Part shown: positions 1-64,000 of the stretch, one piece after another
Numbering within the stretch: the first letter of the stretch is position 1
Layout: every line of letters begins with the position of its first letter
From: Pseudomonas fluorescens NCIMB 11764
Lineage (GTDB): Bacteria > Pseudomonadota > Gammaproteobacteria > Pseudomonadales > Pseudomonadaceae
NCBI RefSeq assembly: GCF_000293885.2
Contig: NZ_CP010945.1
Location: 4,298,001 to 4,362,000 of the forward strand
Direction: 5' to 3'
DNA: 64,000 bases
Translations under genes and position numbers: made by a program
The notes under the pieces: generated by a model
What the model saw: the letters and a program-made list of their open reading frames with translations, nothing else
Databases searched by the model: none
Told to the model about the DNA's origin: nothing

Positions 1-543
1 CGGGTGCAACCAGCTGTCGCTCCAGCCGTGAAAAGCGCCGTCGACATTGACCCCATGGTGGCGTGCCAGGCGTTCGCGCAATTCGCCCTGATGCCAAACA
101 TCAGTGGTATGGCGAATGCCATCGAGGCTCTCGGTCTCGACAATCACGTGAGGCGCCAATGCAATGCTGCCCAACACGCGCGGATCGTTGGCGGCGGCAT
201 AGGCGAGGACGATGGATGCGCCGTCACTGTGACCGAGCAAGACCACTTGCGGCAGTTGCAAGGCATCGAGCAGCTGCCGCAGTTCACGAGGGCCGTCGCT
301 GCTCAGGTAGTTCAGCGGACGCGGCAGGGTTACCGGGCTCGATTGCCCATAACCCTGACGGCTGTAAGTGACTACACCGTAACCGCTAGCCTGGGCCAGG
401 CGCTGGGGGAAGTCTTTCCATTGATCGGCGCTGCCGAGGCCTTCGTGCAACAGCACAAGCGTCGGTCGCGATGGGTCAGCCGCAGGAATTTGGCGATATT
501 CCAGGCGCAGCGGCCCAAGTTGCAGAAATTGTTGTGGCGACAT
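1..543 (-). CDS. Alpha/beta hydrolase, C-terminus cut by window edge
   Basis: Reading the minus strand from an ATG at 543 gives 181 uninterrupted codons running off the start of the window, so the gene is partial. The protein has the alpha/beta-hydrolase layout: an early LVLLHEGLGS oxyanion-hole strand, a VTYSRQGYGQS segment, and the nucleophile elbow LLGHSDGASIVLA with Ser in GHSDG. The catalytic Asp/His end is probably outside the window. The substrate cannot be told. It is divergent from the xdhC-like gene, with 90 bp between the two starts. The plus-strand open frame over the same bases (4-621) is a shadow: only the minus strand has family motifs. Confidence 0.85.
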   Translation of the reverse strand, partial: MSPQQFLQLGPLRLEYRQIPAADPSRPTLVLLHEGLGSADQWKDFPQRLAQASGYGVVTYSRQGYGQSSPVTLPRPLNYLSSDGPRELRQLLDALQLPQVVLLGHSDGASIVLAYAAANDPRVLGSIALAPHVIVETESLDGIRHTTDVWHQGELRERLARHHGVNVDGAFHGWSDSWLHP

Positions 544-633
544 GTTGAATCAACGATTGAACAAGGTTGCTCGCAGGTTACCGTAAACGTAACCCTGCAT
601 GCAGCACCACGCTTTGCTTGAGGTACAGAAAAC

Positions 634-1605
634 ATGCGTCATCTCGATGTTCAGGTGATCGACCAGGCACTGCAATGGGCTCGCGAAGGGCAGGCCCAGT
701 GGCTGTGCACGGTGCTCTCCACCTATGGCTCGGCGCCGCGTGCGCCGGGTGCGATGCTGGTTACCAATGGCACGGGCGAACACGTCGGCTCGCTGTCGGG
801 TGGCTGCGTCGAAGAGGAGTTTCTCGAAAGCCTGGCGCGCGGTGAGTTACGCGACCCGGCGCAGATCGTCAGTTATGGCGACAGCATCGAGCAGCGCCAC
901 CGTCTACGATTGCCCTGTGGCGGCGTGCTGATCGTGCTGGTCGAGCATCGCGCCGCCAGCCTCGAATGGATCGCACACTTGGAGAGTCTGCAAGCAGCGT
1001 TGTTGGGGCAGCGCCGTCTGCAGCGTCATGTCGAGCTGAGCAGCGGTGCGTTGCGTCTGGACCCAGACACTGGACACGGCAGCGAGCGGGTGCAAGTCGA
1101 CGGCGAAAGAGTGCGCATCAGCGTTGGCCCGGCGTTACGCCTGATTCTGGCAGGACTCTCGCCTGTGGCTGAAGTCTGTGCCAGTTTTGCCCGCGCCATC
1201 GGCTGCGAAGTCATCGCCTGCGACCCTCGGGAAGAGATGATGCATGTACATCTCGAGGGCGTGGAGATGCAGCGTGTGCTGCCCTCAATGTTCATTGCCG
1301 CCGGAGGTTGCCACGCGGCGACGGCGGTGGTGGCGCTGACTCACGATCCGCGAATCGATGACCTGGCGCTGATGGAAGCGGTGCACACTCCGGCGTTTTA
1401 CATCGGCGCCATGGGATCTCAGGCAACGTCGGCCAAGCGCGCCGAGCGGCTGAAACGCATCGGTGGTCTGACGGATGAACAGATCGCCCGTTTACACATG
1501 CCCATCGGCCTCGATCTGGGCAGCAAGGCCCCGGCGGAGATCGCTCTGGCGGTGGTGGCCGATATCCTGCGCGTTTATCACGGGAAAGAGCGCCATGCCT
1601 TGTAA
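634..1605 (+). CDS. XdhC/CoxI family protein
   Basis: The 323-residue protein has an N-terminal XdhC_CoxI domain (STYGSAPRAPGAMLV, then GSLSGGCVEEEF at about residues 54-65). A C-terminal Rossmann-like XdhC_C domain follows, beginning near LILAGLSPVAEV and including VALTHDPRIDD and FYIGAMGSQATSAKR. Family members insert or sulfurate the molybdenum cofactor of xanthine-dehydrogenase-type enzymes in the cytoplasm. No molybdo-hydroxylase subunit is adjacent in this window, so its partner enzyme is unknown; the flanking hydrolase is divergent. GAGG lies just upstream of the ATG. Length is normal for the family. Confidence 0.88.
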   Translation: MRHLDVQVIDQALQWAREGQAQWLCTVLSTYGSAPRAPGAMLVTNGTGEHVGSLSGGCVEEEFLESLARGELRDPAQIVSYGDSIEQRHRLRLPCGGVLIVLVEHRAASLEWIAHLESLQAALLGQRRLQRHVELSSGALRLDPDTGHGSERVQVDGERVRISVGPALRLILAGLSPVAEVCASFARAIGCEVIACDPREEMMHVHLEGVEMQRVLPSMFIAAGGCHAATAVVALTHDPRIDDLALMEAVHTPAFYIGAMGSQATSAKRAERLKRIGGLTDEQIARLHMPIGLDLGSKAPAEIALAVVADILRVYHGKERHAL

Positions 1606-1793
1606 GGCGGTTTTTCCGACGAGTGTGGGGGCTGCGAAAGTCGAGGTAGACGCTCGGTCATTCGCGCGCGATAGTGGCCAGCCAAGTGTTGCTGAACCAT
1701 GGACCGATCGGCGGGCTTGTGAAATAGATAAGCGCCCCGATGATATGCATTGAGGCCGATAACAATATCGCTTCAAGCGAGCGGAGGAATCTG

Positions 1794-2648
1794 ATGTCGA
1801 TTGCCCAACGGGTTTTCCACGGCAGGTTTGGACGGGTCGCCTTGCTGAATATGGATCGTTCGCTGGTCACCCACACCCATTCCGAATGCCACGTGCTGGT
1901 CAAAGTGTCTGGCGAAGACACTTACTTCAATGTCAACGGTCGGCGGGTTCCGCTCAGCGATCGCACGGCGGTGCTGGTCAATGCCTGGGAGCCGCATTTC
2001 TACGATCCGCAGCCGGGTGCCGGTGCCACCCTGATCCTGGCGCTCTACATCGAGCCCGCCTGGCTGGCCACGGCCCAGCAGTCGCTGGCGCTCAGCGGTC
2101 GCCCGGACTTTTTCGCCCGGTCGTGCATCGAGCTGTCGAGTCGTAATCGCACCCTGGCCGACATCCTGGTCGCCGAAGCGCATGGTTGCGGGATCGTGCC
2201 GAAAGAGCGCATGGAATTCATGCTGTTCGACTTCCTGATCGAACTGATCGAGGACTTTTCCAGCTGGCGGCATTTGTCGCTACTGGGAGCGCCGAACTCA
2301 AATGAGTTCCGGGACGCGCGTGTGCGCCGTGGCACCGCCTGGTTGCTTGAGCACCTCGATGATCCGAACCCGATCGACAACGCCGCGCGGGCTTGTGGTC
2401 TATCGCGCGCACACTTCTTTGCGCTGTTCAAGAAAGATACCGGCATGACGCCGACCCTGCTGCTGAACGACGCGCGCATGCGCCGGGCTTTTGCCTGGCT
2501 TGAGCGTGAGCGCAGTGGAACGTTGGGCCTGTTGTCGGAGAACCTAGGGTTCTCCGAGCAAGGTCATTTCACACGGTTCTTCCGTCAGCATATCGGCGCT
2601 TCCCCCAGCCAGTATCGGCGTGTGGTTGATAGTTATACGGCGGTTTGA
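1794..2648 (+). CDS. AraC-family transcriptional regulator
   Basis: The 284-residue protein has an N-terminal cupin-like ligand-binding domain (THTHSECHVLVKVSG, then RTAVLVNAWEPH). The C-terminal double helix-turn-helix starts near LDDPNPIDNAARACGLSRAHF and includes SENLGFSEQGHFTRFFRQHIGASPSQYRR in two adjoining stretches, typical of AraC DNA-binding domains. The frame is open from 1740, but the ATG at 1794 is preceded by GGAGG at normal spacing and is the better start. The ligand and target genes are not evident. It may regulate the neighbouring xdhC-like gene; that is only positional inference. Confidence 0.88.
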   Translation: MSIAQRVFHGRFGRVALLNMDRSLVTHTHSECHVLVKVSGEDTYFNVNGRRVPLSDRTAVLVNAWEPHFYDPQPGAGATLILALYIEPAWLATAQQSLALSGRPDFFARSCIELSSRNRTLADILVAEAHGCGIVPKERMEFMLFDFLIELIEDFSSWRHLSLLGAPNSNEFRDARVRRGTAWLLEHLDDPNPIDNAARACGLSRAHFFALFKKDTGMTPTLLLNDARMRRAFAWLERERSGTLGLLSENLGFSEQGHFTRFFRQHIGASPSQYRRVVDSYTAV

Positions 2649-2659
2649 ACCGAGAGGAG

Positions 2660-2687
2660 GGCGGGAGTATTGGGTAATGCTCCCGCC
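2660..2687 (+). terminator. Possible terminator hairpin after the AraC gene
   Basis: GGCGGGAG and CTCCCGCC form a perfect 8-bp stem with a 12-nt loop, 12 bp after the AraC-family stop codon. The following run is only weakly T-rich, so termination efficiency is uncertain. Confidence 0.4.
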
Positions 2688-2751
2688 GATGAAGTTAGTC
2701 TTTCATCTTGAAACTCTGAGCTTTTAAAGGTTACGAAATTTGTAGCGTCTA

Positions 2752-3042
2752 TTAATTGTCCATAAAGTCATAAATCTCTTTCATGCGTTCTTCGCGCATC
2801 AATTCAAGCTCTTCCATGGTTTCAGCTACCCACTGCAGGATAAAGTCCCAGTAATCGCAGTCGTGAGCGTCCGCTTCTGCTTCAAATGCTTCTTTCAGAA
2901 ACTTAAAGCGATATTCTTCTGGCGAGAGCCCGCAGTTTTCAGCGAGACTGTAGTTCAGTTCGCTGAGCTCAAGTTGGATCCATAAGTTGGCGTCCAGGAA
3001 TTTCTTCAGGGCGAGTTCGGCTCTAAGTTCTTTTGCGATCAT
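2752..3042 (-). CDS. Small acidic hypothetical protein
   Basis: This is a 96-residue, very acidic, predicted mostly helical protein rich in Glu, Leu and Trp (EELELMREERMKEIYDFMDN at the end). I recognise no domain. It has no signal peptide or membrane segment. Base composition is lower in GC than the upstream chromosomal genes, fitting an accessory region. It lies 70 bp downstream of the SPOR-like gene on the same strand and could be co-transcribed. An immunity-like or regulatory role is possible from size and charge, but nothing in the sequence proves it. Confidence 0.5.
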   Translation of the reverse strand: MIAKELRAELALKKFLDANLWIQLELSELNYSLAENCGLSPEEYRFKFLKEAFEAEADAHDCDYWDFILQWVAETMEELELMREERMKEIYDFMDN

Positions 3043-3112
3043 GAATACTCTCTAGTGCCATGAAATAGGTAGATACTTGGTGGAGATGAGTGCAGCGCCA
3101 AACAGGATTTAG

Positions 3113-3856
3113 TCAATTCCCAGCCATCACCCATCCTCTAACACCATGAATTTCACTCAACTGTTTCACGACCCGGGCCGCGTCCTGCTTTTGTTGATAC
3201 GGGCCGATGACGACAAAGTTGTTTTCTTTACGCGCTACCGGTAACTCCAGCTGCTTAATGGCTTTTACTGCGCGATGGCGGCTGGGTGTGTTCAATGCAA
3301 TTTCGACCACCCATAGGCCGGATGAAGGCGTCGTTGAAGCTACTTTTTTAGCGTGTAAAATATAGCCGCCGCACGTCAGGCACGGGCGTTCCAGCGTGAT
3401 TAGCGAACCTGGTTCGGTGCGAAAGGCATGCCATTGCGGCTCAATGGTTTTTTTGCGGGCGAAGAGTGCCAAGAGCAGGCCGGTAAAAGCAATCAGACCG
3501 CTGAGAATAATTGTCCATTTGTGTACCTGTGTGGGCAATGAAGACAGCGTAAGTACCGGTGTTTCGTCTGTCTTTTCGATCAAGAACTGTACGGCGTCAG
3601 CCTCCATTGAATCGGGTAAAGGGGGCTCGTTTTCTGCAAGGTGCGTGAGCCCGTCGGAATCTTTTGCACTGAGCTCTGTCGCAACTTTATTAGCGGTGTC
3701 ATCAAGTAGTTTTTCAAATGTTGTCACTTTTTGCTGGATGTATGAATTGTCGACGTTATTTTGACAAGTTGGTCCTGTGGACGTGTAGGTCCATAGTAGT
3801 GCTGAAAGTTGCCCAAAAACGCCAGTTACCAGGAAACCCAAGCCAAGCTTTCGCAC
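3113..3856 (-). CDS. Membrane protein with C-terminal SPOR-like domain
   Basis: The 247-residue protein has an N-terminal signal/anchor segment (LGLGFLVTGVFGQLSALLW), a loop with a single Cys, and a second membrane segment (WTIILSGLIAFTGLLLALFA at about residues 114-133). A CLTCGGYILHAKK Cys pair follows. The C-terminal stretch has a SPOR-like pattern (NNFVVIGPYQQKQDAARVV). SPOR domains bind denuded peptidoglycan; this one is recognised by pattern only. The two membrane segments would put the middle part in the periplasm and the SPOR-like end in the cytoplasm or the reverse, so topology is unresolved. GC is lower than the chromosomal flank. No family name can be given with confidence. Confidence 0.55.
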   Translation of the reverse strand: MRKLGLGFLVTGVFGQLSALLWTYTSTGPTCQNNVDNSYIQQKVTTFEKLLDDTANKVATELSAKDSDGLTHLAENEPPLPDSMEADAVQFLIEKTDETPVLTLSSLPTQVHKWTIILSGLIAFTGLLLALFARKKTIEPQWHAFRTEPGSLITLERPCLTCGGYILHAKKVASTTPSSGLWVVEIALNTPSRHRAVKAIKQLELPVARKENNFVVIGPYQQKQDAARVVKQLSEIHGVRGWVMAGN

Positions 3857-3891
3857 GGCACCCTCTCCAAATCAAATGAAAAGTTATTTGT

Positions 3892-3917
3892 CCCATTTTT
3901 TTCTGATAAAAAATGGG
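3892..3917. repeat. Perfect inverted repeat (CCCATTTTTT / AAAAAATGGG)
   Basis: A 10-bp stem with a 6-nt loop lies 36 bp upstream of the SPOR-like gene start. It could act as a terminator in either direction or shape the 5' leader. The surrounding 3857-4308 interval is AT-richer than the flanks and holds only short open frames without recognisable motifs. Confidence 0.4.
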
Positions 3918-4308
3918 TCTATTGTTGATCCTGGGATGGTCTACGTTCTTGAGCGCGTCAGTGTGCCCAAGAGCCAAAACTAGTTGGCTGCTTTTTGTTG
4001 TTTTAAAGAACATCGGCCATGCACTTTATAGACTGTAGGTTGACGAAAAAGGCTCAGGTAATCGAAAAAAAACCGTATCAGATGGATTTGATGAGGGCCA
4101 ATTAAAACACTTGTATTTAAGGTTAATATCGTGGCCAAAGTACCTGGCCAAAGATTCAAGCCAAGCCTGCGCGCTCGGTATAAATGAAAGGATTGTTAGC
4201 CGGCCCTTTACGGTACGGAAGGGGAGAAGCAACTGAATTTTTTGTCACCCTTTCAAACGATGCCGATGTGCTGCACTACACTTCAGGTGCCATTCCTACC
4301 GCAGAGAG

Positions 4309-4422
4309 TTCTTGGAGAACGCTCCAGATACTGTGCTTAGTCCTGAAGAGTTCGCGGAAATGAGCGCTCAGATTGAAAGCTCTGCTCAACACGCCTGGCC
4401 GTGGACGCATTACCGGTCCTGA
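4309..4422 (+). pseudogene. 3' tail of an unknown gene (copy A)
   Basis: The frame ending at TGA 4420-4422 encodes a tail reading LSPEEFAEMSAQIESSAQ then HAWPWTHYRS. The same tail, nearly base-identical, occurs at 16561-16674 before the intact kefB. No plausible start is seen in either copy, so both look like the severed 3' end of a gene lost before the duplication. The family is not recognised. The DNA identity between copies starts here (TTCTTGG-GAACGCTCC) and marks the left border of the duplicated segment. Confidence 0.5.
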
Positions 4423-4428
4423 TGTGGG

Positions 4429-4980
4429 ATGAGGGTCAATGCTATGGCCGCTGAAGGCAACGTCGGACAATTATTTGCTGTCGTCACTTTGCTTGCCGCC
4501 GCCGTGGTGGCAGTGCCGCTGCTCAAACGCATCGGGCTCGGCTCAGTGGTCGGTTATCTGGCGGCAGGGCTGATAATTGGCCCCTTCGGACTGCAACTGA
4601 TCAATAACCCCCACACCATCATTGAGGTGGCCGAGCTGGGTGTGGCGATGTTTCTTTTTGTGATTGGACTGGAGATGGTGGTCTGTGCTGTTCTGCTCAC
4701 TTTTGTCGGCATGGCTTTTGGATTCCCTTGGCAGGTGTCATTTGTCTGCGCAGCGAGTTTTGTACTCACCTCCACGGCCCTGGTTATGCAAGTTCTCTCG
4801 GAACGCGGTGACATTACCGAGCCGAGAGGGCAGCACGTCAGCGCTCTGATTGACCAAGGTGTTCTGCAGACCACTGTGGGCGAGCACTTCGGTGCGATTA
4901 ATGCGGCCAACATGCGTCGTGCCCATGCGCTGGTCGAGAGCGGCAAGGCCCGGGGCAAGATCGTTCTAGAAGGTTTCTGA
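4429..4980 (+). pseudogene. Chimeric remnant: KefB N-terminus fused to oxidoreductase C-terminus
   Basis: The 183-codon frame (probable start ATG 4444 after GAGGGT) matches the N-terminus of the intact antiporter at 16696 up to the GDITEPRGQH segment. At about 4840 it switches to the last 45 or so residues of the zinc-type oxidoreductase at 19504 (LIDQGVLQTTVGEHFGAINA onward). It also lacks 60 nt, removing the 20 residues after GLEM that the intact copy has. The chimera keeps only the first membrane helices of an exchanger and the tail of a soluble enzyme, so a working product is unlikely. It is the scar of a roughly 3.2-kb internal deletion in a duplicated segment. Confidence 0.85.
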
Positions 4981-5089
4981 CTTCACTCCTCGGGCGGGCT
5001 CGCTTGCGGGCCTCTGAACCGCCTGCGGCATCACTGCCATTTTTTATGTCGCAGAGTGGACGATGAATCCGTCCAGTAACGTATTGGTT

Positions 5090-6079
5090 TCAGTTCGCTT
5101 CAGAACGAGGCTGTACTCCGAATTGCGCAACGATGTGAGTCCCCAGCTCCTCAATGACTTGCGCAGCAGGGCGCTTTCCGTATTTGAGATTCAGGATAAC
5201 GTGGTCCACTCCGATTTCCTCAAGCGACTCCAGCAAAAAACGGAGATGGTAGTGTCCAAGTTTGAACCCCAAATGAATGCGAGTGGGCGGCGTGGACGGG
5301 TTCTCATCGAGGTCGATGTAAAGCGACTGAGTGAAGGGCTTATAGACGGAACCACATTGCTTCATGACCTCCAGCCGCCAATCTTCCACGATCAGTCGCT
5401 GCATGTTCGGTGGGCGTGGATAGTTGATCCATCCGACGCTTTCGCGCGCGATCCAATCCAGTGACTGGCGGCTATTGCCGGTCACGAACATTGGAATGAC
5501 TTGGGTTGTGGGTTTCGGAATGAGGTCTGCACCCTGCATCTCACCACCGCTCCAGCGAATGGGCTCAAAGCTGGTGCTGTGGGCTTGGCGAATCACCTCG
5601 TAGTGCTCTCGAAAGATGTCTCCGCGCCTTTCGGGATCGACGCCAAAAGCCGAAAACTCCACTGGGCGATCGCCGGAAGCTACACCCAGAATCAAGCGAC
5701 CTGCGCTCAACTGATCGACGCTGGCTGATGCCTTGGCCGTGTGCAGAGGATGGTGTAACGGGATGGCAATGGATGCGGTACCAAGCGCTATCTCCGACGT
5801 ATGAGCGGCCATATAGCCCAGGTAAACCCAGGGGTCGAAGACTTGGCCGACATCACCGAAATTAGGGTCCCGAAGAGGCACATCGCGAAACCAGAGCGCG
5901 CAGAAGCCCAGCGCCTCTGCTCGTTTGGCCAATGCGACCTGGTTGAGCATGTTCGGCGTGTCCCCATCGAAGGCCTCCAAAGGAAAGAACAATCCCAGGC
6001 TCAAATGACCCGGAGTGAAGGTTCGGCTGAACCCTCGATGCTCCTGATAAGGAATCGTGCTCGGCCGATACATACTCAT
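5090..6079 (-). CDS. Luciferase-like (LLM class) flavin-dependent oxidoreductase, copy A
   Basis: The 329-residue protein belongs to the bacterial-luciferase-like monooxygenase superfamily and resembles the BA3436-type subgroup (TIGR03571) by memory of its pattern. Visible features are LSLGLFFPLEAF at the start, AEALGFCALWFRDVPL, the TSEIALGTASIAIPLHHPL strand, and the LSAGRLILGVASGDRP F420/FMN-type motif. The frame extends to 6172, but ATG 6079 has GAGGAAG at good spacing and matches the start of copy B. Copy B (20685-21674) has equal length and differs at only a few percent of residues. Flavin-dependent oxidation of an unknown substrate is expected. It is a duplicate retained intact although its neighbours were deleted. 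Confidence 0.85.
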   Translation of the reverse strand: MSMYRPSTIPYQEHRGFSRTFTPGHLSLGLFFPLEAFDGDTPNMLNQVALAKRAEALGFCALWFRDVPLRDPNFGDVGQVFDPWVYLGYMAAHTSEIALGTASIAIPLHHPLHTAKASASVDQLSAGRLILGVASGDRPVEFSAFGVDPERRGDIFREHYEVIRQAHSTSFEPIRWSGGEMQGADLIPKPTTQVIPMFVTGNSRQSLDWIARESVGWINYPRPPNMQRLIVEDWRLEVMKQCGSVYKPFTQSLYIDLDENPSTPPTRIHLGFKLGHYHLRFLLESLEEIGVDHVILNLKYGKRPAAQVIEELGTHIVAQFGVQPRSEAN

Positions 6080-6141
6080 CTTCCTCAATGGGAGAACGTG
6101 AACAGCGCCCCTGTTTCCAGAGGCGCTGCGGCATCGGTCGC

Positions 6142-6290
6142 TTGGGAACGACAGGTGGGGTAGTGGGTGCAATCTTTGCCCGTAGCGCCGTACATGCTGG
6201 TCGGGTCGACCGGAGTGAGGGGCCAGTTGCAGGCAGTACTCGCGGGCAGTTCCGGATTGGCGATGAGCGGACGGTCAAAATAAATCAGGT
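6142..6290 (-). pseudogene. Old Yellow Enzyme family C-terminal remnant (copy A)
   Basis: The minus strand reads FDRPLIANPELPAS, NWPLTPVD, then a degenerate SMYGATGKDCTHYPT. This matches the usual end of alkene reductases (FIANPDL ... GYTDYP). No upstream catalytic part exists. The matching fragment in copy B is at 21735-21925. Confidence 0.6.
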
Positions 6291-6315
6291 CTCTTCAGCC
6301 CGATACATCGCCTGA

Positions 6316-7015
6316 GCAAAAGCAGGGGATCATCCAACAAGCGTAGGCGGCTTTGCGCGGAACCGCCATGTCCGTCGTCCGTCTCGGTACCAGTCGCAGA
6401 TGGTTACACCGCAGTCTGGGCCTTGGGCGTCGTGATCGGCGCGCCTCGGGTTGCTATTTTTGCTGCATGCTGGAGCGATGGTCACATCGAGCAGCCGTTG
6501 CAACTGATCCAGCAGGCTGAGTGGCTATGTACAAAGCTAAGCAGCAAGGGCGCAACATCTTTTCAGTGTGCGCTGGGAGCATCCGGATAAAGGATTATCT
6601 CACCCGGTATTTGTACCCGCGGCAGAGGACAGTCGTCAGGTCAGCCCGCTGAGCCTTTGGGTACTCGACCGGCAATTGTGTCCGGCCCCAGTCCTGAAAT
6701 TCAGACGATAAGATAAATTTTCAGACCCCAACGCAGAACTCCATCTCCCCAGGCAAGGCACTCTCTGCGCCTTTCTCACACACTCGGCACTAATGCTATC
6801 GCGCTGCATAACAACAAGAGCCGCGAAAAAATGAGTAGCGCTGAGACTCCGCTTCGAGGCATGACTTCAATGCAATAACTAACCGCTCAGGCCGCTAGCT
6901 TATTTATCTAAATATACCTGAACACTATCTACCGTTCCTTCGTGTGCATTGCGTTGGCCTGGAAGATTTTGCGTTGCTTCTATTACTTCAAAATAACAAA
7001 TGGAGCGCCATATAA
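6316..7015. other. Gene-free interval with GGDEF debris
   Basis: These 700 bp hold no intact gene. Similarity to copy B ends near 6380. At about 6527-6560 the plus strand reads VAMYKAKQQGRNIFS, the typical end of a GGDEF diguanylate cyclase domain, with the preceding residues in another frame, so it is a frameshifted remnant. The last 150 bp are AT-rich and should carry the porin promoter; I see no clear operator. Confidence 0.45.
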
Positions 7016-8323
7016 ATGAGTGGAAAAACAATAACTGCAAGTTCGGTGTTTCTTAGTATCACCCTGAGTGTCCAGGCGCATGCTGACTTCCTGAGTGATA
7101 GCAAAGCCACCTTGGGAATGAGAAACTTCTACTTCAATAACGACAACCGCGATGGCGTTGCCGCCCCTACCAAAACCGAAGAATGGGCGCAGGGTTTCAT
7201 GCTGGACTTCAAATCGGGCTATACCGACGGCATGGTTGGCTTTGGTGTCGATGGCCTGGGGTTGCTGGGGGTTAACCTGGACAGCGGCAAAGGACGGCAT
7301 GTCGGCAGCAGCATGATGCCTTCTGACAGTGACAACCGTGCCGTCGACGAGTGGAGCAGGCTGGGGCTGACCGGAAAAGTCAAAATGTCGAAAACTGAAC
7401 TTCGCTACGGCACCTTGATTCCGAAACTCCCAATTCTGGTCGCCAACGATGGGCGCGTGCTTCCGCAAACCTTCGAGGGCGTTCAAATCACCTCGAGCGA
7501 GCTCAATAGCCTGACCTTGACTGGAGGTCGGATCGAACATGCAATAGGACGTGGTTCGAGCGATCAGACGGGGCTGGCCGTTACTGGTGGTACGCGCGAA
7601 AGCAATCAGTTTGACTTCGCCGGGGGCGATTGGAAAGTCACCAAGGATCTGACAGCTCAGTACTACTACGCCGGCCTCGATAACTACTATACGCAGCATT
7701 TTTTGGGATTGATTCACACCCTTGCCATCTCGGACAATCAGTCCCTAAAAACCGACCTGCGCTACTTCAAAACTGACTCGTCAGGTGCAAATAGCTCCGG
7801 TACGTCAGGCTACAGAGTTAGTGGCTACACCAAAAACGGTGATGGAGAAATCGACAACCGTACCTGGAGTGCCGCGTTGATTTATACACTGGGTGGCCAC
7901 GCGATTACTGCGGGGTACCAAAGTGTGTCGGATGGCAGCAACTTCACTCAACTCAGTCAGGGTAGCCTGACAGACAAGGGCGCCGGTGGAGCAAGCCTGT
8001 ACCTGTATACAGACCGCCTGATCCAAACTTTCACCCGCGCAGGCGAGCGCACAGCTTTCGGTCAGTATGCTTACGACTTCGCCGCTCTGGGTGTCCCTGG
8101 CCTGAAAGGCTCGGTCATGTACCTCTCCGGTGATAATATTAAAACTACGTTCGGCAACAACCAAAAGGAATGGGAAAGAGACATTAGTCTGGACTACGTC
8201 TTTCAATCCGGAGCGCTCAAAGGCGTCGGGTTCGGCTGGCGTAACGGCAAGTCCAACAGCGAAGCATCTCGAAACGTAGATCAGAATCGAGTTTTTGTGA
8301 GTTATAGCATTCCGCTTCTCTAG
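7016..8323 (+). CDS. OprD-family outer membrane porin
   Basis: The 435-residue protein starts with a signal peptide (SSVFLSITLSVQAHA, cleavage before DF), followed by OprD hallmarks: DSKATLGMRNFYFNND, EEWAQGFMLDFKSGYTDG, VGFGVDGLGLLGVNLD. Amphipathic beta strands alternate throughout, and the C-terminus is VFVSYSIPLL, with a hydrophobic end suited to BAM insertion. OprD porins form 18-stranded channels for basic amino acids, dipeptides or aromatic acids; the substrate cannot be assigned here. A GGAG lies upstream of the ATG. It stands alone between debris and the CmcJ-like gene. Confidence 0.9.
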   Translation: MSGKTITASSVFLSITLSVQAHADFLSDSKATLGMRNFYFNNDNRDGVAAPTKTEEWAQGFMLDFKSGYTDGMVGFGVDGLGLLGVNLDSGKGRHVGSSMMPSDSDNRAVDEWSRLGLTGKVKMSKTELRYGTLIPKLPILVANDGRVLPQTFEGVQITSSELNSLTLTGGRIEHAIGRGSSDQTGLAVTGGTRESNQFDFAGGDWKVTKDLTAQYYYAGLDNYYTQHFLGLIHTLAISDNQSLKTDLRYFKTDSSGANSSGTSGYRVSGYTKNGDGEIDNRTWSAALIYTLGGHAITAGYQSVSDGSNFTQLSQGSLTDKGAGGASLYLYTDRLIQTFTRAGERTAFGQYAYDFAALGVPGLKGSVMYLSGDNIKTTFGNNQKEWERDISLDYVFQSGALKGVGFGWRNGKSNSEASRNVDQNRVFVSYSIPLL

Positions 8324-8642
8324 ACCGTGGTGCGGGAAGTTTGATTCAACCAACGTCCGAACCCGTTATGGCAGACAAACGATTGTAAAGGGCGGGCCGG
8401 GATATCGGATGCTCATGATCGGCGCAGACCCGGAGTGCGACACGCCAGTCATGGTCAAGCTGGTCGTCGATGCCGAGGTAAGAGTGGTCCTTTTCTACCG
8501 GTCGGGTGCCATGCACCTCGGGCTACATTTGATAGTGTCCATTCGAAGGCATACGATTGAGCGGGAAGGTGTCTACGTACAAGTTACAGATCCGCCACGG
8601 TGACACCACGCCGGAAGCGGTCAGCAGACCGGGAGGTGTTAC
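8324..8642. other. Intergenic region between porin and CmcJ-like gene
   Basis: 319 bp without a convincing gene. The plus frame at 8409-8603 has no recognisable motif and ends before the next ribosome-binding site. I see no terminator hairpin or known operator. Confidence 0.3.
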
Positions 8643-9458
8643 TTGAAGCACACAACTGATACGCCCGCTAGCGTCATCACGACACTTACCTACCTGGTCA
8701 AGCACGATGCGAAGCCCTATGTGCATACCGAGGCTCTGACCGGTGACAGTGAACCGCACTACTTTGCCGAACAGGAGGAGCGCGAGGTCACGATACACAA
8801 CGGTCGTCCGTTGGCAGGCAGCCTGTCTCTGGACAAGCAGGGGTTTGAACTCCATCGGCGGGATACGGTGGTCGACGACCTCTACGACGATGCCTTGGTG
8901 GAAAGCATCTACTATGACGAGGTCAAGGCCTTGATCAAGGAGTTGACGGGCGCGAGCCGGGTCGTCATCTTCGACCACACCAGGCGCAGCGACGCCGAAC
9001 GGCGGGATATTCGCGGTCCAGCCAGCCGTGTGCATAATGACTACACCGACCGCTCGGGGCCTGAGCGTATTCGCGACGTGCTGGGTCAGGATCAAGCCGC
9101 CGCACTGGTGTCGGTGGCCCAGATTAACCTCTGGCGCCCGATGAGCGGGCCCGTCAAGCGCTCACCGCTGGCCGTGTTGGACGCCTCGACGCTCAACTCC
9201 AATGACCTGCTGGCCACCGACTTGGTCTATCCGGATCGTATCGGTGAGATCTACCACCTGGCCTACAATCCGCAACAGCGCTGGTACTATTTTCCGGACA
9301 TGCGCCGTGACGAAGTCTTGCTGATCAAGGGGTATGACTCACGTCACGACGGCCGTGCCCGCTTCACGCCCCATACCGCCTTCAAAGACCCCAATACGCC
9401 GCCGGGAGCCCCGCCGCGCGAGAGTATCGAAGTTCGCACCCTGGCCTTCTTTGATTAG
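8643..9458 (+). CDS. CmcJ/NvfI-type oxidoreductase
   Basis: The 271-residue protein resembles the CmcJ/NvfI/AsqJ-like family of putative Fe(II)/2-oxoglutarate-type oxygenases or isomerases. Family-like segments are YYDEVKALIKELTGASRVVI, RGPASRVHNDYTDRSG (candidate metal ligands His and Asp), QINLWRPM, and HLAYNPQQRWYYFPDM followed by DEVLLIKGYDS. The start is TTG at 8643 behind GGGAGG at good spacing; no ATG fits. The substrate is unknown. It is not in an obvious operon; a fragment of a luciferase-like gene follows on the other strand. Confidence 0.7.
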   Translation: MKHTTDTPASVITTLTYLVKHDAKPYVHTEALTGDSEPHYFAEQEEREVTIHNGRPLAGSLSLDKQGFELHRRDTVVDDLYDDALVESIYYDEVKALIKELTGASRVVIFDHTRRSDAERRDIRGPASRVHNDYTDRSGPERIRDVLGQDQAAALVSVAQINLWRPMSGPVKRSPLAVLDASTLNSNDLLATDLVYPDRIGEIYHLAYNPQQRWYYFPDMRRDEVLLIKGYDSRHDGRARFTPHTAFKDPNTPPGAPPRESIEVRTLAFFD

Positions 9459-9548
9459 GTTTTTGCCGCTTGGCGCGGGCCTCCCGCCGCGCGGTGTTCC
9501 CCCCCCCGTGCTTTACCAGGCGACCACCCGCTTCTCGTTGGTAGGGAT

Positions 9549-9665
9549 GTATAGCGACTGGGTGAAGGGCTTGAACAGCTAACCACATTCGGCACGATCC
9601 GCAGTGCGCCAGTCCTCGACAATCAGCTGCTGAGTCTTTGGTGCGCGCGGATAGCTGATCCACCC
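9549..9665 (-). pseudogene. Third, fragmentary copy of the luciferase-like oxidoreductase gene
   Basis: The minus strand reads GWISYPRAPKTQQLIVEDWR, then a stop codon, then LFKPFTQSLYIPTN. This is clearly homologous to the GWINYPR ... VEDWR ... KPFTQSLYID region of the two intact copies at 5090 and 20685. It is more diverged than they are from each other, so it is an older relic. It ends abruptly before the AT-rich ltrA gene. Confidence 0.7.
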
Positions 9666-9689
9666 GTGATATGGCTTAATTATAAAGAT

Positions 9690-10790
9690 TCAACGATACC
9701 TGAAATTTAGGAAAACATAGCAGATCATGGTTGCTGTCAGGCCGACCAATATGTACTCGACGCGGGGTAGGAATATAACCAACCCACCTAGAGAAAACAC
9801 GATCAAGGTGTTTTGTAGTATGTATTTCCTTATTTTAGGTACCGCTATGAAGTAGCCATATTGCTTGCCTAAGAAAAATAAGGCCATGCCGATGATTGAC
9901 GTAATCTGGAAATCGCGCATCGCAATGTCATTCAGGATCGCATGCCTGATCAAATTTGCGAGAAGTGCTAGCCCCATAAATAGAAAAAGGTGCGAGTAGA
10001 TTAAGGAGTGTCCACTCATACTACTTTCATTTTTGCTCAGTAGGTAAAAGCTATCAAAATAGATCCACCAGATACTGCAAATCATGATAAATCCGGTGAT
10101 AGCTGCCATCACATTATAACGATCCCATTGAATGTCAGATAACCCTCCAGAAAGGCTAATTACCGACTCGCCCAATAAGATGAGGGTGAGTAAACCTAGT
10201 CGTTCAACCAAGTGTTCTGTATGTGCAGGCAATGGCTTTAGCTTACCCCAAGAAAACAAAGGGAGCAGAATGTCAAGTAAAATCCCAATGTAAGCGACAA
10301 GGTAACGCATAGGTGGGTCAAAAAGAATGGATGAAAGACTAACAACTGCGCTAACTAACAGGGCGAAGCCAAGCCTGGAGGAGAATTCGCTACGGTGATC
10401 GAATTTATTTATGGACGAAATGTACATAATACTGATGATGGCACGTATACCAAAATAGCAGGCAATAACAAGCGCATAGTTTACTTCCAATTCTTCCCCA
10501 ATCCGTGCAGACAGCACAATGAGCAGCAACATTAAAAATAATGTTGCCAAGCGGTGAAGGTTACTGTCTGTATCAAACCTGTTTGAGTAAATCGTGTGGC
10601 TGGACCAGATCCACCATAATGGAACAAAAAGCAGTAAAAATGTCCATAATTGCTCCTGTTCAAAGTGGCCATGATGAAGATGTCCAAGAGTATGCGTAAC
10701 CTTGCCAATTGCAACAACAAAAATCAGGTCAAAAAACAACTCTAACCATGTGGCGTGTCGATTTTTTTCATAATACTTCAAAGATTTCAT
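9690..10790 (-). CDS. ltrA: Low temperature requirement protein A (LtrA) family membrane protein
   Basis: The 366-residue polytopic membrane protein has the LtrA signature at the start (RHATWLELFFDLIFVVAIGK). Several hydrophobic helices follow, including LTLILLGESVISLSGGL, which matches the conserved ERLGLLTLILLGES block. LtrA was named from Listeria cold growth; its biochemical function is unknown. The gene is strikingly AT-rich compared with its neighbours and sits beside a broken gene fragment, so recent transfer is likely. It appears monocistronic. Confidence 0.85.
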   Translation of the reverse strand: MKSLKYYEKNRHATWLELFFDLIFVVAIGKVTHTLGHLHHGHFEQEQLWTFLLLFVPLWWIWSSHTIYSNRFDTDSNLHRLATLFLMLLLIVLSARIGEELEVNYALVIACYFGIRAIISIMYISSINKFDHRSEFSSRLGFALLVSAVVSLSSILFDPPMRYLVAYIGILLDILLPLFSWGKLKPLPAHTEHLVERLGLLTLILLGESVISLSGGLSDIQWDRYNVMAAITGFIMICSIWWIYFDSFYLLSKNESSMSGHSLIYSHLFLFMGLALLANLIRHAILNDIAMRDFQITSIIGMALFFLGKQYGYFIAVPKIRKYILQNTLIVFSLGGLVIFLPRVEYILVGLTATMICYVFLNFRYR

Positions 10791-10911
10791 TCGCTGCTGG
10801 CTCCGTGTGAACCTCTTTAATGTAGAAGGAAACTAACGGATAAGCGAACGGGTGGACGGGTATAGGCGTCAACCTTGGGGGCGATCGCAAAAACTGAGTG
10901 CAACACCTGAC

Positions 10912-11106
10912 CTAGTCCACCACCACGTCTGTTAGTACGGTCAATACAGAATCCAGCGTGCCATCGGGCCGATAGCAACATTGCGCACGGGCGGACCTTA
11001 GCGGGCAACTGGGCTGCTGTTCCGCCAACCATTCATTCAGCGCCTCGACCAGGACACGGGCCTCGACTATGGAATCTTCCGAACTGTCAAAAATTAACAT
11101 CGCCAT
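10912..11106 (-). CDS. Small hypothetical protein (64 aa)
   Basis: A short acidic frame (starts MAMLIFDSSEDSIVEARVLV) with one Cys pair. The upstream bases offer no strong ribosome-binding site. An overlapping frame (10817-11032) looks worse. I recognise no family. The rest of 10791-11309 shows no gene, only a likely promoter area for ltrA. Confidence 0.35.
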   Translation of the reverse strand: MAMLIFDSSEDSIVEARVLVEALNEWLAEQQPSCPLRSARAQCCYRPDGTLDSVLTVLTDVVVD

Positions 11107-11309
11107 TTTTTATGTCCTCGGTTCGCTGGGCTGATATTTTCGTGCCGCTGCTTTATGAGCGATGCTTATCGTTGGCAGCACCGTGGATTCTTCAATCTCC
11201 CGTATTGAAATATTATCGAACGCACACCTGGTGCGCTGCGCAATGGGGCACGTTCACCCTCGGCTACGGTGTGGGTGATGCCAAGCGATTTCACTATCTA
11301 GCGATTTCG

Positions 11310-11837
11310 TCAACTCACTAACGAAAGCTCAATCATCTGACTCATCTCGGTGAACTCCGGAGCCCCGTCATAGCGAAGCCCGTCAATGTAAAACGCTGGG
11401 GTGCCATTCACGCCGCTGCGTACGCCGCCATTAAAATCGGATTTTATTTTGGGTACGTAGGTACCGTCTTGCATGGCAAGATAGAGTTCTTCGTCGGAGA
11501 GGCCATGTTTTAAAGCGATGGCCCGAAACAGCGGCAGGCCCAATCGATCCTGATTTTCATACAATTCGTCGTGAGCCTCCCAGAAGAGTCCTCGACTCCC
11601 GGCATACTCAGCGGTGACGGCTGCACCCATCGCATGCGGGTGAGCAGTGGTCAGTGGAAAGTTACGGAACACAAACTGCAGATCATCGCGAAAATGCTGC
11701 TGTAGCTTTTTGACGACCCAATACGCTAAACCGCAGTAGGGACATTCATAGTCGCCAAATTCCACCAGTGTGACCTTAGCATGCGCACTTCCCTGGCGAT
11801 GGTCGCTGGCACTTACCGGGACTTTGAGAGTGGCCAT
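11310..11837 (-). CDS. DsbA-family thioredoxin-fold protein
   Basis: The 175-residue protein has a thioredoxin-4/DsbA fold. The segment KVTLVEFGDYECPYCGLAYW carries the CPYC redox site, and VNGTPAFYIDG carries the cis-proline loop. There is no signal peptide, so it should act in the cytoplasm as a disulfide oxidoreductase. Its start lies 17 bp after the peroxiredoxin stop on the same strand, so the two form an operon and may act as an electron donor/peroxidase pair. The stress-tolerance island known from Pseudomonas also carries a thioredoxin-like gene near clpG and kefB, which fits the gene context here. Confidence 0.85.
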   Translation of the reverse strand: MATLKVPVSASDHRQGSAHAKVTLVEFGDYECPYCGLAYWVVKKLQQHFRDDLQFVFRNFPLTTAHPHAMGAAVTAEYAGSRGLFWEAHDELYENQDRLGLPLFRAIALKHGLSDEELYLAMQDGTYVPKIKSDFNGGVRSGVNGTPAFYIDGLRYDGAPEFTEMSQMIELSLVS

Positions 11838-11854
11838 GGGATCACCTGTTAATT

Positions 11855-12391
11855 TTAGGTTGGCGTGCTTTGTGATGAATTCGCCAGAGCATCCAGCGCA
11901 TCCAGAATGCCGTCCGCCCCCGGATTGATTGCCATTGGTGAGATGTAGCTCCAGGCGATCACTCCCTCCTTGTCAATCACGAACAACGCCCGCTTACAAA
12001 CTCCCAGGTGGGAGTCGTACGCTCCATACTGTCGCGCCACAGCCCCTTTGGGCTCGAAATCGGCGAGCAGGCTGAAGTGAAAATTCCGATCTTTGGAAAA
12101 GGCCTGATGACACCAAGCGCTGTCAACCGAGATACCCAGTAGCGTCGCACCGTATTCTCTGAATGTGGGTAGCAACTGGTTGTACAAGGTCAGTTGGTCG
12201 CCACAAACCGAAGTCCAGTCTGCGGGATAAAACGCCAGTATCACGGGATTTCCCTTTAGCTCGCGTAGCGACAACTGCTGATCAGGGGTTGCGTACAGAG
12301 TGAAGTCGGGCGCGACAGTGCCGGCCGGCAGCGGCCCCTGAACCAGGTCGCCATTCGTTTCTTTCGCATCATCCAATTCTGAAGTGTGCAT
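11855..12391 (-). CDS. Peroxiredoxin (AhpC/TSA family)
   Basis: The 178-residue cytoplasmic protein has the peroxiredoxin fold: VAPDFTLYATPDQQLSLREL, then VILAFYPADWTSVCGDQ with the peroxidatic Cys in SVCGDQ, followed by LLGISVDSAWCHQAFSKD. Extra cysteines (AWCHQ, GVCKRALFVID) could resolve the disulfide. It reduces peroxides using a thiol donor, plausibly the DsbA-like protein encoded 17 bp downstream. The first 25 residues before the fold are hydrophilic. No clear SD sequence precedes ATG 12391. Confidence 0.88.
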   Translation of the reverse strand: MHTSELDDAKETNGDLVQGPLPAGTVAPDFTLYATPDQQLSLRELKGNPVILAFYPADWTSVCGDQLTLYNQLLPTFREYGATLLGISVDSAWCHQAFSKDRNFHFSLLADFEPKGAVARQYGAYDSHLGVCKRALFVIDKEGVIAWSYISPMAINPGADGILDALDALANSSQSTPT

Positions 12392-12427
12392 GGCTTGAGC
12401 CCTTATAGATGGGCGGTTGGGGTCTGC

Positions 12428-12743
12428 TCAGCGGGATACGACTTGCCCGGGGGGATAACTCCATCCACCGCCAAGTGATTTATAAATGGCGACGATGCCT
12501 CGATACACCTCGTTCGAGGCCTGAGCCTGAGTGTCTTCGGTTGCGAGACGTTCACGATCCGCATCAAGAAGCACGAGGAGATCCGCCGTGCCTTCGCGGT
12601 ATTGGATTGAGGCCAGGTTGGTAGCGGAAAGGCTGGATTCGCTCTGACGCACCACTGACTATAGTCGTTGTTGGCGCTTGCCGTAATCGCTGAACGCGTT
12701 CTCCGTTTCCTCCAATGCCGGCAAGACCTCGCGCGCTCGTTCT
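12428..12743 (-). pseudogene. Outer membrane efflux factor (OprM/NodT type) C-terminal remnant
   Basis: The minus strand reads LPALEETENAFSDYGKRQQR, an in-frame TAG stop, then ASIQYREGTADLLVLLDADR and IVAIYKSLGGGW. This is the characteristic end of RND-pump outer membrane factors. The 5' part is missing and the stop interrupts what is left. Confidence 0.7.
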
Positions 12744-12855
12744 TTTGCTGTCATTTTCGACGGCTTTTTTATCCGATGGTTTTGGTGCGAACCGCAATCA
12801 TGTCCTTGCTGATCGATTCGCCCCTGCGAATTCCGACATCGAAGCGTTGCTCGAT
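12744..12855 (-). pseudogene. LysR-family regulator fragment
   Basis: The minus strand encodes TSVIEQRFDVGIRRGESISK then DMIAVRTKTIG, matching the effector-binding domain of LysR regulators (FDxGIRLGE ... DMIAVR). It is joined directly to the efflux-factor remnant. The helix-turn-helix part is absent. From here to 13164 no intact gene is present; the last part should hold the clpG promoter, but I could not identify a convincing sigma-32 site. Confidence 0.6.
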
Positions 12856-13164
12856 CACGCTGGTGATTCCATAGCCTCATTTGCTGATGAGTTGGTGCTT
12901 TACGACTGGCGGTATTTTTGAGCACAAATTTATCAGACGTCGTTCGTCGGTATCCTGGATCGCCCATAGCGTGTTTTGATGAGATCCGACTATCGTTATT
13001 GGATGGCGTCGTCTGCCGAGACTGCCATTCCCTCCAACGTAATCGTCTTCCTGAGCAATCTCAGCGTATTGCGGATCTCATGCCCCTATGTCTTGAGCAT
13101 CGTTTACGGGGACGTAGATCCATCCGAATGAGTCCGTGTTATCCATCTTTGGAGACAACTCATC

Positions 13165-15927
13165 ATGGCTACTCTCTGTGAAATATGTAATGCGAGACCC
13201 GCTGTAGCGCGAGTGACCGTATCGCAAAATGGCCAAGCCAGGACAATGTCCATTTGCGACCACGATTACCGTCAACTCTTACGCCATCAAAGCATGTTGA
13301 ATCCATTCGACTCTCTACTGGGCGGGGGTGTGTCCCGCTTTTTCGACAGCATGGGCGGAGCAAAGGATCAAGCGGGTGATGACTTCAGGCTCTCTGCGCA
13401 AGTGCCTCGAGAATCTGTCGATGCAACCGATGCATTCAGTTCCCAGACGCTGGAAATCCTGCAACGCGCGGGTGAGAAAGCCCATGAGTTTAACCGCAGC
13501 GAGCTCGATACTGAGCATTTGTTGTATGTGCTTGCGGATACCGATGTTGGTACGGCGTTGCTTAAGGAGCTGAAGCTTTCTCCGGACGAGATCAAAGGCT
13601 ACGTTGATCAACATGCTCAGAGGGGCACAGCGGAGGCCCAGGCCCCGGTGGATCAGATGAGCATTTCGCCACGTTTAAAGAAAGTTTTCAATTTTGCATT
13701 CCAGGCATCTCGTGATTTAGGACATTCGTACGTTGGCCCAGAGCATTTGTTGATCGGGCTTGCCTCTGTACCAGAAAGTATTGCCGGGACATTGTTAAAA
13801 AAATACGGCGTAACGCCTGAAGCCTTGCGGCAGAAGGTGGTCAAGGTGGTAGGTAAGGGGGCTGAGGACGGGCGAGTCGACACCCCGACGGGAACACCGA
13901 CACTCGACAAGTTCGGTCGCGACCTGACGTCACTGGCTCGTGAGGGCAAACTCGATCCCGTACTGGGGCGCGCGCAGGAAATCGAAAATACCATCGAGGT
14001 GCTGGCGCGGCGCAGAAAGAACAATCCGGTTCTTATCGGCGAACCTGGCGTTGGTAAGACAGCCATCGTTGAAGGGCTTGCACAACGAATAGTAAAGGGC
14101 GATGTGCCCGAGATCCTGCGCGGCAGACGGCTTGTTGAAGTCAATCTGAACTCAATGGTTGCGGGCTCTAAATATCGTGGTGAATTTGAGGAGCGAGCCA
14201 AGCAACTGCTTGATGAAGTCGCCGCAAAAAGCTCGGAGCTTATTCTGTTCATCGACGAGTTACATACGATCGTTGGCGCGGGGCAGGGTGGTGAGGAGGG
14301 CGGCCTCGATATTGCCAACGTACTCAAACCCGCATTGGCACGCGGAGAGCTTAGCTTGATCGGTGCGACGACACTCAATGAGTATCAAAAGCACATCGAA
14401 AAAGACGCAGCGCTTGAACGACGTTTTCAGCCTGTGCTGATATCCGAACCCACCGTAGAACAGACCATCATTATCCTGCGTGGGCTGCGCGACAAGCTTG
14501 AGGCTCACCATCAAGTCACATTCGCCGATGAAGCATTTGTGGCGGCAGCAGAGCTGTCGGATCGTTACATCACCTCGCGCTATTTGCCGGATAAAGCCAT
14601 AGACCTAATCGATCAGGCCGCGGCCCGCGTTCGAATCAGTTCCTCGTCAAGGCCGGCCAGCATCCAGGAGCTGGAAGCCGAAATCACGCAACTTAAACGT
14701 GAACAGGATTATGCATCCTCTCGTAAACGTTTTGATGAATCCAAAGGCTTCGAAGAACGCATTGGTCAAAAACAAGCGCAACTGGGAGAGGAAACAGAAG
14801 CCTGGCAGCGCAAGACAGGTTCCGAAACCCTTGAGGTGACCCTGGAATCAATTGCCGAGGTGCTGTCCCGTCTCACCGGTATTCCTGTGACCGAGCTTAC
14901 GCAGGAAGAGCGTCAAAAACTGTTGAATATGGAAGACACGTTGCGTGAGCGGCTGGTTGGACAGGAAGACGCTGTTCTCGCGGTCAGCGATGCCGTTCGT
15001 TTGTCTCGAGCCGGCCTTGGTCAGGCGAACAGACCTATTGCCACGTTTCTCTTTCTTGGCCCTACGGGCGTCGGCAAAACTGAACTTGCCAAAGCGTTGG
15101 CGGAAACGGTGTTTGGTGACGAGCAATCGATCATTCGTATTGATATGTCGGAGTACATGGAGCGTCATGCAGTTGCTCGGTTGATCGGTGCGCCACCCGG
15201 TTATGTGGGATACGACGAGGGCGGTCAGTTGACAGAGCGTGTCCGCCGCAAGCCCTACAGTGTGATTCTGCTCGACGAGATCGAGAAGGCGCATCCCGAT
15301 GTGAGCAACGTATTGCTGCAGGTATTCGACGATGGGCGTCTCACGGACGGCAAGGGACGTGTTGTGGACTTCAGCAATACGATCATCATTGCCACCAGTA
15401 ACCTGGGCTCTCCCATCATCATGGAGAATCTCGAGCGCCCTGAAGATGAACGCCTTACGGAAAAAGCGTTACGTAATGAATTGATGGGAGTCTTGAAAGG
15501 GCATTTTCGTCCCGAATTCCTGAACCGTATTGATGACATCATCGTGTTTCATGCCCTTACCCGTGACAACATCCGATCGATTGTGAACATTCAGCTTGAT
15601 CGGGTCATTCGAACCGCAGCTGCACAGAACATCACAGTGAAAGTTGATGGCTCACTCATTGATCATCTGGCGGACGTTGGTTATCAGCCAGAGTTTGGCG
15701 CGCGCGAGTTGAAACGTCAGATTCGCCAGACCGTCGAAACGCGGCTTGCGAAGGAAATGCTCGCTGGCAAGCTGCAAGCCGGCGACAGTGTTGAGTTGGG
15801 TTACGACACGGAACGTAGGGAAGTGGTCTTCAATAAGGTGGAGGTGGATGCGCCAAAGACCTCCGGAAAGAGTAGTCCGCCAGACCAGCCAGATGATCTA
15901 GCACCTACTGCGGAGACTGGGACTTAG
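13165..15927 (+). CDS. clpK: ClpG/ClpK-type stand-alone AAA+ disaggregase
   Basis: The 920-residue Hsp100 protein starts with a Cys-rich module ([13 protein letters not shown] ... SICDHDY) that could bind zinc. A Clp_N repeat pair follows ([35 protein letters not shown]). The first AAA+ domain has Walker A GEPGVGKT and Walker [13 protein letters not shown] short coiled-coil M domain lies near [20 protein letters not shown]. The second AAA+ domain has Walker A GPTGVGKT and [12 protein letters not shown] see no ClpP-docking IGF/IGL loop, consistent with a stand-alone disaggregase. ClpG/ClpK proteins are known to raise heat tolerance and are carried on mobile stress islands. PsiE and KefB genes follow, as in those islands, but the usual hsp20, ftsH and yfdX genes are missing here. 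Confidence 0.9.
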
Positions 15928-16047
15928 CCCCAGCACACTCACGGAACCTGGGAGCAGGCCTGTTGATCACGACGTGCAGTGGTGTACTGGATCCTCAAAT
16001 GCCTGGACGAGCCCGGCAGACTGAAGACGCAAGTGTGGAGGGTTATC

Positions 16048-16554
16048 GTGTCAAAGCCTGATTCTGAAAGGCGTGAGCGCAACTCGACGCTGAAAAATTT
16101 CAGACTTCAGTGGGCGCTGATGAATGCTTACGAACGTTTCGAACAATTGGTTGTTATAGCGCTCAGTCTCATCATCGCGTCTGTGATTTTGATGGCGCTA
16201 CTGCAGCTCTGTCGCAGGGTTGTGCCGTTGGTGATCGGTGGTGCGATTGACCCTCTGGATCACGATGTTTTCCAGGCCCTCTTTGGCTCAATCTTCACCG
16301 TGCTGATAGCCCTGGAGTTCAAGCATTCGATTGTGCGCCCCGCCTTAAGACGCAACAGCATCGTTCAGGTTCGCACAGTGCTGTTGATCGCCTTGCTGGC
16401 GCTCAGCCGGAAGTTCGTTATTCTCGATTCTGCCGCTACTCCTGCGCTCACCATTGCCGCACTAGGATTTGCCACCCTGGTACTCGGCATCGTCTGCTGG
16501 CTCTTACGAGAGCGTGATAAGGATGACTTACGAGAAAGTGATAAGGATGAATAG
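16048..16554 (+). CDS. psiE: PsiE-family membrane protein
   Basis: The 168-residue protein has a PsiE domain: YERFEQLVVIALSLIIASV starts the first of about four membrane helices, and FGSIFTVLIALEFKHSI followed by VQVRTVLLIALLALSRKFVI are family hallmarks. The frame opens at 15979, but GTG 16048 follows GGAGGG at ideal spacing and is the better start. The C-terminal tail repeats the residues RDKDDLRESDKDE. PsiE function is unknown (phosphate-starvation-inducible in E. coli); in stress-tolerance islands it accompanies kefB and clpG, as it does here. Confidence 0.85.
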   Translation: MSKPDSERRERNSTLKNFRLQWALMNAYERFEQLVVIALSLIIASVILMALLQLCRRVVPLVIGGAIDPLDHDVFQALFGSIFTVLIALEFKHSIVRPALRRNSIVQVRTVLLIALLALSRKFVILDSAATPALTIAALGFATLVLGIVCWLLRERDKDDLRESDKDE

Positions 16555-16560
16555 CTACAA

Positions 16561-16674
16561 TTCTTGGTGAACGCTCCGGATCTGGTGCTTAGTCCTGAAG
16601 AATTTGCGGAAATGAGCGCTCAGATTGAAAGCTCTGCTCAACACGCCTGGCCGTGGACGCATTACCGGTCCTGA
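16561..16674 (+). pseudogene. 3' tail of an unknown gene (copy B)
   Basis: This is the same LSPEEFAEMSAQIESSAQ ... HAWPWTHYRS tail as at 4309-4422, stopping at TGA 16672-16674 and 21 bp before the kefB start. A tiny gene starting at GTG 16567 cannot be excluded, but no SD sequence supports it. Identity to copy A is near complete over the last 90 bp. Confidence 0.45.
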
Positions 16675-16695
16675 TGTGGGATGAGGGTCAATGCC

Positions 16696-18480
16696 ATGAC
16701 CGCTGAAGGCAATGCAGGACAATTGTTATTTACTGTCGTCACTTTGCTTGCCGCCGCCGTGGTTGCAGTGCCGCTGCTCAAACGCCTCGGGCTCGGCTCA
16801 GTGGTCGGTTACCTGGCGGCGGGGCTGATAATTGGCCCCTTCGGACTGCAACTGATCAATGACCCCCACACCATCATTGATGTGGCCGAGTTGGGTGTGG
16901 TGATGTTTCTTTTTGTGATTGGGCTGGAGATGGAGCCCTCGCACCTATGGGATCTGCGTAGGCAGATCTTTGGGCTGGGCAGCCTGCAGGTGGTGGTCTG
17001 TGCTTTTTTGCTCACTTTTGTCGGCATGGCCTTTGGTTTCCCTTGGCAGGTGTCATTTGTGAGCGCGGCGGGTTTTGTCCTCACATCCACGGCCATCGTT
17101 ATGCAAGCCCTCTCGGAACGCGGTGACATCACCGAGCCGAGGGGGCAGCACATAGTGTCCATTTTGCTGTTTGAAGACCTGTTGATAGCGCCTTTACTGG
17201 CGGTGGTGGCATTTCTGGCGCCCACTGAATGGGTCCATGAACCCACGTCACCCCTTTGGCAACGCCTGGGTACCGCAGCCCTGTCCTTGGGCGCGTTGGT
17301 GGCCATAGGATTGTGGCTGCTCAACCCCCTGTTTCGGGTATTGGCCCAAGCCAAGGCGCGCGAGGTCATGACTGCCGCTGCGCTGCTGGTTGTGTTGGGA
17401 GCAGCACTGCTGATGGAACTCGGCGGCCTTTCAATGGCGATGGGGGCTTTCGTTGCCGGTGTGCTGCTGTCGCAATCCTCATTCCGCCACCAGTTGGAGG
17501 CCGAAGTAGAGCCGTTTCGCGGCCTGCTGCTGGGGCTGTTTTTCCTTGGCGTCGGCATGTCGTTGGATCTGCAGGTGGTGGCCGGGAACTGGATGCTCAT
17601 CACCTCTGGTGTGCTGGCGCTGATGGTGGTCAAGGCGCTCTGTATTTACGGGGTCGCGCGTCTCGCAAAAAGCAGCCATGACGACGCGCTGGATCGCGCC
17701 GTGCTTTTGGCGCAGGGTGGCGAATTCGCTTTTGTGCTGTTTGCCGAAGCGCTCAAACTCAGGGTCATCAGTCCTGAAGTCAACGCCAATATGACGGCTA
17801 TCGTGGTGCTCTCCATGGCCATTACGCCGGTGACTTTATTGCTGTACAAACGGTTTGCTCGCGTGCAGCCCGTTTCCATGGACGGTGTGGAACCCGCACA
17901 CAATCTGCGAGGCAATGTCCTCATCATCGGATTTGGCCGTGTAGGGCAGATTGCCTGCCAGGCGCCGCTCGCTCAGGGCGCGAAACTTTCCATAATTGAT
18001 ATAGATCCCGAGGTCATTCGCGCCGCGTCGCCCTATGGTTTCAAGGTCTATTACGGCGATGGCGCCCGCCATGAAATATTGCACGCAGCTGGCGCCCATC
18101 ACGCCCGCGCCATCATTATTTGTGTGGATGATAAAAAAGCCGCGACACGCATTGTCGAAAGTACGCGGCGCTACTGCCCGCAGGTGAAAGTGGTGGTGCG
18201 CGCCTTTGACCGCGAACATGCGCTGGAATTGGTCAAACACGACGCCGACTACATCGTGCGGGAAACCTTTGAGGCGGCCCTGCTGCTCGGCCGTCAGGCC
18301 GTGCTGACGCTGGGTGCGTCGGAGCACGAAGCCGACGCGGTGATCGACGAAGTGCGCAAACGCGATGCCGAACGTTTTGCCTTGGAAACATCGGGCGGCC
18401 TGTTTGCCGGGCGAGCGTTGGTACTGGGGAATATTGAGCGCATTGATCCGCCGAACCATGAAGCGCGGGATGCTCAGTGA
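16696..18480 (+). CDS. kefB: KefB/KefC-type K+/H+ antiporter with RCK domain
   Basis: The 594-residue protein has an N-terminal cation/proton antiporter domain of about 12 helices (LKRLGLGSVVGYLAAGLIIG; FLFVIGLEMEPSHLWDLRRQ; LLFEDLLIAPLLAVVAFLAP). The C-terminal RCK/TrkA_N domain has the nucleotide motif LIIGFGRVGQIACQAPLAQG and ends with ADYIVRETFEAALLLG. Such systems export K+ in exchange for H+ to acidify the cytoplasm against electrophiles. No KefF/KefG ancillary gene is adjacent. ATG 16696 has GAGGGT at 7 nt and is preferred over ATG 16681. A truncated, fused second copy is at 4429. Homologues occur next to psiE in Pseudomonas stress-tolerance islands. Confidence 0.88.
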   Translation: MTAEGNAGQLLFTVVTLLAAAVVAVPLLKRLGLGSVVGYLAAGLIIGPFGLQLINDPHTIIDVAELGVVMFLFVIGLEMEPSHLWDLRRQIFGLGSLQVVVCAFLLTFVGMAFGFPWQVSFVSAAGFVLTSTAIVMQALSERGDITEPRGQHIVSILLFEDLLIAPLLAVVAFLAPTEWVHEPTSPLWQRLGTAALSLGALVAIGLWLLNPLFRVLAQAKAREVMTAAALLVVLGAALLMELGGLSMAMGAFVAGVLLSQSSFRHQLEAEVEPFRGLLLGLFFLGVGMSLDLQVVAGNWMLITSGVLALMVVKALCIYGVARLAKSSHDDALDRAVLLAQGGEFAFVLFAEALKLRVISPEVNANMTAIVVLSMAITPVTLLLYKRFARVQPVSMDGVEPAHNLRGNVLIIGFGRVGQIACQAPLAQGAKLSIIDIDPEVIRAASPYGFKVYYGDGARHEILHAAGAHHARAIIICVDDKKAATRIVESTRRYCPQVKVVVRAFDREHALELVKHDADYIVRETFEAALLLGRQAVLTLGASEHEADAVIDEVRKRDAERFALETSGGLFAGRALVLGNIERIDPPNHEARDAQ

Positions 18481-18502
18481 GCATCAATCGCAGTCATTCG
18501 GT

Positions 18503-19393
18503 TCAACGGGGCTCCAGAGCAGAAAATTGGCCCCTCAACCACGTGTAAAGCTGAGAAACCGCAGGGCTGATCTGCTTACGATGTGGGCACACCAGGCTCA
18601 ACGGTGAAGCTTCGCCAGGATAATCCGGCAGCAGCACAAGCAGACGCTCTGCAGCGATATCGGCACTGACATCCAGCCAGGATTTGTAGGCGATACCTTC
18701 ACCCTCCAATGACCAGCGCCGCACGACATCGGCGTCATCGCTGAACAACGGCCCCGAAACCTGCACGGTTTGCCCGCCCAGGTTCCACTTGTCATAGACC
18801 CGGCCATTTTGCAGATAGAGCAGGCAGGAATGCTTGCTCAAGTCATCCGGCGTTTGGGGAGAACCGCAGCGTTGCACATACTCCGGCGAGGCCACCAGCA
18901 CTCGCTGGTTCCACGGTGCAAGCGGCAGTGCCACATAGTTGGCGTCTTCATTCGGGCCGTATCGAATCGCCACGTCCACCGGGTCGCGAAACAGATTGGC
19001 CATCTGGTCCGACAGGAAAAAACGCAACGTCAATTGCGGATGCTGACGGCGGAACTGCGTCAACCACGGCAGCAGAATGTTGCGCCCCAGATCGGACGGC
19101 GCTGTCACTTGCAGTACGCCCCGCAGCGTGGCGTTTTCACCACGCAGGTTTTCCTTGCCTTGCTTCAGGGTCTCAAGCACTGAGTGGGCGGTGGGCAGAT
19201 ATTGCTCGCCCTCTGCAGTCAATCGCAGGCTGCGAGTGGTGCGGGCGAACAGGCGCACGTCGAGCTCGCGCTCCAGACGTTTGATAGCGGCGGCGACCTG
19301 ACCAGGCAGTAGATCCGCCTCCAGCGCCGCTGCGGTAAAACTGCCCAACGCGGCGCTGCGGATGAATAAAGCAAGATCATCGATGCGGATCAT
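18503..19393 (-). CDS. LysR-family transcriptional regulator
   Basis: The 296-residue protein has an N-terminal winged helix-turn-helix (LALFIRSAALGSFTAAALEA, then QVAAAIKRLERELDVRLFAR). The C-terminal LysR substrate-binding domain includes LRGVLQVTAPSDLGRNILLP and VDVAIRYGP. ATG 19393 follows GGAGTG and is preferred to the longer frame from 19447. It is divergent from the oxidoreductase gene with 110 bp between starts, the usual arrangement for a LysR protein controlling its neighbour. The inducer is unknown. Confidence 0.88.
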   Translation of the reverse strand: MIRIDDLALFIRSAALGSFTAAALEADLLPGQVAAAIKRLERELDVRLFARTTRSLRLTAEGEQYLPTAHSVLETLKQGKENLRGENATLRGVLQVTAPSDLGRNILLPWLTQFRRQHPQLTLRFFLSDQMANLFRDPVDVAIRYGPNEDANYVALPLAPWNQRVLVASPEYVQRCGSPQTPDDLSKHSCLLYLQNGRVYDKWNLGGQTVQVSGPLFSDDADVVRRWSLEGEGIAYKSWLDVSADIAAERLLVLLPDYPGEASPLSLVCPHRKQISPAVSQLYTWLRGQFSALEPR

Positions 19394-19503
19394 TTTCACT
19401 CCAGCAGTGAAAGTGTTGGCGCATTCTGCTTGTTTTTCTCTGTACATGGGAAGTCGAAGATGGTGGCAAGTGAGTGCATCAACCCTTCAGACAGCGAGTG
19501 TCC

Positions 19504-20511
19504 ATGAAAGCCATCACCTTTACCGAACACGCCTTGCCCATCGACAATCCACAAGCATTGATTGACATCAGTCTCCCGGCGCCCACACCTGGCCCACGGG
19601 ATCTGCTGGTCGAAGTTCGCGCGGTATCCGTGAATCCGGTCGATACCAAGGTGCGCGCCGGAACTTTCACAAAAGAGCCGAAAATCCTTGGCTGGGATGC
19701 CACAGGCATTGTCCGCGAGGTCGGCTCTGAAGTGACGCTGTTTCAGCCGGGCGATGAAGTGTTTTATGCCGGCTCGATTGCCCGCACCGGCAGCTACAGC
19801 GAATTCCATTTGGTCGATGAGCGGATCGTCGGGCACAAGCCTCGCTCATTGAGTGCAGCCGATGCGGCAGCGTTGCCGTTGACCTCGATCACGGCCTGGG
19901 AATTGTTGTTTGACCGGCTTGGTGTCATCGAGGGGTCGGGGGAGGGCCAGTGCCTGTTGATCACTGGAGCGGCTGGCGGCGTCGGTTCGATGCTGGTGCA
20001 ACTGGCCCGACAGTTGACTCGCCTTACCGTCATCGGTACCGCCTCACGTCAGGAAACCGTTGATTGGGTGCGACAGTTGGGCGCGCATCACGTGATTGAT
20101 CACCGCCAGCCACTGCTCGCGCAGTTGCAAGCGCTCGGCGTGCCGGAGATCGACTATGTCGCCAGCCTGACCCACACCGAACAGCATTTTGCACAACTGA
20201 TCGACGTGCTCAAGCCACAGGGGCGTCTGGGGGTGATTGACGATCCCGAAAGCCTCGACGTGATGCCGCTCAAGCACAAGTCGCTGTCGTTGCATTGGGA
20301 GCTGATGTTCACCCGCTCGCTGTACGAAACCCCGGACATGATCAAACAGCATCACCTGCTCAATCGGATCAGCGATCTGATTGATCAAGGTGTCTTGAAA
20401 ACCACTGTGGGGGAACACTTCGGTGCGATCAATGCGGCCAACATGCGTCGTGCCCATGCGCTGGTCGAAAGCGGCAAGGCCCGGGGCAAGATCGTTCTCG
20501 AAGGTTTCTGA
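19504..20511 (+). CDS. Zinc-type alcohol dehydrogenase-like / quinone oxidoreductase family protein
   Basis: The 335-residue MDR-superfamily protein has a GroES-like N-terminus (DLLVEVRAVSVNPVDTKVRA, then ILGWDATGIVREVGSEV) and an NAD(P)H-binding Rossmann domain (CLLITGAAGGVGSMLVQLAR). It lacks the catalytic zinc Cys/His set of classical alcohol dehydrogenases, so NADPH-dependent reduction of quinones or enones is more likely. ATG 19504 opens the typical MKAITFTEHALPI start. It is divergent from a LysR gene, which probably regulates it. Its 3' end is duplicated in the chimera at 4840-4980. Confidence 0.85.
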   Translation: MKAITFTEHALPIDNPQALIDISLPAPTPGPRDLLVEVRAVSVNPVDTKVRAGTFTKEPKILGWDATGIVREVGSEVTLFQPGDEVFYAGSIARTGSYSEFHLVDERIVGHKPRSLSAADAAALPLTSITAWELLFDRLGVIEGSGEGQCLLITGAAGGVGSMLVQLARQLTRLTVIGTASRQETVDWVRQLGAHHVIDHRQPLLAQLQALGVPEIDYVASLTHTEQHFAQLIDVLKPQGRLGVIDDPESLDVMPLKHKSLSLHWELMFTRSLYETPDMIKQHHLLNRISDLIDQGVLKTTVGEHFGAINAANMRRAHALVESGKARGKIVLEGF

Positions 20512-20684
20512 TTTCACTCATTGGGCGGGTGCGCTTGCGGCCCGCTGCACCGCTTGCGGCATCACTAGCCATGTTTTCACTGCTGGAGCGTTGACGATGA
20601 ATCCGTCCGGTAACGTGTGAGTATCGATTGCCTTGCTTAAGGCCAGGGCAGGCAAAGAAGCCGGGCGTGAAAGCGGCCGGCGTA

Positions 20685-21674
20685 TCAATTCGCTCCGGGA
20701 CTCGGCTGTACTCCGAATTGCGGAACGATGTGAGTACCCAACTCCTCAATGACTTCCGCAGCAGGGCGCTTTCCGTATTTGAGATTGAGGATAACGTGGT
20801 CCACTCCGATTTCCTCAAGCGACTCCAGCAAGTACCGGAGATGGTAGCGTCCAAGTCTGAACCCCAAATGAATGCGAGTAGGCTGCGTGGAGGGGTTTTC
20901 ATCGAGGTCGATATACAGCGACTGAGTGAAGGGCTTGTAGACGGAACCACATTGCTTCATGACCTCCAGCCGCCAATCTTCCACGACCAGTCGCTGCATG
21001 TTCGGTATGCGTGGGTAGTTGATCCATCCGATGCTTTCGCGCGCGATCCAGTCCAGTGACTGGCGACTGTTCCCGGTCACGAGCATTGGAATGACTTGGG
21101 TTGTGGGCTTCGGAATGAGGTCTGCACCCTGCATCTCACCACCGCTCCAGTGGATGGGTTCAAAGCTGGTGCTGTGGGCTCGACGAATCACCTCGTAGTG
21201 CTCTCGAAAGATTTCTCCGCGCCTTTCGGGGTCGACGCCAAAAGCCGAAAACTCCACTGGGCGATCGCCGGAGGCTACCCCAAGAATCAAGCGACCTGCG
21301 CTCAACTGATCGACGCTGGCTGATGCCTTGGCCGTGTGCAGAGGATGATGTAAAGGGATGGCGATGGATGCGGTGCCAAGCGCTATTTCTGACGTATGAG
21401 CGGCCATATAGCCCAGGTAAACCCAAGGGTCGAAGACTTGGCCGACATCGCCGAAACCAGGGTCCCGAAGAGGCACGTCGCGAAACCAGAGCGCGCAGAA
21501 GCCTAGCGCCTCTGCTCGTTTGGCCAGTTCGACCTGGTTGAGCATGCTCGGAGTGTCCCCAGCGAAGGCCTCCAAAGGAAAGAACAATCCGAGGCTCAAA
21601 TGATCCGGCGTGAAGGTCCGCCTGAATCCCCGATGTTCCTGATAAGCAAGCGTGCTTGGCCGATACATACTCAT
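20685..21674 (-). CDS. Luciferase-like (LLM class) flavin-dependent oxidoreductase, copy B
   Basis: This 329-residue protein is nearly identical to the copy at 5090-6079 and shows the same motifs (LSLGLFFPLEAF, AEALGFCALWFRDVPL, LSAGRLILGVASGDRP). ATG 21674 is preceded by GAGGAAG. It is convergent with the oxidoreductase gene and so belongs to a separate transcript. Substitutions between copies are scattered and the frame is intact in both, so both may still work. Substrate unknown. Confidence 0.87.
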   Translation of the reverse strand: MSMYRPSTLAYQEHRGFRRTFTPDHLSLGLFFPLEAFAGDTPSMLNQVELAKRAEALGFCALWFRDVPLRDPGFGDVGQVFDPWVYLGYMAAHTSEIALGTASIAIPLHHPLHTAKASASVDQLSAGRLILGVASGDRPVEFSAFGVDPERRGEIFREHYEVIRRAHSTSFEPIHWSGGEMQGADLIPKPTTQVIPMLVTGNSRQSLDWIARESIGWINYPRIPNMQRLVVEDWRLEVMKQCGSVYKPFTQSLYIDLDENPSTQPTRIHLGFRLGRYHLRYLLESLEEIGVDHVILNLKYGKRPAAEVIEELGTHIVPQFGVQPSPGAN

Positions 21675-21734
21675 CTTCCTCAGTGGGAGAACGTGAAGAG
21701 TGCCCCCATTTCTGGAGGTGCGGCATCGGTCGTT

Positions 21735-21925
21735 CAGGAACGACAGGTGGGGTAGTCCGTGTAGCCTTTATCGGTTACGCCTTACAGGCTGGTCGGTCGA
21801 CCGGATTGAGGGGCCAGTTGCTGGCGATACGCGCGTGCAGGTCCGGGTTGGCAATGAATGGGCGATCAAAGGCAATCAGATCGCTCCAGCCCGATACTGG
21901 TACCTCGGCAACGGCCTGGGGATTC
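21735..21925 (-). pseudogene. Old Yellow Enzyme family C-terminal remnant (copy B)
   Basis: The minus strand reads IAFDRPFIANPDLHARIASN and WPLNPVDRPACKA, then a stop, with DKGYTDYPTCRS continuing in another frame. That is the end of an alkene reductase with one frameshift. The matching remnant in copy A is at 6142-6290. The remainder of 21675-22069 holds no gene. Confidence 0.65.
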
Positions 21926-22069
21926 ATACAAGAAGCGTAGGCGGTTTGGCAGTGAACTGCCATGTTCGTCGTCAGGACGATCGGCGGCAACCGCCTGACT
22001 GGCGCTGACTACGATGCCGGCGATTCATTCAGCTTGAGCTTGAACTCCGGGCAGTTCAGCCGTGATTTC

Positions 22070-23749
22070 CTAGAGGTGATAGCGCGATTGCACAAGTCGC
22101 GTGATCTGTTCCAGCGCATTCTTGGGGGCCAGGGTCCTGTCTGTTTCAATAAGGTGTGTCTTGTTGGCAAGCACATCGTCCCGGATCACCTTGCGGAACC
22201 AATTGGAAAAATCCCCGGCATCCATGTGTTCGCGAAGGGTGAGGTCCGCAAGTTGCGATGACGAGGACAAAAACTCCGTCAGGTTCGAGGCACTTTGGCC
22301 AAGCGTAGGAAAGTGGAATGAATGCCATGCGCCGACATCCCCGGCGACGTACTTGCCGCTGTGCCGATGGTGCTTTTGATTGGGCTGCACCTGATCGAGC
22401 AGGAACACCTCATCGCCTTCGCGAAGTTTCCAGATACAGGCATGTTCGAGGCCTGGCAAACGTTCTGGAAACTCGGGGCTGCTGCGCTGCATGCGTTTGG
22501 CGAACTGTTCGGCCAGTTCCCTGGCCGTACTGCCGAGTGTCACCAGCACGTCTACCCCCTCAAGCAGGGCCGGGCAGACTTGATCGAAGTCGGGGGCGAC
22601 GATGATTGCACCGATGTTTCCGAGAAAACCGGGCGGCCAATCGGCACAGTGGGGGAGCATGTAATGAGCTTCGTCCACGATCAACCAGTAGGGCCGACCC
22701 GAAGCACTGCGAAGATGCTGGATAAAGGGCAGTAGCTCGCCGAACAGTTGCACACGTGCTGCCGGATCCAGAGCAAGGGCGCTCACCACCACATTGAGCT
22801 GCGCCTGTAAAAGGTGATGGACCGACTCCTCTGTCGTCGGTGGGACGGTCAGGCCACCCACCGTTACCGCATCGTCCAGGGTCAGATAATCCCCCTCGGG
22901 ATCAATGATGCAAAATCCCTGGTGAGCCTCGACCATCCGTTCTGTCAGCCAGGTGATGTAGCTGGATTTGCCAGAACCCGAATTTCCAACGACCAGCATC
23001 ACCGATTCTGGAGGAAGCCATACCTCCCGCGCATTGGTGGTCCGGCCCAGCTGGATCCCGGTGCGCTCGACGGGAACCAGCCTGGCGTCTTTTTCCAGCA
23101 GCAAGCCCACCAATTCACAGACCCCTCGACCATGATCTTGGCTGAGGCACAGGTCAGCGCTGGACTTTATAGACTCGATGGCATTGCTCACAGCGGCGGC
23201 GCAGCCACAGATCGATAGAAAGGAATGGTCGTTTTCTGCATCGCCTACGCCCACCACGTTCAGCTCGCAAATGCCGAGTCTTCGCAAGGCGGCACTCAGG
23301 CCCGATGCCTTGTTCACACACGAGGGCAAGACCATGATCGCATCCTTGTTGAAGGTCATCTGCAGTTCAAGGCCGAGCTCGCGAATGCTGTTGCTCACCG
23401 TGTTCTCGAACGGGTGCCATGTGGCGATGACCGACCGGCCGATCGACAACGGCGCGACGCCATGGTCGCGCAGGCGGCTAACCAACTCCGTCGAAGCAGG
23501 ATCTGCGATGAGCTCCTCGGTGTCTGTGAGCGGGTCGTACAAGAGCGCGCCGTTTTCTGCGACCACCATGTCAAACAGTTCCAGGTGTGGAAAGTGATGC
23601 TTGAGCGCTTGCAATTCCCGGCCTGTAATCAGCAATAACTTGCGACCGCTGTTTTTAAGGGTTGCGAGCGAGGCACAGACCTCTGGTGGAACGCTACCGT
23701 TTTCGGCAATGGTTCCGTCAAAGTCCACCGCTAGGGCTAAGAAGTGCAT
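22070..23749 (-). CDS. HAD-family phosphatase fused to a P-loop ATPase
   Basis: The 559-residue protein has two parts. Residues 1 to about 215 form a Cof/HAD-IIB-type phosphatase: motif I is VDFDGTIAENG (Asp9, Asp11), LLITGRE is motif II, and VVGVGDAENDHSFLSICG is motif IV. Residues about 245-480 form a HerA/DUF87-like P-loop ATPase: Walker A is VVGNSGSGKSS (Lys261), FCIIDPEGDYLTL follows, and Walker B is YWLIVDEAHYMLP. The last 80 residues are unassigned. A trehalose- or sugar-phosphate phosphatase activity is plausible but unproven. Its start is 126 bp from an Anr-type box shared with the divergent Mg-ATPase fusion gene. Confidence 0.8.
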   Translation of the reverse strand: MHFLALAVDFDGTIAENGSVPPEVCASLATLKNSGRKLLLITGRELQALKHHFPHLELFDMVVAENGALLYDPLTDTEELIADPASTELVSRLRDHGVAPLSIGRSVIATWHPFENTVSNSIRELGLELQMTFNKDAIMVLPSCVNKASGLSAALRRLGICELNVVGVGDAENDHSFLSICGCAAAVSNAIESIKSSADLCLSQDHGRGVCELVGLLLEKDARLVPVERTGIQLGRTTNAREVWLPPESVMLVVGNSGSGKSSYITWLTERMVEAHQGFCIIDPEGDYLTLDDAVTVGGLTVPPTTEESVHHLLQAQLNVVVSALALDPAARVQLFGELLPFIQHLRSASGRPYWLIVDEAHYMLPHCADWPPGFLGNIGAIIVAPDFDQVCPALLEGVDVLVTLGSTARELAEQFAKRMQRSSPEFPERLPGLEHACIWKLREGDEVFLLDQVQPNQKHHRHSGKYVAGDVGAWHSFHFPTLGQSASNLTEFLSSSSQLADLTLREHMDAGDFSNWFRKVIRDDVLANKTHLIETDRTLAPKNALEQITRLVQSRYHL

Positions 23750-23874
23750 GCTCGCTCCTATACAGGCCTGGTTGGGTCGGTCCTCGTCCAGCCTGAATTT
23801 GATGAGGGCAACGTGGCAGGCAGAGGAGGGTCAAAGCGGTTTTCATCATCGTGCTCGTGGGAAAGCGGGTGTGC

Positions 23875-23888
23875 TTGACTTGAATCAA
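23875..23888. promoter_or_regulatory. Anr/FNR-type box (TTGAC-N4-ATCAA)
   Basis: Nine of ten consensus positions match. It lies 60 bp before the Mg-ATPase fusion gene (plus) and 126 bp before the HAD-ATPase gene (minus). Confidence 0.7.
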
Positions 23889-23948
23889 ACAAAACCACCA
23901 CTGCCGGACCAGAATCCAGTTATCTGCTGAACAGCTCAGGGGTATGGC

Positions 23949-26900
23949 ATGCCCGTTAAACCGCCCATCCCGGATTTCACTCCCCCGCCAGTTGTTGAAG
24001 GCCAGTATTACAATCGCACTGCACTGTGGGGGGCGTGGCTGCTGGGTGCGGCGATCTGTGCGATGGTCGTTGGCGTCGCGCTGCATTTCACTGATCTCGA
24101 ATCGTTCACGCAATTGCTGATGGAGGCAGAGCCGCTGTGGCTCGTGGGAGCCCTTGGGCTGCAAGCGCTCACATATCTGGCACAGGGACAGGTTTTTCGC
24201 GTGGTGCTCAAAGCAAGAGCGCAACACCTTTCGCTTTGGGACGCGGGCAAACTCAGCGTGATGAAGCTGTTTGTCGATCAAGCACTGCCGTCCTCCGGCA
24301 TCAGTGGGGCCTTCGCGGTCGTCGCATCCTTCGCAAGACTCGGGTTCGAAAAGCCGGTTGTCCTGGCGTGTCTGGTGCTGGATTTGTCCGGGTACTTCCT
24401 GGCCTATGGATTGTCAGTCGGCGTGGCGTTGCCGGTGGTGATGTTTCAGGGACATGCAACTGCCGCCGTCATGACCCTGTGTTCAGTATTTGTGGCGGCA
24501 AGCCTGATGTTGGCGGTCATCACGCCAAAACTGGCGGGCAATACGAACCTGGCGTCCCATGTGCCGGGACAGCGTTTTTCGATTGTCGCCAAAGGCGTTT
24601 CGTTTCTCACCGGGGCTGATCGGCAGTTAGTACGCAGCCGCGCTTTGCTCTGGCGCATCACGCTGCTGGAGTTGGCGATTATCATCCTGGATAGCGCGAC
24701 ATTGTGGGTGCTGGTCCGCGCACTGGGTGTTTCGGCGCCGCCATTGGGGCTGTTTGCCGGTTTCATGCTCGCCAGCGTATTGCGCAGTATCGGCATTGTG
24801 CCGGGAGGCCTGGGGGCTTTTGAAGCCGCGGCCGTCGTGACGTTGCACTGGGTCGGGGTGAACATTGCGGTGGCGCTGTCCGCCACGTTGCTGTTTCGCG
24901 GCCTGACGTTCTGGTTACCGATGTTGCCAGGCCTTTGGCTGGCGCATCGCGAATGGCATCCGCCGGCAAAAAAAAACGCGGAGTATGCTGATGCCGATTA
25001 TTGGAGCCTTGCGGTCAGCCAGTTGCTCGGCACGTTGCACAGCGCCGAAACAGGGTTAAGCAGTGCACAAGCCAAATCCCGAATGCGCAGTGCACGAACG
25101 CAGGCCAAGGATCGGCCTCAGGGATTGGCCAGGTTGGTGCTTGAGCAAATGCGCACGCCGCTGGTTCTGATTCTGGTTGCGGGCGCATTGGTCGCTTTGG
25201 CGGTAGGAGACTGGCTAGATGCAGCGATCGTCTGGTGCATTGTCCTGATCAGCGCGGTACTCAGTGCCTGGTATGAAAATCGCGCCAGCACGGCAGTGGA
25301 ACAGTTACGCAATAAAATCGCTTTGCGGGCTACGGTACGCCGGGACGGCCGGATCGTTGAGGTGGCGGCCGCTGAAGTGGTGCCCGGTGACGTCATGCTG
25401 CTCAGCGCGGGCAGCCTCATCGCCGCTGACGGCCGCTTGCTGCAGGCCCTCGATTGCTTTGTCAGTGAAAGCCTCCTGACCGGTGAAACCTTTCCGGTGG
25501 AGAAACTGCCCGGGGAATGCGCAGCCGACGCTGCCCTGGGACAGCGCCATAACTGCGTGTTCATGGGCACCTCGGTGCGCAGCGGCACGGCCGAAGTGCT
25601 CGTCACGCGCTATGCCGATGAAAGCGAAATCGGCCACATCGCCAGGACCTTGTCGCTACGGCCTCCCGAAACCGAATTTGAGCGCGGTTTGCGGCATTTC
25701 GGTGGCTTGCTGCTGCGGGTGATGCTGGTGATCACGATCGTGGTGTTCGGCATCAATATTCTGCTGCACCGTCCGACCCTCGATACCCTGTTGTTCGCCA
25801 TTGCATTGTCCATCGGGATGTCACCCGAATTACTGCCCGCGATCCTCAGTATCACGCTGGCAAAAGGTGCTCAGCGCATGGCGGCCAAAGGGGTCATCGT
25901 TCGGCACCTCAACGCCATCGAGAACCTGGGCGCGATGGACATTCTGTGCACTGACAAGACGGGCACGCTGACCCGGGGTGTCGTGGTGCTGGACGGTGCA
26001 ATGGACGTCGATGGCACCGCCGACTCGCAGATACTGCAGTTGGCGGTGCTCAATGCGAGCTTGCAGACCGGTATGCGCAACGCGATGGACGACGCCATTA
26101 CCCTGGCGGGCAAAAGCCTGAGCCCTTGTCCGCAGGTCATCAAGCGCGATGAAGTCCCGTATGACTTTGTGCGCAAGCGCCTGAGCGTGGTGGTGGGCAA
26201 TGCGCCTGAGGCCGACACGCTGATGGTCACCAAAGGGGCGCTGGATAATGTGCTGGAGGTCTGCACTCAACTGCGACGAGGCGACCAGGTATTCGCACTC
26301 AATGACACGGAGCGAGCGGCAATTGTCCAGCGTTTCGCAGACTGGAGCGAGCAGGGGTTTCGAGTCCTGGGCCTTGCCAGTCGCGTGCTGCCGGATCAAC
26401 CGCACTATGGCTGCAGTGAAGAAAGGGACATGATCTTTCGTGGTTTTCTGTTGTTCTTCGATCCACCGGAACCCGGGGTCAAGGACACTATCGCCACTCT
26501 CGACAAGCTCGGGGTGCAAGTGAAAATCATCAGCGGCGACAGCCATCTGGTCGCGCGCCATGTAGGCCAGGCGGTGGGCCTGCCTGTGGAGCGAATCATC
26601 ACCGGCGCCGAACTCTCGGCGATGAAAGACGAAGCGCTGATGCACCTGGCCCCACTGACGACCCTGTTCGCCGAGGTCGACCCCAACCAGAAAGAGCGCA
26701 TCATCCGGGCGTTGCAGAAGACCGGGCATGTGGTCGGGTACATGGGGGATGGCATCAACGATGCCCCGGCCCTGCAAGTGGCCGATATCGGGATCTCGGT
26801 AGACAACGCCGCCGACGTGGCAAAGCAGGCGGCAGACTTCGTGTTGCTGGAGCACAATTTGGACGTCTTGCGCGAAGGCATCGAAGAGGGCCGGCATACC

Positions 26901-27539
26901 TTTGCCAATACCCTCAAATACATTTCAATCGTGTCCAGTGCCAACTTCGGCAATATGATCAGCATGGCCCTGGCTTCTCTGGCGTTACCCTTCCTGCCAC
27001 TGCTGGCCAAGCAAATATTGCTCAACAATCTATTGTCTGACATTCCTTCCATGGGGATTGCCAACGACAACGTTGATCGCGAATGGGAAAGCACCCCTCA
27101 TCGCTGGAATATCACCGAAATCCGCAACTTCATGGTGGTTTTCGGGCTGGTGAGCTCGCTGTTCGACATGCTGACGTTCGTAGCCCTTTACCTGCTCGCA
27201 GAGAGGGTTCCCGAAGTGTTCCGCAGCGGTTGGTTCGTTGAGTCACTGTTGACTCAACTGCTGACGATCTTCATCGTGCGGACGTACAGACCGTTTTACC
27301 AAAGCCGACCGGCGAAACTGCTGATGATCAGTGCGCTGTGCATCGGCCTGCTCGCAATCGGGCTACCGTACAGTCCGGTAGCCCCTTGGTTCGGCTTGGT
27401 GCCTTTGCCATTCCACATCATCGCTGTGGTGTTGGCAATCAGCGTGGTGTACCTGGTTTCAGCTGAATGTGTGAAGCGCATTTTCTACCGTCGTCAGCGC
27501 TCCAAACGCCATCACACATCCCATCGTCGTCATGCTTGA
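23949..27539 (+). CDS. LPG-synthase-type membrane domain fused to MgtA-like P-type ATPase
   Basis: This is a 1196-residue fusion. Residues 1 to about 340 are a polytopic domain of the lysylphosphatidylglycerol synthase TM/UPF0104 type (LSVMKLFVDQALPSSGISGA; IVPGGLGAFEAAAVVTLHW). Residues about 350-1190 are a complete P-type ATPase of the P3/MgtA-like class: an N-terminal cation-ATPase module, the TGETFPVEK actuator loop, ILCTDKTGTLTRG with phosphorylated Asp669, GDGINDAPALQVADIGIS, and a C-terminal membrane bundle. Mg2+ (or other divalent cation) uptake is the likely role. An Anr-type box lies 60 bp upstream. The M. tuberculosis DosR regulon contains a related pump (CtpF) without the N-terminal domain. 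What the lipid-flippase-like domain adds is unknown. Confidence 0.88.
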   Translation: MPVKPPIPDFTPPPVVEGQYYNRTALWGAWLLGAAICAMVVGVALHFTDLESFTQLLMEAEPLWLVGALGLQALTYLAQGQVFRVVLKARAQHLSLWDAGKLSVMKLFVDQALPSSGISGAFAVVASFARLGFEKPVVLACLVLDLSGYFLAYGLSVGVALPVVMFQGHATAAVMTLCSVFVAASLMLAVITPKLAGNTNLASHVPGQRFSIVAKGVSFLTGADRQLVRSRALLWRITLLELAIIILDSATLWVLVRALGVSAPPLGLFAGFMLASVLRSIGIVPGGLGAFEAAAVVTLHWVGVNIAVALSATLLFRGLTFWLPMLPGLWLAHREWHPPAKKNAEYADADYWSLAVSQLLGTLHSAETGLSSAQAKSRMRSARTQAKDRPQGLARLVLEQMRTPLVLILVAGALVALAVGDWLDAAIVWCIVLISAVLSAWYENRASTAVEQLRNKIALRATVRRDGRIVEVAAAEVVPGDVMLLSAGSLIAADGRLLQALDCFVSESLLTGETFPVEKLPGECAADAALGQRHNCVFMGTSVRSGTAEVLVTRYADESEIGHIARTLSLRPPETEFERGLRHFGGLLLRVMLVITIVVFGINILLHRPTLDTLLFAIALSIGMSPELLPAILSITLAKGAQRMAAKGVIVRHLNAIENLGAMDILCTDKTGTLTRGVVVLDGAMDVDGTADSQILQLAVLNASLQTGMRNAMDDAITLAGKSLSPCPQVIKRDEVPYDFVRKRLSVVVGNAPEADTLMVTKGALDNVLEVCTQLRRGDQVFALNDTERAAIVQRFADWSEQGFRVLGLASRVLPDQPHYGCSEERDMIFRGFLLFFDPPEPGVKDTIATLDKLGVQVKIISGDSHLVARHVGQAVGLPVERIITGAELSAMKDEALMHLAPLTTLFAEVDPNQKERIIRALQKTGHVVGYMGDGINDAPALQVADIGISVDNAADVAKQAADFVLLEHNLDVLREGIEEGRHTFANTLKYISIVSSANFGNMISMALASLALPFLPLLAKQILLNNLLSDIPSMGIANDNVDREWESTPHRWNITEIRNFMVVFGLVSSLFDMLTFVALYLLAERVPEVFRSGWFVESLLTQLLTIFIVRTYRPFYQSRPAKLLMISALCIGLLAIGLPYSPVAPWFGLVPLPFHIIAVVLAISVVYLVSAECVKRIFYRRQRSKRHHTSHRRHA

Positions 27540-27613
27540 GCCAGGTGCTTGCCGACCTTTTCGTCACGATGGGGAAGGCATGGGCCCACGGGCTCGTTCC
27601 ACTGCGCCCGGCT

Positions 27614-28111
27614 CTATTCGTCACGTCTCCACTTGACGCTCAGGCCATACTCATCATCGCCATACTGGTAATCAGCGTTCCCTTTGTACGCGGCTTCCAG
27701 AGCATGGCCCAGGCGATTCGCGAGATGGATGCCGGTCGTGGTCACGATCAGGTCATCCCCAGAATCGGCCAGGTTGATGATGCGCTCAAGGGCATGATCG
27801 ACCTTTTCCTTTTTTTCAGTGTTTTCGATCAGGTGGATGATTTCATTTCGATGCTTGAGCAAGAAGCTGCCCGATAGCGTAACCGTACCCGCTGGCATGT
27901 TGTCATCGATGCGTCGGCACGCCGGGCAGGTCACTGCTTGCGCCCCAGGAATGATCGTGTTTTCGGGGTGTTTCCAGGTCCAGTTACCGGCTTGATAGAC
28001 CGCGTCGCATTGCGTGCAGATGGCTGAACCTTCAACCCGCGGCAACTTGTAGGGATCGTGGGTGGATGTTTTGAACAGCTTGCTTTTCTGACTTTGCTGA
28101 AACTTGTCCAT
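27614..28111 (-). CDS. BCAM0308-like zinc-ribbon-like protein
   Basis: The 165-residue soluble protein has two CxxC pairs (SAICTQCDAVYQ and AVTCPACRRIDD) that suggest a zinc ribbon. An HRNEIIHLIENTEKKEKVDH helical part and an IIVTTTG-like strand region (DDLIVTTTGIHLANRLGHAL) follow. By memory it resembles the BCAM0308 family, named from the Burkholderia cenocepacia low-oxygen-activated locus. ATG 28111 has a strong GAGGAGG; the longer frame from 28147 does not. An Anr-type box lies 135 bp upstream. Function unknown; a ribosome- or RNA-associated role is conceivable from the fold. Confidence 0.75.
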   Translation of the reverse strand: MDKFQQSQKSKLFKTSTHDPYKLPRVEGSAICTQCDAVYQAGNWTWKHPENTIIPGAQAVTCPACRRIDDNMPAGTVTLSGSFLLKHRNEIIHLIENTEKKEKVDHALERIINLADSGDDLIVTTTGIHLANRLGHALEAAYKGNADYQYGDDEYGLSVKWRRDE

Positions 28112-28245
28112 GGTTTCCTCCTCGCACATGAGATGGAAAAACTCCATCTATAACCGTGACTGAAAAACCGTTCCTTCCTCTTCAGCCCGCTGAACACACC
28201 TTGGTTCTCACACCTCCATTTGGTCCCGGTTTCTTGCTGCGCGAA

Positions 28246-28259
28246 TTGATCTTTGTCAA
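28246..28259. promoter_or_regulatory. Anr/FNR-type box (TTGAT-N4-GTCAA)
   Basis: Nine of ten positions match. It lies between the BCAM0308-like gene (minus, 135 bp) and the groEL paralog (plus, 154 bp). Confidence 0.7.
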
Positions 28260-28328
28260 TTCAGGGGCGGCAGCTGACAGCCGGTCACCTTTGAAACACA
28301 GGGAGGGTTCGATGGCGTTGGGATTTTG

Positions 28329-28342
28329 TTGATAAAAGTCAA
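28329..28342. promoter_or_regulatory. Anr/FNR-type box (TTGAT-N4-GTCAA)
   Basis: A second dyad in the same 300-bp intergenic region, 71 bp before the groEL paralog start, at a typical activator distance. Confidence 0.75.
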
Positions 28343-28412
28343 CGTCACACGAGCCAGTTCATAGACGCTGCAAAAACGCACTTGTTGTAAAACCGGCCGG
28401 GAGAGCATCCTG

Positions 28413-30029
28413 ATGGCTCACACTAAAATCATGTTTCGTGCTGCAGCTCGCGAGAAAATCCTGAGTGGCGCCACACAGTTGGCGGACGCCGTACGGGTGA
28501 CGCTGGGCCCGAAATCAAAATCGGTACTGATCCAGAATAAATGGGGCAATCCCACGGTCTGCAATGATGGCGTGACGATCGCCAAACGCATTGATCTGCT
28601 CGACCCCGAGGAAAACCTGGGCGCGCAAATGCTGCGTCAGGCGGCCGAACGCACAGGCGATGCGGTCGGGGACGGGACCAGTACGTCAACGGTGCTCGCC
28701 CATGCAATCCTGGCCGATGGCATCCGCAACGTCGTCGCGGGTGCCAGTGCGATCGACCTCAAGCGTGGCCTGGATCGCGGACTGTTGTTGGTCGTCGAAT
28801 CCCTCGCCGCTCAATCGCGACCGGTCAGCACGCTCAAGGAAAAGGCCCAGGTCGCCACGCTGTCGGCGCATAACGATGCCGTCATCGGTCAGTTGGTGGC
28901 AGACGCCCTGGAAAAGGTCGGCGTTGAAGGCGTTGTCAGTGTCGAGGAGTCCAAGACCACCGAAACCGTGGTCGAGGTCATGGAAGGAATGCGGTTTGAC
29001 CGAGGCTTTGTTTCACCCTATTTCGTCACTGATGCCGAGAAGATGCAGGTCGAACTCGATGACGCCTGCCTGCTGCTCTGTGACCATAAGATCGGTGCAC
29101 TCAAAGACTTGCTGCCCTTGCTTGAACTCGTGGCCAAAAGCGGGCAACCACTGGTTTTGATCGCGGACGATATCGAGGGTGAGGCGTTGACCACGCTGGT
29201 CGTCAACCAGATACGGGGCGTTCTTCGAGCGGTGGCGATCAAAGCTCCTGGCTTTGGTGATCGGCGCAAGGAAATGCTGCAGGACATGGCCGTTCTGACG
29301 GGGGCAACGGTGGTTTCCAACGAACTGGGTGTCACCCTGGAACAGGTGGAACTGAACCAGTTGGGACGTGCACATCGAGTCGTGGTGCAAAAAGACAGCA
29401 CGGCGCTGATAGGGGGCGCCGGCACACGCGAGGCCATCGAGGCACGTTTGCAGCAGATTCGAACGCAAATAGACAGTACCACCAGCGATTACGACCGTGA
29501 AAAGCTTCAGGAACGACTGGCGAGGCTGTCTGGCGGTGTTGCGGTGATCCGGGTCGGGGCGCCTTCCGAAGCCGAAATGAAGGCGCGCAAGGATGCGCTG
29601 GATGATGCCATCTCAGCGACCCGGGCAGCGATCGCCGAAGGCATTGTGCCGGGGGGTGGTCTTGCGTTGCTCAAGGCCGTCCCGATTCTCGCGGCCGAAG
29701 AGGCCCGTTATGAAGGCGATGCCAGGACCGGCTTGCAGATTCTTCGCCGGGCGCTGGAAGCTCCGGCCAGACTCATCGCTGAGAATTCGGCAGTGGATGC
29801 CGGCGTCGTGATTGCGCGCATGCTCGCCGAACCTGGGAACATTGGCTTCGATGCGTCCGCCAATTGCTATGTCGACATGTACGAAGCCGGCATCATCGAC
29901 CCGACCAAGGTGGTGCGTATTGCCCTCGAAAATGCCGTTTCAGTCGCCAGTATCTTGCTGCTGACCGAGGCGACCATGACTGATATTCCGGAAAAGGAAT
30001 CACCTGCCCAGCCGTCTTTCCCTGAATGA
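28413..30029 (+). CDS. groEL: GroEL-like chaperonin, second copy without groES
   Basis: The 538-residue protein aligns with GroEL along its length: GATQLADAVRVTLGPKSKSV, AVGDGTSTSTVLAHAI (ATP-binding loop), the apical segment RFDRGFVSPYFVTDAEKMQV, VAIKAPGFGDRRKEMLQDMA, and TRAAIAEGIVPGGGLALL. It differs from housekeeping GroEL in the ATP loop (GTSTST for GTTTAT), in Phe for Tyr in the RGFVSPYF peptide-binding segment, and in a Pro-rich end with no Gly-Gly-Met tail. No groES lies nearby, so it must borrow or lack a co-chaperonin. Two Anr-type boxes upstream suggest it is the low-oxygen chaperonin. Confidence 0.92.
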   Translation: MAHTKIMFRAAAREKILSGATQLADAVRVTLGPKSKSVLIQNKWGNPTVCNDGVTIAKRIDLLDPEENLGAQMLRQAAERTGDAVGDGTSTSTVLAHAILADGIRNVVAGASAIDLKRGLDRGLLLVVESLAAQSRPVSTLKEKAQVATLSAHNDAVIGQLVADALEKVGVEGVVSVEESKTTETVVEVMEGMRFDRGFVSPYFVTDAEKMQVELDDACLLLCDHKIGALKDLLPLLELVAKSGQPLVLIADDIEGEALTTLVVNQIRGVLRAVAIKAPGFGDRRKEMLQDMAVLTGATVVSNELGVTLEQVELNQLGRAHRVVVQKDSTALIGGAGTREAIEARLQQIRTQIDSTTSDYDREKLQERLARLSGGVAVIRVGAPSEAEMKARKDALDDAISATRAAIAEGIVPGGGLALLKAVPILAAEEARYEGDARTGLQILRRALEAPARLIAENSAVDAGVVIARMLAEPGNIGFDASANCYVDMYEAGIIDPTKVVRIALENAVSVASILLLTEATMTDIPEKESPAQPSFPE

Positions 30030-30050
30030 AAATCCCGTAGCGGACAAAGC

Positions 30051-31103
30051 TCATGTGTAGGAGGCTGCCTCGGTCATCGTCAGGTGATTGAGGATCGGGT
30101 TTTCGCCGTGCAAATAACTCAGTGCCTGGTGCATCAATTGGACAGCTTGTTGTTTTTTTTCGTATCGCTTGGCCGGATCGGCATGACGTAGCGCTGCCCC
30201 CGCGAGGGAGAAGGAGCGCGTGGCAGCCCGCAAAGAAAGGAAAAACGCCAAGGGTTTGCAGTCTTCCTGCGCATCGCTGTGGTTGAGGTAGCTGGACAAC
30301 AGCCGTGCTCCCAGCCTGTTCAGGCCATGGTGTTGCAGGTCCATCAGCACAAAAGCCAGGTCGTAGAGCACATCGATGCAGGCAAGCCGCTCACTGAACT
30401 CGATACCATCGAAGAGTGTGGGCTGGCCGTCGAGCAGGCAGATATTGGCCAAGCGCATATCACCATGGCAGCGTCGAACGCGGCCCTCACGGCGGCGACC
30501 TTCGAGGCAGCCGGTCAACGACTCCAGCTGGGTCCGGGAGGTGTGAGCAATCGCGGTGACTGTCGCGAAATCGAGGAGAGGCGAGTAGCGAGACATTTCC
30601 CGATGATTTTTCTCGATTTCTTCATACAGGTCCAAAATGCGACCGAAAGAAGGGGTGATTTGTGCACTGGCATGAAAGCGGGCGATCTCCGCCCCCAACT
30701 GTTCCAGCATCGGTTCAGTCAGGCGTCCTTCAACGGCCATGCGGTCAAACAGCCGATCCTGAGCGAAACGACGCATCACCACGAGCCAGTCAACCACGGG
30801 TCCGCAACCATTGAGTGCCAGCTGGCCATTCGTCTGGCGATTGATCGGACACAGGCTCAAATACAGCGTCGGCGCTGTCCGTCGATTCAACAGTAGCTCT
30901 GCCTCACAGGCGTTTTTGCGGCTTTCCAGGCTTAAGAAATCCAGCTCGGCAAACGCCACGGCGCGTTTGAGTTTGTAGGCGCGGTCGGCGTGCAGAAAAA
31001 TCACCGAACCATGGGTCTCGATACGCTCCACTGGCTGGTTTGACGTGCCGTAGCTGGACGGCCTGGAGAGAAAGGCAATGACCTCGTCTTGCAGGGTGTT
31101 CAT
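30051..31103 (-). CDS. Aminoglycoside-phosphotransferase-fold protein (Rv2004c N-terminal-like)
   Basis: The 350-residue protein has a kinase/phosphotransferase fold. GSVIFLHADRAYKLKRAVAF carries the ATP-site lysines, HGDMRLANICLLDG is the catalytic HGDxxxxN loop, and LFDGIEFSERLACIDVLYDL carries the Mg-binding Asp. Homologues such as M. tuberculosis Rv2004c (DosR regulon) have an extra AAA/P-loop domain that is absent here. The longer frame to 31178 starts inside the Anr box, so ATG 31103 is the likely start. The phosphoacceptor is unknown. A perfect Anr dyad lies 62 bp upstream, shared with the divergent stress-protein operon. Confidence 0.82.
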   Translation of the reverse strand: MNTLQDEVIAFLSRPSSYGTSNQPVERIETHGSVIFLHADRAYKLKRAVAFAELDFLSLESRKNACEAELLLNRRTAPTLYLSLCPINRQTNGQLALNGCGPVVDWLVVMRRFAQDRLFDRMAVEGRLTEPMLEQLGAEIARFHASAQITPSFGRILDLYEEIEKNHREMSRYSPLLDFATVTAIAHTSRTQLESLTGCLEGRRREGRVRRCHGDMRLANICLLDGQPTLFDGIEFSERLACIDVLYDLAFVLMDLQHHGLNRLGARLLSSYLNHSDAQEDCKPLAFFLSLRAATRSFSLAGAALRHADPAKRYEKKQQAVQLMHQALSYLHGENPILNHLTMTEAASYT

Positions 31104-31164
31104 TCTCGCCACCACGCCGTCTGCGGACTTTTCGGCAGTGTGAAGAAGCGAAGGCCCGCTCCGA

Positions 31165-31178
31165 TTGATATTGATCAA
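31165..31178. promoter_or_regulatory. Anr/FNR box, perfect dyad TTGATATTGATCAA
   Basis: Ten of ten consensus positions. It lies 62 bp before the phosphotransferase-fold gene (minus) and 187 bp before the stress-protein gene (plus). Confidence 0.88.
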
Positions 31179-31226
31179 GTACGGTGGAATGAAAGGCTGC
31201 GTGTCTCACGGGCCTCACGCCGGTAT

Positions 31227-31240
31227 TTGATATTTATCAA
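31227..31240. promoter_or_regulatory. Anr/FNR box, perfect dyad TTGATATTTATCAA
   Basis: Ten of ten positions. It lies 125 bp before the start of the stress-protein/acs/pdh operon. Confidence 0.88.
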
Positions 31241-31364
31241 CGTCAGGCACATTGCAGCGGAGCAACCTGAATCAACGTTGGGTGCTTGGTCCTGCGTGGA
31301 CGCAACGGCTGAGCCCTACGAGGATCAGCGGCAAGCGTTGAAGCGCTCTGCCTGGAGTCAGCTC

Positions 31365-32252
31365 ATGAGCCAGTATCAACATTTGTTACTCATCATCCAC
31401 CTGGCCCTGCGCCATTCTCCGGCAATCGACCATGCCGCAGCGCTCGCCGGGGCCAGCGGTGCACGTTTGCATATTGCGGCGTTGATCCCGGCGTTGAAAC
31501 TGTTGTCGCTGCTCGAAGAAGGCGACCGGGAAAAGGCGCGGGAACGCTACCTGCAGGACCATCGTGATTGGCTGAGCGATCAGGCCAGACATCTGCGTGG
31601 CAGCGGGGTCGTGGTGACCACCGAGGTGGCGTGGGCTGATGACATGGAGCAAGACATCCTGGATCACGTCAAGGAATTGCAGCCCGACCTTTTGATCAAG
31701 GAAATCCAGCAAGAATCAGCGCTCAAGCGCACGTTTTTCACCCCGCTGGACTGGCACTTGCTGCGCCACTGTCCGGTACCGGTTTATCTGGTAGGCGGGA
31801 CTCACCATGCCCTGCCGCGCAAGATCGTGGCGGCGGTTGATGCGGCGGCGGGTGGGCCTGAGAACAGCGAACTCAATGACCGCATTATCCAACAGGCCTC
31901 CAGCCTCGCCATACAGTGTGATGCCGAGTTGCACCTGCTGTTTGCCTGTGACATTAGGGAAGATTGCCTGGAGGAATTGGGCGGGAGCTTAAAACTGTCG
32001 GAGCTGACCCAGGGGCTGCGTAAAGAGCTGGAAAAATCGTTCCTGAAATTCGCCGGTCGGTACGGTGTGCCTGCTAACCGGCGGCATTTCATTCTGGGAC
32101 ATCCTGTCTCGGCGCTGAGCGAGTTTGCCAACAAGCACGACGTGGATGTGATTGTGTTGGGCAGAGTCCAGTACCACGGGATGGAGAAACTACTGGGCAG
32201 CACGACAGAACATATTCTGTATCAGGTGCCCTGCAGCGTCCTGGCGGTCTAG
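31365..32252 (+). CDS. Universal stress protein, two Usp domains (no. 1)
   Basis: The 295-residue protein holds two Usp-type domains, residues about 1-140 and 145-295. It begins MSQYQHLLLIIHLALRHSPA, and the first domain closes with LDWHLLRHCPVPVYLVGG. The second starts at RKIVAAVDAA and ends with VIVLGRVQYHGMEKLLGSTT plus EHILYQVPCSVLAV, the nucleotide-binding Gly-x-GST region. ATG 31365 follows GGAG; the longer frame has no SD. Usp proteins bind ATP or stress signals and promote survival without growth. It heads an operon: the acyl-CoA ligase gene starts 31 bp after it. Confidence 0.88.
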   Translation: MSQYQHLLLIIHLALRHSPAIDHAAALAGASGARLHIAALIPALKLLSLLEEGDREKARERYLQDHRDWLSDQARHLRGSGVVVTTEVAWADDMEQDILDHVKELQPDLLIKEIQQESALKRTFFTPLDWHLLRHCPVPVYLVGGTHHALPRKIVAAVDAAAGGPENSELNDRIIQQASSLAIQCDAELHLLFACDIREDCLEELGGSLKLSELTQGLRKELEKSFLKFAGRYGVPANRRHFILGHPVSALSEFANKHDVDVIVLGRVQYHGMEKLLGSTTEHILYQVPCSVLAV

Positions 32253-32283
32253 GGACGGACCGACGACTCAAGGGGGGGCAATC

Positions 32284-34043
<1,760 letters not shown>

Positions 34044-34047
<4 letters not shown>

Positions 34048-35027
34048 GCCTCCCATCGCGGTCCCAGGACATTGCTCTCGACCTGCTGCGGGACATGGTG
34101 CGCATCCGTCGTCTTGAGGAGCGGGCTGGCGAGTTGTACGGAGAGGGCAAGATTCGTGGCTTCCTGCACCTGTACATCGGCGAAGAAGCGGTAGCTGTCG
34201 GCGTTTTGCATGCACTGGCAGCCAACGATGCCGTGGTTGCGACGTATCGCGAACATGGCCACGCCCTGATCAAGGGCGTCCCCATGAAGGCGATCATGGC
34301 CGAGATGTATGGGCGCCAGGAAGGATGCTCGCGAGGGCGCGGCGGCTCAATGCACCTGTTTGATGCCACGGCACGATTCTTCGGCGGCAATGCCATCGTG
34401 GCGGGAGGCTTGCCCCTGACGGTCGGCCTGGCGCTCGCTGAACGCATGCAAGGTGGATCGCGTCTCTCAGCCTGTTTCTTTGGTGAAGGCGCGATGGCGG
34501 AAGGGGCCTTCCATGAGTCCATCAACCTGGCCGCATTGTGGCAGCTGCCGATGCTGTTTTGCTGCGAAAACAACCTCTATGCGATGGGGACTGCCCTGGA
34601 CCGTTCGCAGTCGCAAACGGACCTGTGTGCGAAAGCCTCGGCCTACAAAGTCGATAGCCGGTCCGTCGATGGCATGGACGTGATCGCGGTCTACGAAGCC
34701 GCTCGTGATGCGGTTGAACACATCCGTGCGGGGCGTGGGCCTTTTTTTCTGGAGTTCCGCACCTATCGGTTTCGTGCCCACTCGATGTTCGACCCACAGC
34801 TGTATCGTGACAAGGACGAGGTGGAGCAATGGAAGACCCATGGGCCGATCCATACGTTCAGTGCACAGCTCAAGGCCGAGGGCCTATTAGACGAGCCCGG
34901 ATTTCTGGCGATCCTGGCCCAGGTGGACGCTGAAGTAGAAGCCGCCGTTACCTATGCCGAAAGCGGTAGCCTGGAGCCGCTCGAGGATCTGTCCCGCGAT
35001 GTCTACACCCCAAGGGCGGCGCCATGA
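34044..35027 (+). CDS. pdhA: 2-oxo acid (pyruvate) dehydrogenase E1 alpha subunit
   Basis: The 327-residue protein is a two-subunit E1 alpha. Features are [52 protein letters not shown], and the TPP motif [20 protein letters not shown] followed by [32 protein letters not shown] marks the phosphorylation-loop-like region. Acetoin dehydrogenase E1 is the main alternative, since the families are close. It overlaps both neighbours by 4 bp (ATGA), giving tight stoichiometry with E1 beta. Confidence 0.88.
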
Positions 35028-36010
35028 GCATTCGTATGAGCTATCGCGAAGCGCTGCGCGAGGCAATACGTGAGGCGCTGCAGCGGGACCCGCGGGTATT
35101 TCTGATGGGCGAAGACGTCGGTCGCTACGGTGGCAGTTATGCCGTGTCCCTGGGGTTGCTTGAGGCGTTCGGCCCCGAGCGCATTCGAGACGCGCCATTG
35201 TCCGAGCTGGGTTTCGTGGGAGCCGGTATAGGGGCGGCTTTGGGGGGCATGCGACCGATTGTCGAAATCATGACCGTGAACTTCAGTCTGCTCGCCCTCG
35301 ATCCGTTGATGAATACGGCTGCTGCCTTGAGGCACATGTCCGGTGGACAGTTCTCCGTGCCCTTGGTTGTGCGCATGGCGACAGGCGCCGGACGCCAGCT
35401 TGCAGCGCAACACTCGCACAGCCTGGAAGGCTGGTACGCCCATATTCCCGGGCTGAAAATCCTGGCGCCGGCGACCATCGAAGATGCGCGCGGCATGCTC
35501 TGGCCAGCGCTGCTGGATCCGGACCCGGTGCTGATATTCGAACACGCCCAGCTCTACAACCTGGAGGGTGATGCGGGCGAGTGGGAGACGGTGGACATCA
35601 GCTCCGCCAAGGTACGCCGAACCGGCAATGACCTGACCCTGATCACTTATGGCGGCACACTCGGCAAGGCCCTGGAGGCTGCGCAAGTATTGGCCGGGGA
35701 GGGCATTGATTGCGAAGTCATCGACCTGCGGGTCCTGCGCCCTCTGGATGACAAGACTTTGATGGCTTCTGTCTGCAAGACCCGTCGGGCCCTGGTGGTT
35801 GATGAGGGGTGGCGCAGCGGCAGTCTATCCGCCGAGATCATTACGCGGATCATAGAACAAGGCTTTTTCGAGCTGGATGCACCGCCGGCACGGGTGTGCA
35901 GCGCCGAAGTGCCGATACCTTATCCCCGGCATCTGGAAGAGGCGGCCCTGCCACAAGTGTCGACGATCATCGCGGCTGCTCATGAGCTGTGCCAGGGGAC
36001 ATCAGGGTGA
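35024..36010 (+). CDS. pdhB: 2-oxo acid (pyruvate) dehydrogenase E1 beta subunit
   Basis: The 328-residue transketolase-like protein has [60 protein letters not shown], and the C-terminal domain [20 protein letters not shown] with [19 protein letters not shown]. It pairs with E1 alpha to decarboxylate pyruvate (or acetoin) with TPP. The start overlaps the upstream stop by 4 bp. E2 follows after 46 bp. Confidence 0.9.
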
Positions 36011-36056
36011 GTGCAATGACGTGGCCTATTCGAGTATCGAGCCACGAGGGTAAACA

Positions 36057-37175
36057 ATGATCGAATTCAAATTGCCCTCTCTGGGGGCTGATATGGATGA
36101 AGGCACGTTGCTGGAATGGAAAGTCCATCCGGGCGATGTGGTCAAGCCGGGCCAGGTGATTGCCGTCGTCGATACCGCCAAGGCCGCCATCGATGTCGAG
36201 TGCTGGCATGAGGGCACAGTGTCGCAACTGCTGATCGATATCGGCGCCAAAGTCCCGGTCGGTACCACCATCGCCTGGTTGTTGGAACCGGGCGAAGATC
36301 CGCACAGTGCGCGACGAACAACGACCGCGGCGCCGCTGCTGATCGAAGAGCAGGCATCGTCCGGCAGACGCCCGCGGATATCTCCCGCGGCGCGCAAGCG
36401 TGCTGCCGAGCTAGGCGTCAGCACCGCTGATATGAAAGGCCATGGTCCACATGGAGTCGTTACCCTGGAGGACATCGAGGCTGCCGCTCATGTGGCGCAT
36501 CCGCCGGACCCCGACCAGGCCATGCGGCACGCCATTGCGGCGGCCATGACTCGTTCAAAACGCGAGATTCCCCATTACTACCTCAGCGAAACCATCGCCC
36601 TGGATAACGCCATGGCCTGGCTGCAGGCACACAATGCGCAAAGCACAATTCAAGAGCGCCTGCTGCCCGGTGTCTTGCTGCTCAAAGCGGTGGCGCTGGC
36701 CTTGCACGACTATCCGCAGCTCAATGGTTTCTGGCTGGATAACGCCTTCAAACCCGCACTCGATACCGACCTTGGTGTGGCAATCACCCTGCGCCAGGGT
36801 GGCCTGGTCGCCCCGGTGCTGCATCATGTGGCAGACGCCTCCCTGACTCATTTAATGAGTGAACTGGCCAGCCTGGTCGAGCGCGCCCGAAGCGGTTCCC
36901 TGCGCAGCTCCGAGCTGGGAGGCGCCGGGATGACGGTCACGCAACTCGGCGACCAGGGTGTAGACAGCGTATTCGGGGTGATCTACCCACCCCAGGTGGC
37001 CTTGGTCGGTTTCGGTCGTATCAGTGAGCGACCCTGGGTTAAAGAGGGCCAGTTGTGTGTCATGCCGACCGTCATTTGCAGTTTGTCCGCCGATCATCGA
37101 GTCAGCGACGGTCATTACGGCGCACGTTTTCTCGGCGAAGTCCGTCGCTTGCTGCAGACGCCAGAGTCGCTTTGA
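36057..37175 (+). CDS. pdhC: Dihydrolipoamide acyltransferase E2
   Basis: The 372-residue E2 has one lipoyl domain (residues 1 to about 78, lipoylated Lys in VVDTAKAAIDVECW), a peripheral-subunit-binding domain (RISPAARKRAAELGVSTADM) and a catalytic domain ending in ICSLSADHRVSDGHYGARFL, with the DHRxxDG active site. It transfers acetyl groups from E1 to CoA. No E3 gene is in the operon, so the housekeeping lipoamide dehydrogenase must serve. It lies between E1 beta and an acyl carrier protein gene. Confidence 0.9.
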   Translation: MIEFKLPSLGADMDEGTLLEWKVHPGDVVKPGQVIAVVDTAKAAIDVECWHEGTVSQLLIDIGAKVPVGTTIAWLLEPGEDPHSARRTTTAAPLLIEEQASSGRRPRISPAARKRAAELGVSTADMKGHGPHGVVTLEDIEAAAHVAHPPDPDQAMRHAIAAAMTRSKREIPHYYLSETIALDNAMAWLQAHNAQSTIQERLLPGVLLLKAVALALHDYPQLNGFWLDNAFKPALDTDLGVAITLRQGGLVAPVLHHVADASLTHLMSELASLVERARSGSLRSSELGGAGMTVTQLGDQGVDSVFGVIYPPQVALVGFGRISERPWVKEGQLCVMPTVICSLSADHRVSDGHYGARFLGEVRRLLQTPESL

Positions 37176-37186
37176 GGAGAGGACAT

Positions 37187-37429
37187 ATGAACCCGCAAAT
37201 GATCCGCGAAGAAGTATTGAAAGCCTTGAAAGGCATTGCCCCGGAACTTGAAATCGAGCAGTTGCGATCTGATCGGTCGCTGCGCGAAGAGGTTGATCTG
37301 GATTCCATGGATTGGCTTCGTTTCATTGAGGCTCTGAATCGGAGTCTGGGAATTGCAATTCCTGAAAGCGATTACCAAACCGTGGACACCCTGGACAAAC
37401 TCATCACCTACCTGGGGCAAAAGGGATGA
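37187..37429 (+). CDS. Acyl carrier protein
   Basis: The 80-residue protein is an acyl carrier protein with the phosphopantetheine site in EVDLDSMDWLRFIEALN (Ser in DSM). ATG 37187 follows GAGGAGAGG. It is the last gene of the stress-protein/acyl-CoA ligase/E1/E2 operon, 11 bp after E2. An ACP tied to a pyruvate dehydrogenase and an acyl-CoA ligase is unusual. It may carry an acyl or lipoyl-precursor (octanoyl) group for E2 lipoylation, but that is inference. The differing sequence suggests it is not the fatty-acid-synthesis AcpP. Confidence 0.85.
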   Translation: MNPQMIREEVLKALKGIAPELEIEQLRSDRSLREEVDLDSMDWLRFIEALNRSLGIAIPESDYQTVDTLDKLITYLGQKG

Positions 37430-37498
37430 GGGTGCCGAGCAGTGGCTGCGGGGCGTTGAATGCTTGCGCTGCCTCCGGTGTAGCGGTTCCGCCTTGAT

Positions 37499-37512
37499 TT
37501 GATCTAAATCAA
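37499..37512. promoter_or_regulatory. Anr/FNR box, perfect dyad TTGATCTAAATCAA
   Basis: Ten of ten positions, 58 bp before the nitroreductase start. Confidence 0.88.
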
Positions 37513-37569
37513 CAGCAGGTCGTTGCGGGTGGATGACCTAATCAGTGGCCCTTTATCAGGTATGCACTC

Positions 37570-38130
37570 ATGAACATCGACAAGGCAATCTCCGGCCGGC
37601 GCTCTGCGCGTGAATACACGACGCAAGCCGTTGATGAGAACGTCCTGCGGCGCTTGATCAGTGCAGCTGCCCAGGCGCCCAGCGCAATGAACCAACAACC
37701 GTGGGCCTTCACGGTGATTCGCGACCAGGCACTGCTGGATCGGATCTCCCGTGAAGCGAAAGCGTACATGCTCAAGACGATGCCGGCAGGCTTCCATTCC
37801 GAGCACCTCCATACGTTGCTCAATGATGAAAACTTTCAGATCTTCTATCACGCGCCTGCACTCATCCTGATTTCGGGAAATGCGCCGAGTCCCTGGATCG
37901 TCGAAGACTGTGCACTGGCTGCCGAGAACCTGATGCTCGCCGCCTATGCAGAAGGCCTTGCCACCTGCTGGATCGGTTTTGCGCAGAGCTATCTCAATAC
38001 GCCGGATGGCAAGCATGCCCTGGGCCTGCCGGCCGAGTGGACGCCAGTGGCACCCATTATCGTTGGCCACCCGAAATCTGCGCCTGGACCCATCTTGCAC
38101 AGGACGGCGGAGATTCGCTGGATTGGCTGA
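37570..38130 (+). CDS. Nitroreductase family flavoprotein
   Basis: The 186-residue protein has the NfsB/Acg-like fold: IDKAISGRRSAREYTTQAVD (FMN-phosphate Arg pair), SAAAQAPSAMNQQPWAFTVI, and DCALAAENLMLAAYAEGLAT followed by CWIGFAQSYL. It uses FMN and NAD(P)H to reduce nitro, quinone or similar acceptors in the cytoplasm. A perfect Anr box lies 58 bp upstream. Nitroreductase-fold proteins are also members of the mycobacterial DosR regulon. Confidence 0.9.
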   Translation: MNIDKAISGRRSAREYTTQAVDENVLRRLISAAAQAPSAMNQQPWAFTVIRDQALLDRISREAKAYMLKTMPAGFHSEHLHTLLNDENFQIFYHAPALILISGNAPSPWIVEDCALAAENLMLAAYAEGLATCWIGFAQSYLNTPDGKHALGLPAEWTPVAPIIVGHPKSAPGPILHRTAEIRWIG

Positions 38131-38229
38131 TCGCAAAACACTCTATCGCCATGTCGGCGGCGTCGTCATTGTGCACGGCGGCTGCCACTATCGACCGTCT
38201 AGCCGCAGCCTCGTTTGTCTGGCTGTTTT

Positions 38230-38243
38230 CTGATGTGGATCAG
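38230..38243. promoter_or_regulatory. Weak Anr/FNR-like dyad CTGAT-N4-ATCAG
   Basis: A perfect palindrome but with C/G at the outer positions. It lies 64 bp before the Spy-like gene. Confidence 0.45.
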
Positions 38244-38306
38244 ATTGTCCACCTGTCCGGCTCCTAATCTCGAACCATTCCCACCATGGTGTTGAGAAGA
38301 ACTGAA

Positions 38307-38912
38307 ATGAACAAATCAAGCTTGATCGGCCAATACATGTTGATAGCAGCGAGCGTTTTCCTGTTGCCATCCACCGGCGTCTTCGCCAACCCACCCATGT
38401 CGCCGCAAGGTGGTATGTCCCATCATTCCCAGGACGTCGATTGGGTCAAACATACGCAGCAGACCCTGGATGATCTGAAAGCCAAGCTCAATCTCAAGCC
38501 AGAGCAAATGCCTGCCTGGGAGACATGGGCTAACGGGGTCATCACGGATGCCAATCAGCAACTGGAAATGCACAAGACCCGACACGACGAGATGGCGAAA
38601 TCGAAGCAAGCGCTGATTGATGCAACGACGCCGGAAAGAATGGCAAAAAGGATAGAGCGGCTGCGCGCACACACCAACTGGATGCAGGCGAAATTGGTGC
38701 GTCTGGATGCTGCTCAGGCGCGGACCAAAACGTTTTATGACACTCTGGAAACTGAACAGAAAACCATATTCGACCTGTTCTGGGCAGTGATGCATCGCAG
38801 GCATGCTGGCTATGGCGGCGCGCAGATGCCAATGCAAATGCCGATGCACATGCCAATGCACATGCCAAAACCGCAAATGGACGGCGACCAGGACCCAACA
38901 GACCCGCAGTAG
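38307..38912 (+). CDS. Spy/CpxP-like periplasmic protein with Met-rich tail
   Basis: The 201-residue protein has a signal peptide (LIAASVFLLPSTGVFA, cleavage before NPPM). It is then mostly helical with the LTxxQ-like features of Spy/CpxP proteins (LKAKLNLKPEQMPAWETW; YDTLETEQKTIFDLFWAVMH). It ends in an unusual repeat of Met-Pro-Met-Gln/His (MPMQMPMHMPMHMPKPQM). Spy-type proteins are ATP-independent periplasmic chaperones; the Met/His tail could bind Cu(I) or Ag(I), by analogy with Met-rich copper proteins. A weak Anr-like dyad lies upstream. Confidence 0.72.
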   Translation: MNKSSLIGQYMLIAASVFLLPSTGVFANPPMSPQGGMSHHSQDVDWVKHTQQTLDDLKAKLNLKPEQMPAWETWANGVITDANQQLEMHKTRHDEMAKSKQALIDATTPERMAKRIERLRAHTNWMQAKLVRLDAAQARTKTFYDTLETEQKTIFDLFWAVMHRRHAGYGGAQMPMQMPMHMPMHMPKPQMDGDQDPTDPQ

Positions 38913-39001
38913 GCGCTGACTGACTGTTCGATTGGGTGAACATCATGAAAATCGACACGGTAAAACGTTGCGCGTAGACAGGGCTAGTCCTATCCCCGGA
39001 C

Positions 39002-39032
39002 AAAAAAACCTTCCCGGTTTCCCGGCCAGGGG
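39002..39032 (-). terminator. Terminator after acetate kinase
   Basis: On the minus strand an imperfect GC hairpin (CCGG-GAAA-CCGG core) is followed by seven T. It is homologous to the hsp20 terminator at 54648-54677. Confidence 0.6.
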
Positions 39033-39039
39033 CAGGGCA

Positions 39040-39113
39040 GTCAGGGGATTCACTCGCCTTGGATTGGCCCGACCGTTTGCATGGCTTCAGGCTTTTCGGC
39101 AGCGAGATGCTCG
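39040..39113 (-). pseudogene. Hsp20 C-terminal remnant abutting acetate kinase
   Basis: On the minus strand these bases match the last 24 or so codons of the intact hsp20 at 54695 (ISLPKKPEAMKADKVVPIKGE region), but with a one-base deletion after CTGCCGAAAAG that breaks the frame. The downstream terminator is conserved too. The remnant begins 2 bp after the ackA stop codon, showing a recombination joint there. Confidence 0.75.
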
Positions 39114-39114
39114 G

Positions 39115-40326
39115 TTACCGTTGCCGGTTGACTGGCTCGGTCAGGCGGAGGGCGTCGAGCGCCGTGACCCATTCTTCGTTGGTGGGCTCGACCACCACCT
39201 TGACTCGGCTGGCCGGGGTCGAGATCACTGGGGCATTGGCCTGGTTAGCCGTTTCGTCCAGTTCGACGCCCAGATACTGCAGGCCAGCGCACATACGAGA
39301 GCGAATCGCCGCGTTGTGTTCGCCAATACCAGCCGTGAACACCAGCATGTCCAGACCACCCAGTGCCGCGACCAAGGCACCGGCTTCGTGGATGAAGCGG
39401 CGCAGGTACAGCGCAAGGGCCATGGCCGCGCGAGGCTCAGTGGCTTCGACTTTGAGCAATTCGCGAGGGTCGCTGGAAATCCCGGAAACGCCCAGAAGGC
39501 CAGACTCGTGATACAGAATATGGCTGACACGTTCGAGGCTCAGCTTCCAGGTTTCCATCAGGAAAATCACGGCGCCAGGGTCCAGCGCCCCGCAGCGCGA
39601 GCCCATCATCAAACCGTCCAGCGCTGAGAAACCCATGGTGGTGGCGACGCTTTTCAAGTCCCGCATGCCACACAGGCTGGCACCGCTGCCCAGGTGCGCG
39701 ACCAGTGTCCGGCCACGCGCCTGATCGCCGTAGCGCTCGGCCAGCGCAATGGATTGGTAGCGATAGGAAAGCCCGTGAAACCCGTAACGACGCAAGCCGC
39801 TTTCCCAGGCCGACCAAGGCAGCGGCAGGATTTTCTCCACGTCTGGCAGGGTCTGGTGGAAGGCGGTATCGAAACACACCACGTGTGGCAGGTCGGGGCG
39901 GGTTTGTAGCAGTGTTTCGATGGCCTCCAGCGCAAAGGGCTGATGCAGAGGGGCTAGCGGGATGTAGCTTTTAAGGTCGGCCAGTACCTGCGTGTCGATC
40001 AATACCGGCTTGGAGTATTTAATCCCTCCATGCACGACGCGGTGGGCGATGGCCCTGATCGAACGGCCTACCAGTCGAGTGTGCAGCCGCTCACGAATAT
40101 ACCCAAGGGCATCGTGATAAGGATGCTTTTCATCAAGGGGCAGTGGCTGATCGTCGCCGTCGTTTTCGCTGACCACCGAGTTTGGCCCCGTGATGCCGTC
40201 GACCTTTGCGCGCCACAGTGGTGTGCGAGCCAAAGGGCTGCAGGTCGCGTCGAACAGGGCAAACTTGATGCTCGACGACCCCGCATTGAGGACCAGGATC
40301 ACTTCACCGGTATCTGTGTCGTTCAT
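39115..40326 (-). CDS. ackA: Acetate kinase
   Basis: The 403-residue enzyme has ILVLNAGSSSIKFALFDATC (phosphate-binding start), AHRVVHGGIKYSKPVLI, VAHLGSGASLCGMRDLKSVA, TMGFSALDGLMMGSRCGALD, and VFTAGIGEHNAAIRSRMC, all ASKHA acetate-kinase motifs. It makes ATP and acetate from acetyl phosphate, giving substrate-level ATP without oxygen. No phosphotransacetylase gene is in the window. ATG 40326 is chosen because the family begins there; the frame upstream is not ackA-like. A perfect Anr box lies 207 bp upstream. Confidence 0.93.
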   Translation of the reverse strand: MNDTDTGEVILVLNAGSSSIKFALFDATCSPLARTPLWRAKVDGITGPNSVVSENDGDDQPLPLDEKHPYHDALGYIRERLHTRLVGRSIRAIAHRVVHGGIKYSKPVLIDTQVLADLKSYIPLAPLHQPFALEAIETLLQTRPDLPHVVCFDTAFHQTLPDVEKILPLPWSAWESGLRRYGFHGLSYRYQSIALAERYGDQARGRTLVAHLGSGASLCGMRDLKSVATTMGFSALDGLMMGSRCGALDPGAVIFLMETWKLSLERVSHILYHESGLLGVSGISSDPRELLKVEATEPRAAMALALYLRRFIHEAGALVAALGGLDMLVFTAGIGEHNAAIRSRMCAGLQYLGVELDETANQANAPVISTPASRVKVVVEPTNEEWVTALDALRLTEPVNRQR

Positions 40327-40342
40327 GGCAGGTTTACCCGTG

Positions 40343-40519
40343 TTACAGGCCTTCGCGGGCGGCGAGGCCTTTGTGCTGGCGATACTGCTTGTCGATCCAA
40401 CGCCTCGCGGCGTGGAGCAAGTCGACGGCGGTCCTGGGGTTGGTAACGGCAAGGAAACTGTAGCGCGTTTCCCTTTGAGGGGGATGGTCGGACGTGGCGA
40501 TCCGGACGGGTGTTGCTGC
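40343..40519 (-). other. Start-less reading frame between ackA and its Anr box
   Basis: The minus frame reads ETRYSFLAVTNPRTAVDLLH then AARRWIDKQYRQHKGLAARE and GL-stop. Codon use is pseudomonad-like and the peptide looks protein-like, but no ATG, GTG or TTG opens it and a stop lies just upstream. It may be the 3' remnant of a lost gene between ackA and its promoter. Family not recognised. Confidence 0.3.
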
Positions 40520-40533
40520 TCAAAGGGCGCTCA

Positions 40534-40547
40534 TTGATCTAGATCAA
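40534..40547. promoter_or_regulatory. Anr/FNR box, perfect dyad TTGATCTAGATCAA
   Basis: Ten of ten positions and fully palindromic. It lies between ackA (minus, 207 bp) and ppsA (plus, 130 bp). Confidence 0.88.
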
Positions 40548-40677
40548 CACCCGCAGACAGCATCAAGCCATAAAGCCTGTATCAAGTTCTATTTGGCGTT
40601 GTTGAGCGCTGGCGCGGGGGAAGCGCAGCCCTCAAACGAAAGAGGGCCGCCCCCCAATCAAATGGAGAAACATCGTG

Positions 40678-43104
40678 ATGTATTCACATATCCGCTGGTT
40701 CAAAGAGCTGGGTATCAACGATGTATCGCTGGTCGGGGGCAAGAACGCCTCGCTGGGCGAGATGTACCAGAACCTCACGACTGAGGGGGTACGCGTCCCC
40801 AACGGTTTTGCCATCACTGTTGAGGCGTATCGTTATGTGCTTGATCACAATAGCGCCTGGCAGCCTCTGCATGCGGCACTGGACGGACTCGACCCCGACA
40901 ACATCAAGGATTTGCAGGCGCGTGGTGAAAAGGCGAGGGCGATCGTATATGGCTGTTCATTGCCGGAAGATCTGAAGACGGCGATTTTGCAAAGTTTTGC
41001 CCAACTCAAACAGGAATACGGCGAAAACATTTCATTGGCGGTCCGTTCCTCGGCGACCGCTGAGGATTCGCCACAAGCCTCATTTGCCGGGCAGAACGAC
41101 ACCTATCTCAATATCGCCCGTGACGATGATCTGCTCGATGCCTACAAACGTTGCCTGGCGTCCAACTTTACCGACCGCTCCATCCATTACAAATACGACA
41201 ATGGCTTTGATTACTACAAGGTCTATCTCGCCGTCGTGGTCATGAAGATGGTGCGTAGCGATATCGGGGCCAGTGGCGTGATGTTTTCGCTGGACACGGA
41301 AACAGGCTTCAGGGATGTCGTCTTCATCAATGCCGCGCTGGGGCTCGGCGAGAATGTCGTGCAGGGCACGATAGACCCGGACAGCTTCTATGTGCACAAA
41401 CCCAGCTTTCTCCAGGGTTATCGTGCTGTCTTGAAGCGCAGCCTGGGTAGCAAAGCAAAGAAGATGATTTTTGCCGGCGAGCTCAATACCGGCAATATCG
41501 CGGTGGAATACACCAAGAATATTGACACGCCCCTCGAAGAACGAACCCGCTTCTGCATCTCCGATGCGGATGTGATGGTGCTGGCCGACTATGCCATCAA
41601 GGTTGAAAACCACTATTCGGGCAAAGCCGGTTTTTACAAGCCCATGGATATGGAATGGGCCAAAGACGGGATCGATGGCCGCTTATACATGGTGCAGGCG
41701 CGACCGGAAACGGTGGAGTCGCAAAAGAACGGTAGCGTGCTTGAGATTTACCATCTCAAGCAAAGATCGACAGTGCTGCTCAAGGGCCGGGCGGTCGGTA
41801 CCCGAATTGGCGCCGGCAAGGCGCGTGTCATCAACGATGCCAAGCATCTGAGTGAGTTTCAACCGGGCGAGGTGCTGGTCTCAGAGAACACGGCACCCGA
41901 CTGGGAACCTGTCATGAAGACCGCCGCGGCTATCGTGACGAGCAGGGGTGGCCGTACTTGTCACGCCGCCATCGTGTCGCGTGAACTGGGCATTCCCGCC
42001 ATCGTGGGAACCGCAAACGCGGCAGAGAAAATAGAAACCGGCACACCGATCACCATTAGCTGCGCCGAAGGCGAAACCGGACATGTCTATGAAGGCATTC
42101 TGGATTTTGACATTCAGCACACCGATCTCAGCCAGCTGGGACATCCAGAAACGAAGATTATGATGAACCTGGGCAATCCTGATCAGGCCTTTAGTCTTGC
42201 CTCGCTACCGGTGGATGGCATTGGTCTGGCGCGTATGGAATTCATTATCAATGAATACATCAAGGTGCATCCGATGGCGCTTGTGCACCCTGAAAAAGTG
42301 GATGAAGCAACACGTGAAAAGATCGCTGCCCTGAGTGTTGCTTACAATGATCCTGCGGATTTTTTCGTCAAGACCTTGGCCGAAGGCGTCGCCACTATAG
42401 CTGCGGCGGTGTATCCAAAACCCTGCGTAGTGCGCATGAGCGACTTCAAAAGCAATGAATACGCGACCCTGCTGGGCGGAAAGTATTTCGAGCCGGAAGA
42501 AGACAACCCGATGATCGGTTTTCGTGGCGCGTCCCGTTATACCCATAGTGCCTATGCCGAAGGTTTTGCGCTGGAATGCGCGGCAATGAAGCGGGTTCGC
42601 GACGAGATTGGCCTGACTAACGTCAAATTGATGATTCCTTTTTGCCGCAGAGTGGAGGAGGGCGAAAAGGTGTTGGCAGCGATGGCCAGCCATGGCCTCA
42701 AGCGCGGAGAAAACGGACTGGAGGTCTACGTCATGTGCGAGATCCCCAACAACGTCATCCTGATTGACGCCTTCGCCAAACTGTTCGACGGATTCTCCAT
42801 CGGCTCCAATGACCTGACCCAGTTGACCCTCGGCGTGGATCGCGATTCGGAAATCGTCGCCTTCGATTTCGATGAACGCGATCCGGGAGTGAAACAGATG
42901 ATTCGCCTGGCGGTGGAGGGAGCAAAACGTAACGGCCGCCACTCCGGTATTTGCGGACAGGCGCCGTCTGACTATCCGGAGATGGCTGAGTTTCTGGTGG
43001 AAATCGGCATTGACTCGATAAGCCTCAATCCGGATGCCGTGCTCGCCACGACTCGGCATGTTCTGGCGGTGGAAAAGCGCCTGTCACTCAATCGCAAACC
43101 GTAA
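40678..43104 (+). CDS. ppsA: Phosphoenolpyruvate synthase
   Basis: The 808-residue enzyme has the three PPDK-family parts: an N-terminal ATP-grasp domain (WFKELGINDVSLVGGKNASL; SLAVRSSATAEDSPQASFAG), a phosphohistidine swivel domain (IVTSRGGRTCHAAIVSRELG, with the catalytic His) and a C-terminal PEP/pyruvate barrel (GFSIGSNDLTQLTLGVDRDS). It converts pyruvate and ATP to PEP, AMP and phosphate. ATG 40678 has GGAGA at 7 nt; GTG 40675 is the alternative. The glycogen phosphorylase gene follows, probably on the same Anr-controlled transcript. Confidence 0.93.
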   Translation: MYSHIRWFKELGINDVSLVGGKNASLGEMYQNLTTEGVRVPNGFAITVEAYRYVLDHNSAWQPLHAALDGLDPDNIKDLQARGEKARAIVYGCSLPEDLKTAILQSFAQLKQEYGENISLAVRSSATAEDSPQASFAGQNDTYLNIARDDDLLDAYKRCLASNFTDRSIHYKYDNGFDYYKVYLAVVVMKMVRSDIGASGVMFSLDTETGFRDVVFINAALGLGENVVQGTIDPDSFYVHKPSFLQGYRAVLKRSLGSKAKKMIFAGELNTGNIAVEYTKNIDTPLEERTRFCISDADVMVLADYAIKVENHYSGKAGFYKPMDMEWAKDGIDGRLYMVQARPETVESQKNGSVLEIYHLKQRSTVLLKGRAVGTRIGAGKARVINDAKHLSEFQPGEVLVSENTAPDWEPVMKTAAAIVTSRGGRTCHAAIVSRELGIPAIVGTANAAEKIETGTPITISCAEGETGHVYEGILDFDIQHTDLSQLGHPETKIMMNLGNPDQAFSLASLPVDGIGLARMEFIINEYIKVHPMALVHPEKVDEATREKIAALSVAYNDPADFFVKTLAEGVATIAAAVYPKPCVVRMSDFKSNEYATLLGGKYFEPEEDNPMIGFRGASRYTHSAYAEGFALECAAMKRVRDEIGLTNVKLMIPFCRRVEEGEKVLAAMASHGLKRGENGLEVYVMCEIPNNVILIDAFAKLFDGFSIGSNDLTQLTLGVDRDSEIVAFDFDERDPGVKQMIRLAVEGAKRNGRHSGICGQAPSDYPEMAEFLVEIGIDSISLNPDAVLATTRHVLAVEKRLSLNRKP

Positions 43105-43169
43105 AACCGTTGCCTCATGGCTCGCATGATCAAGATCCGCAAAACTGCCGATTACAACGAGGTGTCGAC

Positions 43170-45671
43170 GTGTATGCCTTCTTGCCACGTGAGTTGCCGG
43201 AGCAACTCTCCCCACTGACCGAGCTCGCACTTAACCTGCGCTGGACCTGGAACCATGCACTTGACGACCTGTGGAAGTCGATTGACCCAGAACTTTGGGA
43301 GCGTACCCATAATCCGTGGATGATTCTGCAGAATGCTTCGCAGCAGCGTCTTGACGAACTCTGCCGAGATGCCCATTTCTCGCAGAAACTGGCGCACGCC
43401 ATCGCAGAGCATCGGCGTTATCTCGACGACTCAGGCTGGTATGCACAGCGGCAAGCGGCAAGCGATTCGGCGCGGATCGCTTATTTCAGCATGGAATATG
43501 GTCTGAGTGAGGCCTTTCCGCTCTACGCCGGCGGACTCGGTGTGCTTGCAGGAGATTACCTCAAGACGGCGAGCGACATGGGCGCTCCGATACTTGGGGT
43601 GGGTTTGCTCTATCAGGAAGGCTATTTTCGGCAATACATCGACGCGCAAGGCAGGCAGCATGAGGCCTATCCTTACAACGACGCCACCAGCCTGCCGATT
43701 CAGCCAACTATCGGCAATGAAGGCGCATGGCTGAAAATCGTGCTGCAACTTCCCGGTCGCACTTTGTATGTGCGTATATGGCAGGCCATTGTCGGACGTA
43801 CGCGCCTGTATCTGCTGGACAGTAACGATCTGCGCAATGGTGCCGCCGATCGCGGTATCACCTCTAAGTTGTACGGCGGCGGCTCGGAAATGCGTTTGCT
43901 CCAGGAAGTGGTGCTCGGCATCGGTGGCTGGGCGGTACTGGACGCACTGGGTATCGACGTTGACGTGTGCCACCTTAACGAAGGTCATGCCGCACTGCTT
44001 GTGCTGGAACGTGCCCGTCGCTTTATGCACAAGACGGGAACATCGTTCTGGGAGGCATGGTGGGCAACGCGTGCAGGTAATGTATTCACAACGCATACGC
44101 CAGTGGCTGCGGGTTTCGACTCATTTCCGCCCGCACTCGTTTACAAGTATGCGCGTGAGTATCTCGAGGACTGTCGCATTTCATTGCGCGAACTTCTGGC
44201 GTTGGGCCGGCGTGATCCGGCGGACGACGATGAGCCGTTCAACATGGCTTTCCTGGCATTGCGTGGGTGCGCTCAGTGCAATGCAGTGAGTCGTTTGCAT
44301 GGTGAGGTCAGCCGTCGATTGTTCAGTGATCTTTATCCACGCTGGCCGCTTCATGAGATACCTGTAGGGCATATTACCAACGGCGTCCATGTGCCATCCT
44401 GGGATTCAGTGTGGTCCGATCACCTGTGGACTAGCACCTGTGGCAAGGAGCGTTGGCTCGGCACGGTGGAGTCTCTCTCCGGGACGGTCTCCAACAGTGA
44501 TGATATGGCCTTGTGGACGATGGCCGCCGAGCAACGCCGCGATCTGGTGCATTACACGCGTAACCGTTTGGCATGGCATCTTGGACAGCGTGGCGAGTCA
44601 CCGCAGCAGGTCGAAGACGCCGCGCAGGTGCTCGATCCCAACTGCCTTACGCTCGGCTTCGCGCGGCGATTCACCGACTATAAGCGACCGAATCTGTTGC
44701 TACATGACCCGGAGCGCCTGAGTCGCCTGCTAACCGATGAGCATCGACCGGTCCAGCTGATCATCGCCGGCAAAGCCCATCCCGGTGACGAGCAGGGCAA
44801 GCAACTGATCCAGGCATGGATGGAGTTTGTTCATCGTCCAAATCTGCGAAGGCATGTCGTGTTCCTGGAGGATTACGACATTGAACTGGCCCAGCATTTG
44901 GTGCAAGGCGTCGATGTCTGGATCAATACACCGCGCCGACCATGGGAAGCCTGCGGCACCAGTGGTATGAAGGTTCTGGTGAATGGCGGACTGAACCTGT
45001 CCCAACTGGACGGCTGGTGGGCGGAGGCTTACCAGTCCAGCTGCGGTTGGGCGATAGGCGATGATGCCCCAAGCGACGATGTAGCCGACGCCGAGTGCTT
45101 GTACCGCCTGCTCGAAGAAGAAGTAGTACCCAGCTTTTACACGCGCGACACGCAGGGAATTCCACGAGGATGGGTGCAGCGTATGCGCGCCAGCATGTCG
45201 CAATTGGGGCCGCAATTCAGCAGCAATCGCATGCTGCTCCAATACCTGGATGGTTGTTACCAGCCGGCAATCCAGGCTTTCCGATGCCGTAGCAAGGATA
45301 AGGCCGGGCTCGCACGTGCGCTTCATGCCTGGCAGAAGGCGGTTGCCTTGGGATGGGACAAAATACATTTCGGCACGCTCGATGCGAAACACGACGGCGA
45401 GCGGCTGTACATCAGCGTGCCGGTCTATCTGGGGGAGATCGCCCCGGAGTGGGTAAGGGTCGAACTCTATGCCGCCTTGTGCGATGAACACCCGGCAGAA
45501 TGCCTGCCGATGAACGCCGTCGGGCCCATTTTCGGCGCTATCCAGGGCTATATCTTTTCCATCTCGCTCGCTGCAACGCGGCCCGTGGATTGCTACACCC
45601 CACGGGTGCGCGCCTGGCACTCAGAAGCCTTTCTGCCGGCGGAAAATGCTCTTATTGCGTGGCAACGATGA
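43170..45671 (+). CDS. glgP: Alpha-glucan (glycogen) phosphorylase
   Basis: The protein of about 833 residues belongs to the short-type GlgP family (TIGR02094-like): LALNLRWTWNHALDDLWKSI, IAYFSMEYGLSEAFPLYAGG, VFTTHTPVAAGFDSFP, and the PLP/glucan-site segment EACGTSGMKVLVNGGLNLSQ followed by LDGWWAEAY. It releases glucose-1-phosphate from glycogen. GTG 43170 follows CGAGG at 7 nt and matches the family start; a TTG at 43110 is an alternative without SD. It lies directly after ppsA, so glycogen breakdown and PEP synthesis are co-expressed. Confidence 0.88.
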   Translation: MYAFLPRELPEQLSPLTELALNLRWTWNHALDDLWKSIDPELWERTHNPWMILQNASQQRLDELCRDAHFSQKLAHAIAEHRRYLDDSGWYAQRQAASDSARIAYFSMEYGLSEAFPLYAGGLGVLAGDYLKTASDMGAPILGVGLLYQEGYFRQYIDAQGRQHEAYPYNDATSLPIQPTIGNEGAWLKIVLQLPGRTLYVRIWQAIVGRTRLYLLDSNDLRNGAADRGITSKLYGGGSEMRLLQEVVLGIGGWAVLDALGIDVDVCHLNEGHAALLVLERARRFMHKTGTSFWEAWWATRAGNVFTTHTPVAAGFDSFPPALVYKYAREYLEDCRISLRELLALGRRDPADDDEPFNMAFLALRGCAQCNAVSRLHGEVSRRLFSDLYPRWPLHEIPVGHITNGVHVPSWDSVWSDHLWTSTCGKERWLGTVESLSGTVSNSDDMALWTMAAEQRRDLVHYTRNRLAWHLGQRGESPQQVEDAAQVLDPNCLTLGFARRFTDYKRPNLLLHDPERLSRLLTDEHRPVQLIIAGKAHPGDEQGKQLIQAWMEFVHRPNLRRHVVFLEDYDIELAQHLVQGVDVWINTPRRPWEACGTSGMKVLVNGGLNLSQLDGWWAEAYQSSCGWAIGDDAPSDDVADAECLYRLLEEEVVPSFYTRDTQGIPRGWVQRMRASMSQLGPQFSSNRMLLQYLDGCYQPAIQAFRCRSKDKAGLARALHAWQKAVALGWDKIHFGTLDAKHDGERLYISVPVYLGEIAPEWVRVELYAALCDEHPAECLPMNAVGPIFGAIQGYIFSISLAATRPVDCYTPRVRAWHSEAFLPAENALIAWQR

Positions 45672-45686
45672 CGCCGACCTGCACTC

Positions 45687-46220
45687 CTAGACACCCTCTG
45701 GAAGCTTCGATTGCATCATTTCTCTTCTATCCAGTTTGCGTCCGTCCACGACGAAGGAACCATCCCCCACCGAATGAAGGGTTCGTGTCTCTTTGCGTGC
45801 GTCGTCGAGGTAGGCGGCGAGGCCTTCGAGGATAACGATATTGTGTTTCTCGATGATATCGACAACCTTGCATTCGATATTGGCCAGGCATTCCTTAATC
45901 AAGGGTGCCCTGACATGTTTGCCTTTCACGGGCGTGAATCCGAATGTTGCGAACTTGTCAGTGTCGGCACCGGAACAGGTTCCCACGGCGATAACGCGAT
46001 CGAGCAGATCGACGGTCGGGATTGAAATGACACACGCCTTGGTGTTCAGAAGCGCAGCGTATGAATAGTTCCAGGGGCCGGTGGTCATGGCGAAAATCGG
46101 TGTGAAACCCATCACCATGGTCCAGGAGATGGTCATGATGTTGTTCTTCTCGCCATCATTTGTGGTGACGAAGACAACCGGGCCTGGTTCCATCAGTGTG
46201 AATGCTTTGTTGATGTTCAT
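45687..46220 (-). CDS. Flavin reductase-like FMN-binding protein
   Basis: The 177-residue protein has the flavin-reductase fold: NKAFTLMEPGPVVFVTTNDG, NIMTISWTMVMGFTPIFAMT, and SYAALLNTKACVISIPTVDL followed by VGTCSGADTDKF. It likely binds FMN and acts as an oxidoreductase in the cytoplasm; the donor and acceptor are not evident. ATG 46220 is preferred over TTG 46229. It is the last gene of a minus-strand operon with prs and a phosphoribosyltransferase, and is convergent with glgP (15 bp apart). Confidence 0.85.
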   Translation of the reverse strand: MNINKAFTLMEPGPVVFVTTNDGEKNNIMTISWTMVMGFTPIFAMTTGPWNYSYAALLNTKACVISIPTVDLLDRVIAVGTCSGADTDKFATFGFTPVKGKHVRAPLIKECLANIECKVVDIIEKHNIVILEGLAAYLDDARKETRTLHSVGDGSFVVDGRKLDRREMMQSKLPEGV

Positions 46221-46271
46221 CTTTTTCAACGGCCGGCACTCCCCATTGTCTTTGATCGGCGCTTCATCTGC

Positions 46272-47237
46272 TCAGACGGAACCCAATGCGCCATTTTCGG
46301 CCAGCAAGCTGGCTATCAGGGCGCTGGTGTCGAGTACGTGCAAGCGCTGCGTCACGCACTCGGGGGGCAAACGAAAGGGAGGTACGGAGTCAGAGATCGC
46401 AACGTGCTCGAATAGCGGCGGGTCGAACAGGTTGCTGCCCGCAGTGAACAAGCCATGGGTCGCCGCTGCGAACAGCCGGGTGGCTCCAGCCTTTTGACAG
46501 GCAAGGCCGGCATGCCTCAGCGTTTCGCCGGTACTGATCAGGTCGTCGAAAACAATGGCGGCCTTACCCGAGACTTCGCCAACCAGGAGAGTGCCTGTCA
46601 GAGTCGTGTGAGCACGGTGCTTTTCCATCAGCGCACTGCCCACTGAACGTCCCAGTTGTCGTTCGAGGGCCTGACGAAATTGCTCGGCACGCTTGGCACC
46701 ACCGGAATCCGGAGACACCGCCACCACCTCGGCGTCGCCGACGAACCTGGCGAAATGCTCGGCGAATAATTCTGTGCACTGCACGTTCCACGCAGGAATG
46801 CGAAAGGCATTGTCGAACGCCGCCGGATTATGCACTTCCAGGGCAACCAGGCGATCCACGTGGCAGGCTTCAATCATGGTCGCCAGGTAGCGAGTGATCG
46901 TCGGGTCTTGAGGCTGGCTGCGGCGATCTTTGCGTCCGTAGCAGAGGTAGGGCGTTACCGCCTGCACATGGCGAGCGCCGGCATCCTTGAGGGCTGCGCA
47001 AAAGAACAACAGGCGACACAACTTATCGTTAGCGCTCTGTCGATCATCTCCATACAACGAATGGAACACCACGACCTCGCGACCGTTAACCGGCTCCAGC
47101 GGTCGGCATTTATGTTCGCCATCTTCATAATTGCGCTCTTCATGAAGGGCCAGTTGGCAGCCAAGCCGCTGCGCGACGAAGGCTGCATAGTGCTCACTGC
47201 CTTGCAGGGCAAAAAGAAGCGGGCGATCTGAGAGCAT
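46272..47237 (-). CDS. prs: Ribose-phosphate pyrophosphokinase-like protein
   Basis: The 321-residue protein has the two-domain PRPP synthetase layout: LLFALQGSEHYAAFVAQRLG, HEERNYEDGEHKCRPLEPVN, TPYLCYGRKDRRSQPQDPTI, VVAVSPDSGGAKRAEQFRQA, and the PRPP-loop AAIVFDDLISTGETLRHAGL. The loop differs from the usual VVDDIIDTGGT, and the sequence is diverged from housekeeping Prs, so it is a paralog. It would make PRPP from ribose-5-phosphate. ATG 47237 has AAGGAG. It lies in an operon between two other genes under an Anr box, next to PRPP-using enzymes. Confidence 0.88.
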   Translation of the reverse strand: MLSDRPLLFALQGSEHYAAFVAQRLGCQLALHEERNYEDGEHKCRPLEPVNGREVVVFHSLYGDDRQSANDKLCRLLFFCAALKDAGARHVQAVTPYLCYGRKDRRSQPQDPTITRYLATMIEACHVDRLVALEVHNPAAFDNAFRIPAWNVQCTELFAEHFARFVGDAEVVAVSPDSGGAKRAEQFRQALERQLGRSVGSALMEKHRAHTTLTGTLLVGEVSGKAAIVFDDLISTGETLRHAGLACQKAGATRLFAAATHGLFTAGSNLFDPPLFEHVAISDSVPPFRLPPECVTQRLHVLDTSALIASLLAENGALGSV

Positions 47238-47320
47238 GCATCGGCTCCTTTGAGGCTTATCGAACAGGCCTCAACTGGATGGCTAACGTGGACATCAAGT
47301 ACCTGGCAATCCTTGTGCCT

Positions 47321-47887
47321 TCATCGGGCAGCACCATGACGTAACACCTCAATGCAGAACTCCATTTCGTAGGGCGGAACGTTGCATTCGACGATGTCAT
47401 GGGCGGCAACTTGCAGGTGCACGCCGATAATGTCGGCATGGATCGGCTGCTGGCAGACATGCCGGTCAACCAGTACCGCAGTGTAGACCCGACGAGCGCC
47501 CAGTTGCGCCAGATAGGCACACGTGCGCAGGAGTGAATGGCCCTCAAACAGCACATCATCGACAACGAGCAGGGTAGTGTTGGCAAGGTCCAGTTCACCC
47601 AGAAGTGGGTTCTCGGTCAATTCTGTGTGTGCATGCAGCACCTTGAGGTCATCGGCATAACGCTTGACCTTCAGGGGGTAAAGCGGCAGCTCTGGCTGGC
47701 CGGTCTGACGTGAAAGATGCTGCTGTAATCGCTGTGCCAGCGGCTCGCCACGGCGCTGGATGCCAATCAGTGCCGCTTGAACGGGCGGTAACAATATCGA
47801 CGCTTGGCGCGCCATGCCCTGCAGTACACCATCGAGTTCATCGCTGTCGTACAAGCGCAACCGCTGACTCGCCAGTAGGGTTGACAT
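47321..47887 (-). CDS. Phosphoribosyltransferase (PyrR-like)
   Basis: The 188-residue protein is a type I phosphoribosyltransferase: LRLYDSDELDGVLQGMARQA, AALIGIQRRGEPLAQRLQQH, and the PRPP loop LLVVDDVLFEGHSLLRTCAY. It resembles PyrR (uracil phosphoribosyltransferase/pyrimidine regulator) in layout. ATG 47887 follows GGAG; the longer frame begins in the operator region and is rejected. It is first in an operon with prs and flavin reductase, 80 bp from a perfect Anr box. Confidence 0.85.
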   Translation of the reverse strand: MSTLLASQRLRLYDSDELDGVLQGMARQASILLPPVQAALIGIQRRGEPLAQRLQQHLSRQTGQPELPLYPLKVKRYADDLKVLHAHTELTENPLLGELDLANTTLLVVDDVLFEGHSLLRTCAYLAQLGARRVYTAVLVDRHVCQQPIHADIIGVHLQVAAHDIVECNVPPYEMEFCIEVLRHGAAR

Positions 47888-47966
47888 AGCCGTCTCCAGT
47901 CGAAAACCGATGGACAGCAAAAAATGCTGTCCCATTGCCAACGTAATCCCGCCCGGTTCGGCCCTA

Positions 47967-47980
47967 TTGATATTGATCAA
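47967..47980. promoter_or_regulatory. Anr/FNR box, perfect dyad TTGATATTGATCAA
   Basis: Ten of ten positions and identical to the box at 31165. It lies 80 bp before the phosphoribosyltransferase (minus). Confidence 0.88.
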
Positions 47981-48042
47981 GTCGGGTGAAATGAAATCCC
48001 ATTCCATGAGCGTTCGTCCAGTGATCGGTCTTGCGCAGGGAC

Positions 48043-48056
48043 TTGATATAAATCAA
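48043..48056. promoter_or_regulatory. Anr/FNR box, perfect dyad TTGATATAAATCAA
   Basis: Ten of ten positions, 87 bp before stress protein no. 2. Confidence 0.88.
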
Positions 48057-48142
48057 CGCCAGGGCGACATCAACGGAGGACTCTGAATCAAACGCTGGTG
48101 CTTGATCCGGCGCGTCGAGTCCCACCTGTCTGGAGTCAGATC

Positions 48143-49027
48143 ATGAGCCAATATCAACGCTTGTTACTCATCGTCAACCCGGTCCTGCGCCATTCCCCTG
48201 CGATAAACCATGCGGCCGCCCTCGCCAAGGCCAGCGGCGCGAGCTTGCATATCGCTGCGTTTGTAATGCCCTTGGAGGTTCTGTCTCTGCTTGAAGAAGG
48301 CGTGCAGGAAAAGGCTCGGGAGAGCTATCTTCAGGACCATCGCGACTGGTTGACGAACCAGGCCACCAAACTCCGCGCGCTCGGGCTCGAAATAACGACG
48401 GAGGTGACGTGGGCCGATGACTTGGAACAAGACATTCTTGATCACGTCACGGAAATGCAGCCCGACCTGCTGATCAAGGAAGTGCAGCACGAATCAGCGC
48501 TCAAACGCGCGTTCTTCACCCCGCTGGACTGGCATTTGTTGCGCGACAGCCCGATACCGGTCTATCTGGTGGGCGGCAGTGGCCATGCCTTGCCGCGCAA
48601 GGTCGTGGCGGCGGTTGACGCTTCAGATGCCGAGTCTCGAAACACCGAGCTGAACGAGCGGATCATTCAGCAAGCCACCAACCTTGCGTTGCAGTGCGAT
48701 GCCGAGTTGCACCTGCTGTATGCCTGTGATCTTTCGGGGATCTATCTGTCGGACATGGGAGGGCTGGCGCTTCCAGACATCACCAAAGAGTTGCGCACAA
48801 CCGAGGAACAATCGTTCATCAAATTGGCCAATCGGTACGGCGTACCCTCTGATCGCCGGCATTTTATTCTCGGTCACCCGGTCTCGGCGCTGAGCGATTT
48901 TGCCAGCGAGCACCAGGTGGATGTGATCGTGATGGGCAGAGTCCAGTACCACGGCCTGGAGAAGCTGCTGGGCAGCACTACCGAACATATTCTGTACCAG
49001 GTGCCCTGCAGCGTTCTGGCGGTCTAG
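48143..49027 (+). CDS. Universal stress protein, two Usp domains (no. 2)
   Basis: The 294-residue protein is a close paralog of no. 1, with the same start (MSQYQRLLLIVNPVLRHSPA), LLDWHLL-type domain end, and C-terminal VIVMGRVQYHGLEKLLGSTT. Both copies share their leader arrangement with an Anr box and GGAG before MSQYQ, suggesting duplication of gene and promoter together. It heads an operon with a phosphoribosyltransferase (57 bp later) and a hydrolase. Confidence 0.88.
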   Translation: MSQYQRLLLIVNPVLRHSPAINHAAALAKASGASLHIAAFVMPLEVLSLLEEGVQEKARESYLQDHRDWLTNQATKLRALGLEITTEVTWADDLEQDILDHVTEMQPDLLIKEVQHESALKRAFFTPLDWHLLRDSPIPVYLVGGSGHALPRKVVAAVDASDAESRNTELNERIIQQATNLALQCDAELHLLYACDLSGIYLSDMGGLALPDITKELRTTEEQSFIKLANRYGVPSDRRHFILGHPVSALSDFASEHQVDVIVMGRVQYHGLEKLLGSTTEHILYQVPCSVLAV

Positions 49028-49084
49028 ATCGGGCAAGGCCAGTTGTAACGAAACGACAGGCGTCATCGCCTGAGGAGGTTTTTC

Positions 49085-49792
49085 ATGAGTCAAAGCCCCT
49101 CATTGCAAACCACGTTGAAGGACCGGGTAGAAGCCGGCCAGCGTCTGGTGGAACCGTTGCTCAAATATGCACATCGACCCGATGTCATCATCCTCGCCTT
49201 GCCCCGTGGCGGCGTTCCCGTCGCTTATGAAGTGGCCAAGGCCCTGGACGTGCGCCTGGACCTGATGCTGGTCCGCAAGCTGGGCGTTCCATCCCACCCG
49301 GAGTTCGCCATGGGCGCCATTGCCAGTGGCGGTATCCAAATCATCAATAACGACGCATTGCAGGCAAACCCGATTACTCCGGCCGCGTTCGATGCCGTGC
49401 TCGCGCGCGAAACACAGGAACTGTTGCGTCGTGAGCAGGTGTACCGCGGAACCCGCCCACCCGTGCGATTGAAGGATCAGGTGGTGATCCTGATCGACGA
49501 CGGCCTGGCAACCGGGGCCTCGATGATGGCGGCAATCCACGCGGCGCGAAAGCAAGCACCGGCTCGCATCGTCGTCGCCGTGCCGGTGGCGCCGCTGGAA
49601 ACCGTGGAGGCGCTGCGCAGTGAAGTCAATGAAGTCATCTGCCCACTCATTCCCGAATGGATGATGTCGATCGGATATTGGTACCTGAGCTTCCCCCAGA
49701 CTTCAGACGAAGAGGTTATTGATTTGTTGACGCGGTCCTGGCGGCGGGAGTCTGCTGCCAGTGCCTCGGCTCAGGAGAGCGTCGATGATTGA
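49085..49792 (+). CDS. Phosphoribosyltransferase domain protein
   Basis: The 235-residue protein has DVIILALPRGGVPVAYEVAK, LDLMLVRKLGVPSHPEFAMG, and the PRPP loop VVILIDDGLATGASMMAAIH. This type occurs in M. tuberculosis Rv0571c and Rv2030c, where it is fused to a dienelactone-hydrolase-like or erythromycin-esterase-like domain. Here those two partners are separate neighbouring genes. The stop overlaps the start of the hydrolase gene by 8 bp (49785-49792), implying translational coupling. The base or nucleotide it uses is unknown. Confidence 0.87.
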   Translation: MSQSPSLQTTLKDRVEAGQRLVEPLLKYAHRPDVIILALPRGGVPVAYEVAKALDVRLDLMLVRKLGVPSHPEFAMGAIASGGIQIINNDALQANPITPAAFDAVLARETQELLRREQVYRGTRPPVRLKDQVVILIDDGLATGASMMAAIHAARKQAPARIVVAVPVAPLETVEALRSEVNEVICPLIPEWMMSIGYWYLSFPQTSDEEVIDLLTRSWRRESAASASAQESVDD

Positions 49793-50441
49793 GGTGCACT
49801 ATCGGCAGCTGGACCTGAAGGACGTTGAGTTATCAGCCGATTTGCGCCTGCCGGTCAACGCCAGCGCGTTGGTGGTCTTCGTCCATGGCAGCGGCAGCGG
49901 TCGTACAAGTCCGCGTAATCAATATGTCGCAGAGTCGCTGGCCAGACGGGGGCTGGCGTCGCTGCTGTTCGACCTGCTCACGGAACCGGAGCAACGCCTG
50001 GACAACCTCACCGGTGAACTTCGTTTCGATATCGCCTTGCTTGCCAGGCGGCTGGTGGAGGTCATCGACTGGGTCAGTCGGGACGCGGAATTGCACGCGC
50101 TACGAATCGGTCTGTTTGGCGCGAGCACCGGTGCTGCGGCGGCCTTGTTGGCCGCGGCCTTGCGGCCGGAGGTGGTGCATGCGGTGGTCAGCCGGGGCGG
50201 GCGCACCGACCTGGCGGGTGCGGCATTGACCCAGGTGAGGGCACCCACTTTGCAGATCGTTGGCGCCCGGGACCCGATGGTGCTTGAGCTGAATGAGCAA
50301 AGCAGTCGTGCCTTGCGGTGTGAACAACAGCTGGAAATCGTGGCGGGCGCTACCCATCTTTTCGAGGAGCCCGGGGCCCTTGAGGACGTCGCCAGACTTG
50401 CTGGCGACTGGTTCGAGCACCATCTGCACGGCCCCGACTGA
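49785..50441 (+). CDS. Dienelactone-hydrolase-like alpha/beta hydrolase
   Basis: The 218-residue protein has ALVVFVHGSGSGRTSPRNQY (oxyanion hole), the nucleophile elbow RIGLFGASTGAAAALLAAAL (Ser in GAST), Asp in LQIVGARDPMVLELN and His in VAGATHLFEEPG. ATG 49785 follows AGGAG and overlaps the phosphoribosyltransferase end. The substrate is unknown. In M. tuberculosis DosR-regulon proteins the same domain is fused to a phosphoribosyltransferase, so the two products probably act on the same molecule. Confidence 0.87.
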   Translation: MIEVHYRQLDLKDVELSADLRLPVNASALVVFVHGSGSGRTSPRNQYVAESLARRGLASLLFDLLTEPEQRLDNLTGELRFDIALLARRLVEVIDWVSRDAELHALRIGLFGASTGAAAALLAAALRPEVVHAVVSRGGRTDLAGAALTQVRAPTLQIVGARDPMVLELNEQSSRALRCEQQLEIVAGATHLFEEPGALEDVARLAGDWFEHHLHGPD

Positions 50442-50457
50442 CAACTCTGGATCGGTG

Positions 50458-51825
50458 TCACACGCCAAACGGATAGGTTTCATCTTCCGGTTCGAGTTCC
50501 TGGCTTTTTGGCAGTGCCAGTGCTGTCACGGGTTGGGTCTGTTCAATCCAGATCATGGCGTCGAACTGTTCGGCCAACATCGCTTCGAAGTAATGACTGC
50601 CACGCTCGGTTTCGGGGCGGTAAATCACCCCGATGGCCCGTTCCAGCAACGGTTTGGACAACACCCGGCGCAGCTCTTTGCGCGTTGGGTCTCGCCAGTC
50701 GGTCAATGACGCCGGCACACCCGCCTTGAGGAACTGATGCTCCCAACTGTCCGGGCGAGAGGGCAGGACGTCCTTGATGAGCATGTCGCCGTCCCAGTCA
50801 TCGGCCGCGGTCACCTTGCCACGGTCGGTGCTCATACCGATCAGCACGGCATCGCGCCCATAGGCACTGCGGCACAGCTGACCGATGTTGAACTGACCCT
50901 TCCAGCCCATCTCCGTCGCGGCCGCGTTGCCGATATGAGAATTGTGCGCCCAGACCACGGCTTTGGCTTGCGGGCCCCGGTGCTCAAGCAGTGCACGAAG
51001 TGTGTCGAACATGTGCCGGTCACGCAGGTTCCACGAGGCGGTCGACCCTCGATAAATCGCACGGTAATACTGTTCCGCTGCCTGCACCACCCGAGCGTTC
51101 TGCGCCGCATTGAAGAACGCCTCGTCGTTCTGGATGAGCCCGGCCAGTTGTTCGGCCAGCATGGCATTGAGCTGGTCGACCACCGGCTGCTCACAGGGCA
51201 TCAAGCCGCCACGTTCGACGAAGTGGCCATACAACGCGGGATCATCCTGCCATGGGGTCAGACAGCCATAGCGCCGCCGGGCTTCGTGGGCCAGCTTTGG
51301 GTCGACCCGGTCCAGATAACTCAGCACTTCATGAATGGAGTTGCGCAGGCTGTAAACGTCCAGCCCGCGGAACTCGACACGATGTTCAGAGGCGAGGGTG
51401 TGGTTGTATTGATGCAGCCAGTGGGCGAATGCTCTCACGTCGGTGTTGCGCCACATCCAGGTCGGGAATCGGCTGAAGATGTGACGTTTCCACGCCGAAG
51501 GCGCCAATCCCCGGACATACTGGTCGACATGACCCGCGTCCGGCCAGTCCGCTTCAACGGCCACGATGTTGAACCCATGCTGCTCAATCAGCCTTTGGGT
51601 GATCGCTGCCCGGGTTCGATAAAAATCGCTGGTGCCATGACTGGCTTCGCCGATCATCACCACCCGCGCATCCGCATAGCGATCGAACATTTCACCAAAG
51701 GCGGAGGAATCCAGTGCCGGCAGAGGCTCGGCGTATTGGCGCAGAAGAGGTGCGATGGCGGCCTGGTCAATGCGCCGATGTGAGCCATACAGGTTATCCA
51801 GCATGTCTTGGGAGGGTGTGTTCAT
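50458..51825 (-). CDS. Erythromycin esterase family protein
   Basis: The 455-residue protein has the EreA/EreB-like fold: ARVVMIGEASHGTSDFYRTR, IVAVEADWPDAGHVDQYVRG, AHWLHQYNHTLASEHRVEFR, and AKAVVWAHNSHIGNAAATEM, with conserved Glu/His catalytic positions. Resistance to macrolides should not be assumed; DosR-regulon homologues such as Rv2030c have no proven role. It is convergent with the hydrolase gene (16 bp apart). A weak Anr-like site lies 147 bp upstream. Confidence 0.87.
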   Translation of the reverse strand: MNTPSQDMLDNLYGSHRRIDQAAIAPLLRQYAEPLPALDSSAFGEMFDRYADARVVMIGEASHGTSDFYRTRAAITQRLIEQHGFNIVAVEADWPDAGHVDQYVRGLAPSAWKRHIFSRFPTWMWRNTDVRAFAHWLHQYNHTLASEHRVEFRGLDVYSLRNSIHEVLSYLDRVDPKLAHEARRRYGCLTPWQDDPALYGHFVERGGLMPCEQPVVDQLNAMLAEQLAGLIQNDEAFFNAAQNARVVQAAEQYYRAIYRGSTASWNLRDRHMFDTLRALLEHRGPQAKAVVWAHNSHIGNAAATEMGWKGQFNIGQLCRSAYGRDAVLIGMSTDRGKVTAADDWDGDMLIKDVLPSRPDSWEHQFLKAGVPASLTDWRDPTRKELRRVLSKPLLERAIGVIYRPETERGSHYFEAMLAEQFDAMIWIEQTQPVTALALPKSQELEPEDETYPFGV

Positions 51826-51971
51826 GACTGTCGTTCCCGCAAAGGTGGGTTACTGCCAGCGGTATTGCGCTTGCGCTCAACCGCCCGAAATCAGTCCGCA
51901 GGTCCTCGACACATTGTGTTTAAACGCAAGCTTTTGTGTCGCTTCATCACCTGTTTGATTATTCCTACACC

Positions 51972-51985
51972 TTGATCCAGATGAA
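51972..51985. promoter_or_regulatory. Weak Anr/FNR-like box TTGAT-N4-ATGAA
   Basis: Nine of ten positions, but one central half-site base is changed. It lies 147 bp before the erythromycin-esterase homologue (minus). Confidence 0.45.
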
Positions 51986-52144
51986 CAATTGAGTTTCGTC
52001 AATAAAGGCTGCAAAGCCTTGAGAGAAGCTGTCTGCATCAAGTATTCGTTGGCTGCCGACTATGATCTGACGCGATGGGTGTTATTCCGAAAGCAGGAAT
52101 GGAAGGCTCATTTCCCTCTGACCTTGTAAATGGTCGGCGTCTGG

Positions 52145-52160
52145 CTAGGCTCCAGCCTAG
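52145..52160. repeat. Perfect inverted repeat CTAGGCT-CC-AGCCTAG
   Basis: A 7-bp stem with a 2-nt centre lies 75 bp before the cytochrome c start. It could be a regulator site or a hairpin in the leader. Confidence 0.4.
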
Positions 52161-52234
52161 GGCTGTCTTCGGGAGAGGGAATTGAACGGTAGGTGAAGGA
52201 TGGTATTCATCCGCTAAAAGCAGGGGCGTAGATC

Positions 52235-52891
52235 ATGGAAGCATTGGGTACGAAGAGTATTTTCAACCGCTCACATCTGACGCTTGCCCTCTGCGTAGGT
52301 GCGCTCATGGGCTGCACCAGCACGAGTGAAGAGACATCGCAAACCACGTCGGCCATGTCCGGTATCGCCATGGCGGACCAGGTTTGCGCCCAATGCCATG
52401 GACTGACGGGAGAGTCCTTCTCGCCAACATTCCCCAAGCTGGCCGGGCAGCAAAAAGAGTACCTGAAGTTGCAGCTGGCTGACTTCAAGGACCATGCACG
52501 CAGTGATAAAGCCGGGACTCAGTACATGTGGGGCTTTAACCATCTGACGCAGACCCAGATAGCCGAACTGGCCGACTATTTTTCGAGTCAGAGCCCCATG
52601 AAGGCGGATGCAGACACGCCCGATGCCCGCGGTGAATTGATCTTTCGCCAGGGCTTGCCTGAGGCGGGCGTCGCGCAGTGCAGTTCGTGCCACGGTGCCG
52701 GCGGTCAGGGAGGTGGCCAGATTCCCCGCGTGGCGGGTCAACATGCCGCTTATGTGAGTCGCCAGATCAAGGTGCTTCAACAGACCGAACTGCGGCCCCG
52801 GGACGCCCTGATGAAGAAAAATCACTCACTGTCTGAGGCGGATGCCGAATCTGTCGCCCATTACATGGCAACGCTGGGGGCAAAAAAATAA
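52235..52891 (+). CDS. Diheme cytochrome c lipoprotein (c4-like)
   Basis: The 218-residue protein has a lipoprotein signal ending in LMGCTS (Cys27) and two c-heme sites: CAQCH at residues 51-55 and CSSCH near 149. Met ligands are plausible in MWGFNHLT and DALMKKNH. The two halves repeat, as in cytochrome c4. It should be an outer- or inner-membrane-anchored periplasmic electron carrier. No oxidase or reductase gene is adjacent. No clear Anr box is seen within 100 bp; the inverted repeat at 52145 lies upstream. Confidence 0.88.
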   Translation: MEALGTKSIFNRSHLTLALCVGALMGCTSTSEETSQTTSAMSGIAMADQVCAQCHGLTGESFSPTFPKLAGQQKEYLKLQLADFKDHARSDKAGTQYMWGFNHLTQTQIAELADYFSSQSPMKADADTPDARGELIFRQGLPEAGVAQCSSCHGAGGQGGGQIPRVAGQHAAYVSRQIKVLQQTELRPRDALMKKNHSLSEADAESVAHYMATLGAKK

Positions 52892-52921
52892 TGGCTTTTC
52901 GCCGACAGCGCTCAAGTCGTT

Positions 52922-53452
52922 TTACAGGTACAGGCAGTGAATCACTTGGCGGGTATCGAAGGGATCGTCGCGCGTTTCGAAGCCAAGGGATCTGGCCAGG
53001 TCGCGCATCGGCGCATTGCTGGAGGCGTCGACCGCATATATCTGGTGAAAACCGTTCTTGCGCGCGGCCGTGATCAAATGTTCCATCAGTAACGTGCCCA
53101 GCCCCAGATGCTTCCATTGATCGGCAACTGTCACCATACACTCACACTTATATTCGCCCGCGGTGGCATAACGGCTGACGCCGATCTCGATCAATTGGCC
53201 ATTTTCGTGGACCAGCGCGATGTATGCCAGGCACTGCTTGTTGCCGGGTTCGTTGACCTGCGCGAGAAAGCGCATGTGCCGGGACTCAGGGCATAGGTGT
53301 TTGATGAAGCTGTACTCACGCTCGCGGTCTTTTTCCGTCAGTTGCCGGATCAACACGTGACGACCATCCTTGAGCGCTTCGATCCAGTATTTTCCGGTGA
53401 CTTTGGCATAGGCTTCGGAAGATCGATCATTATGGTCTTTGACAGTGAGCAT
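52922..53452 (-). CDS. GNAT family acetyltransferase
   Basis: The 176-residue protein has a GNAT fold: GRHVLIRQLTEKDREREYSF, VHENGQLIEIGVSRYATAGE, CECMVTVADQWKHLGLGTLL (acetyl-CoA binding) and NAPMRDLARSLGFETRDDP. It resembles the C-terminal acetyltransferase domain of Pat-type protein lysine acetyltransferases, which act on acetyl-CoA synthetase. That target is attractive here because an AcsA-like enzyme is in the island, but it is inference. ATG 53452 follows GGAGGG. A weak Anr-like dyad lies 91 bp upstream. Confidence 0.82.
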   Translation of the reverse strand: MLTVKDHNDRSSEAYAKVTGKYWIEALKDGRHVLIRQLTEKDREREYSFIKHLCPESRHMRFLAQVNEPGNKQCLAYIALVHENGQLIEIGVSRYATAGEYKCECMVTVADQWKHLGLGTLLMEHLITAARKNGFHQIYAVDASSNAPMRDLARSLGFETRDDPFDTRQVIHCLYL

Positions 53453-53542
53453 GATGCGATCCCTCCCGCCGTCTTCAAAGGTCGGCGCGCAGTGACAAAC
53501 CACGCGATTCACTTCTTTCTACACCCCTGGCTGCGCCTGAAT

Positions 53543-53556
53543 ATGATCTGGATCAG
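53543..53556. promoter_or_regulatory. Weak Anr/FNR-like dyad ATGAT-N4-ATCAG
   Basis: The inner TGAT/ATCA halves match but the outer bases do not. It lies 91 bp before the GNAT gene (minus). Confidence 0.4.
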
Positions 53557-53588
53557 ACTCTTATGACAGTGCGCTCAATTGCCTGGAT

Positions 53589-53602
53589 TTGATGTAAATC
53601 AA
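53589..53602. promoter_or_regulatory. Anr/FNR box, perfect dyad TTGATGTAAATCAA
   Basis: Ten of ten positions. It lies 75 bp before stress protein no. 3 (plus) and 137 bp before the GNAT gene (minus). Confidence 0.88.
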
Positions 53603-53676
53603 ACAGGCAGAGGGCGCAACGAGCGCAGTCTCTGAACATGGCCACGCAATGGGCCGGTGTATAGACGAGGTGTGTC

Positions 53677-54603
53677 ATGGCCCACTATCAACGATTGCTG
53701 CTGATCGCCAACCCGAACCTGAAAGAGGCCCCGGCCTTGCTGCGTGCCATCGCCCTGGTCAGGGCCAGTGGAGCCAGGCTGGATGTGCGAGCCTTTATCG
53801 AACCGGCGCCCATGGAGCATCCGTGGGAAGAGAACAGAGACGAGGAGGGTGATCAGCGATATCAGCGTCATTATCTCCACTGGAAGGACCAAACACTTCA
53901 GCGCCTCAATGCCCAGGGATTGGAGGTGAACGTGCAAGTTGTCTTCACCTGCGATCCACTGCTCGACATCTTGAAATGTGTCGAGGCGCTCAAGCCCGAC
54001 CTGGTCATCAAGGATGTCACACTGGACCCGGTACTTGGACGGGCGTTCGTCACACCTCTGGATTACCATTTGCTGCGCGGATGTCCCGTTGCGTTACACC
54101 TGGTCAACCAGGTCCGTCATGAGTTGCCTCGTCGGATCGTCGCCGCTGTGGACCCGTTCGATACGGTCACACAAATCCATGATGTGAACGATGCCATTAT
54201 TCAGGCGGCTCATACGCTGGCCGCGCAATGCCACGCATCGCTGCACCTGCTTTACGCCTATGACTTATCGCCTGCATTCAATGGCGATACGCCGCTGATC
54301 AGCGGCTGTTGGAACATGGCCTTCATGGATGAGTTGCGAGAGTCCCTTCATCAGGCGTTCAACACCCTGGCTGAGCGCTATGGAATTGCTCCAGAGCACC
54401 GGCATTTTTTCATGGGTCTGCCGACGCCGGTGATCAGTGCATTTGTCGATGAATACCAGGCAGACGTCGTGGTGATGGGCACCGTGCATCGTGTGGGCAC
54501 TCATCGATTCATCGGCAGCACTATGGAGCGCGCGCTGTATTCGTTGCAGGGCAGCATTCTGGCGGTCAGACAATCAGACTCGCACGTCGAAGAGAACAGG
54601 TGA
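53677..54603 (+). CDS. Universal stress protein, two Usp domains (no. 3)
   Basis: The 308-residue protein has two Usp domains (MAHYQRLLLIANPNLKEAPA; second from LPRRIVAAVDPFDTVTQIHD) and ends VVVMGTVHRVGTHRFIGSTM then ERALYSLQGSILAVR. It is more diverged from nos. 1 and 2 than they are from each other, with an acidic insertion (HPWEENRDEEGDQRYQRHYL). It is monocistronic; a terminator for the opposite hsp20 gene follows. Confidence 0.88.
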   Translation: MAHYQRLLLIANPNLKEAPALLRAIALVRASGARLDVRAFIEPAPMEHPWEENRDEEGDQRYQRHYLHWKDQTLQRLNAQGLEVNVQVVFTCDPLLDILKCVEALKPDLVIKDVTLDPVLGRAFVTPLDYHLLRGCPVALHLVNQVRHELPRRIVAAVDPFDTVTQIHDVNDAIIQAAHTLAAQCHASLHLLYAYDLSPAFNGDTPLISGCWNMAFMDELRESLHQAFNTLAERYGIAPEHRHFFMGLPTPVISAFVDEYQADVVVMGTVHRVGTHRFIGSTMERALYSLQGSILAVRQSDSHVEENR

Positions 54604-54647
54604 TCGCGGCGTTGACCCGCGCCTTGCTTCAGCCTTTTTAAATGAAC

Positions 54648-54677
54648 AAAAAAAACCCCGCCGGTTTCCCGGCAGGG
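54648..54677 (-). terminator. Rho-independent terminator of hsp20
   Basis: On the minus strand CCCC-T-GCCGG, loop GAAA, CCGGC-GGGG is followed by eight T. It lies 17 bp after the hsp20 stop codon. Confidence 0.85.
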
Positions 54678-54694
54678 GCTGGGCAGCCAGGGAT

Positions 54695-55237
54695 TCACTC
54701 GCCTTTGATTGGCACGACTTTATCCGCTTTCATGGCTTCGGGCTTTTTCGGCAGCGAGATGCTCAGCACGCCTTTGCTGAAACTCGCGTCGATCTTCTCG
54801 GCATCGACACCTTTGGGCAAGTTGAACACCCGCTCGAAGGAGCCATAGTGACGCTCGCTGAGGTGATAGCCCTTCCTTTTTTCTTCCTTGTCCTCTTTCT
54901 TTTCGCCTTTGATGATCAGGCTGCCGTTGGACAGTTTGATCTCAATGTTTTTCTGATCCATACCGGGAAGCTCAGCTGTGATTTCGTAGCTTTTGTCTTT
55001 CTCGGAGATGTCCACGGCAGGCAGACCGTGACCGATCAGTTCGCGCCGCCAGAGCGGCTCGACATCGAATAACCCGCGACCGAATGGCGACAGCCCCGAG
55101 CCGCGATTGAAGTCTTCGAACAGGTGATCAACCTGCTGCCGGAGCTTTTCCAGAGGGCGCCAGAGGTCTGTTGTCACGGGATGCTGACTGGCTTTGTCGT
55201 CGCTATGAACCGGCACTTTTTTTTCACTGTTGCTCAT
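54695..55237 (-). CDS. Hsp20/alpha-crystallin small heat-shock protein
   Basis: The 180-residue protein has an N-terminal arm (DLWRPLEKLRQQVDHLFEDF), an alpha-crystallin domain (LPAVDISEKDKSYEITAELP; NIEIKLSNGSLIIKGEKKED; SERHYGSFERVFNLPKGVDA; FSKGVLSISLPKKPEA) and a short basic tail VVPIKGE. It holds unfolding proteins in the cytoplasm without ATP. ATG 55237 has GAGGAGGA. No promoter box of its own is seen; it lies 86 bp after the ArcD-like gene and probably shares its Anr-controlled transcript. A broken 3' copy abuts ackA at 39040-39113. Confidence 0.92.
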   Translation of the reverse strand: MSNSEKKVPVHSDDKASQHPVTTDLWRPLEKLRQQVDHLFEDFNRGSGLSPFGRGLFDVEPLWRRELIGHGLPAVDISEKDKSYEITAELPGMDQKNIEIKLSNGSLIIKGEKKEDKEEKRKGYHLSERHYGSFERVFNLPKGVDAEKIDASFSKGVLSISLPKKPEAMKADKVVPIKGE

Positions 55238-55323
55238 TTTGAATTCCTCCTCTTGGGTAATAGAGATGGATCGCAAACCGTTTGGCGGTCCACCACGACA
55301 GAACAAGCACGCAACACCGGGCC

Positions 55324-56817
55324 CTACAAGGTCAGTGTCCCGGACCACAGCATCCAGCCGGCAAAGGCTGCCGCCGTCCAGATAATGATTAACAGCCCCG
55401 TCTCGGGACCGCTGAGCGGTTGTCCCTGGCGAGCCTTCATGGTGGCCAGGTAAATCAACGAACCGGGGGCGTAGAGCAAAGCGCTGAGCAACATGTATTT
55501 AGGCCCGGCGGCATACAGCAGCCACACGCAATACAGCGTCGCGACCAAGGCAATGGCCATGTCGCGCAGTTGCTGGCCTCGGTGGCCGGCGTAGGTCTCG
55601 CCCTGCCAGGTCAGTTTCAGCGCGTACAGACCGCTGAACAGGTACGGCAGCAGAATCATCGAGGTGGCCAGGGAAATCAGCGCGAGGTAACTGGCGCTCG
55701 AGTACAGCGTCAGCAACAGGAACAGTTGAATGCAGCCGTTGGTGATCCACAGCGCATTGGCTGGCACACCCTGGGTGTTTTCCACGGCGAATGGCCCCGG
55801 CATGACCTTTTCCTTGGCCGGTGTGAACACCGATTCCGCTGCCAGCAATGTCCAGGCGAGCAGGGCGCCACCCACCGAAATGATCAAGCCGATGCTGATC
55901 AGCACCGCGCCCCACGGTCCGGCGACCGCCTGAAGCACGCCCGCCATCGAGGGGTTTTTCAAGGCGGCCAGTTCCGGTTGTTTGAGAATGCCCAGCGACA
56001 GCAGTGACACCGCAATCAGCAGCAACAGGGTGATGACAAAACCGATGACCGTGGCGCGACCGACATTGGCCCGTTCTGCCGCACGGGCGGAGAACACGTT
56101 GGCGCCTTCGATCCCGATGAACACCCAGACGGTCACCAGCATGGTGCTTTTGACTTGATCGAGGGTGCTGCCCAGTGCGGGCGAACCCCAGAAATCGACG
56201 TTGAAGGTTTCACGCTGGAAAGCGGCGATCACCAGGCCGATAAACAGCAGCAACGGAACGATCTTGGCTACCGTGGTCAACGCGTTGGCCCGGGCCGCGG
56301 TGCGCATCCCTCTGAGGATCATCCAGTGCAACGACCACAGCACCACGGACGCGCCGGCAATCGCCGCTTTGTTGTTGCCTTCACCGAACAGCGGGAAGAA
56401 GTAACTCAGCGCCGCGAACAAAATCACCAGGTAGCTGACGTTGCCGATCCAGGCGCTGATCCAGTAGCCCCAGGCGGAGTTGAAGCCAAGGAACTCGCCG
56501 CCTAATGCGCGGGCGTAGGCGAATACACCGTTGTCCAGGGCAGGTTGGCGGTTGGACAGGGTTTGGTAGACCAAAGCGAGCGACAGCATGCCGACGCCCG
56601 TGATCAGCCAGCCAATCAGGATCGCCCCGGCCCCCGCACTGGCCGCCATGTTCTGCGGCAGGCTGAAAATGCCGCTGCCAATCATCGAACCGACCACCAG
56701 GGCAATCAGCAGGCTCAAAGACAGGCGCTTGGGTTCCACCTTTCGCAAACTGCCTGCAAGGGGTTGTGTGGCAGTCGGCGGAATGACCGGTTGGGTGCCT
56801 TGCAGATGCGTAGCCAT
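55324..56817 (-). CDS. arcD: Basic amino acid antiporter (ArcD-like, APC family)
   Basis: The 497-residue protein has about 12 membrane helices. Family marks are LSLLIALVVGSMIGSGIFSL, FLGFNSAWGYWISAWIGNVS, VWVFIGIEGANVFSARAAER and AWTLLAAESVFTPAKEKVMP. It resembles arginine/ornithine exchangers of the basic amino acid/polyamine antiporter group. Arginine/ornithine exchange feeds anaerobic ATP formation by the deiminase pathway, but arcABC is not in the window, so the substrate is inferred. ATG 56817 has GGAGGC. An Anr-type box is 92 bp upstream. Confidence 0.82.
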   Translation of the reverse strand: MATHLQGTQPVIPPTATQPLAGSLRKVEPKRLSLSLLIALVVGSMIGSGIFSLPQNMAASAGAGAILIGWLITGVGMLSLALVYQTLSNRQPALDNGVFAYARALGGEFLGFNSAWGYWISAWIGNVSYLVILFAALSYFFPLFGEGNNKAAIAGASVVLWSLHWMILRGMRTAARANALTTVAKIVPLLLFIGLVIAAFQRETFNVDFWGSPALGSTLDQVKSTMLVTVWVFIGIEGANVFSARAAERANVGRATVIGFVITLLLLIAVSLLSLGILKQPELAALKNPSMAGVLQAVAGPWGAVLISIGLIISVGGALLAWTLLAAESVFTPAKEKVMPGPFAVENTQGVPANALWITNGCIQLFLLLTLYSSASYLALISLATSMILLPYLFSGLYALKLTWQGETYAGHRGQQLRDMAIALVATLYCVWLLYAAGPKYMLLSALLYAPGSLIYLATMKARQGQPLSGPETGLLIIIWTAAAFAGWMLWSGTLTL

Positions 56818-56908
56818 GGGAGCCTCCACGAAACGAAAGTTTCTGCACACATCGAATGCGATGGTGCGAATGCTGACTCTAATTTCTACGTGTCCGTCCA
56901 AGGCGTGT

Positions 56909-56922
56909 TTGATTTAGATCAG
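56909..56922. promoter_or_regulatory. Anr/FNR-type box TTGAT-N4-ATCAG
   Basis: Nine of ten positions. It lies 92 bp before the ArcD-like/hsp20 unit (minus) and 171 bp before the P1B ATPase (plus). Confidence 0.72.
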
Positions 56923-57092
56923 TAAGACGGCATACGCCTGGTTTGTGCGGGCACAACCAGCACTTAGGGTGTGTCCGCCGCCGAAATTCAGGCGCCCCGG
57001 GGACACGAAAGACATTCGCGTCCTAAGCTCTACCTCGATGCCAGATATTTTTACAGCGAGGCCTGCAAATCGCTTTCGAGGAACTCACTTCG

Positions 57093-59375
57093 ATGCTCAG
57101 TAAGTGGCTGGACCCCGTTCTGTTGCTGCTCACCGCACTGACGCTGCTGGCCGGCGGCATTGCGTATGTTGCGCAAGAACCTGATTGGGCATCGAGGTGC
57201 TGGGCCGCAGGAAGCCTGGTGATGGCTGCGGTACTGCTCGTTGAAATCGCCAGGCGCCTGGCCCGGCGCGAGGCCGGTGTCGACCTGATCGCGCTGCTGT
57301 CGATCACTGCCGCCCTGGTCTTTGAGCAGACACTGGTGGCGGCGGTGATTGCCTTGATGCTGGCGACCGGACGGACCCTGGAGTTTTTCACCAGGCAACG
57401 CGCTGACCGTGAGCTGCGTGCGCTCATCGACCGGGCGCCACGCTTTGCCTGGCTGCAGGAGGAGGGCGGCTTGCGTGAGGTCCCCGTTGAGCAGGTCCAG
57501 CCGCATCAAACATTGCTGGTGCGGCTGGGGGAGGTGATACCGGTCGACGGTCGGCTGCTAAGTCCTGCGGCGATTCTGGACGAATCGGCGCTCAGTGGTG
57601 AGTCGCTGCCCGTCACCCGTCGAGAAGGTGAGCAACTGCCCAGCGGCGTTTCCAATGTCGGTGCGCCCATCCTGCTGATCGCCACCCGAACAGCCGCACA
57701 GAGTACCTACGCCGGCATCGTGCGGCTGGCCGAGGAGGCACGTCGTTCGCGCGCACCTTTCGTGCGACTGGCCGACCGCTATGCCTTGTTCTTCATCCCG
57801 CTGACATTGCTGATTGCCGGATTGGCCTGGCAATTGAGCGGCGATCCTTTGCGAGCGTTGGCGGTTCTGGTGGTGGCCACGCCTTGCCCTTTGATTCTGG
57901 CGGTGCCGATTGCCTTCATGTCAGGTATTTCGAGGGCGGCGCGGCGCGGGATCCTGATCAAGGACGGCGCGACCCTGGAAGCGCTGGCCGGGGTCAAGCA
58001 GGTGTTTCTCGACAAGACCGGCACGCTGACCAGCGGCCATGCCCGCCTGCAGTCGATAGAGGTCAACGGGTTGGGCGATCCGCAACGCCTGCTCGGCCTG
58101 GCCGCTTCGCTGGCGCAAGCCTCGACGCATCCTGTTTGCCAGGCAATTGTTGAAGCGGCGCATCAGCGTCAATTGTCGCTCAGTGTCCCGCAGGCGGTAG
58201 AAGAAAGCCCAGGCTCCGGGCTTTGTGGGCGCGTCGATGGCGTGCAGGTGCGTTTCGGCACCTTGCCTTTTGCTCACAAAGACGCCGCTGCAACCGACTG
58301 GGTCGCCGCGATGCTGCGCCACATGGATTACCTGGCATGCAGCGGAAGCTTCATCGACGTGGACGGGGAACTCGCGGGCCTGCTGGTTTTCTCGGACAAG
58401 GTTCGGCGCGAAACGCCGCAGACGCTGCGTCGACTGCGCAATAGAGGCATCGAAAAGATCGTCATGCTCACCGGGGATCGCCTGGAAACTGCGGAGATGA
58501 TTGCGCTGTCTGCCGGGATTGACGAGTTGCGTGCCGGGTTGACCCCTGAGGAAAAAGTGCGAGCTGTACAGCAAGGTTGCCTGCACACCAGCACACTGAT
58601 GGTCGGCGATGGCATCAACGATGCTCCCGCGCTGGCGGCGGCCAACGTCGGCGTGGCCATGGGGGCGGGCGGTGCCACGGCTTCTGCGCAAGCCGCTGGC
58701 GTTGTGCTGTTGGTGGATCGCCTGGATCGCTTGGTCGAGGCGTTGGACATTGCCCGACGAACCCTCTATATCGCACGCCAAGGCGTGCTGGTCGGTATGG
58801 GGATGTCATTGCTGGCCATGGCAGCGGCAGCCCTCGGCTATCTGCCGCCGCTGATTGGCGCCGTGGTGCAGGAGGGCATTGACGTGGTGATCATCATTAA
58901 CGCCTTGCGGGCATTGGGGCCGTCGTGGGAGCTGAGGAAACGAAAGCTTGCCGCAGAGCATATCGATCGCCTGCAAGATGAACACCAGCAACTCGCCGCC
59001 GTACTGAGCGATCTGCACCAACTGGCCAATGACTTTGCCCAGCGCCCACTTGCGCAAGCACAGACCGACCTGATGCAACTGGTCGACAAGTTGCAAACAT
59101 CACTGGCGGAGCATGAACGCGAAGATGAAAACACACTGTACCCGCTGTTGACGCGAAGCATGCCGGGCGAGGATCCGATGTCGGCGATGAGCCACGCACA
59201 CCGGGAGATTTTTCGCCTTATCCACTTACTGGCGCGCATGAGCAGCGACTTCAGTTCCGCCCCCGCAACGGCATCAGCTGATGAGATTCAGCATCAGCTG
59301 ATTCGCCTGGATACCCTCGTGCGACTGCACTTTGATCAGGAGGAGGAACTGTTTCGTTATCTGGACTGGCGCTAG
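57093..59375 (+). CDS. P1B-type metal ATPase with C-terminal hemerythrin-like domain
   Basis: The 760-residue protein has P1B membrane helices and an actuator loop (DESALSGESLPVTRREG). The metal-site motif is VVATPCPLILAVPIAFMSGI (Cys265 in TPCPL). VFLDKTGTLTSGH carries phosphorylated Asp307, followed by MVGDGINDAPALAAANVGVA. Residues about 635-760 form a hemerythrin-like four-helix domain with HEREDENTLYPLL, SHAHREIFRLIHLLAR and LHFDQEEELFRYLDW (di-iron ligand pattern). There is no N-terminal CxxC metal domain. P1B-5 pumps with this architecture (for example S. meliloti Nia) are linked to Ni/Fe export. The hemerythrin part may sense oxygen or iron. An Anr-type box lies 171 bp upstream. Confidence 0.88.
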   Translation: MLSKWLDPVLLLLTALTLLAGGIAYVAQEPDWASRCWAAGSLVMAAVLLVEIARRLARREAGVDLIALLSITAALVFEQTLVAAVIALMLATGRTLEFFTRQRADRELRALIDRAPRFAWLQEEGGLREVPVEQVQPHQTLLVRLGEVIPVDGRLLSPAAILDESALSGESLPVTRREGEQLPSGVSNVGAPILLIATRTAAQSTYAGIVRLAEEARRSRAPFVRLADRYALFFIPLTLLIAGLAWQLSGDPLRALAVLVVATPCPLILAVPIAFMSGISRAARRGILIKDGATLEALAGVKQVFLDKTGTLTSGHARLQSIEVNGLGDPQRLLGLAASLAQASTHPVCQAIVEAAHQRQLSLSVPQAVEESPGSGLCGRVDGVQVRFGTLPFAHKDAAATDWVAAMLRHMDYLACSGSFIDVDGELAGLLVFSDKVRRETPQTLRRLRNRGIEKIVMLTGDRLETAEMIALSAGIDELRAGLTPEEKVRAVQQGCLHTSTLMVGDGINDAPALAAANVGVAMGAGGATASAQAAGVVLLVDRLDRLVEALDIARRTLYIARQGVLVGMGMSLLAMAAAALGYLPPLIGAVVQEGIDVVIIINALRALGPSWELRKRKLAAEHIDRLQDEHQQLAAVLSDLHQLANDFAQRPLAQAQTDLMQLVDKLQTSLAEHEREDENTLYPLLTRSMPGEDPMSAMSHAHREIFRLIHLLARMSSDFSSAPATASADEIQHQLIRLDTLVRLHFDQEEELFRYLDWR

Positions 59376-59438
59376 ACAGGCGAGTCAGGCACAAAACACC
59401 CGACTCGTCCCCTGACGTTTCGAACGTCCAGATCGGGT

Positions 59439-60368
59439 TTATTCCTCAATCAATTCCTGTGGCGAAACCACCCAGACGCTACACGGCATCTTGTACAGCA
59501 GATGTTCCACTGTACTGCCGACCAACCTGTCCATGACACGACGCCCGGCCCGGCCCATGACAATCATGTCGATGTCATAAGCGGTTGCGTAGCTGCCAAG
59601 CACCTTGGCCGGGTTGCCCATGATCATGTGCTGGCGCTCCGGCGGGATGCCGTTGCGCTCCGACAGTTCGCGGAAGGCATCAGCCTGTGCATCGAACAGG
59701 GTTTTGGCTTTGCTGGAAGAGAAAAACGTCGAGCCATCGCGGAAACCGAATTCATCCGCACTCATGGATGAAAGATCATGGGCATAGATGACGTCGAGTT
59801 CTGCATGACAGGTGCTCGCCAGTTTTGCGGCATCTTGCAGAATCCTGTCATTGAAACCCTCGTACTGCCCATCGCGATGGAAAGGGTCGACGGCTGCGAC
59901 GATCTTGCGCGGCAAGGCGTGGCGCATATTGCTGACAAAATGCAAAGGCACCGGGCATTCGCGCAGCAGATGAATATCCAGCGGAGTAAACATCAGGCGT
60001 GACAGGAGCGATTCGTGTTCCAGCCCCTTGATCAGCGCCGCCATGGGCTGTTCTTTGAGATGGATGAGGATTTCCTGCAAGGGTCTTTCCACCCAGACCA
60101 CTTCAGTGGTGACGTGTACGCCGATTTTGCGCAACGGACGAGCCTGGTCCTCCAGCCATTGGCGATGGCGTTCAACGTAGCCCAGTCGCATCTGTTCCAG
60201 CGCTTGTTCATTGACCATTCCGGCGGTCGCCAGCCCTTCGAGATAGTCGAACGCCACGATGTGCAATGACGCGTCCGACGCTTTGGCCAGCGCGGCGGCC
60301 CGGTCGAAAGCGGGGCTGTTTTCCATCAAGGGCGAGGCGACCAACATGAAACGCGTTTGATCAGGCAT
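59439..60368 (-). CDS. Universal stress protein, two Usp domains (no. 4)
   Basis: The 309-residue protein has two Usp domains: MPDQTRFMLVASPLMENSPA, second domain from LPRKIVAAVDPFHRDGQYEG, ending MIVMGRAGRRVMDRLVGSTV then EHLLYKMPCSVWVV. The ATG at 60368 has GGGAGA at 6 nt; the ATG at 60374 is too close to it. It is more similar in its first domain to no. 5 (PAFDRAAALA; IVAFDY) than to nos. 1-3, so the island has at least two Usp subgroups. An Anr-type box lies 103 bp upstream. Confidence 0.88.
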   Translation of the reverse strand: MPDQTRFMLVASPLMENSPAFDRAAALAKASDASLHIVAFDYLEGLATAGMVNEQALEQMRLGYVERHRQWLEDQARPLRKIGVHVTTEVVWVERPLQEILIHLKEQPMAALIKGLEHESLLSRLMFTPLDIHLLRECPVPLHFVSNMRHALPRKIVAAVDPFHRDGQYEGFNDRILQDAAKLASTCHAELDVIYAHDLSSMSADEFGFRDGSTFFSSSKAKTLFDAQADAFRELSERNGIPPERQHMIMGNPAKVLGSYATAYDIDMIVMGRAGRRVMDRLVGSTVEHLLYKMPCSVWVVSPQELIEE

Positions 60369-60470
60369 GACCATTCTCCCGTGGATAATCGTGCAAGTGC
60401 TTGCCAATGCAGCGATGCAATTGGGAAGTGAAGCTTTGCGATGATCATGCGGCCGGTCGGGGAAGGGGGA

Positions 60471-60484
60471 TTGATCTTTGTCAA
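60471..60484. promoter_or_regulatory. Anr/FNR-type box TTGAT-N4-GTCAA
   Basis: Nine of ten positions, with the same spacer (CTTT) as the box at 28246. It lies 103 bp before stress protein no. 4 (minus). Confidence 0.75.
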
Positions 60485-60548
60485 ACGCGAGGGGCAATGA
60501 CCCTGTCGCCCGACGTACGGTTATCCGCTGCGTTCAGAGACCAAATTG

Positions 60549-60562
60549 TTGACCATTGTCAA
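60549..60562. promoter_or_regulatory. Anr/FNR-type box TTGAC-N4-GTCAA
   Basis: A perfect dyad with both T/A inner positions changed to C/G, so eight of ten. It lies 77 bp before the alcohol dehydrogenase. Confidence 0.6.
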
Positions 60563-60638
60563 CCTGTCGTCTGGCATCCCGGCGCAGTCTTGGCGGCGTG
60601 CTGAACGCTTGCGCACGCAGAACGAAAGAGGGATCACC

Positions 60639-61712
60639 ATGGCGACCATGAAAGCGGCAGTTTTCGTTGAAAAAAACCGGATCGTGCTGCAGGACAAGCC
60701 CGTCCCCGAGGTCGGGCCGCTGGATGCACTGGTCCGTATCACCACCACGACCCTTTGCGGTACCGACGTGCACATCTTGCGCGGCGAATACCCGGTGGCC
60801 AAAGGGCTGACCGTGGGTCATGAGCCGGTGGGTGTCATCGAACGGCTGGGCTCCCAGGTGCGCGGCTTCGTCGAGGGGCAGCGAGTCATTGCCGGCGCCA
60901 TCACGCCCAGCGGGCAGAGTTACGCGTGCCTGTGCGGCTGTGCCTCGCAGGATGGCCCTGACACCCGTCATGGCTTTCGCGCCACGGGTGGCTGGAAATT
61001 CGGCAACATCATTGATGGCTGCCAGGCCGAGTACGTGCTGGTGCCGGACGCAATTGCCAATTTATGCCCGATTCCCGACGGCCTCAGCGATGAGCAGGTG
61101 CTGATGTGCCCGGACATCATGTCCACCGGTTTTTCCGGGGCGGAGCGCGGCGAGGTGAGCATCGGCGATACCGTTGCCGTTTTTGCCCTCGGGCCGATTG
61201 GCCTCTGCGCAGTGGCCGGCGCGCGTCTGAAGGGCGCGACGACCATCATTGGCGTCGATGCCGTGGCCGAGCGCATGAGCGTTGCGCGGCAGTTGGGCGC
61301 GACCCATGTGGTCAATTTCAAGGACGGCAACGTCGTCGAGCAAATCATGGCCCTGACCGATGGCCGTGGCGTCGATGTGTCCATTGAGGCGCTGGGCACC
61401 CAAGGGACGTTCGAGTCTGCACTGCGGGTGTTGCGTCCGGGTGGCCGGCTGTCGAGCCTCGGGGTTTATTCCACTGACCTGCGCATTCCGCTCGATGCCT
61501 TCGCCGCAGGACTGGGGGACTTGAGCATCGTCACCACCCTGTGTCCCGGCGGCAAAGAACGCATGCGTCGCTTGATGGCGGTGGTGAACAGCGGCGGTGT
61601 CGACCTGTCTCCCCTGGTGACTCACCGTTTCAAACTCGACGACATTGAAGCGGCTTATGAGTTGTTCGCTCACCAGCGGGACGGTGTGATGAAGGTGGCG
61701 ATTACGCCGTGA
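60639..61712 (+). CDS. Zinc-dependent alcohol dehydrogenase
   Basis: The 357-residue MDR-type enzyme has the catalytic zinc ligands in TTTLCGTDVHIL (Cys) and VGHEPVGVIERLG (His, Glu). A modified Cys loop (CLCGCASQDG) stands where the structural zinc lobe normally lies. The NAD-binding segment is VAVFALGPIGLCAVAGARLK then IGVDAVAERMSVARQLGATH. It should interconvert an alcohol and aldehyde with NAD(H), regenerating NAD+ when oxygen is short. ATG 60639 has AGAGGG. The MgtC/DUF4010 gene begins 49 bp after it, probably on the same transcript. Confidence 0.88.
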   Translation: MATMKAAVFVEKNRIVLQDKPVPEVGPLDALVRITTTTLCGTDVHILRGEYPVAKGLTVGHEPVGVIERLGSQVRGFVEGQRVIAGAITPSGQSYACLCGCASQDGPDTRHGFRATGGWKFGNIIDGCQAEYVLVPDAIANLCPIPDGLSDEQVLMCPDIMSTGFSGAERGEVSIGDTVAVFALGPIGLCAVAGARLKGATTIIGVDAVAERMSVARQLGATHVVNFKDGNVVEQIMALTDGRGVDVSIEALGTQGTFESALRVLRPGGRLSSLGVYSTDLRIPLDAFAAGLGDLSIVTTLCPGGKERMRRLMAVVNSGGVDLSPLVTHRFKLDDIEAAYELFAHQRDGVMKVAITP

Positions 61713-61761
61713 GGAAGGTGATTCCGGCCAGGAAGGCAACGCCTGCGCAGATGACCAACCC

Positions 61762-63000
61762 ATGAATGAAACCCTCGGCATGACGGGAGCAGCGGCGGCG
61801 CTGGGAATCGGCATGCTCGTTGGTCTTGAGCGCGAGCGGCACAAAGGACAAGGAGAGAGCCGTGCCTGTGCCGGGTTGCGCACCTTCGCGATTACCGCGC
61901 TGTTGGGCTATGTGGCGATGCAGGTCGGCGGCGGTCTGCTGGTAGGCATCGTGGCGGTCACGCTGGGCTTGCTGGTCACCGTGGCGTACTGGCGCAGCCT
62001 GAGCGATGACCCGGGCGTGACCAGCGAAGTCGCATTGCTCACCGTGTTGGTCCTGGGGGCACTGTGTAGCACCAGGCTCGAACTGGCCATTGCCATTGCC
62101 GTGGTGGTGACGGGGTTGTTGACGTATCGACAGAAGCTGCACCACTTTGCCCGTAGCCAGTTGACTGATGCGGAGATGCGCGACGGTCTGGTCCTGCTGA
62201 CTGCCGCACTGGTGGTGCTGCCACTGGTGCCTGATCGCTTCATTGGCCCCTATGCCGCCATCAATCTGCGCACCATTTGCACCCTGACGGTGTTGCTCAT
62301 GGTGGTGGGCGCGGTGGGGCATGTTGCTGTTCGTACGTTGGGTACCCGTTATGGCTATGCGATCAGCGCCATTGCCTCCGGATTTGCCTCGAGCACCGTG
62401 ACCATCGCCGCTATGGGCCACATTGCCGCCAAGGAGCCGGACAACATCAAGGTCTTGAGCGCAGCGGCGATATTCTCCAACCTCGCGACCTTCATCCAGG
62501 TCGGCCTGATCCTGGGCACGGTCGACACCGATCTGTTACGTCATATCTGGGCCCCGTTAATGTGCGGTGCTGCCGCCACGGCGCTGTATGGCCTGTGCTT
62601 GATGTTTCCCCGGCCTGCGACCGGCGTGAGCCAACCGATCAAGGTCGGCGGTGCGTTTAATCTCAAGCTGGCCCTGCTCGTCACATTGACCATGACCGGC
62701 ATCGCTTTCCTGTCGTCGGTGATGCTCAGCCTCTACGGCGAAGTGGGCGTGATGCTGACGGCGACCTTGACCGGCTTTGCCGATGCCCACTCCTCGACAG
62801 CGTCGATTGCCACATTAGCCAAGTCGGGCCAGATGCCGTTCGACGCCATTGCCGTCCCGACGTTAATCGCCGTCAGCAGTAACTCCCTGAGCAAATGCCT
62901 GGTGGCGTGGGTCAGTGGCGGTCGACCGTTCGCCGCTTATCTCATCCCGGGGCAGGTATTGCTGACGCTGGCGATGTGGGCCGGAATCTTGCTGCTCTGA
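61762..63000 (+). CDS. MgtC/SapB-DUF4010 membrane protein
   Basis: The 412-residue polytopic protein has an N-terminal MgtC/SapB-type segment (AAALGIGMLVGLERERHKGQ; AGLRTFAITALLGYVAM) and a C-terminal DUF4010 domain of several helices (GYAISAIASGFASSTVTIAA; LTGFADAHSSTASIATLAKS). Function is unknown; MgtC proteins modulate Mg2+ homeostasis and ATP synthase in pathogens. Its place with the Mg-type ATPase fusion in the same island is notable. It follows the alcohol dehydrogenase with a 49-bp gap. Confidence 0.85.
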   Translation: MNETLGMTGAAAALGIGMLVGLERERHKGQGESRACAGLRTFAITALLGYVAMQVGGGLLVGIVAVTLGLLVTVAYWRSLSDDPGVTSEVALLTVLVLGALCSTRLELAIAIAVVVTGLLTYRQKLHHFARSQLTDAEMRDGLVLLTAALVVLPLVPDRFIGPYAAINLRTICTLTVLLMVVGAVGHVAVRTLGTRYGYAISAIASGFASSTVTIAAMGHIAAKEPDNIKVLSAAAIFSNLATFIQVGLILGTVDTDLLRHIWAPLMCGAAATALYGLCLMFPRPATGVSQPIKVGGAFNLKLALLVTLTMTGIAFLSSVMLSLYGEVGVMLTATLTGFADAHSSTASIATLAKSGQMPFDAIAVPTLIAVSSNSLSKCLVAWVSGGRPFAAYLIPGQVLLTLAMWAGILLL

Positions 63001-63019
63001 AGGTACATCTCGCGTTGGG

Positions 63020-63033
63020 CTGATAAAGATCAA
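63020..63033. promoter_or_regulatory. Anr/FNR-type box CTGAT-N4-ATCAA
   Basis: Nine of ten positions, 70 bp before stress protein no. 5. Confidence 0.7.
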
Positions 63034-63102
63034 GTTGACTGAATCGGGACCGCTCAATCTGTATGCCTACGCAATCCAGAAGGCCGTATGCCGAGGTGTC
63101 CA

Positions 63103-64000
63103 ATGTCGCAGACTCAGCGTTTATTGTTAATAGCTCCCTCAGCCATGACCCGTACACCGGCGTTCGACCGGGCCGCGGCGTTGGCGCGGGCGATGCAAAT
63201 GCCGTTGCACATCGTGGCATTTGACTACTCGCAGGCACTGGCGGTGGCTGGCCTGTTTGCGCCCGAACAAATGAACCGTGCACGTGACGGCTATCTGCAG
63301 ACCCACCGGCAGTGGCTCACGGAACAGGCCGGGTTGATGAGCAGGCACGGTGTGGAAGTCACCAGCGAAGTGGTGTGGGTGCAGCACCCGTATGAGGAAA
63401 TCATGCAATTCGTCAACGAGATGCCGTTGGCACTGATCATCAAGGATGCGCAGGAAGAGTCGGCGCTCAAGCGTGTGTTTTTCACGCCGCTGGATTGGCA
63501 ACTGTTGCGCGATTGCCCGGTACCTGTGCATCTGGTGACCAACGCCCTCAATCCGCGCCCGCACAGCGTATTGGCCATCGTCGATGTGCTGCGCAGCGAA
63601 GACCAGGACCTGGTGTTCAACGACCAGATCATTGATGCCGCCACCAAACTGGCCGAGGTGTGTGATGCCCGCCTGGAGCTGTTGCACGCCTACGACTGGA
63701 CCGCCGTGTATGCCCAGGACATTGGTTTTGGGGCGCTGCCATTGGCCGTCGGCATCTATGAAACCCTGGGCTCGGCGCAGCACGAAGCGTTTGCGGCATT
63801 GGCCGAACGCCATGGCGTACCACCGGAATGTCGGCACTTCATCGAGGGAATCCCGGTGAACAGTATTTGTGAGTTCGCCGCCGACCATCACACCGATGTC
63901 ATCGTGATGGGGACGGTGCAACACAAGGGACTTAACAAACTATTGGGAACCACGGCCGAGCAACTGTTACAGCGGGCGCCGTGCAGTGTGTTGGCGATCA
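63103..64000 (+). CDS. Universal stress protein, two Usp domains (no. 5), 3' end cut by window
   Basis: The frame from ATG 63103 is open to the window end (299 codons seen). It begins MSQTQRLLLIAPSAMTRTPA, the first domain closes with LDWQLLRDCPVPVHLVT, and the second ends VIVMGTVQHKGLNKLLGTTA then EQLLQRAPCSVLAI, so only the last few residues are missing. It is closest to no. 4 in the N-terminal half. An Anr-type box lies 70 bp upstream. Confidence 0.87.
   Translation, partial: MSQTQRLLLIAPSAMTRTPAFDRAAALARAMQMPLHIVAFDYSQALAVAGLFAPEQMNRARDGYLQTHRQWLTEQAGLMSRHGVEVTSEVVWVQHPYEEIMQFVNEMPLALIIKDAQEESALKRVFFTPLDWQLLRDCPVPVHLVTNALNPRPHSVLAIVDVLRSEDQDLVFNDQIIDAATKLAEVCDARLELLHAYDWTAVYAQDIGFGALPLAVGIYETLGSAQHEAFAALAERHGVPPECRHFIEGIPVNSICEFAADHHTDVIVMGTVQHKGLNKLLGTTAEQLLQRAPCSVLAI

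Follow-up and report, generated by a model that had tools for sequence, protein, structure and literature searches.

The closest described relative of the locus analysed here is the lxa locus of Burkholderia cenocepacia (BCAM0275A-BCAM0323; extended in B. contaminans and B. multivorans), which likewise groups stress and fermentation genes in a large island and for which BCAM0287 is listed as putative regulator (PMC4981469). In Pseudomonas putida KT2440, the genes of two additional FNR-type proteins, FnrC (PP_3287) and FnrB (PP_3233), adjoin genes for GNAT, universal stress, MBL-fold and phosphoribosyltransferase proteins (PMC7801951), in clusters far smaller than the present island. The P. putida FNR study leaves open what need a cell has for several FNR proteins, and whether the regulons under their control are distinct though overlapping (PMC4505428). 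Herbaspirillum seropedicae, which also has several FNR paralogues per cell, uses Fnr1 and Fnr3 at separate and common promoters, with boxes whose differences lie in part at the inner positions 6 and 7 (PMC5934665), and may serve as a precedent for paralogue-specific boxes. Its regulons were shown by ChIP-seq and RNA-seq, whereas the Pseudomonas island is known here from sequence; furthermore, they form discrete promoter groups and not one linked island, and the preference is for C/G and C/T, not A/T (PMC5934665). The Pseudomonas Anr regulon has the same TTGAT/ATCAA half-sites and a four-cysteine FNR regulator, and its core set includes hemF, hemN, cioA and azu; the terms "universal stress", "phosphoketolase" and "genomic island" are absent from the main text of that report (PMC6588701).

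The window, a stretch of 64,000 nucleotides from P. fluorescens NCIMB 11764, contains most of a gene set that resembles the lxa locus and the PP_3287 cluster, so that this kind of locus is already known. We consider it likely (probability about 0.75) that it belongs to a Pseudomonas counterpart of lxa, a modular island of survival genes that spans some 55 kb (22.07 to about 77.06 kb, window-equivalent) and is activated at low oxygen by an FNR-type regulator through the boxes of Table 1. Like lxa (PMC4981469), the island encodes a BCAM0308 family protein, several universal stress proteins (USPs), acetate kinase, PEP synthase (in the extended lxa forms), an MBL-fold protein, a metallopeptidase (FtsH-type in the island), a cation ATPase, cytochrome c and a zinc alcohol dehydrogenase adjoining a CRP/FNR-type regulator gene (BCAM0286/BCAM0287 in lxa); these markers were paired by their family and product names, not by aligning them with the J2315 genes, and the equation of the lxa phospholipid-binding protein with the OsmY-like protein of the island is our own. 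The regulator, FNR2, is encoded 2.8 kb beyond the window end (L109:2778-3536, minus strand; window-equivalent 66778-67536) and is adjoined by island genes. The published lxa table lists genes for PHA synthesis, phosphotransacetylase and two-component systems, all absent among the annotated island ORFs, and does not list the PDH, glycogen phosphorylase, phosphoketolase, GroEL and ArcD of the island (PMC4981469).

Table 1. Genes and FNR-type boxes of the island within the window
Feature	Position	Strand	Remark
HAD-IIB hydrolase + AAA domain protein	22070..23749	-	leftmost gene assigned to the island; homologues in box-bearing loci L219, L220
Box TTGACTTGAATCAA, 1 mismatch	23875..23888		between divergent ORFs 22070-23749 and 23949-27539
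1196-aa protein, LPG_synthase_TM domain + magnesium-type P-ATPase	23949..27539	+	
BCAM0308 family protein	27614..28147	-	NCBIfam NF040826 'lxa_BCAM0308', 175.2 bits, cut-off 100
Box TTGATCTTTGTCAA, 1 mismatch	28246..28259		BCAM0308/GroEL divergent gap; L226 also has a box pair here
Box TTGATAAAAGTCAA, 1 mismatch	28329..28342		BCAM0308/GroEL divergent gap
GroEL-type chaperonin	28413..30029	+	
APH-family phosphotransferase	30051..31178	-	called ORF overlaps box; true start probably nearer 30051
Universal stress protein	31089..32252	+	family match begins at residue 93; true start perhaps near 31365
Perfect box TTGATATTGATCAA	31165..31178		ahead of USP-ACS-PDH run and APH-like gene; identical in L226
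Perfect box TTGATATTTATCAA	31227..31240		same gap as 31165 box; identical in L226
Acetate--CoA ligase, pyruvate dehydrogenase E1 alpha, E1 beta, E2	32152..37175	+	run of four ORFs
Perfect box TTGATCTAAATCAA	37499..37512		upstream of nitroreductase-family gene
Nitroreductase family protein	37570..38130	+	
Weak box, 2 mismatches	38230..38243		matrix score 11.9; upstream of LTXXQ-family gene
LTXXQ motif family protein	38286..38912	+	
Acetate/propionate kinase	39115..40452	-	
Perfect, fully palindromic box TTGATCTAGATCAA	40534..40547		acetate kinase/PEP synthase gap; perfect A/T-centred box at the equivalent place in L211
Phosphoenolpyruvate synthase, alpha-glucan phosphorylase	40675..45671	+	two ORFs
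Phosphoribosyltransferase (PRT), PRPP-synthetase-like protein, flavin reductase-like protein	45687..48007	-	three-gene run
Perfect box TTGATATTGATCAA	47967..47980		PRT/USP gap; identical in L211
Perfect box TTGATATAAATCAA	48043..48056		same gap as 47967 box; identical in L211
Universal stress protein, phosphoribosyltransferase-like protein, alpha/beta hydrolase	48098..50441	+	
Erythromycin-esterase-fold protein	50458..51825	-	PF05139
Box TTGATCCAGATGAA, 1 mismatch	51972..51985		matrix score 14.4; neighbour at 51989 has 2 mismatches, 13.7
Cytochrome c	52235..52891	+	two cytochrome c domain matches
GNAT-type acetyltransferase	52922..53512	-	
Perfect box TTGATGTAAATCAA	53589..53602		GNAT/USP gap; weak neighbour at 53543, matrix score 10.0
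Universal stress protein, then ORF without family match	53677..55072	+	
Arginine-ornithine antiporter, ArcD type	55324..56901	-	
Box TTGATTTAGATCAG, 1 mismatch	56909..56922		between ArcD-type antiporter and P-type ATPase
Heavy-metal P-type ATPase, C-terminal hemerythrin domain	57093..59375	+	
Universal stress protein	59439..60497	-	
Box TTGATCTTTGTCAA, 1 mismatch	60471..60484		USP/ADH gap
Zinc alcohol dehydrogenase (ADH), MgtC/DUF4010 membrane protein	60546..63000	+	
Box, 2 mismatches	60549..60562		matrix score 15.2; same gap as 60471 box
Box CTGATAAAGATCAA, 1 mismatch	63020..63033		ahead of USP ORF at 63088
ORF crossing the window end	63088..63999	+	putative USP; USP48/USP59-type matches at the same place in relatives

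Scoring the consensus TTGATN4ATCAA (perfect meaning zero mismatches) recovered a box or near-box at every coordinate named in the initial annotation, which had counted eight perfect dyads where there are seven (Table 1) and had assigned a palindromic form to two sites; the form common to 31165 and 47967 is not a full palindrome, and that at 40534 is. Of the three sites that it ranked as weak, 51972 has one mismatch and 38230 and 53543 have two each, as does 60549. At up to two mismatches, the window holds 55 matches against a mean of 22.38 in 100 shuffles (sd 4.21, maximum 32). The genome (6,998,154 bases) has 27 perfect boxes and 367 with at most one mismatch; scaling these totals to 42 kb, 0.16 and 2.2 are expected between 22 and 64 kb, where 7 (Poisson p 5e-10) and 14 (p 9e-8) occur. 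The higher density was confirmed by a matrix built solely from sites of other genomes: at a score of at least 15, it found 14 sites in the 42 kb of island, 5 in 280 kb of control DNA (14 sampled 20-kb stretches), 3 in the 100 kb flanks and 1 in the first 22 kb. In the first 22 kb, where no upstream box had been noticed, the sole match with at most one mismatch (19558) lies inside the called ORF 19474-20511. The described frequent position between divergent genes also holds, with a box in 9/10 divergent gaps of the island, in 0/9 convergent ones and in 1/56 divergent gaps of the 280 kb of control DNA. It is hardly credible, and already disfavoured, that the A/T richness of intergenic DNA or the duplication of stress-protein genes accounts for the excess, which would then have no regulon-level meaning: several USP genes are paralogous and their promoters could be common by descent, but intergenic matrix sites number 4.48 per kb in the island and 0.25 in the controls, unrelated genes are preceded by boxes, perfect island-type sites contain 27 different N4 words (21 of them A/T-centred) and box-to-gene distances recur across species. 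The proposal of one oxygen-responsive regulon at 22-64 kb is well supported by box density, promoter-gap placement, conservation and gene content as far as one FNR-type, presumably oxygen-responsive regulon is concerned, but its limits were set too narrowly, since four further boxes lie beyond the window at window-equivalent 64779, 67691, 74241 and 75623, the rightmost of the island being at 75.6 kb. The island is not the sole box-rich region of the genome, since seven further perfect boxes are grouped at 4.70-4.77 Mb.

A homologue of FNR2 (E<=1e-70) is present in 86/398 Pseudomonas genomes; patchy presence among strains is a trait that the island shares with lxa. Twenty FNR2-centred stretches were taken, and the 16 with whole-genome box counts were used for the expectation: the FNR2 surroundings of these 16 other Pseudomonas genomes contain 31 perfect boxes against 1.02 expected, at least one being found in 14/16, and their gene order is scrambled. 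Furthermore, perfect boxes per genome average 21.3 in 20 genomes with FNR2 and 10.0 in 20 without (p 4e-5). Among homologues in L156-L195, an upstream box is found for XFP (8/8), USP64 (8/8), USP59 (11/11), GNAT52 (6/6), BCASP (7/9), GNAT64 (9/11) and FNR2 (13/18), and in 1/12 for ADH65, immediately 3' of FNR2; ARCD and PATP57 have one in 3/3 homologous loci each. The box is poorly kept at DUF4010 (4/9), FTSH (2/7), ERE (2/4), USP31 (1/6) and PRT49 (1/3), and this failure of some island genes to retain it counts against our explanation. Some FNR2 loci are poor in boxes (at most one mismatch, 20 kb: 1 in L189, 2 in L190 and 2 in L192), which also counts against it. Cargo blocks in L211 and L226 carry letter-identical box pairs. 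The GLGP cargo occurs in 15/396 genomes, 12 of these 15 with FNR2 (p 1.5e-6); contrary to our explanation, close GLGP relatives in L212-L214 have no adjacent PEP synthase and are accompanied by few boxes, and 0.88 Mb separate the cargo block of G005 from FNR2. A further point against it is that strict tests gave no peak of sigma-70 -10 elements at the class II distance; a peak there (10/56, mean 1.1) came solely with a looser pattern chosen from the same sequences, and the opposite orientation also gave 6/59.

FNR2 has all four FNR/Anr cluster cysteines (CSNCSVLELC and a later Cys), as checked in the sequence, its relatives and an alignment to FNR of PDB 9qll. The ExxSR of the FNR/Anr recognition helix was not found in FNR2, which has ETICR; ET[IV]CR occurs in 51/51 FNR2-type rows from Pseudomonas loci, several of which overlap. 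This change does not exclude FNR2 from the FNR family at large, because PP_3287, a described FNR protein, has the same Cys for Ser in its reading helix. By published description (PMC4505428), PP_3287 has an Arg after the second cluster Cys, where FNR2 has Ser; of the FnrC traits, FNR2 has the helix Cys and the GNAT/USP/MBL neighbours, but not the Arg. In L193-L195, the regulators (49-52% identical to FNR2) combine the Cys with the Arg and group inside the FNR2 clade of a tree computed from 46 distinct rows of all kinds, and L194 and L195 have a gene mix like that of the PP_3287/PP_3233 clusters.

The island boxes also differ in their centre, which is A/T-only in 54/61 perfect island boxes; outside the island, 1/26 promoter boxes have such a centre and TG/CA is favoured (17/26). 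We found no earlier description of the A/T-only centre in the literature. The initial label of Anr/FNR-type boxes is therefore kept as regards FNR-type, but because the island encodes its own FNR-type regulator and the A/T centre is rare elsewhere, Anr may be neither their sole nor their principal reader, and FNR2 may be the main one. That the boxes are ordinary Anr sites, with core Anr as sole effective reader and FNR2 as a minor or specialised modulator, is possible, though we lean against it. Core Anr (gene at genome position 3320683, minus strand) has the ETVSR helix and the FNR cysteines, and the same consensus is used for Anr-box prediction in Pseudomonas (PMC6588701). Furthermore, the 40534 box TTGATCTAGATCAA agrees in all 14 letters with the E. 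coli FF site given as a test sequence in PMC4505428; in P. putida, a promoter with this A/T-centred box is activated strongly by ANR alone, so Anr can read such centres too. Preliminary shift assays showed PP_3287 binding to the FF site, and O2 inhibits its activation; at native level, the FF reporter gave 128 Miller units with PP_3233 and 184 with PP_3287, expressed 10- and 5-fold less, respectively, against 8550 with ANR (PMC4505428), which favours Anr as the stronger activator. Against Anr as sole reader, the presence of FNR2 is a predictor of box islands and of a genome-wide surplus of A/T-centred boxes, and A/T centres are scarce outside the island. It is very improbable that nitrogen oxides, acting through a Dnr-type regulator, are the main signal for the island. 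At 4.73-4.74 Mb lie the genes of two Dnr-like CRP/FNR proteins that lack the FNR cysteine set, and P. aeruginosa Anr and Dnr boxes have one common consensus (PMC6588701); yet 0/7 of the perfect boxes around these genes, in the 4.70-4.77 Mb group, are A/T-centred and no denitrification enzyme is found among the annotated island ORFs.

Box density and position, conservation, the linkage of the regulator and the A/T centre are shown by the present data; what we infer about oxygen control, the reading regulator, activation geometry and physiology is the following. As oxygen drops, a [4Fe-4S] FNR-type dimer would bind TTGATN4ATCAA in each promoter gap and activate transcription, often both ways from a divergent gap. 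FNR2 would be the likeliest dedicated reader, core Anr probably acting on the same boxes, and FNR2 probably autoregulates, since the promoter gap that it shares with phosphoketolase holds a perfect box. The products would comprise universal stress proteins, chaperones, ArcD-type antiport, ion pumps and cytochrome c, together with ATP-yielding fermentative functions (phosphoketolase, acetate kinase, PDH/ACS, glycogen phosphorylase and PEP synthase). In a more speculative and rather unlikely version, the island forms a regulon that is in part separate and has a box dialect of its own: FNR2-type proteins favour the A/T centre and Anr/Dnr boxes elsewhere TG/CA, regulator and boxes diverge together, and joining genes keep or gain an A/T box; the overlap could be adjusted by heterodimers of Anr and FNR2 or by a thiol switch involving the Cys of the reading helix. 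A second FNR-type gene, a linked promoter set and a difference in box centre co-occur across the genus, which makes the multiple-FNR question directly testable.

The findings also suggest that survival islands of the lxa kind are a modular class of wider occurrence, with members in Pseudomonas and on plasmids of Burkholderiaceae. In Burkholderia stagnalis, a stretch resembling lxa is not rich in boxes (3 in 98 kb, counting up to one mismatch), which counts against our explanation. At the same threshold, B. pyrrocinia has 3 in 47 kb, Collimonas 6 and 8 in 21 kb, Caballeronia 11 in 48 kb and plasmid pOLGA1 of Paraburkholderia phytofirmans OLGA172 16 in 48 kb; around 18 BCAM0308 loci of 17 other genomes, 3 perfect boxes were found against 1.05 expected (p 0.09). 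The seven Burkholderiaceae FNR relatives compared have ETVSR, not ET[IV]CR. Like the island, pOLGA1 carries an FNR-type gene, universal stress proteins, an MBL-fold protein, acs, cytochrome c and arcD, the latter with arginine deiminase genes; unlike it, the locus is plasmid-borne, its regulator has ETVSR and 6/7 perfect boxes in the 48 kb are TG/CA-centred. The whole 271-kb plasmid carries 50 boxes with at most one mismatch.

The window spans bases 4298001-4362000 of a single-contig genome of 6,998,154 bases. Between 22 and 64 kb, it holds by count seven perfect Anr/FNR-type boxes (TTGATN4ATCAA) and 14 with at most one mismatch, where a uniform spread of the 27 perfect and 367 one-mismatch-or-better boxes of the whole genome would place 0.16 and 2.2, a comparison that is conservative because the genome-wide counts contain the island's own boxes. 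All the sites named in the initial annotation are present, though its count of eight perfect dyads comes down to seven. Placement is equally skewed: with mechanically called ORFs, a box occurs in 9 of 10 divergent, 2 of 14 tandem and none of 9 convergent gaps of the island in the window, the boxless tenth "divergent" gap being an artefact of a shadow ORF over a nitroreductase gene. The corresponding figures are 2/3, 2/6 and 0/3 in the first 13 kb of L109, the stretch to the right of the window, and 1/56, 1/133 and 0/58 across 14 control stretches, each 20 kb long. Chance or A/T richness as the origin of the boxes is rejected on the density and placement tests.

A box matrix built from 169 sites of other genomes and applied at a score threshold of 9 finds 16 intergenic sites and 12 sites inside ORFs in the island. 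The density of intergenic sites is 4.48 per kb in the island, 0.25 in the sampled control stretches and 0 in the first 22 kb. Counted by eye on the ORF map, 22-64 kb comprises 21 transcription units; the upstream gap of 20 of them contains a box that departs from the consensus by no more than one base, and the exception, the LTXXQ unit (38286), is preceded by a weak box. Further boxes lie beyond the window end at window-equivalent positions 64779, 67691, 74241 and 75623. A strict test for a sigma-70 -10 element at class II spacing was negative, and the pattern used in a looser test was drawn from the same data. The observation of a box-rich island stands. Two boxes lie to the left of the window, beyond the limits drawn for the island: a perfect A/T-centred one (C1:4277577, L107:19577), 737 bases before an arginine-decarboxylase-like ORF on a map of ORFs of at least 250 aa, and a one-mismatch box at C1:4285111 (L108:7111).

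Several genes of the window deserve mention in their own right. Positions 11310-18480 encode a ClpG/ClpK-like disaggregase together with a PsiE-like protein, an antiporter of KefB/C type and two proteins of thioredoxin fold; this combination is presumably reminiscent of transmissible stress-tolerance loci. G+C is 0.53 at 8-16 kb, and from 24 kb onwards the 8-kb blocks have 0.57-0.61. The 183-aa ORF at 4429-4980, whose first part resembles a Na/H exchanger and whose end resembles a zinc dehydrogenase domain, is perhaps a junction of gene remnants. A single 559-aa protein (22070-23749) combines HAD-IIB hydrolase and AAA domains and has relatives near boxes in two other stretches (L219 and L220). 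At 23949-27539, a single ORF of 1196 aa unites a flippase-like LPG_synthase_TM domain with a magnesium-type P-ATPase; its relatives reach 71% in L191 and 78% in L219. At 57093-59375, a hemerythrin domain ends a heavy-metal P-type ATPase.

The continuation of the island encodes its own FNR-type regulator, FNR2, and the genome also carries core Anr and two further CRP/FNR proteins.

Regulators of the CRP/FNR family in the genome and the genes adjoining FNR2
Feature	Location	Strand	Remarks
FNR2	L109:2778-3536	minus	252-aa FNR-type regulator; cluster motif CSNCSVLELC and a later cysteine
Zinc alcohol dehydrogenase	downstream of FNR2	same direction as FNR2	assigned by sequence
Phosphoketolase		divergent from FNR2	shared gap holds perfect box 67691
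Core Anr	L096		present in the genome
Two CRP/FNR proteins	4.73-4.74 Mb		without the FNR cysteine set

The nearest solved relative of FNR2 by sequence is the FNR of PDB 9qll/5cvr, and the named homologues among 120 listed are nearly all from Pseudomonas, with one from Stutzerimonas. On the strength of these names and of the FNR2 protein in genomes listed under the host's own genus, we take the host for a Pseudomonas. In a tree whose deepest joins are unsure because of long branches, the Pseudomonas FNR2 clade is separate from core Anr and excludes the Collimonas and Ralstonia regulators. The DNA-reading helix is ET[IV]CR in all 51 FNR2-type sequences of the Pseudomonas loci, down to relatives of 49-52% identity; it is ETVSR or ESISR in core Anr, Collimonas, Ralstonia soli, Dokdonella and the second FNR gene of stretch L194, and ETVSR in the FNR relatives of Burkholderia, Paraburkholderia, Caballeronia and Cupriavidus. 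Among 163 pooled proteins, 150 gave a helix match (CR in 148 of them), and the remaining 13 were unmatched and left unread. The helix cysteine is not an undescribed feature, as PMC4505428 reports it for PP_3287, one of the extra FNR genes of P. putida. A search for PP_3287 with a primer-derived pattern matched 3 of 396 genomes, with two mismatches each, and none of the three had an FNR2 relative in the 3-kb locus. The island's linked regulator is of a known subtype.

Of 398 Pseudomonas genomes, 86 encode an FNR2 homologue (E<=1e-70; 48-100% identity). Stretches centred on FNR2 from 20 genomes (20 kb each, one of 14 kb; 394 kb) hold 39 perfect boxes and 120 if up to one mismatch is allowed; in the 16 whose genomes were also counted as a whole, perfect boxes number 31 where 1.02 would be expected. 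The kinds of genes recur between these loci and their order is scrambled. The distance from box to gene is constant for many orthologues: boxes precede XFP in 8/8 cases (centre to aligned start mostly 63 bases), USP64 in 8/8 (mostly 51-53 bases) and BCASP in 7/9 (48-50 bases). The share with a box is 4/9 for DUF4010, 2/7 for FTSH, 1/6 for USP31 and 1/12 for ADH65, the gene immediately after FNR2. Genome G005 (L211) has a counterpart of the PDH-acetate kinase-PEP synthase-glycogen phosphorylase-PRT-USP block at 81-98% and G251 (L226) one of the BCAM0308-GroEL-APH-USP-ACS-PDH block at 76-95%, with letter-identical two-box pairs in the PRT/USP gap of L211 and the APH/USP gap of L226. GLGP relatives are found in 15 of 396 genomes, seven at 79-100%, all with FNR2, and eight at 44-49%, five of them with FNR2; this co-occurrence (12/15) has a Fisher p of 1.5e-6, the FNR2 search having covered 398 genomes.

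The idea that the entire block was captured horizontally in one piece was rejected, since other Pseudomonas carry cargo blocks at 76-98%, and for this reason no direction or time of transfer is claimed. Searching plasmids for the 37.4-48.2 kb block gave one match, over 1% of the query. Among the best 80 of at least 485 acetate kinase relatives, the top one is from a Pseudomonas (88%) and the other 79 (54-70%) carry, among the matches listed, mainly names of beta-proteobacteria and Xanthomonadales. Taken together, these 80 loci are not box-rich, their 1509 kb holding 78 sites of at most one mismatch; a few are, such as two from Collimonas. The latter (L050 and L060) carry an FNR gene at 46-47% to FNR2 with helix ESISR; their 21-kb stretches hold 6 and 8 boxes, and of the 11 perfect ones 10 are TG/CA-centred. 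BCAM0308 loci across the class hold 3 perfect boxes versus 1.05 expected (p 0.09), and no BCAM0308 was found in two Burkholderia records reached via FNR matches.

The two middle bases of the box distinguish the island further. Both are A/T in 9/9 perfect boxes of this island and in 45/52 of those of other FNR2 loci, and these perfect boxes as a whole are drawn from 27 different N4 words. Outside the island, the same genome has an A/T centre in 2/18 perfect boxes, and four Burkholderiales stretches with an ExxSR-type FNR have TG/CA in 17/19 and A/T in 1/19. The 49 outside perfect boxes (18 from here and 11, 11 and 9 from G015, G017 and G003, genomes free of FNR2 matches) comprise 26 in promoter gaps, 19 in ORFs and four in neither class; the 26 promoter boxes, some of which are one site repeated between the four genomes, have a TG/CA centre in 17, another in 8 and A/T in 1. 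Between 20 genomes with FNR2 and 20 without, which are related and of which the latter are the first 20 listed, A/T-centred perfect boxes average 8.05 versus 1.65 per genome (p 4e-6) and other-centred ones 13.25 versus 8.35 (p 0.02).

One reading of these counts is a partly separate regulon with a box dialect, in which FNR2-type proteins would favour the A/T centre and Anr/Dnr elsewhere TG/CA; we give this a probability of roughly one in four. It is plausible because, according to PMC5934665, the FNR paralogues of Herbaspirillum can have promoters of their own, with boxes distinguished by their inner positions. Alternatively, all island boxes may be ordinary Anr sites with core Anr as the sole effective reader, a serious prospect that we rate well short of even. 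According to PMC4505428, P. putida FNR proteins bind the A/T-centred FF site TTGATCTAGATCAA, and ANR alone drives the FF promoter strongly, far above the other two FNR proteins at native level. A Cys-type protein and Anr can thus both use an A/T-centred box, so that such a centre does not exclude Anr. The strong response of the FF promoter to ANR speaks against a clean split of readers by centre, as does an A/T-centred box in L194 that precedes an FNR gene of ETVSR type. The difference in box centre, on which the dialect reading rests, deserves testing.

The island system is a Pseudomonas version of an already known kind of system. The lxa locus of Burkholderia is a 50-gene low-oxygen-activated cluster (PMC3759415, PMC6127331) with a gene table and the predicted regulators BCAM0049, BCAM0287 and BCAM1483 (PMC4981469), and genes near PP_3233 and PP_3287 are putatively assigned to those regulators (PMC7801951); related literature includes PMC6588701, PMC9104464 and PMC3621253. 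Among titles and abstract openings, covering few subscription journals, we found neither a described FNR2-linked, box-tagged Pseudomonas island nor an A/T-centre preference of such boxes. Plasmid pOLGA1 of Paraburkholderia phytofirmans (L276, 271 kb), with 50 boxes of at most one mismatch, an FNR gene, arginine deiminase genes and stress proteins, is a possible plasmid-borne low-oxygen regulon. A second group in the present genome (C1:4698856-4766727; L229, L230 and L280-L282) has seven perfect boxes near moeA, five in promoter gaps and two in ORFs, none A/T-centred and one TG/CA-centred, and adjoins two CRP/FNR genes lacking the FNR cysteine set.
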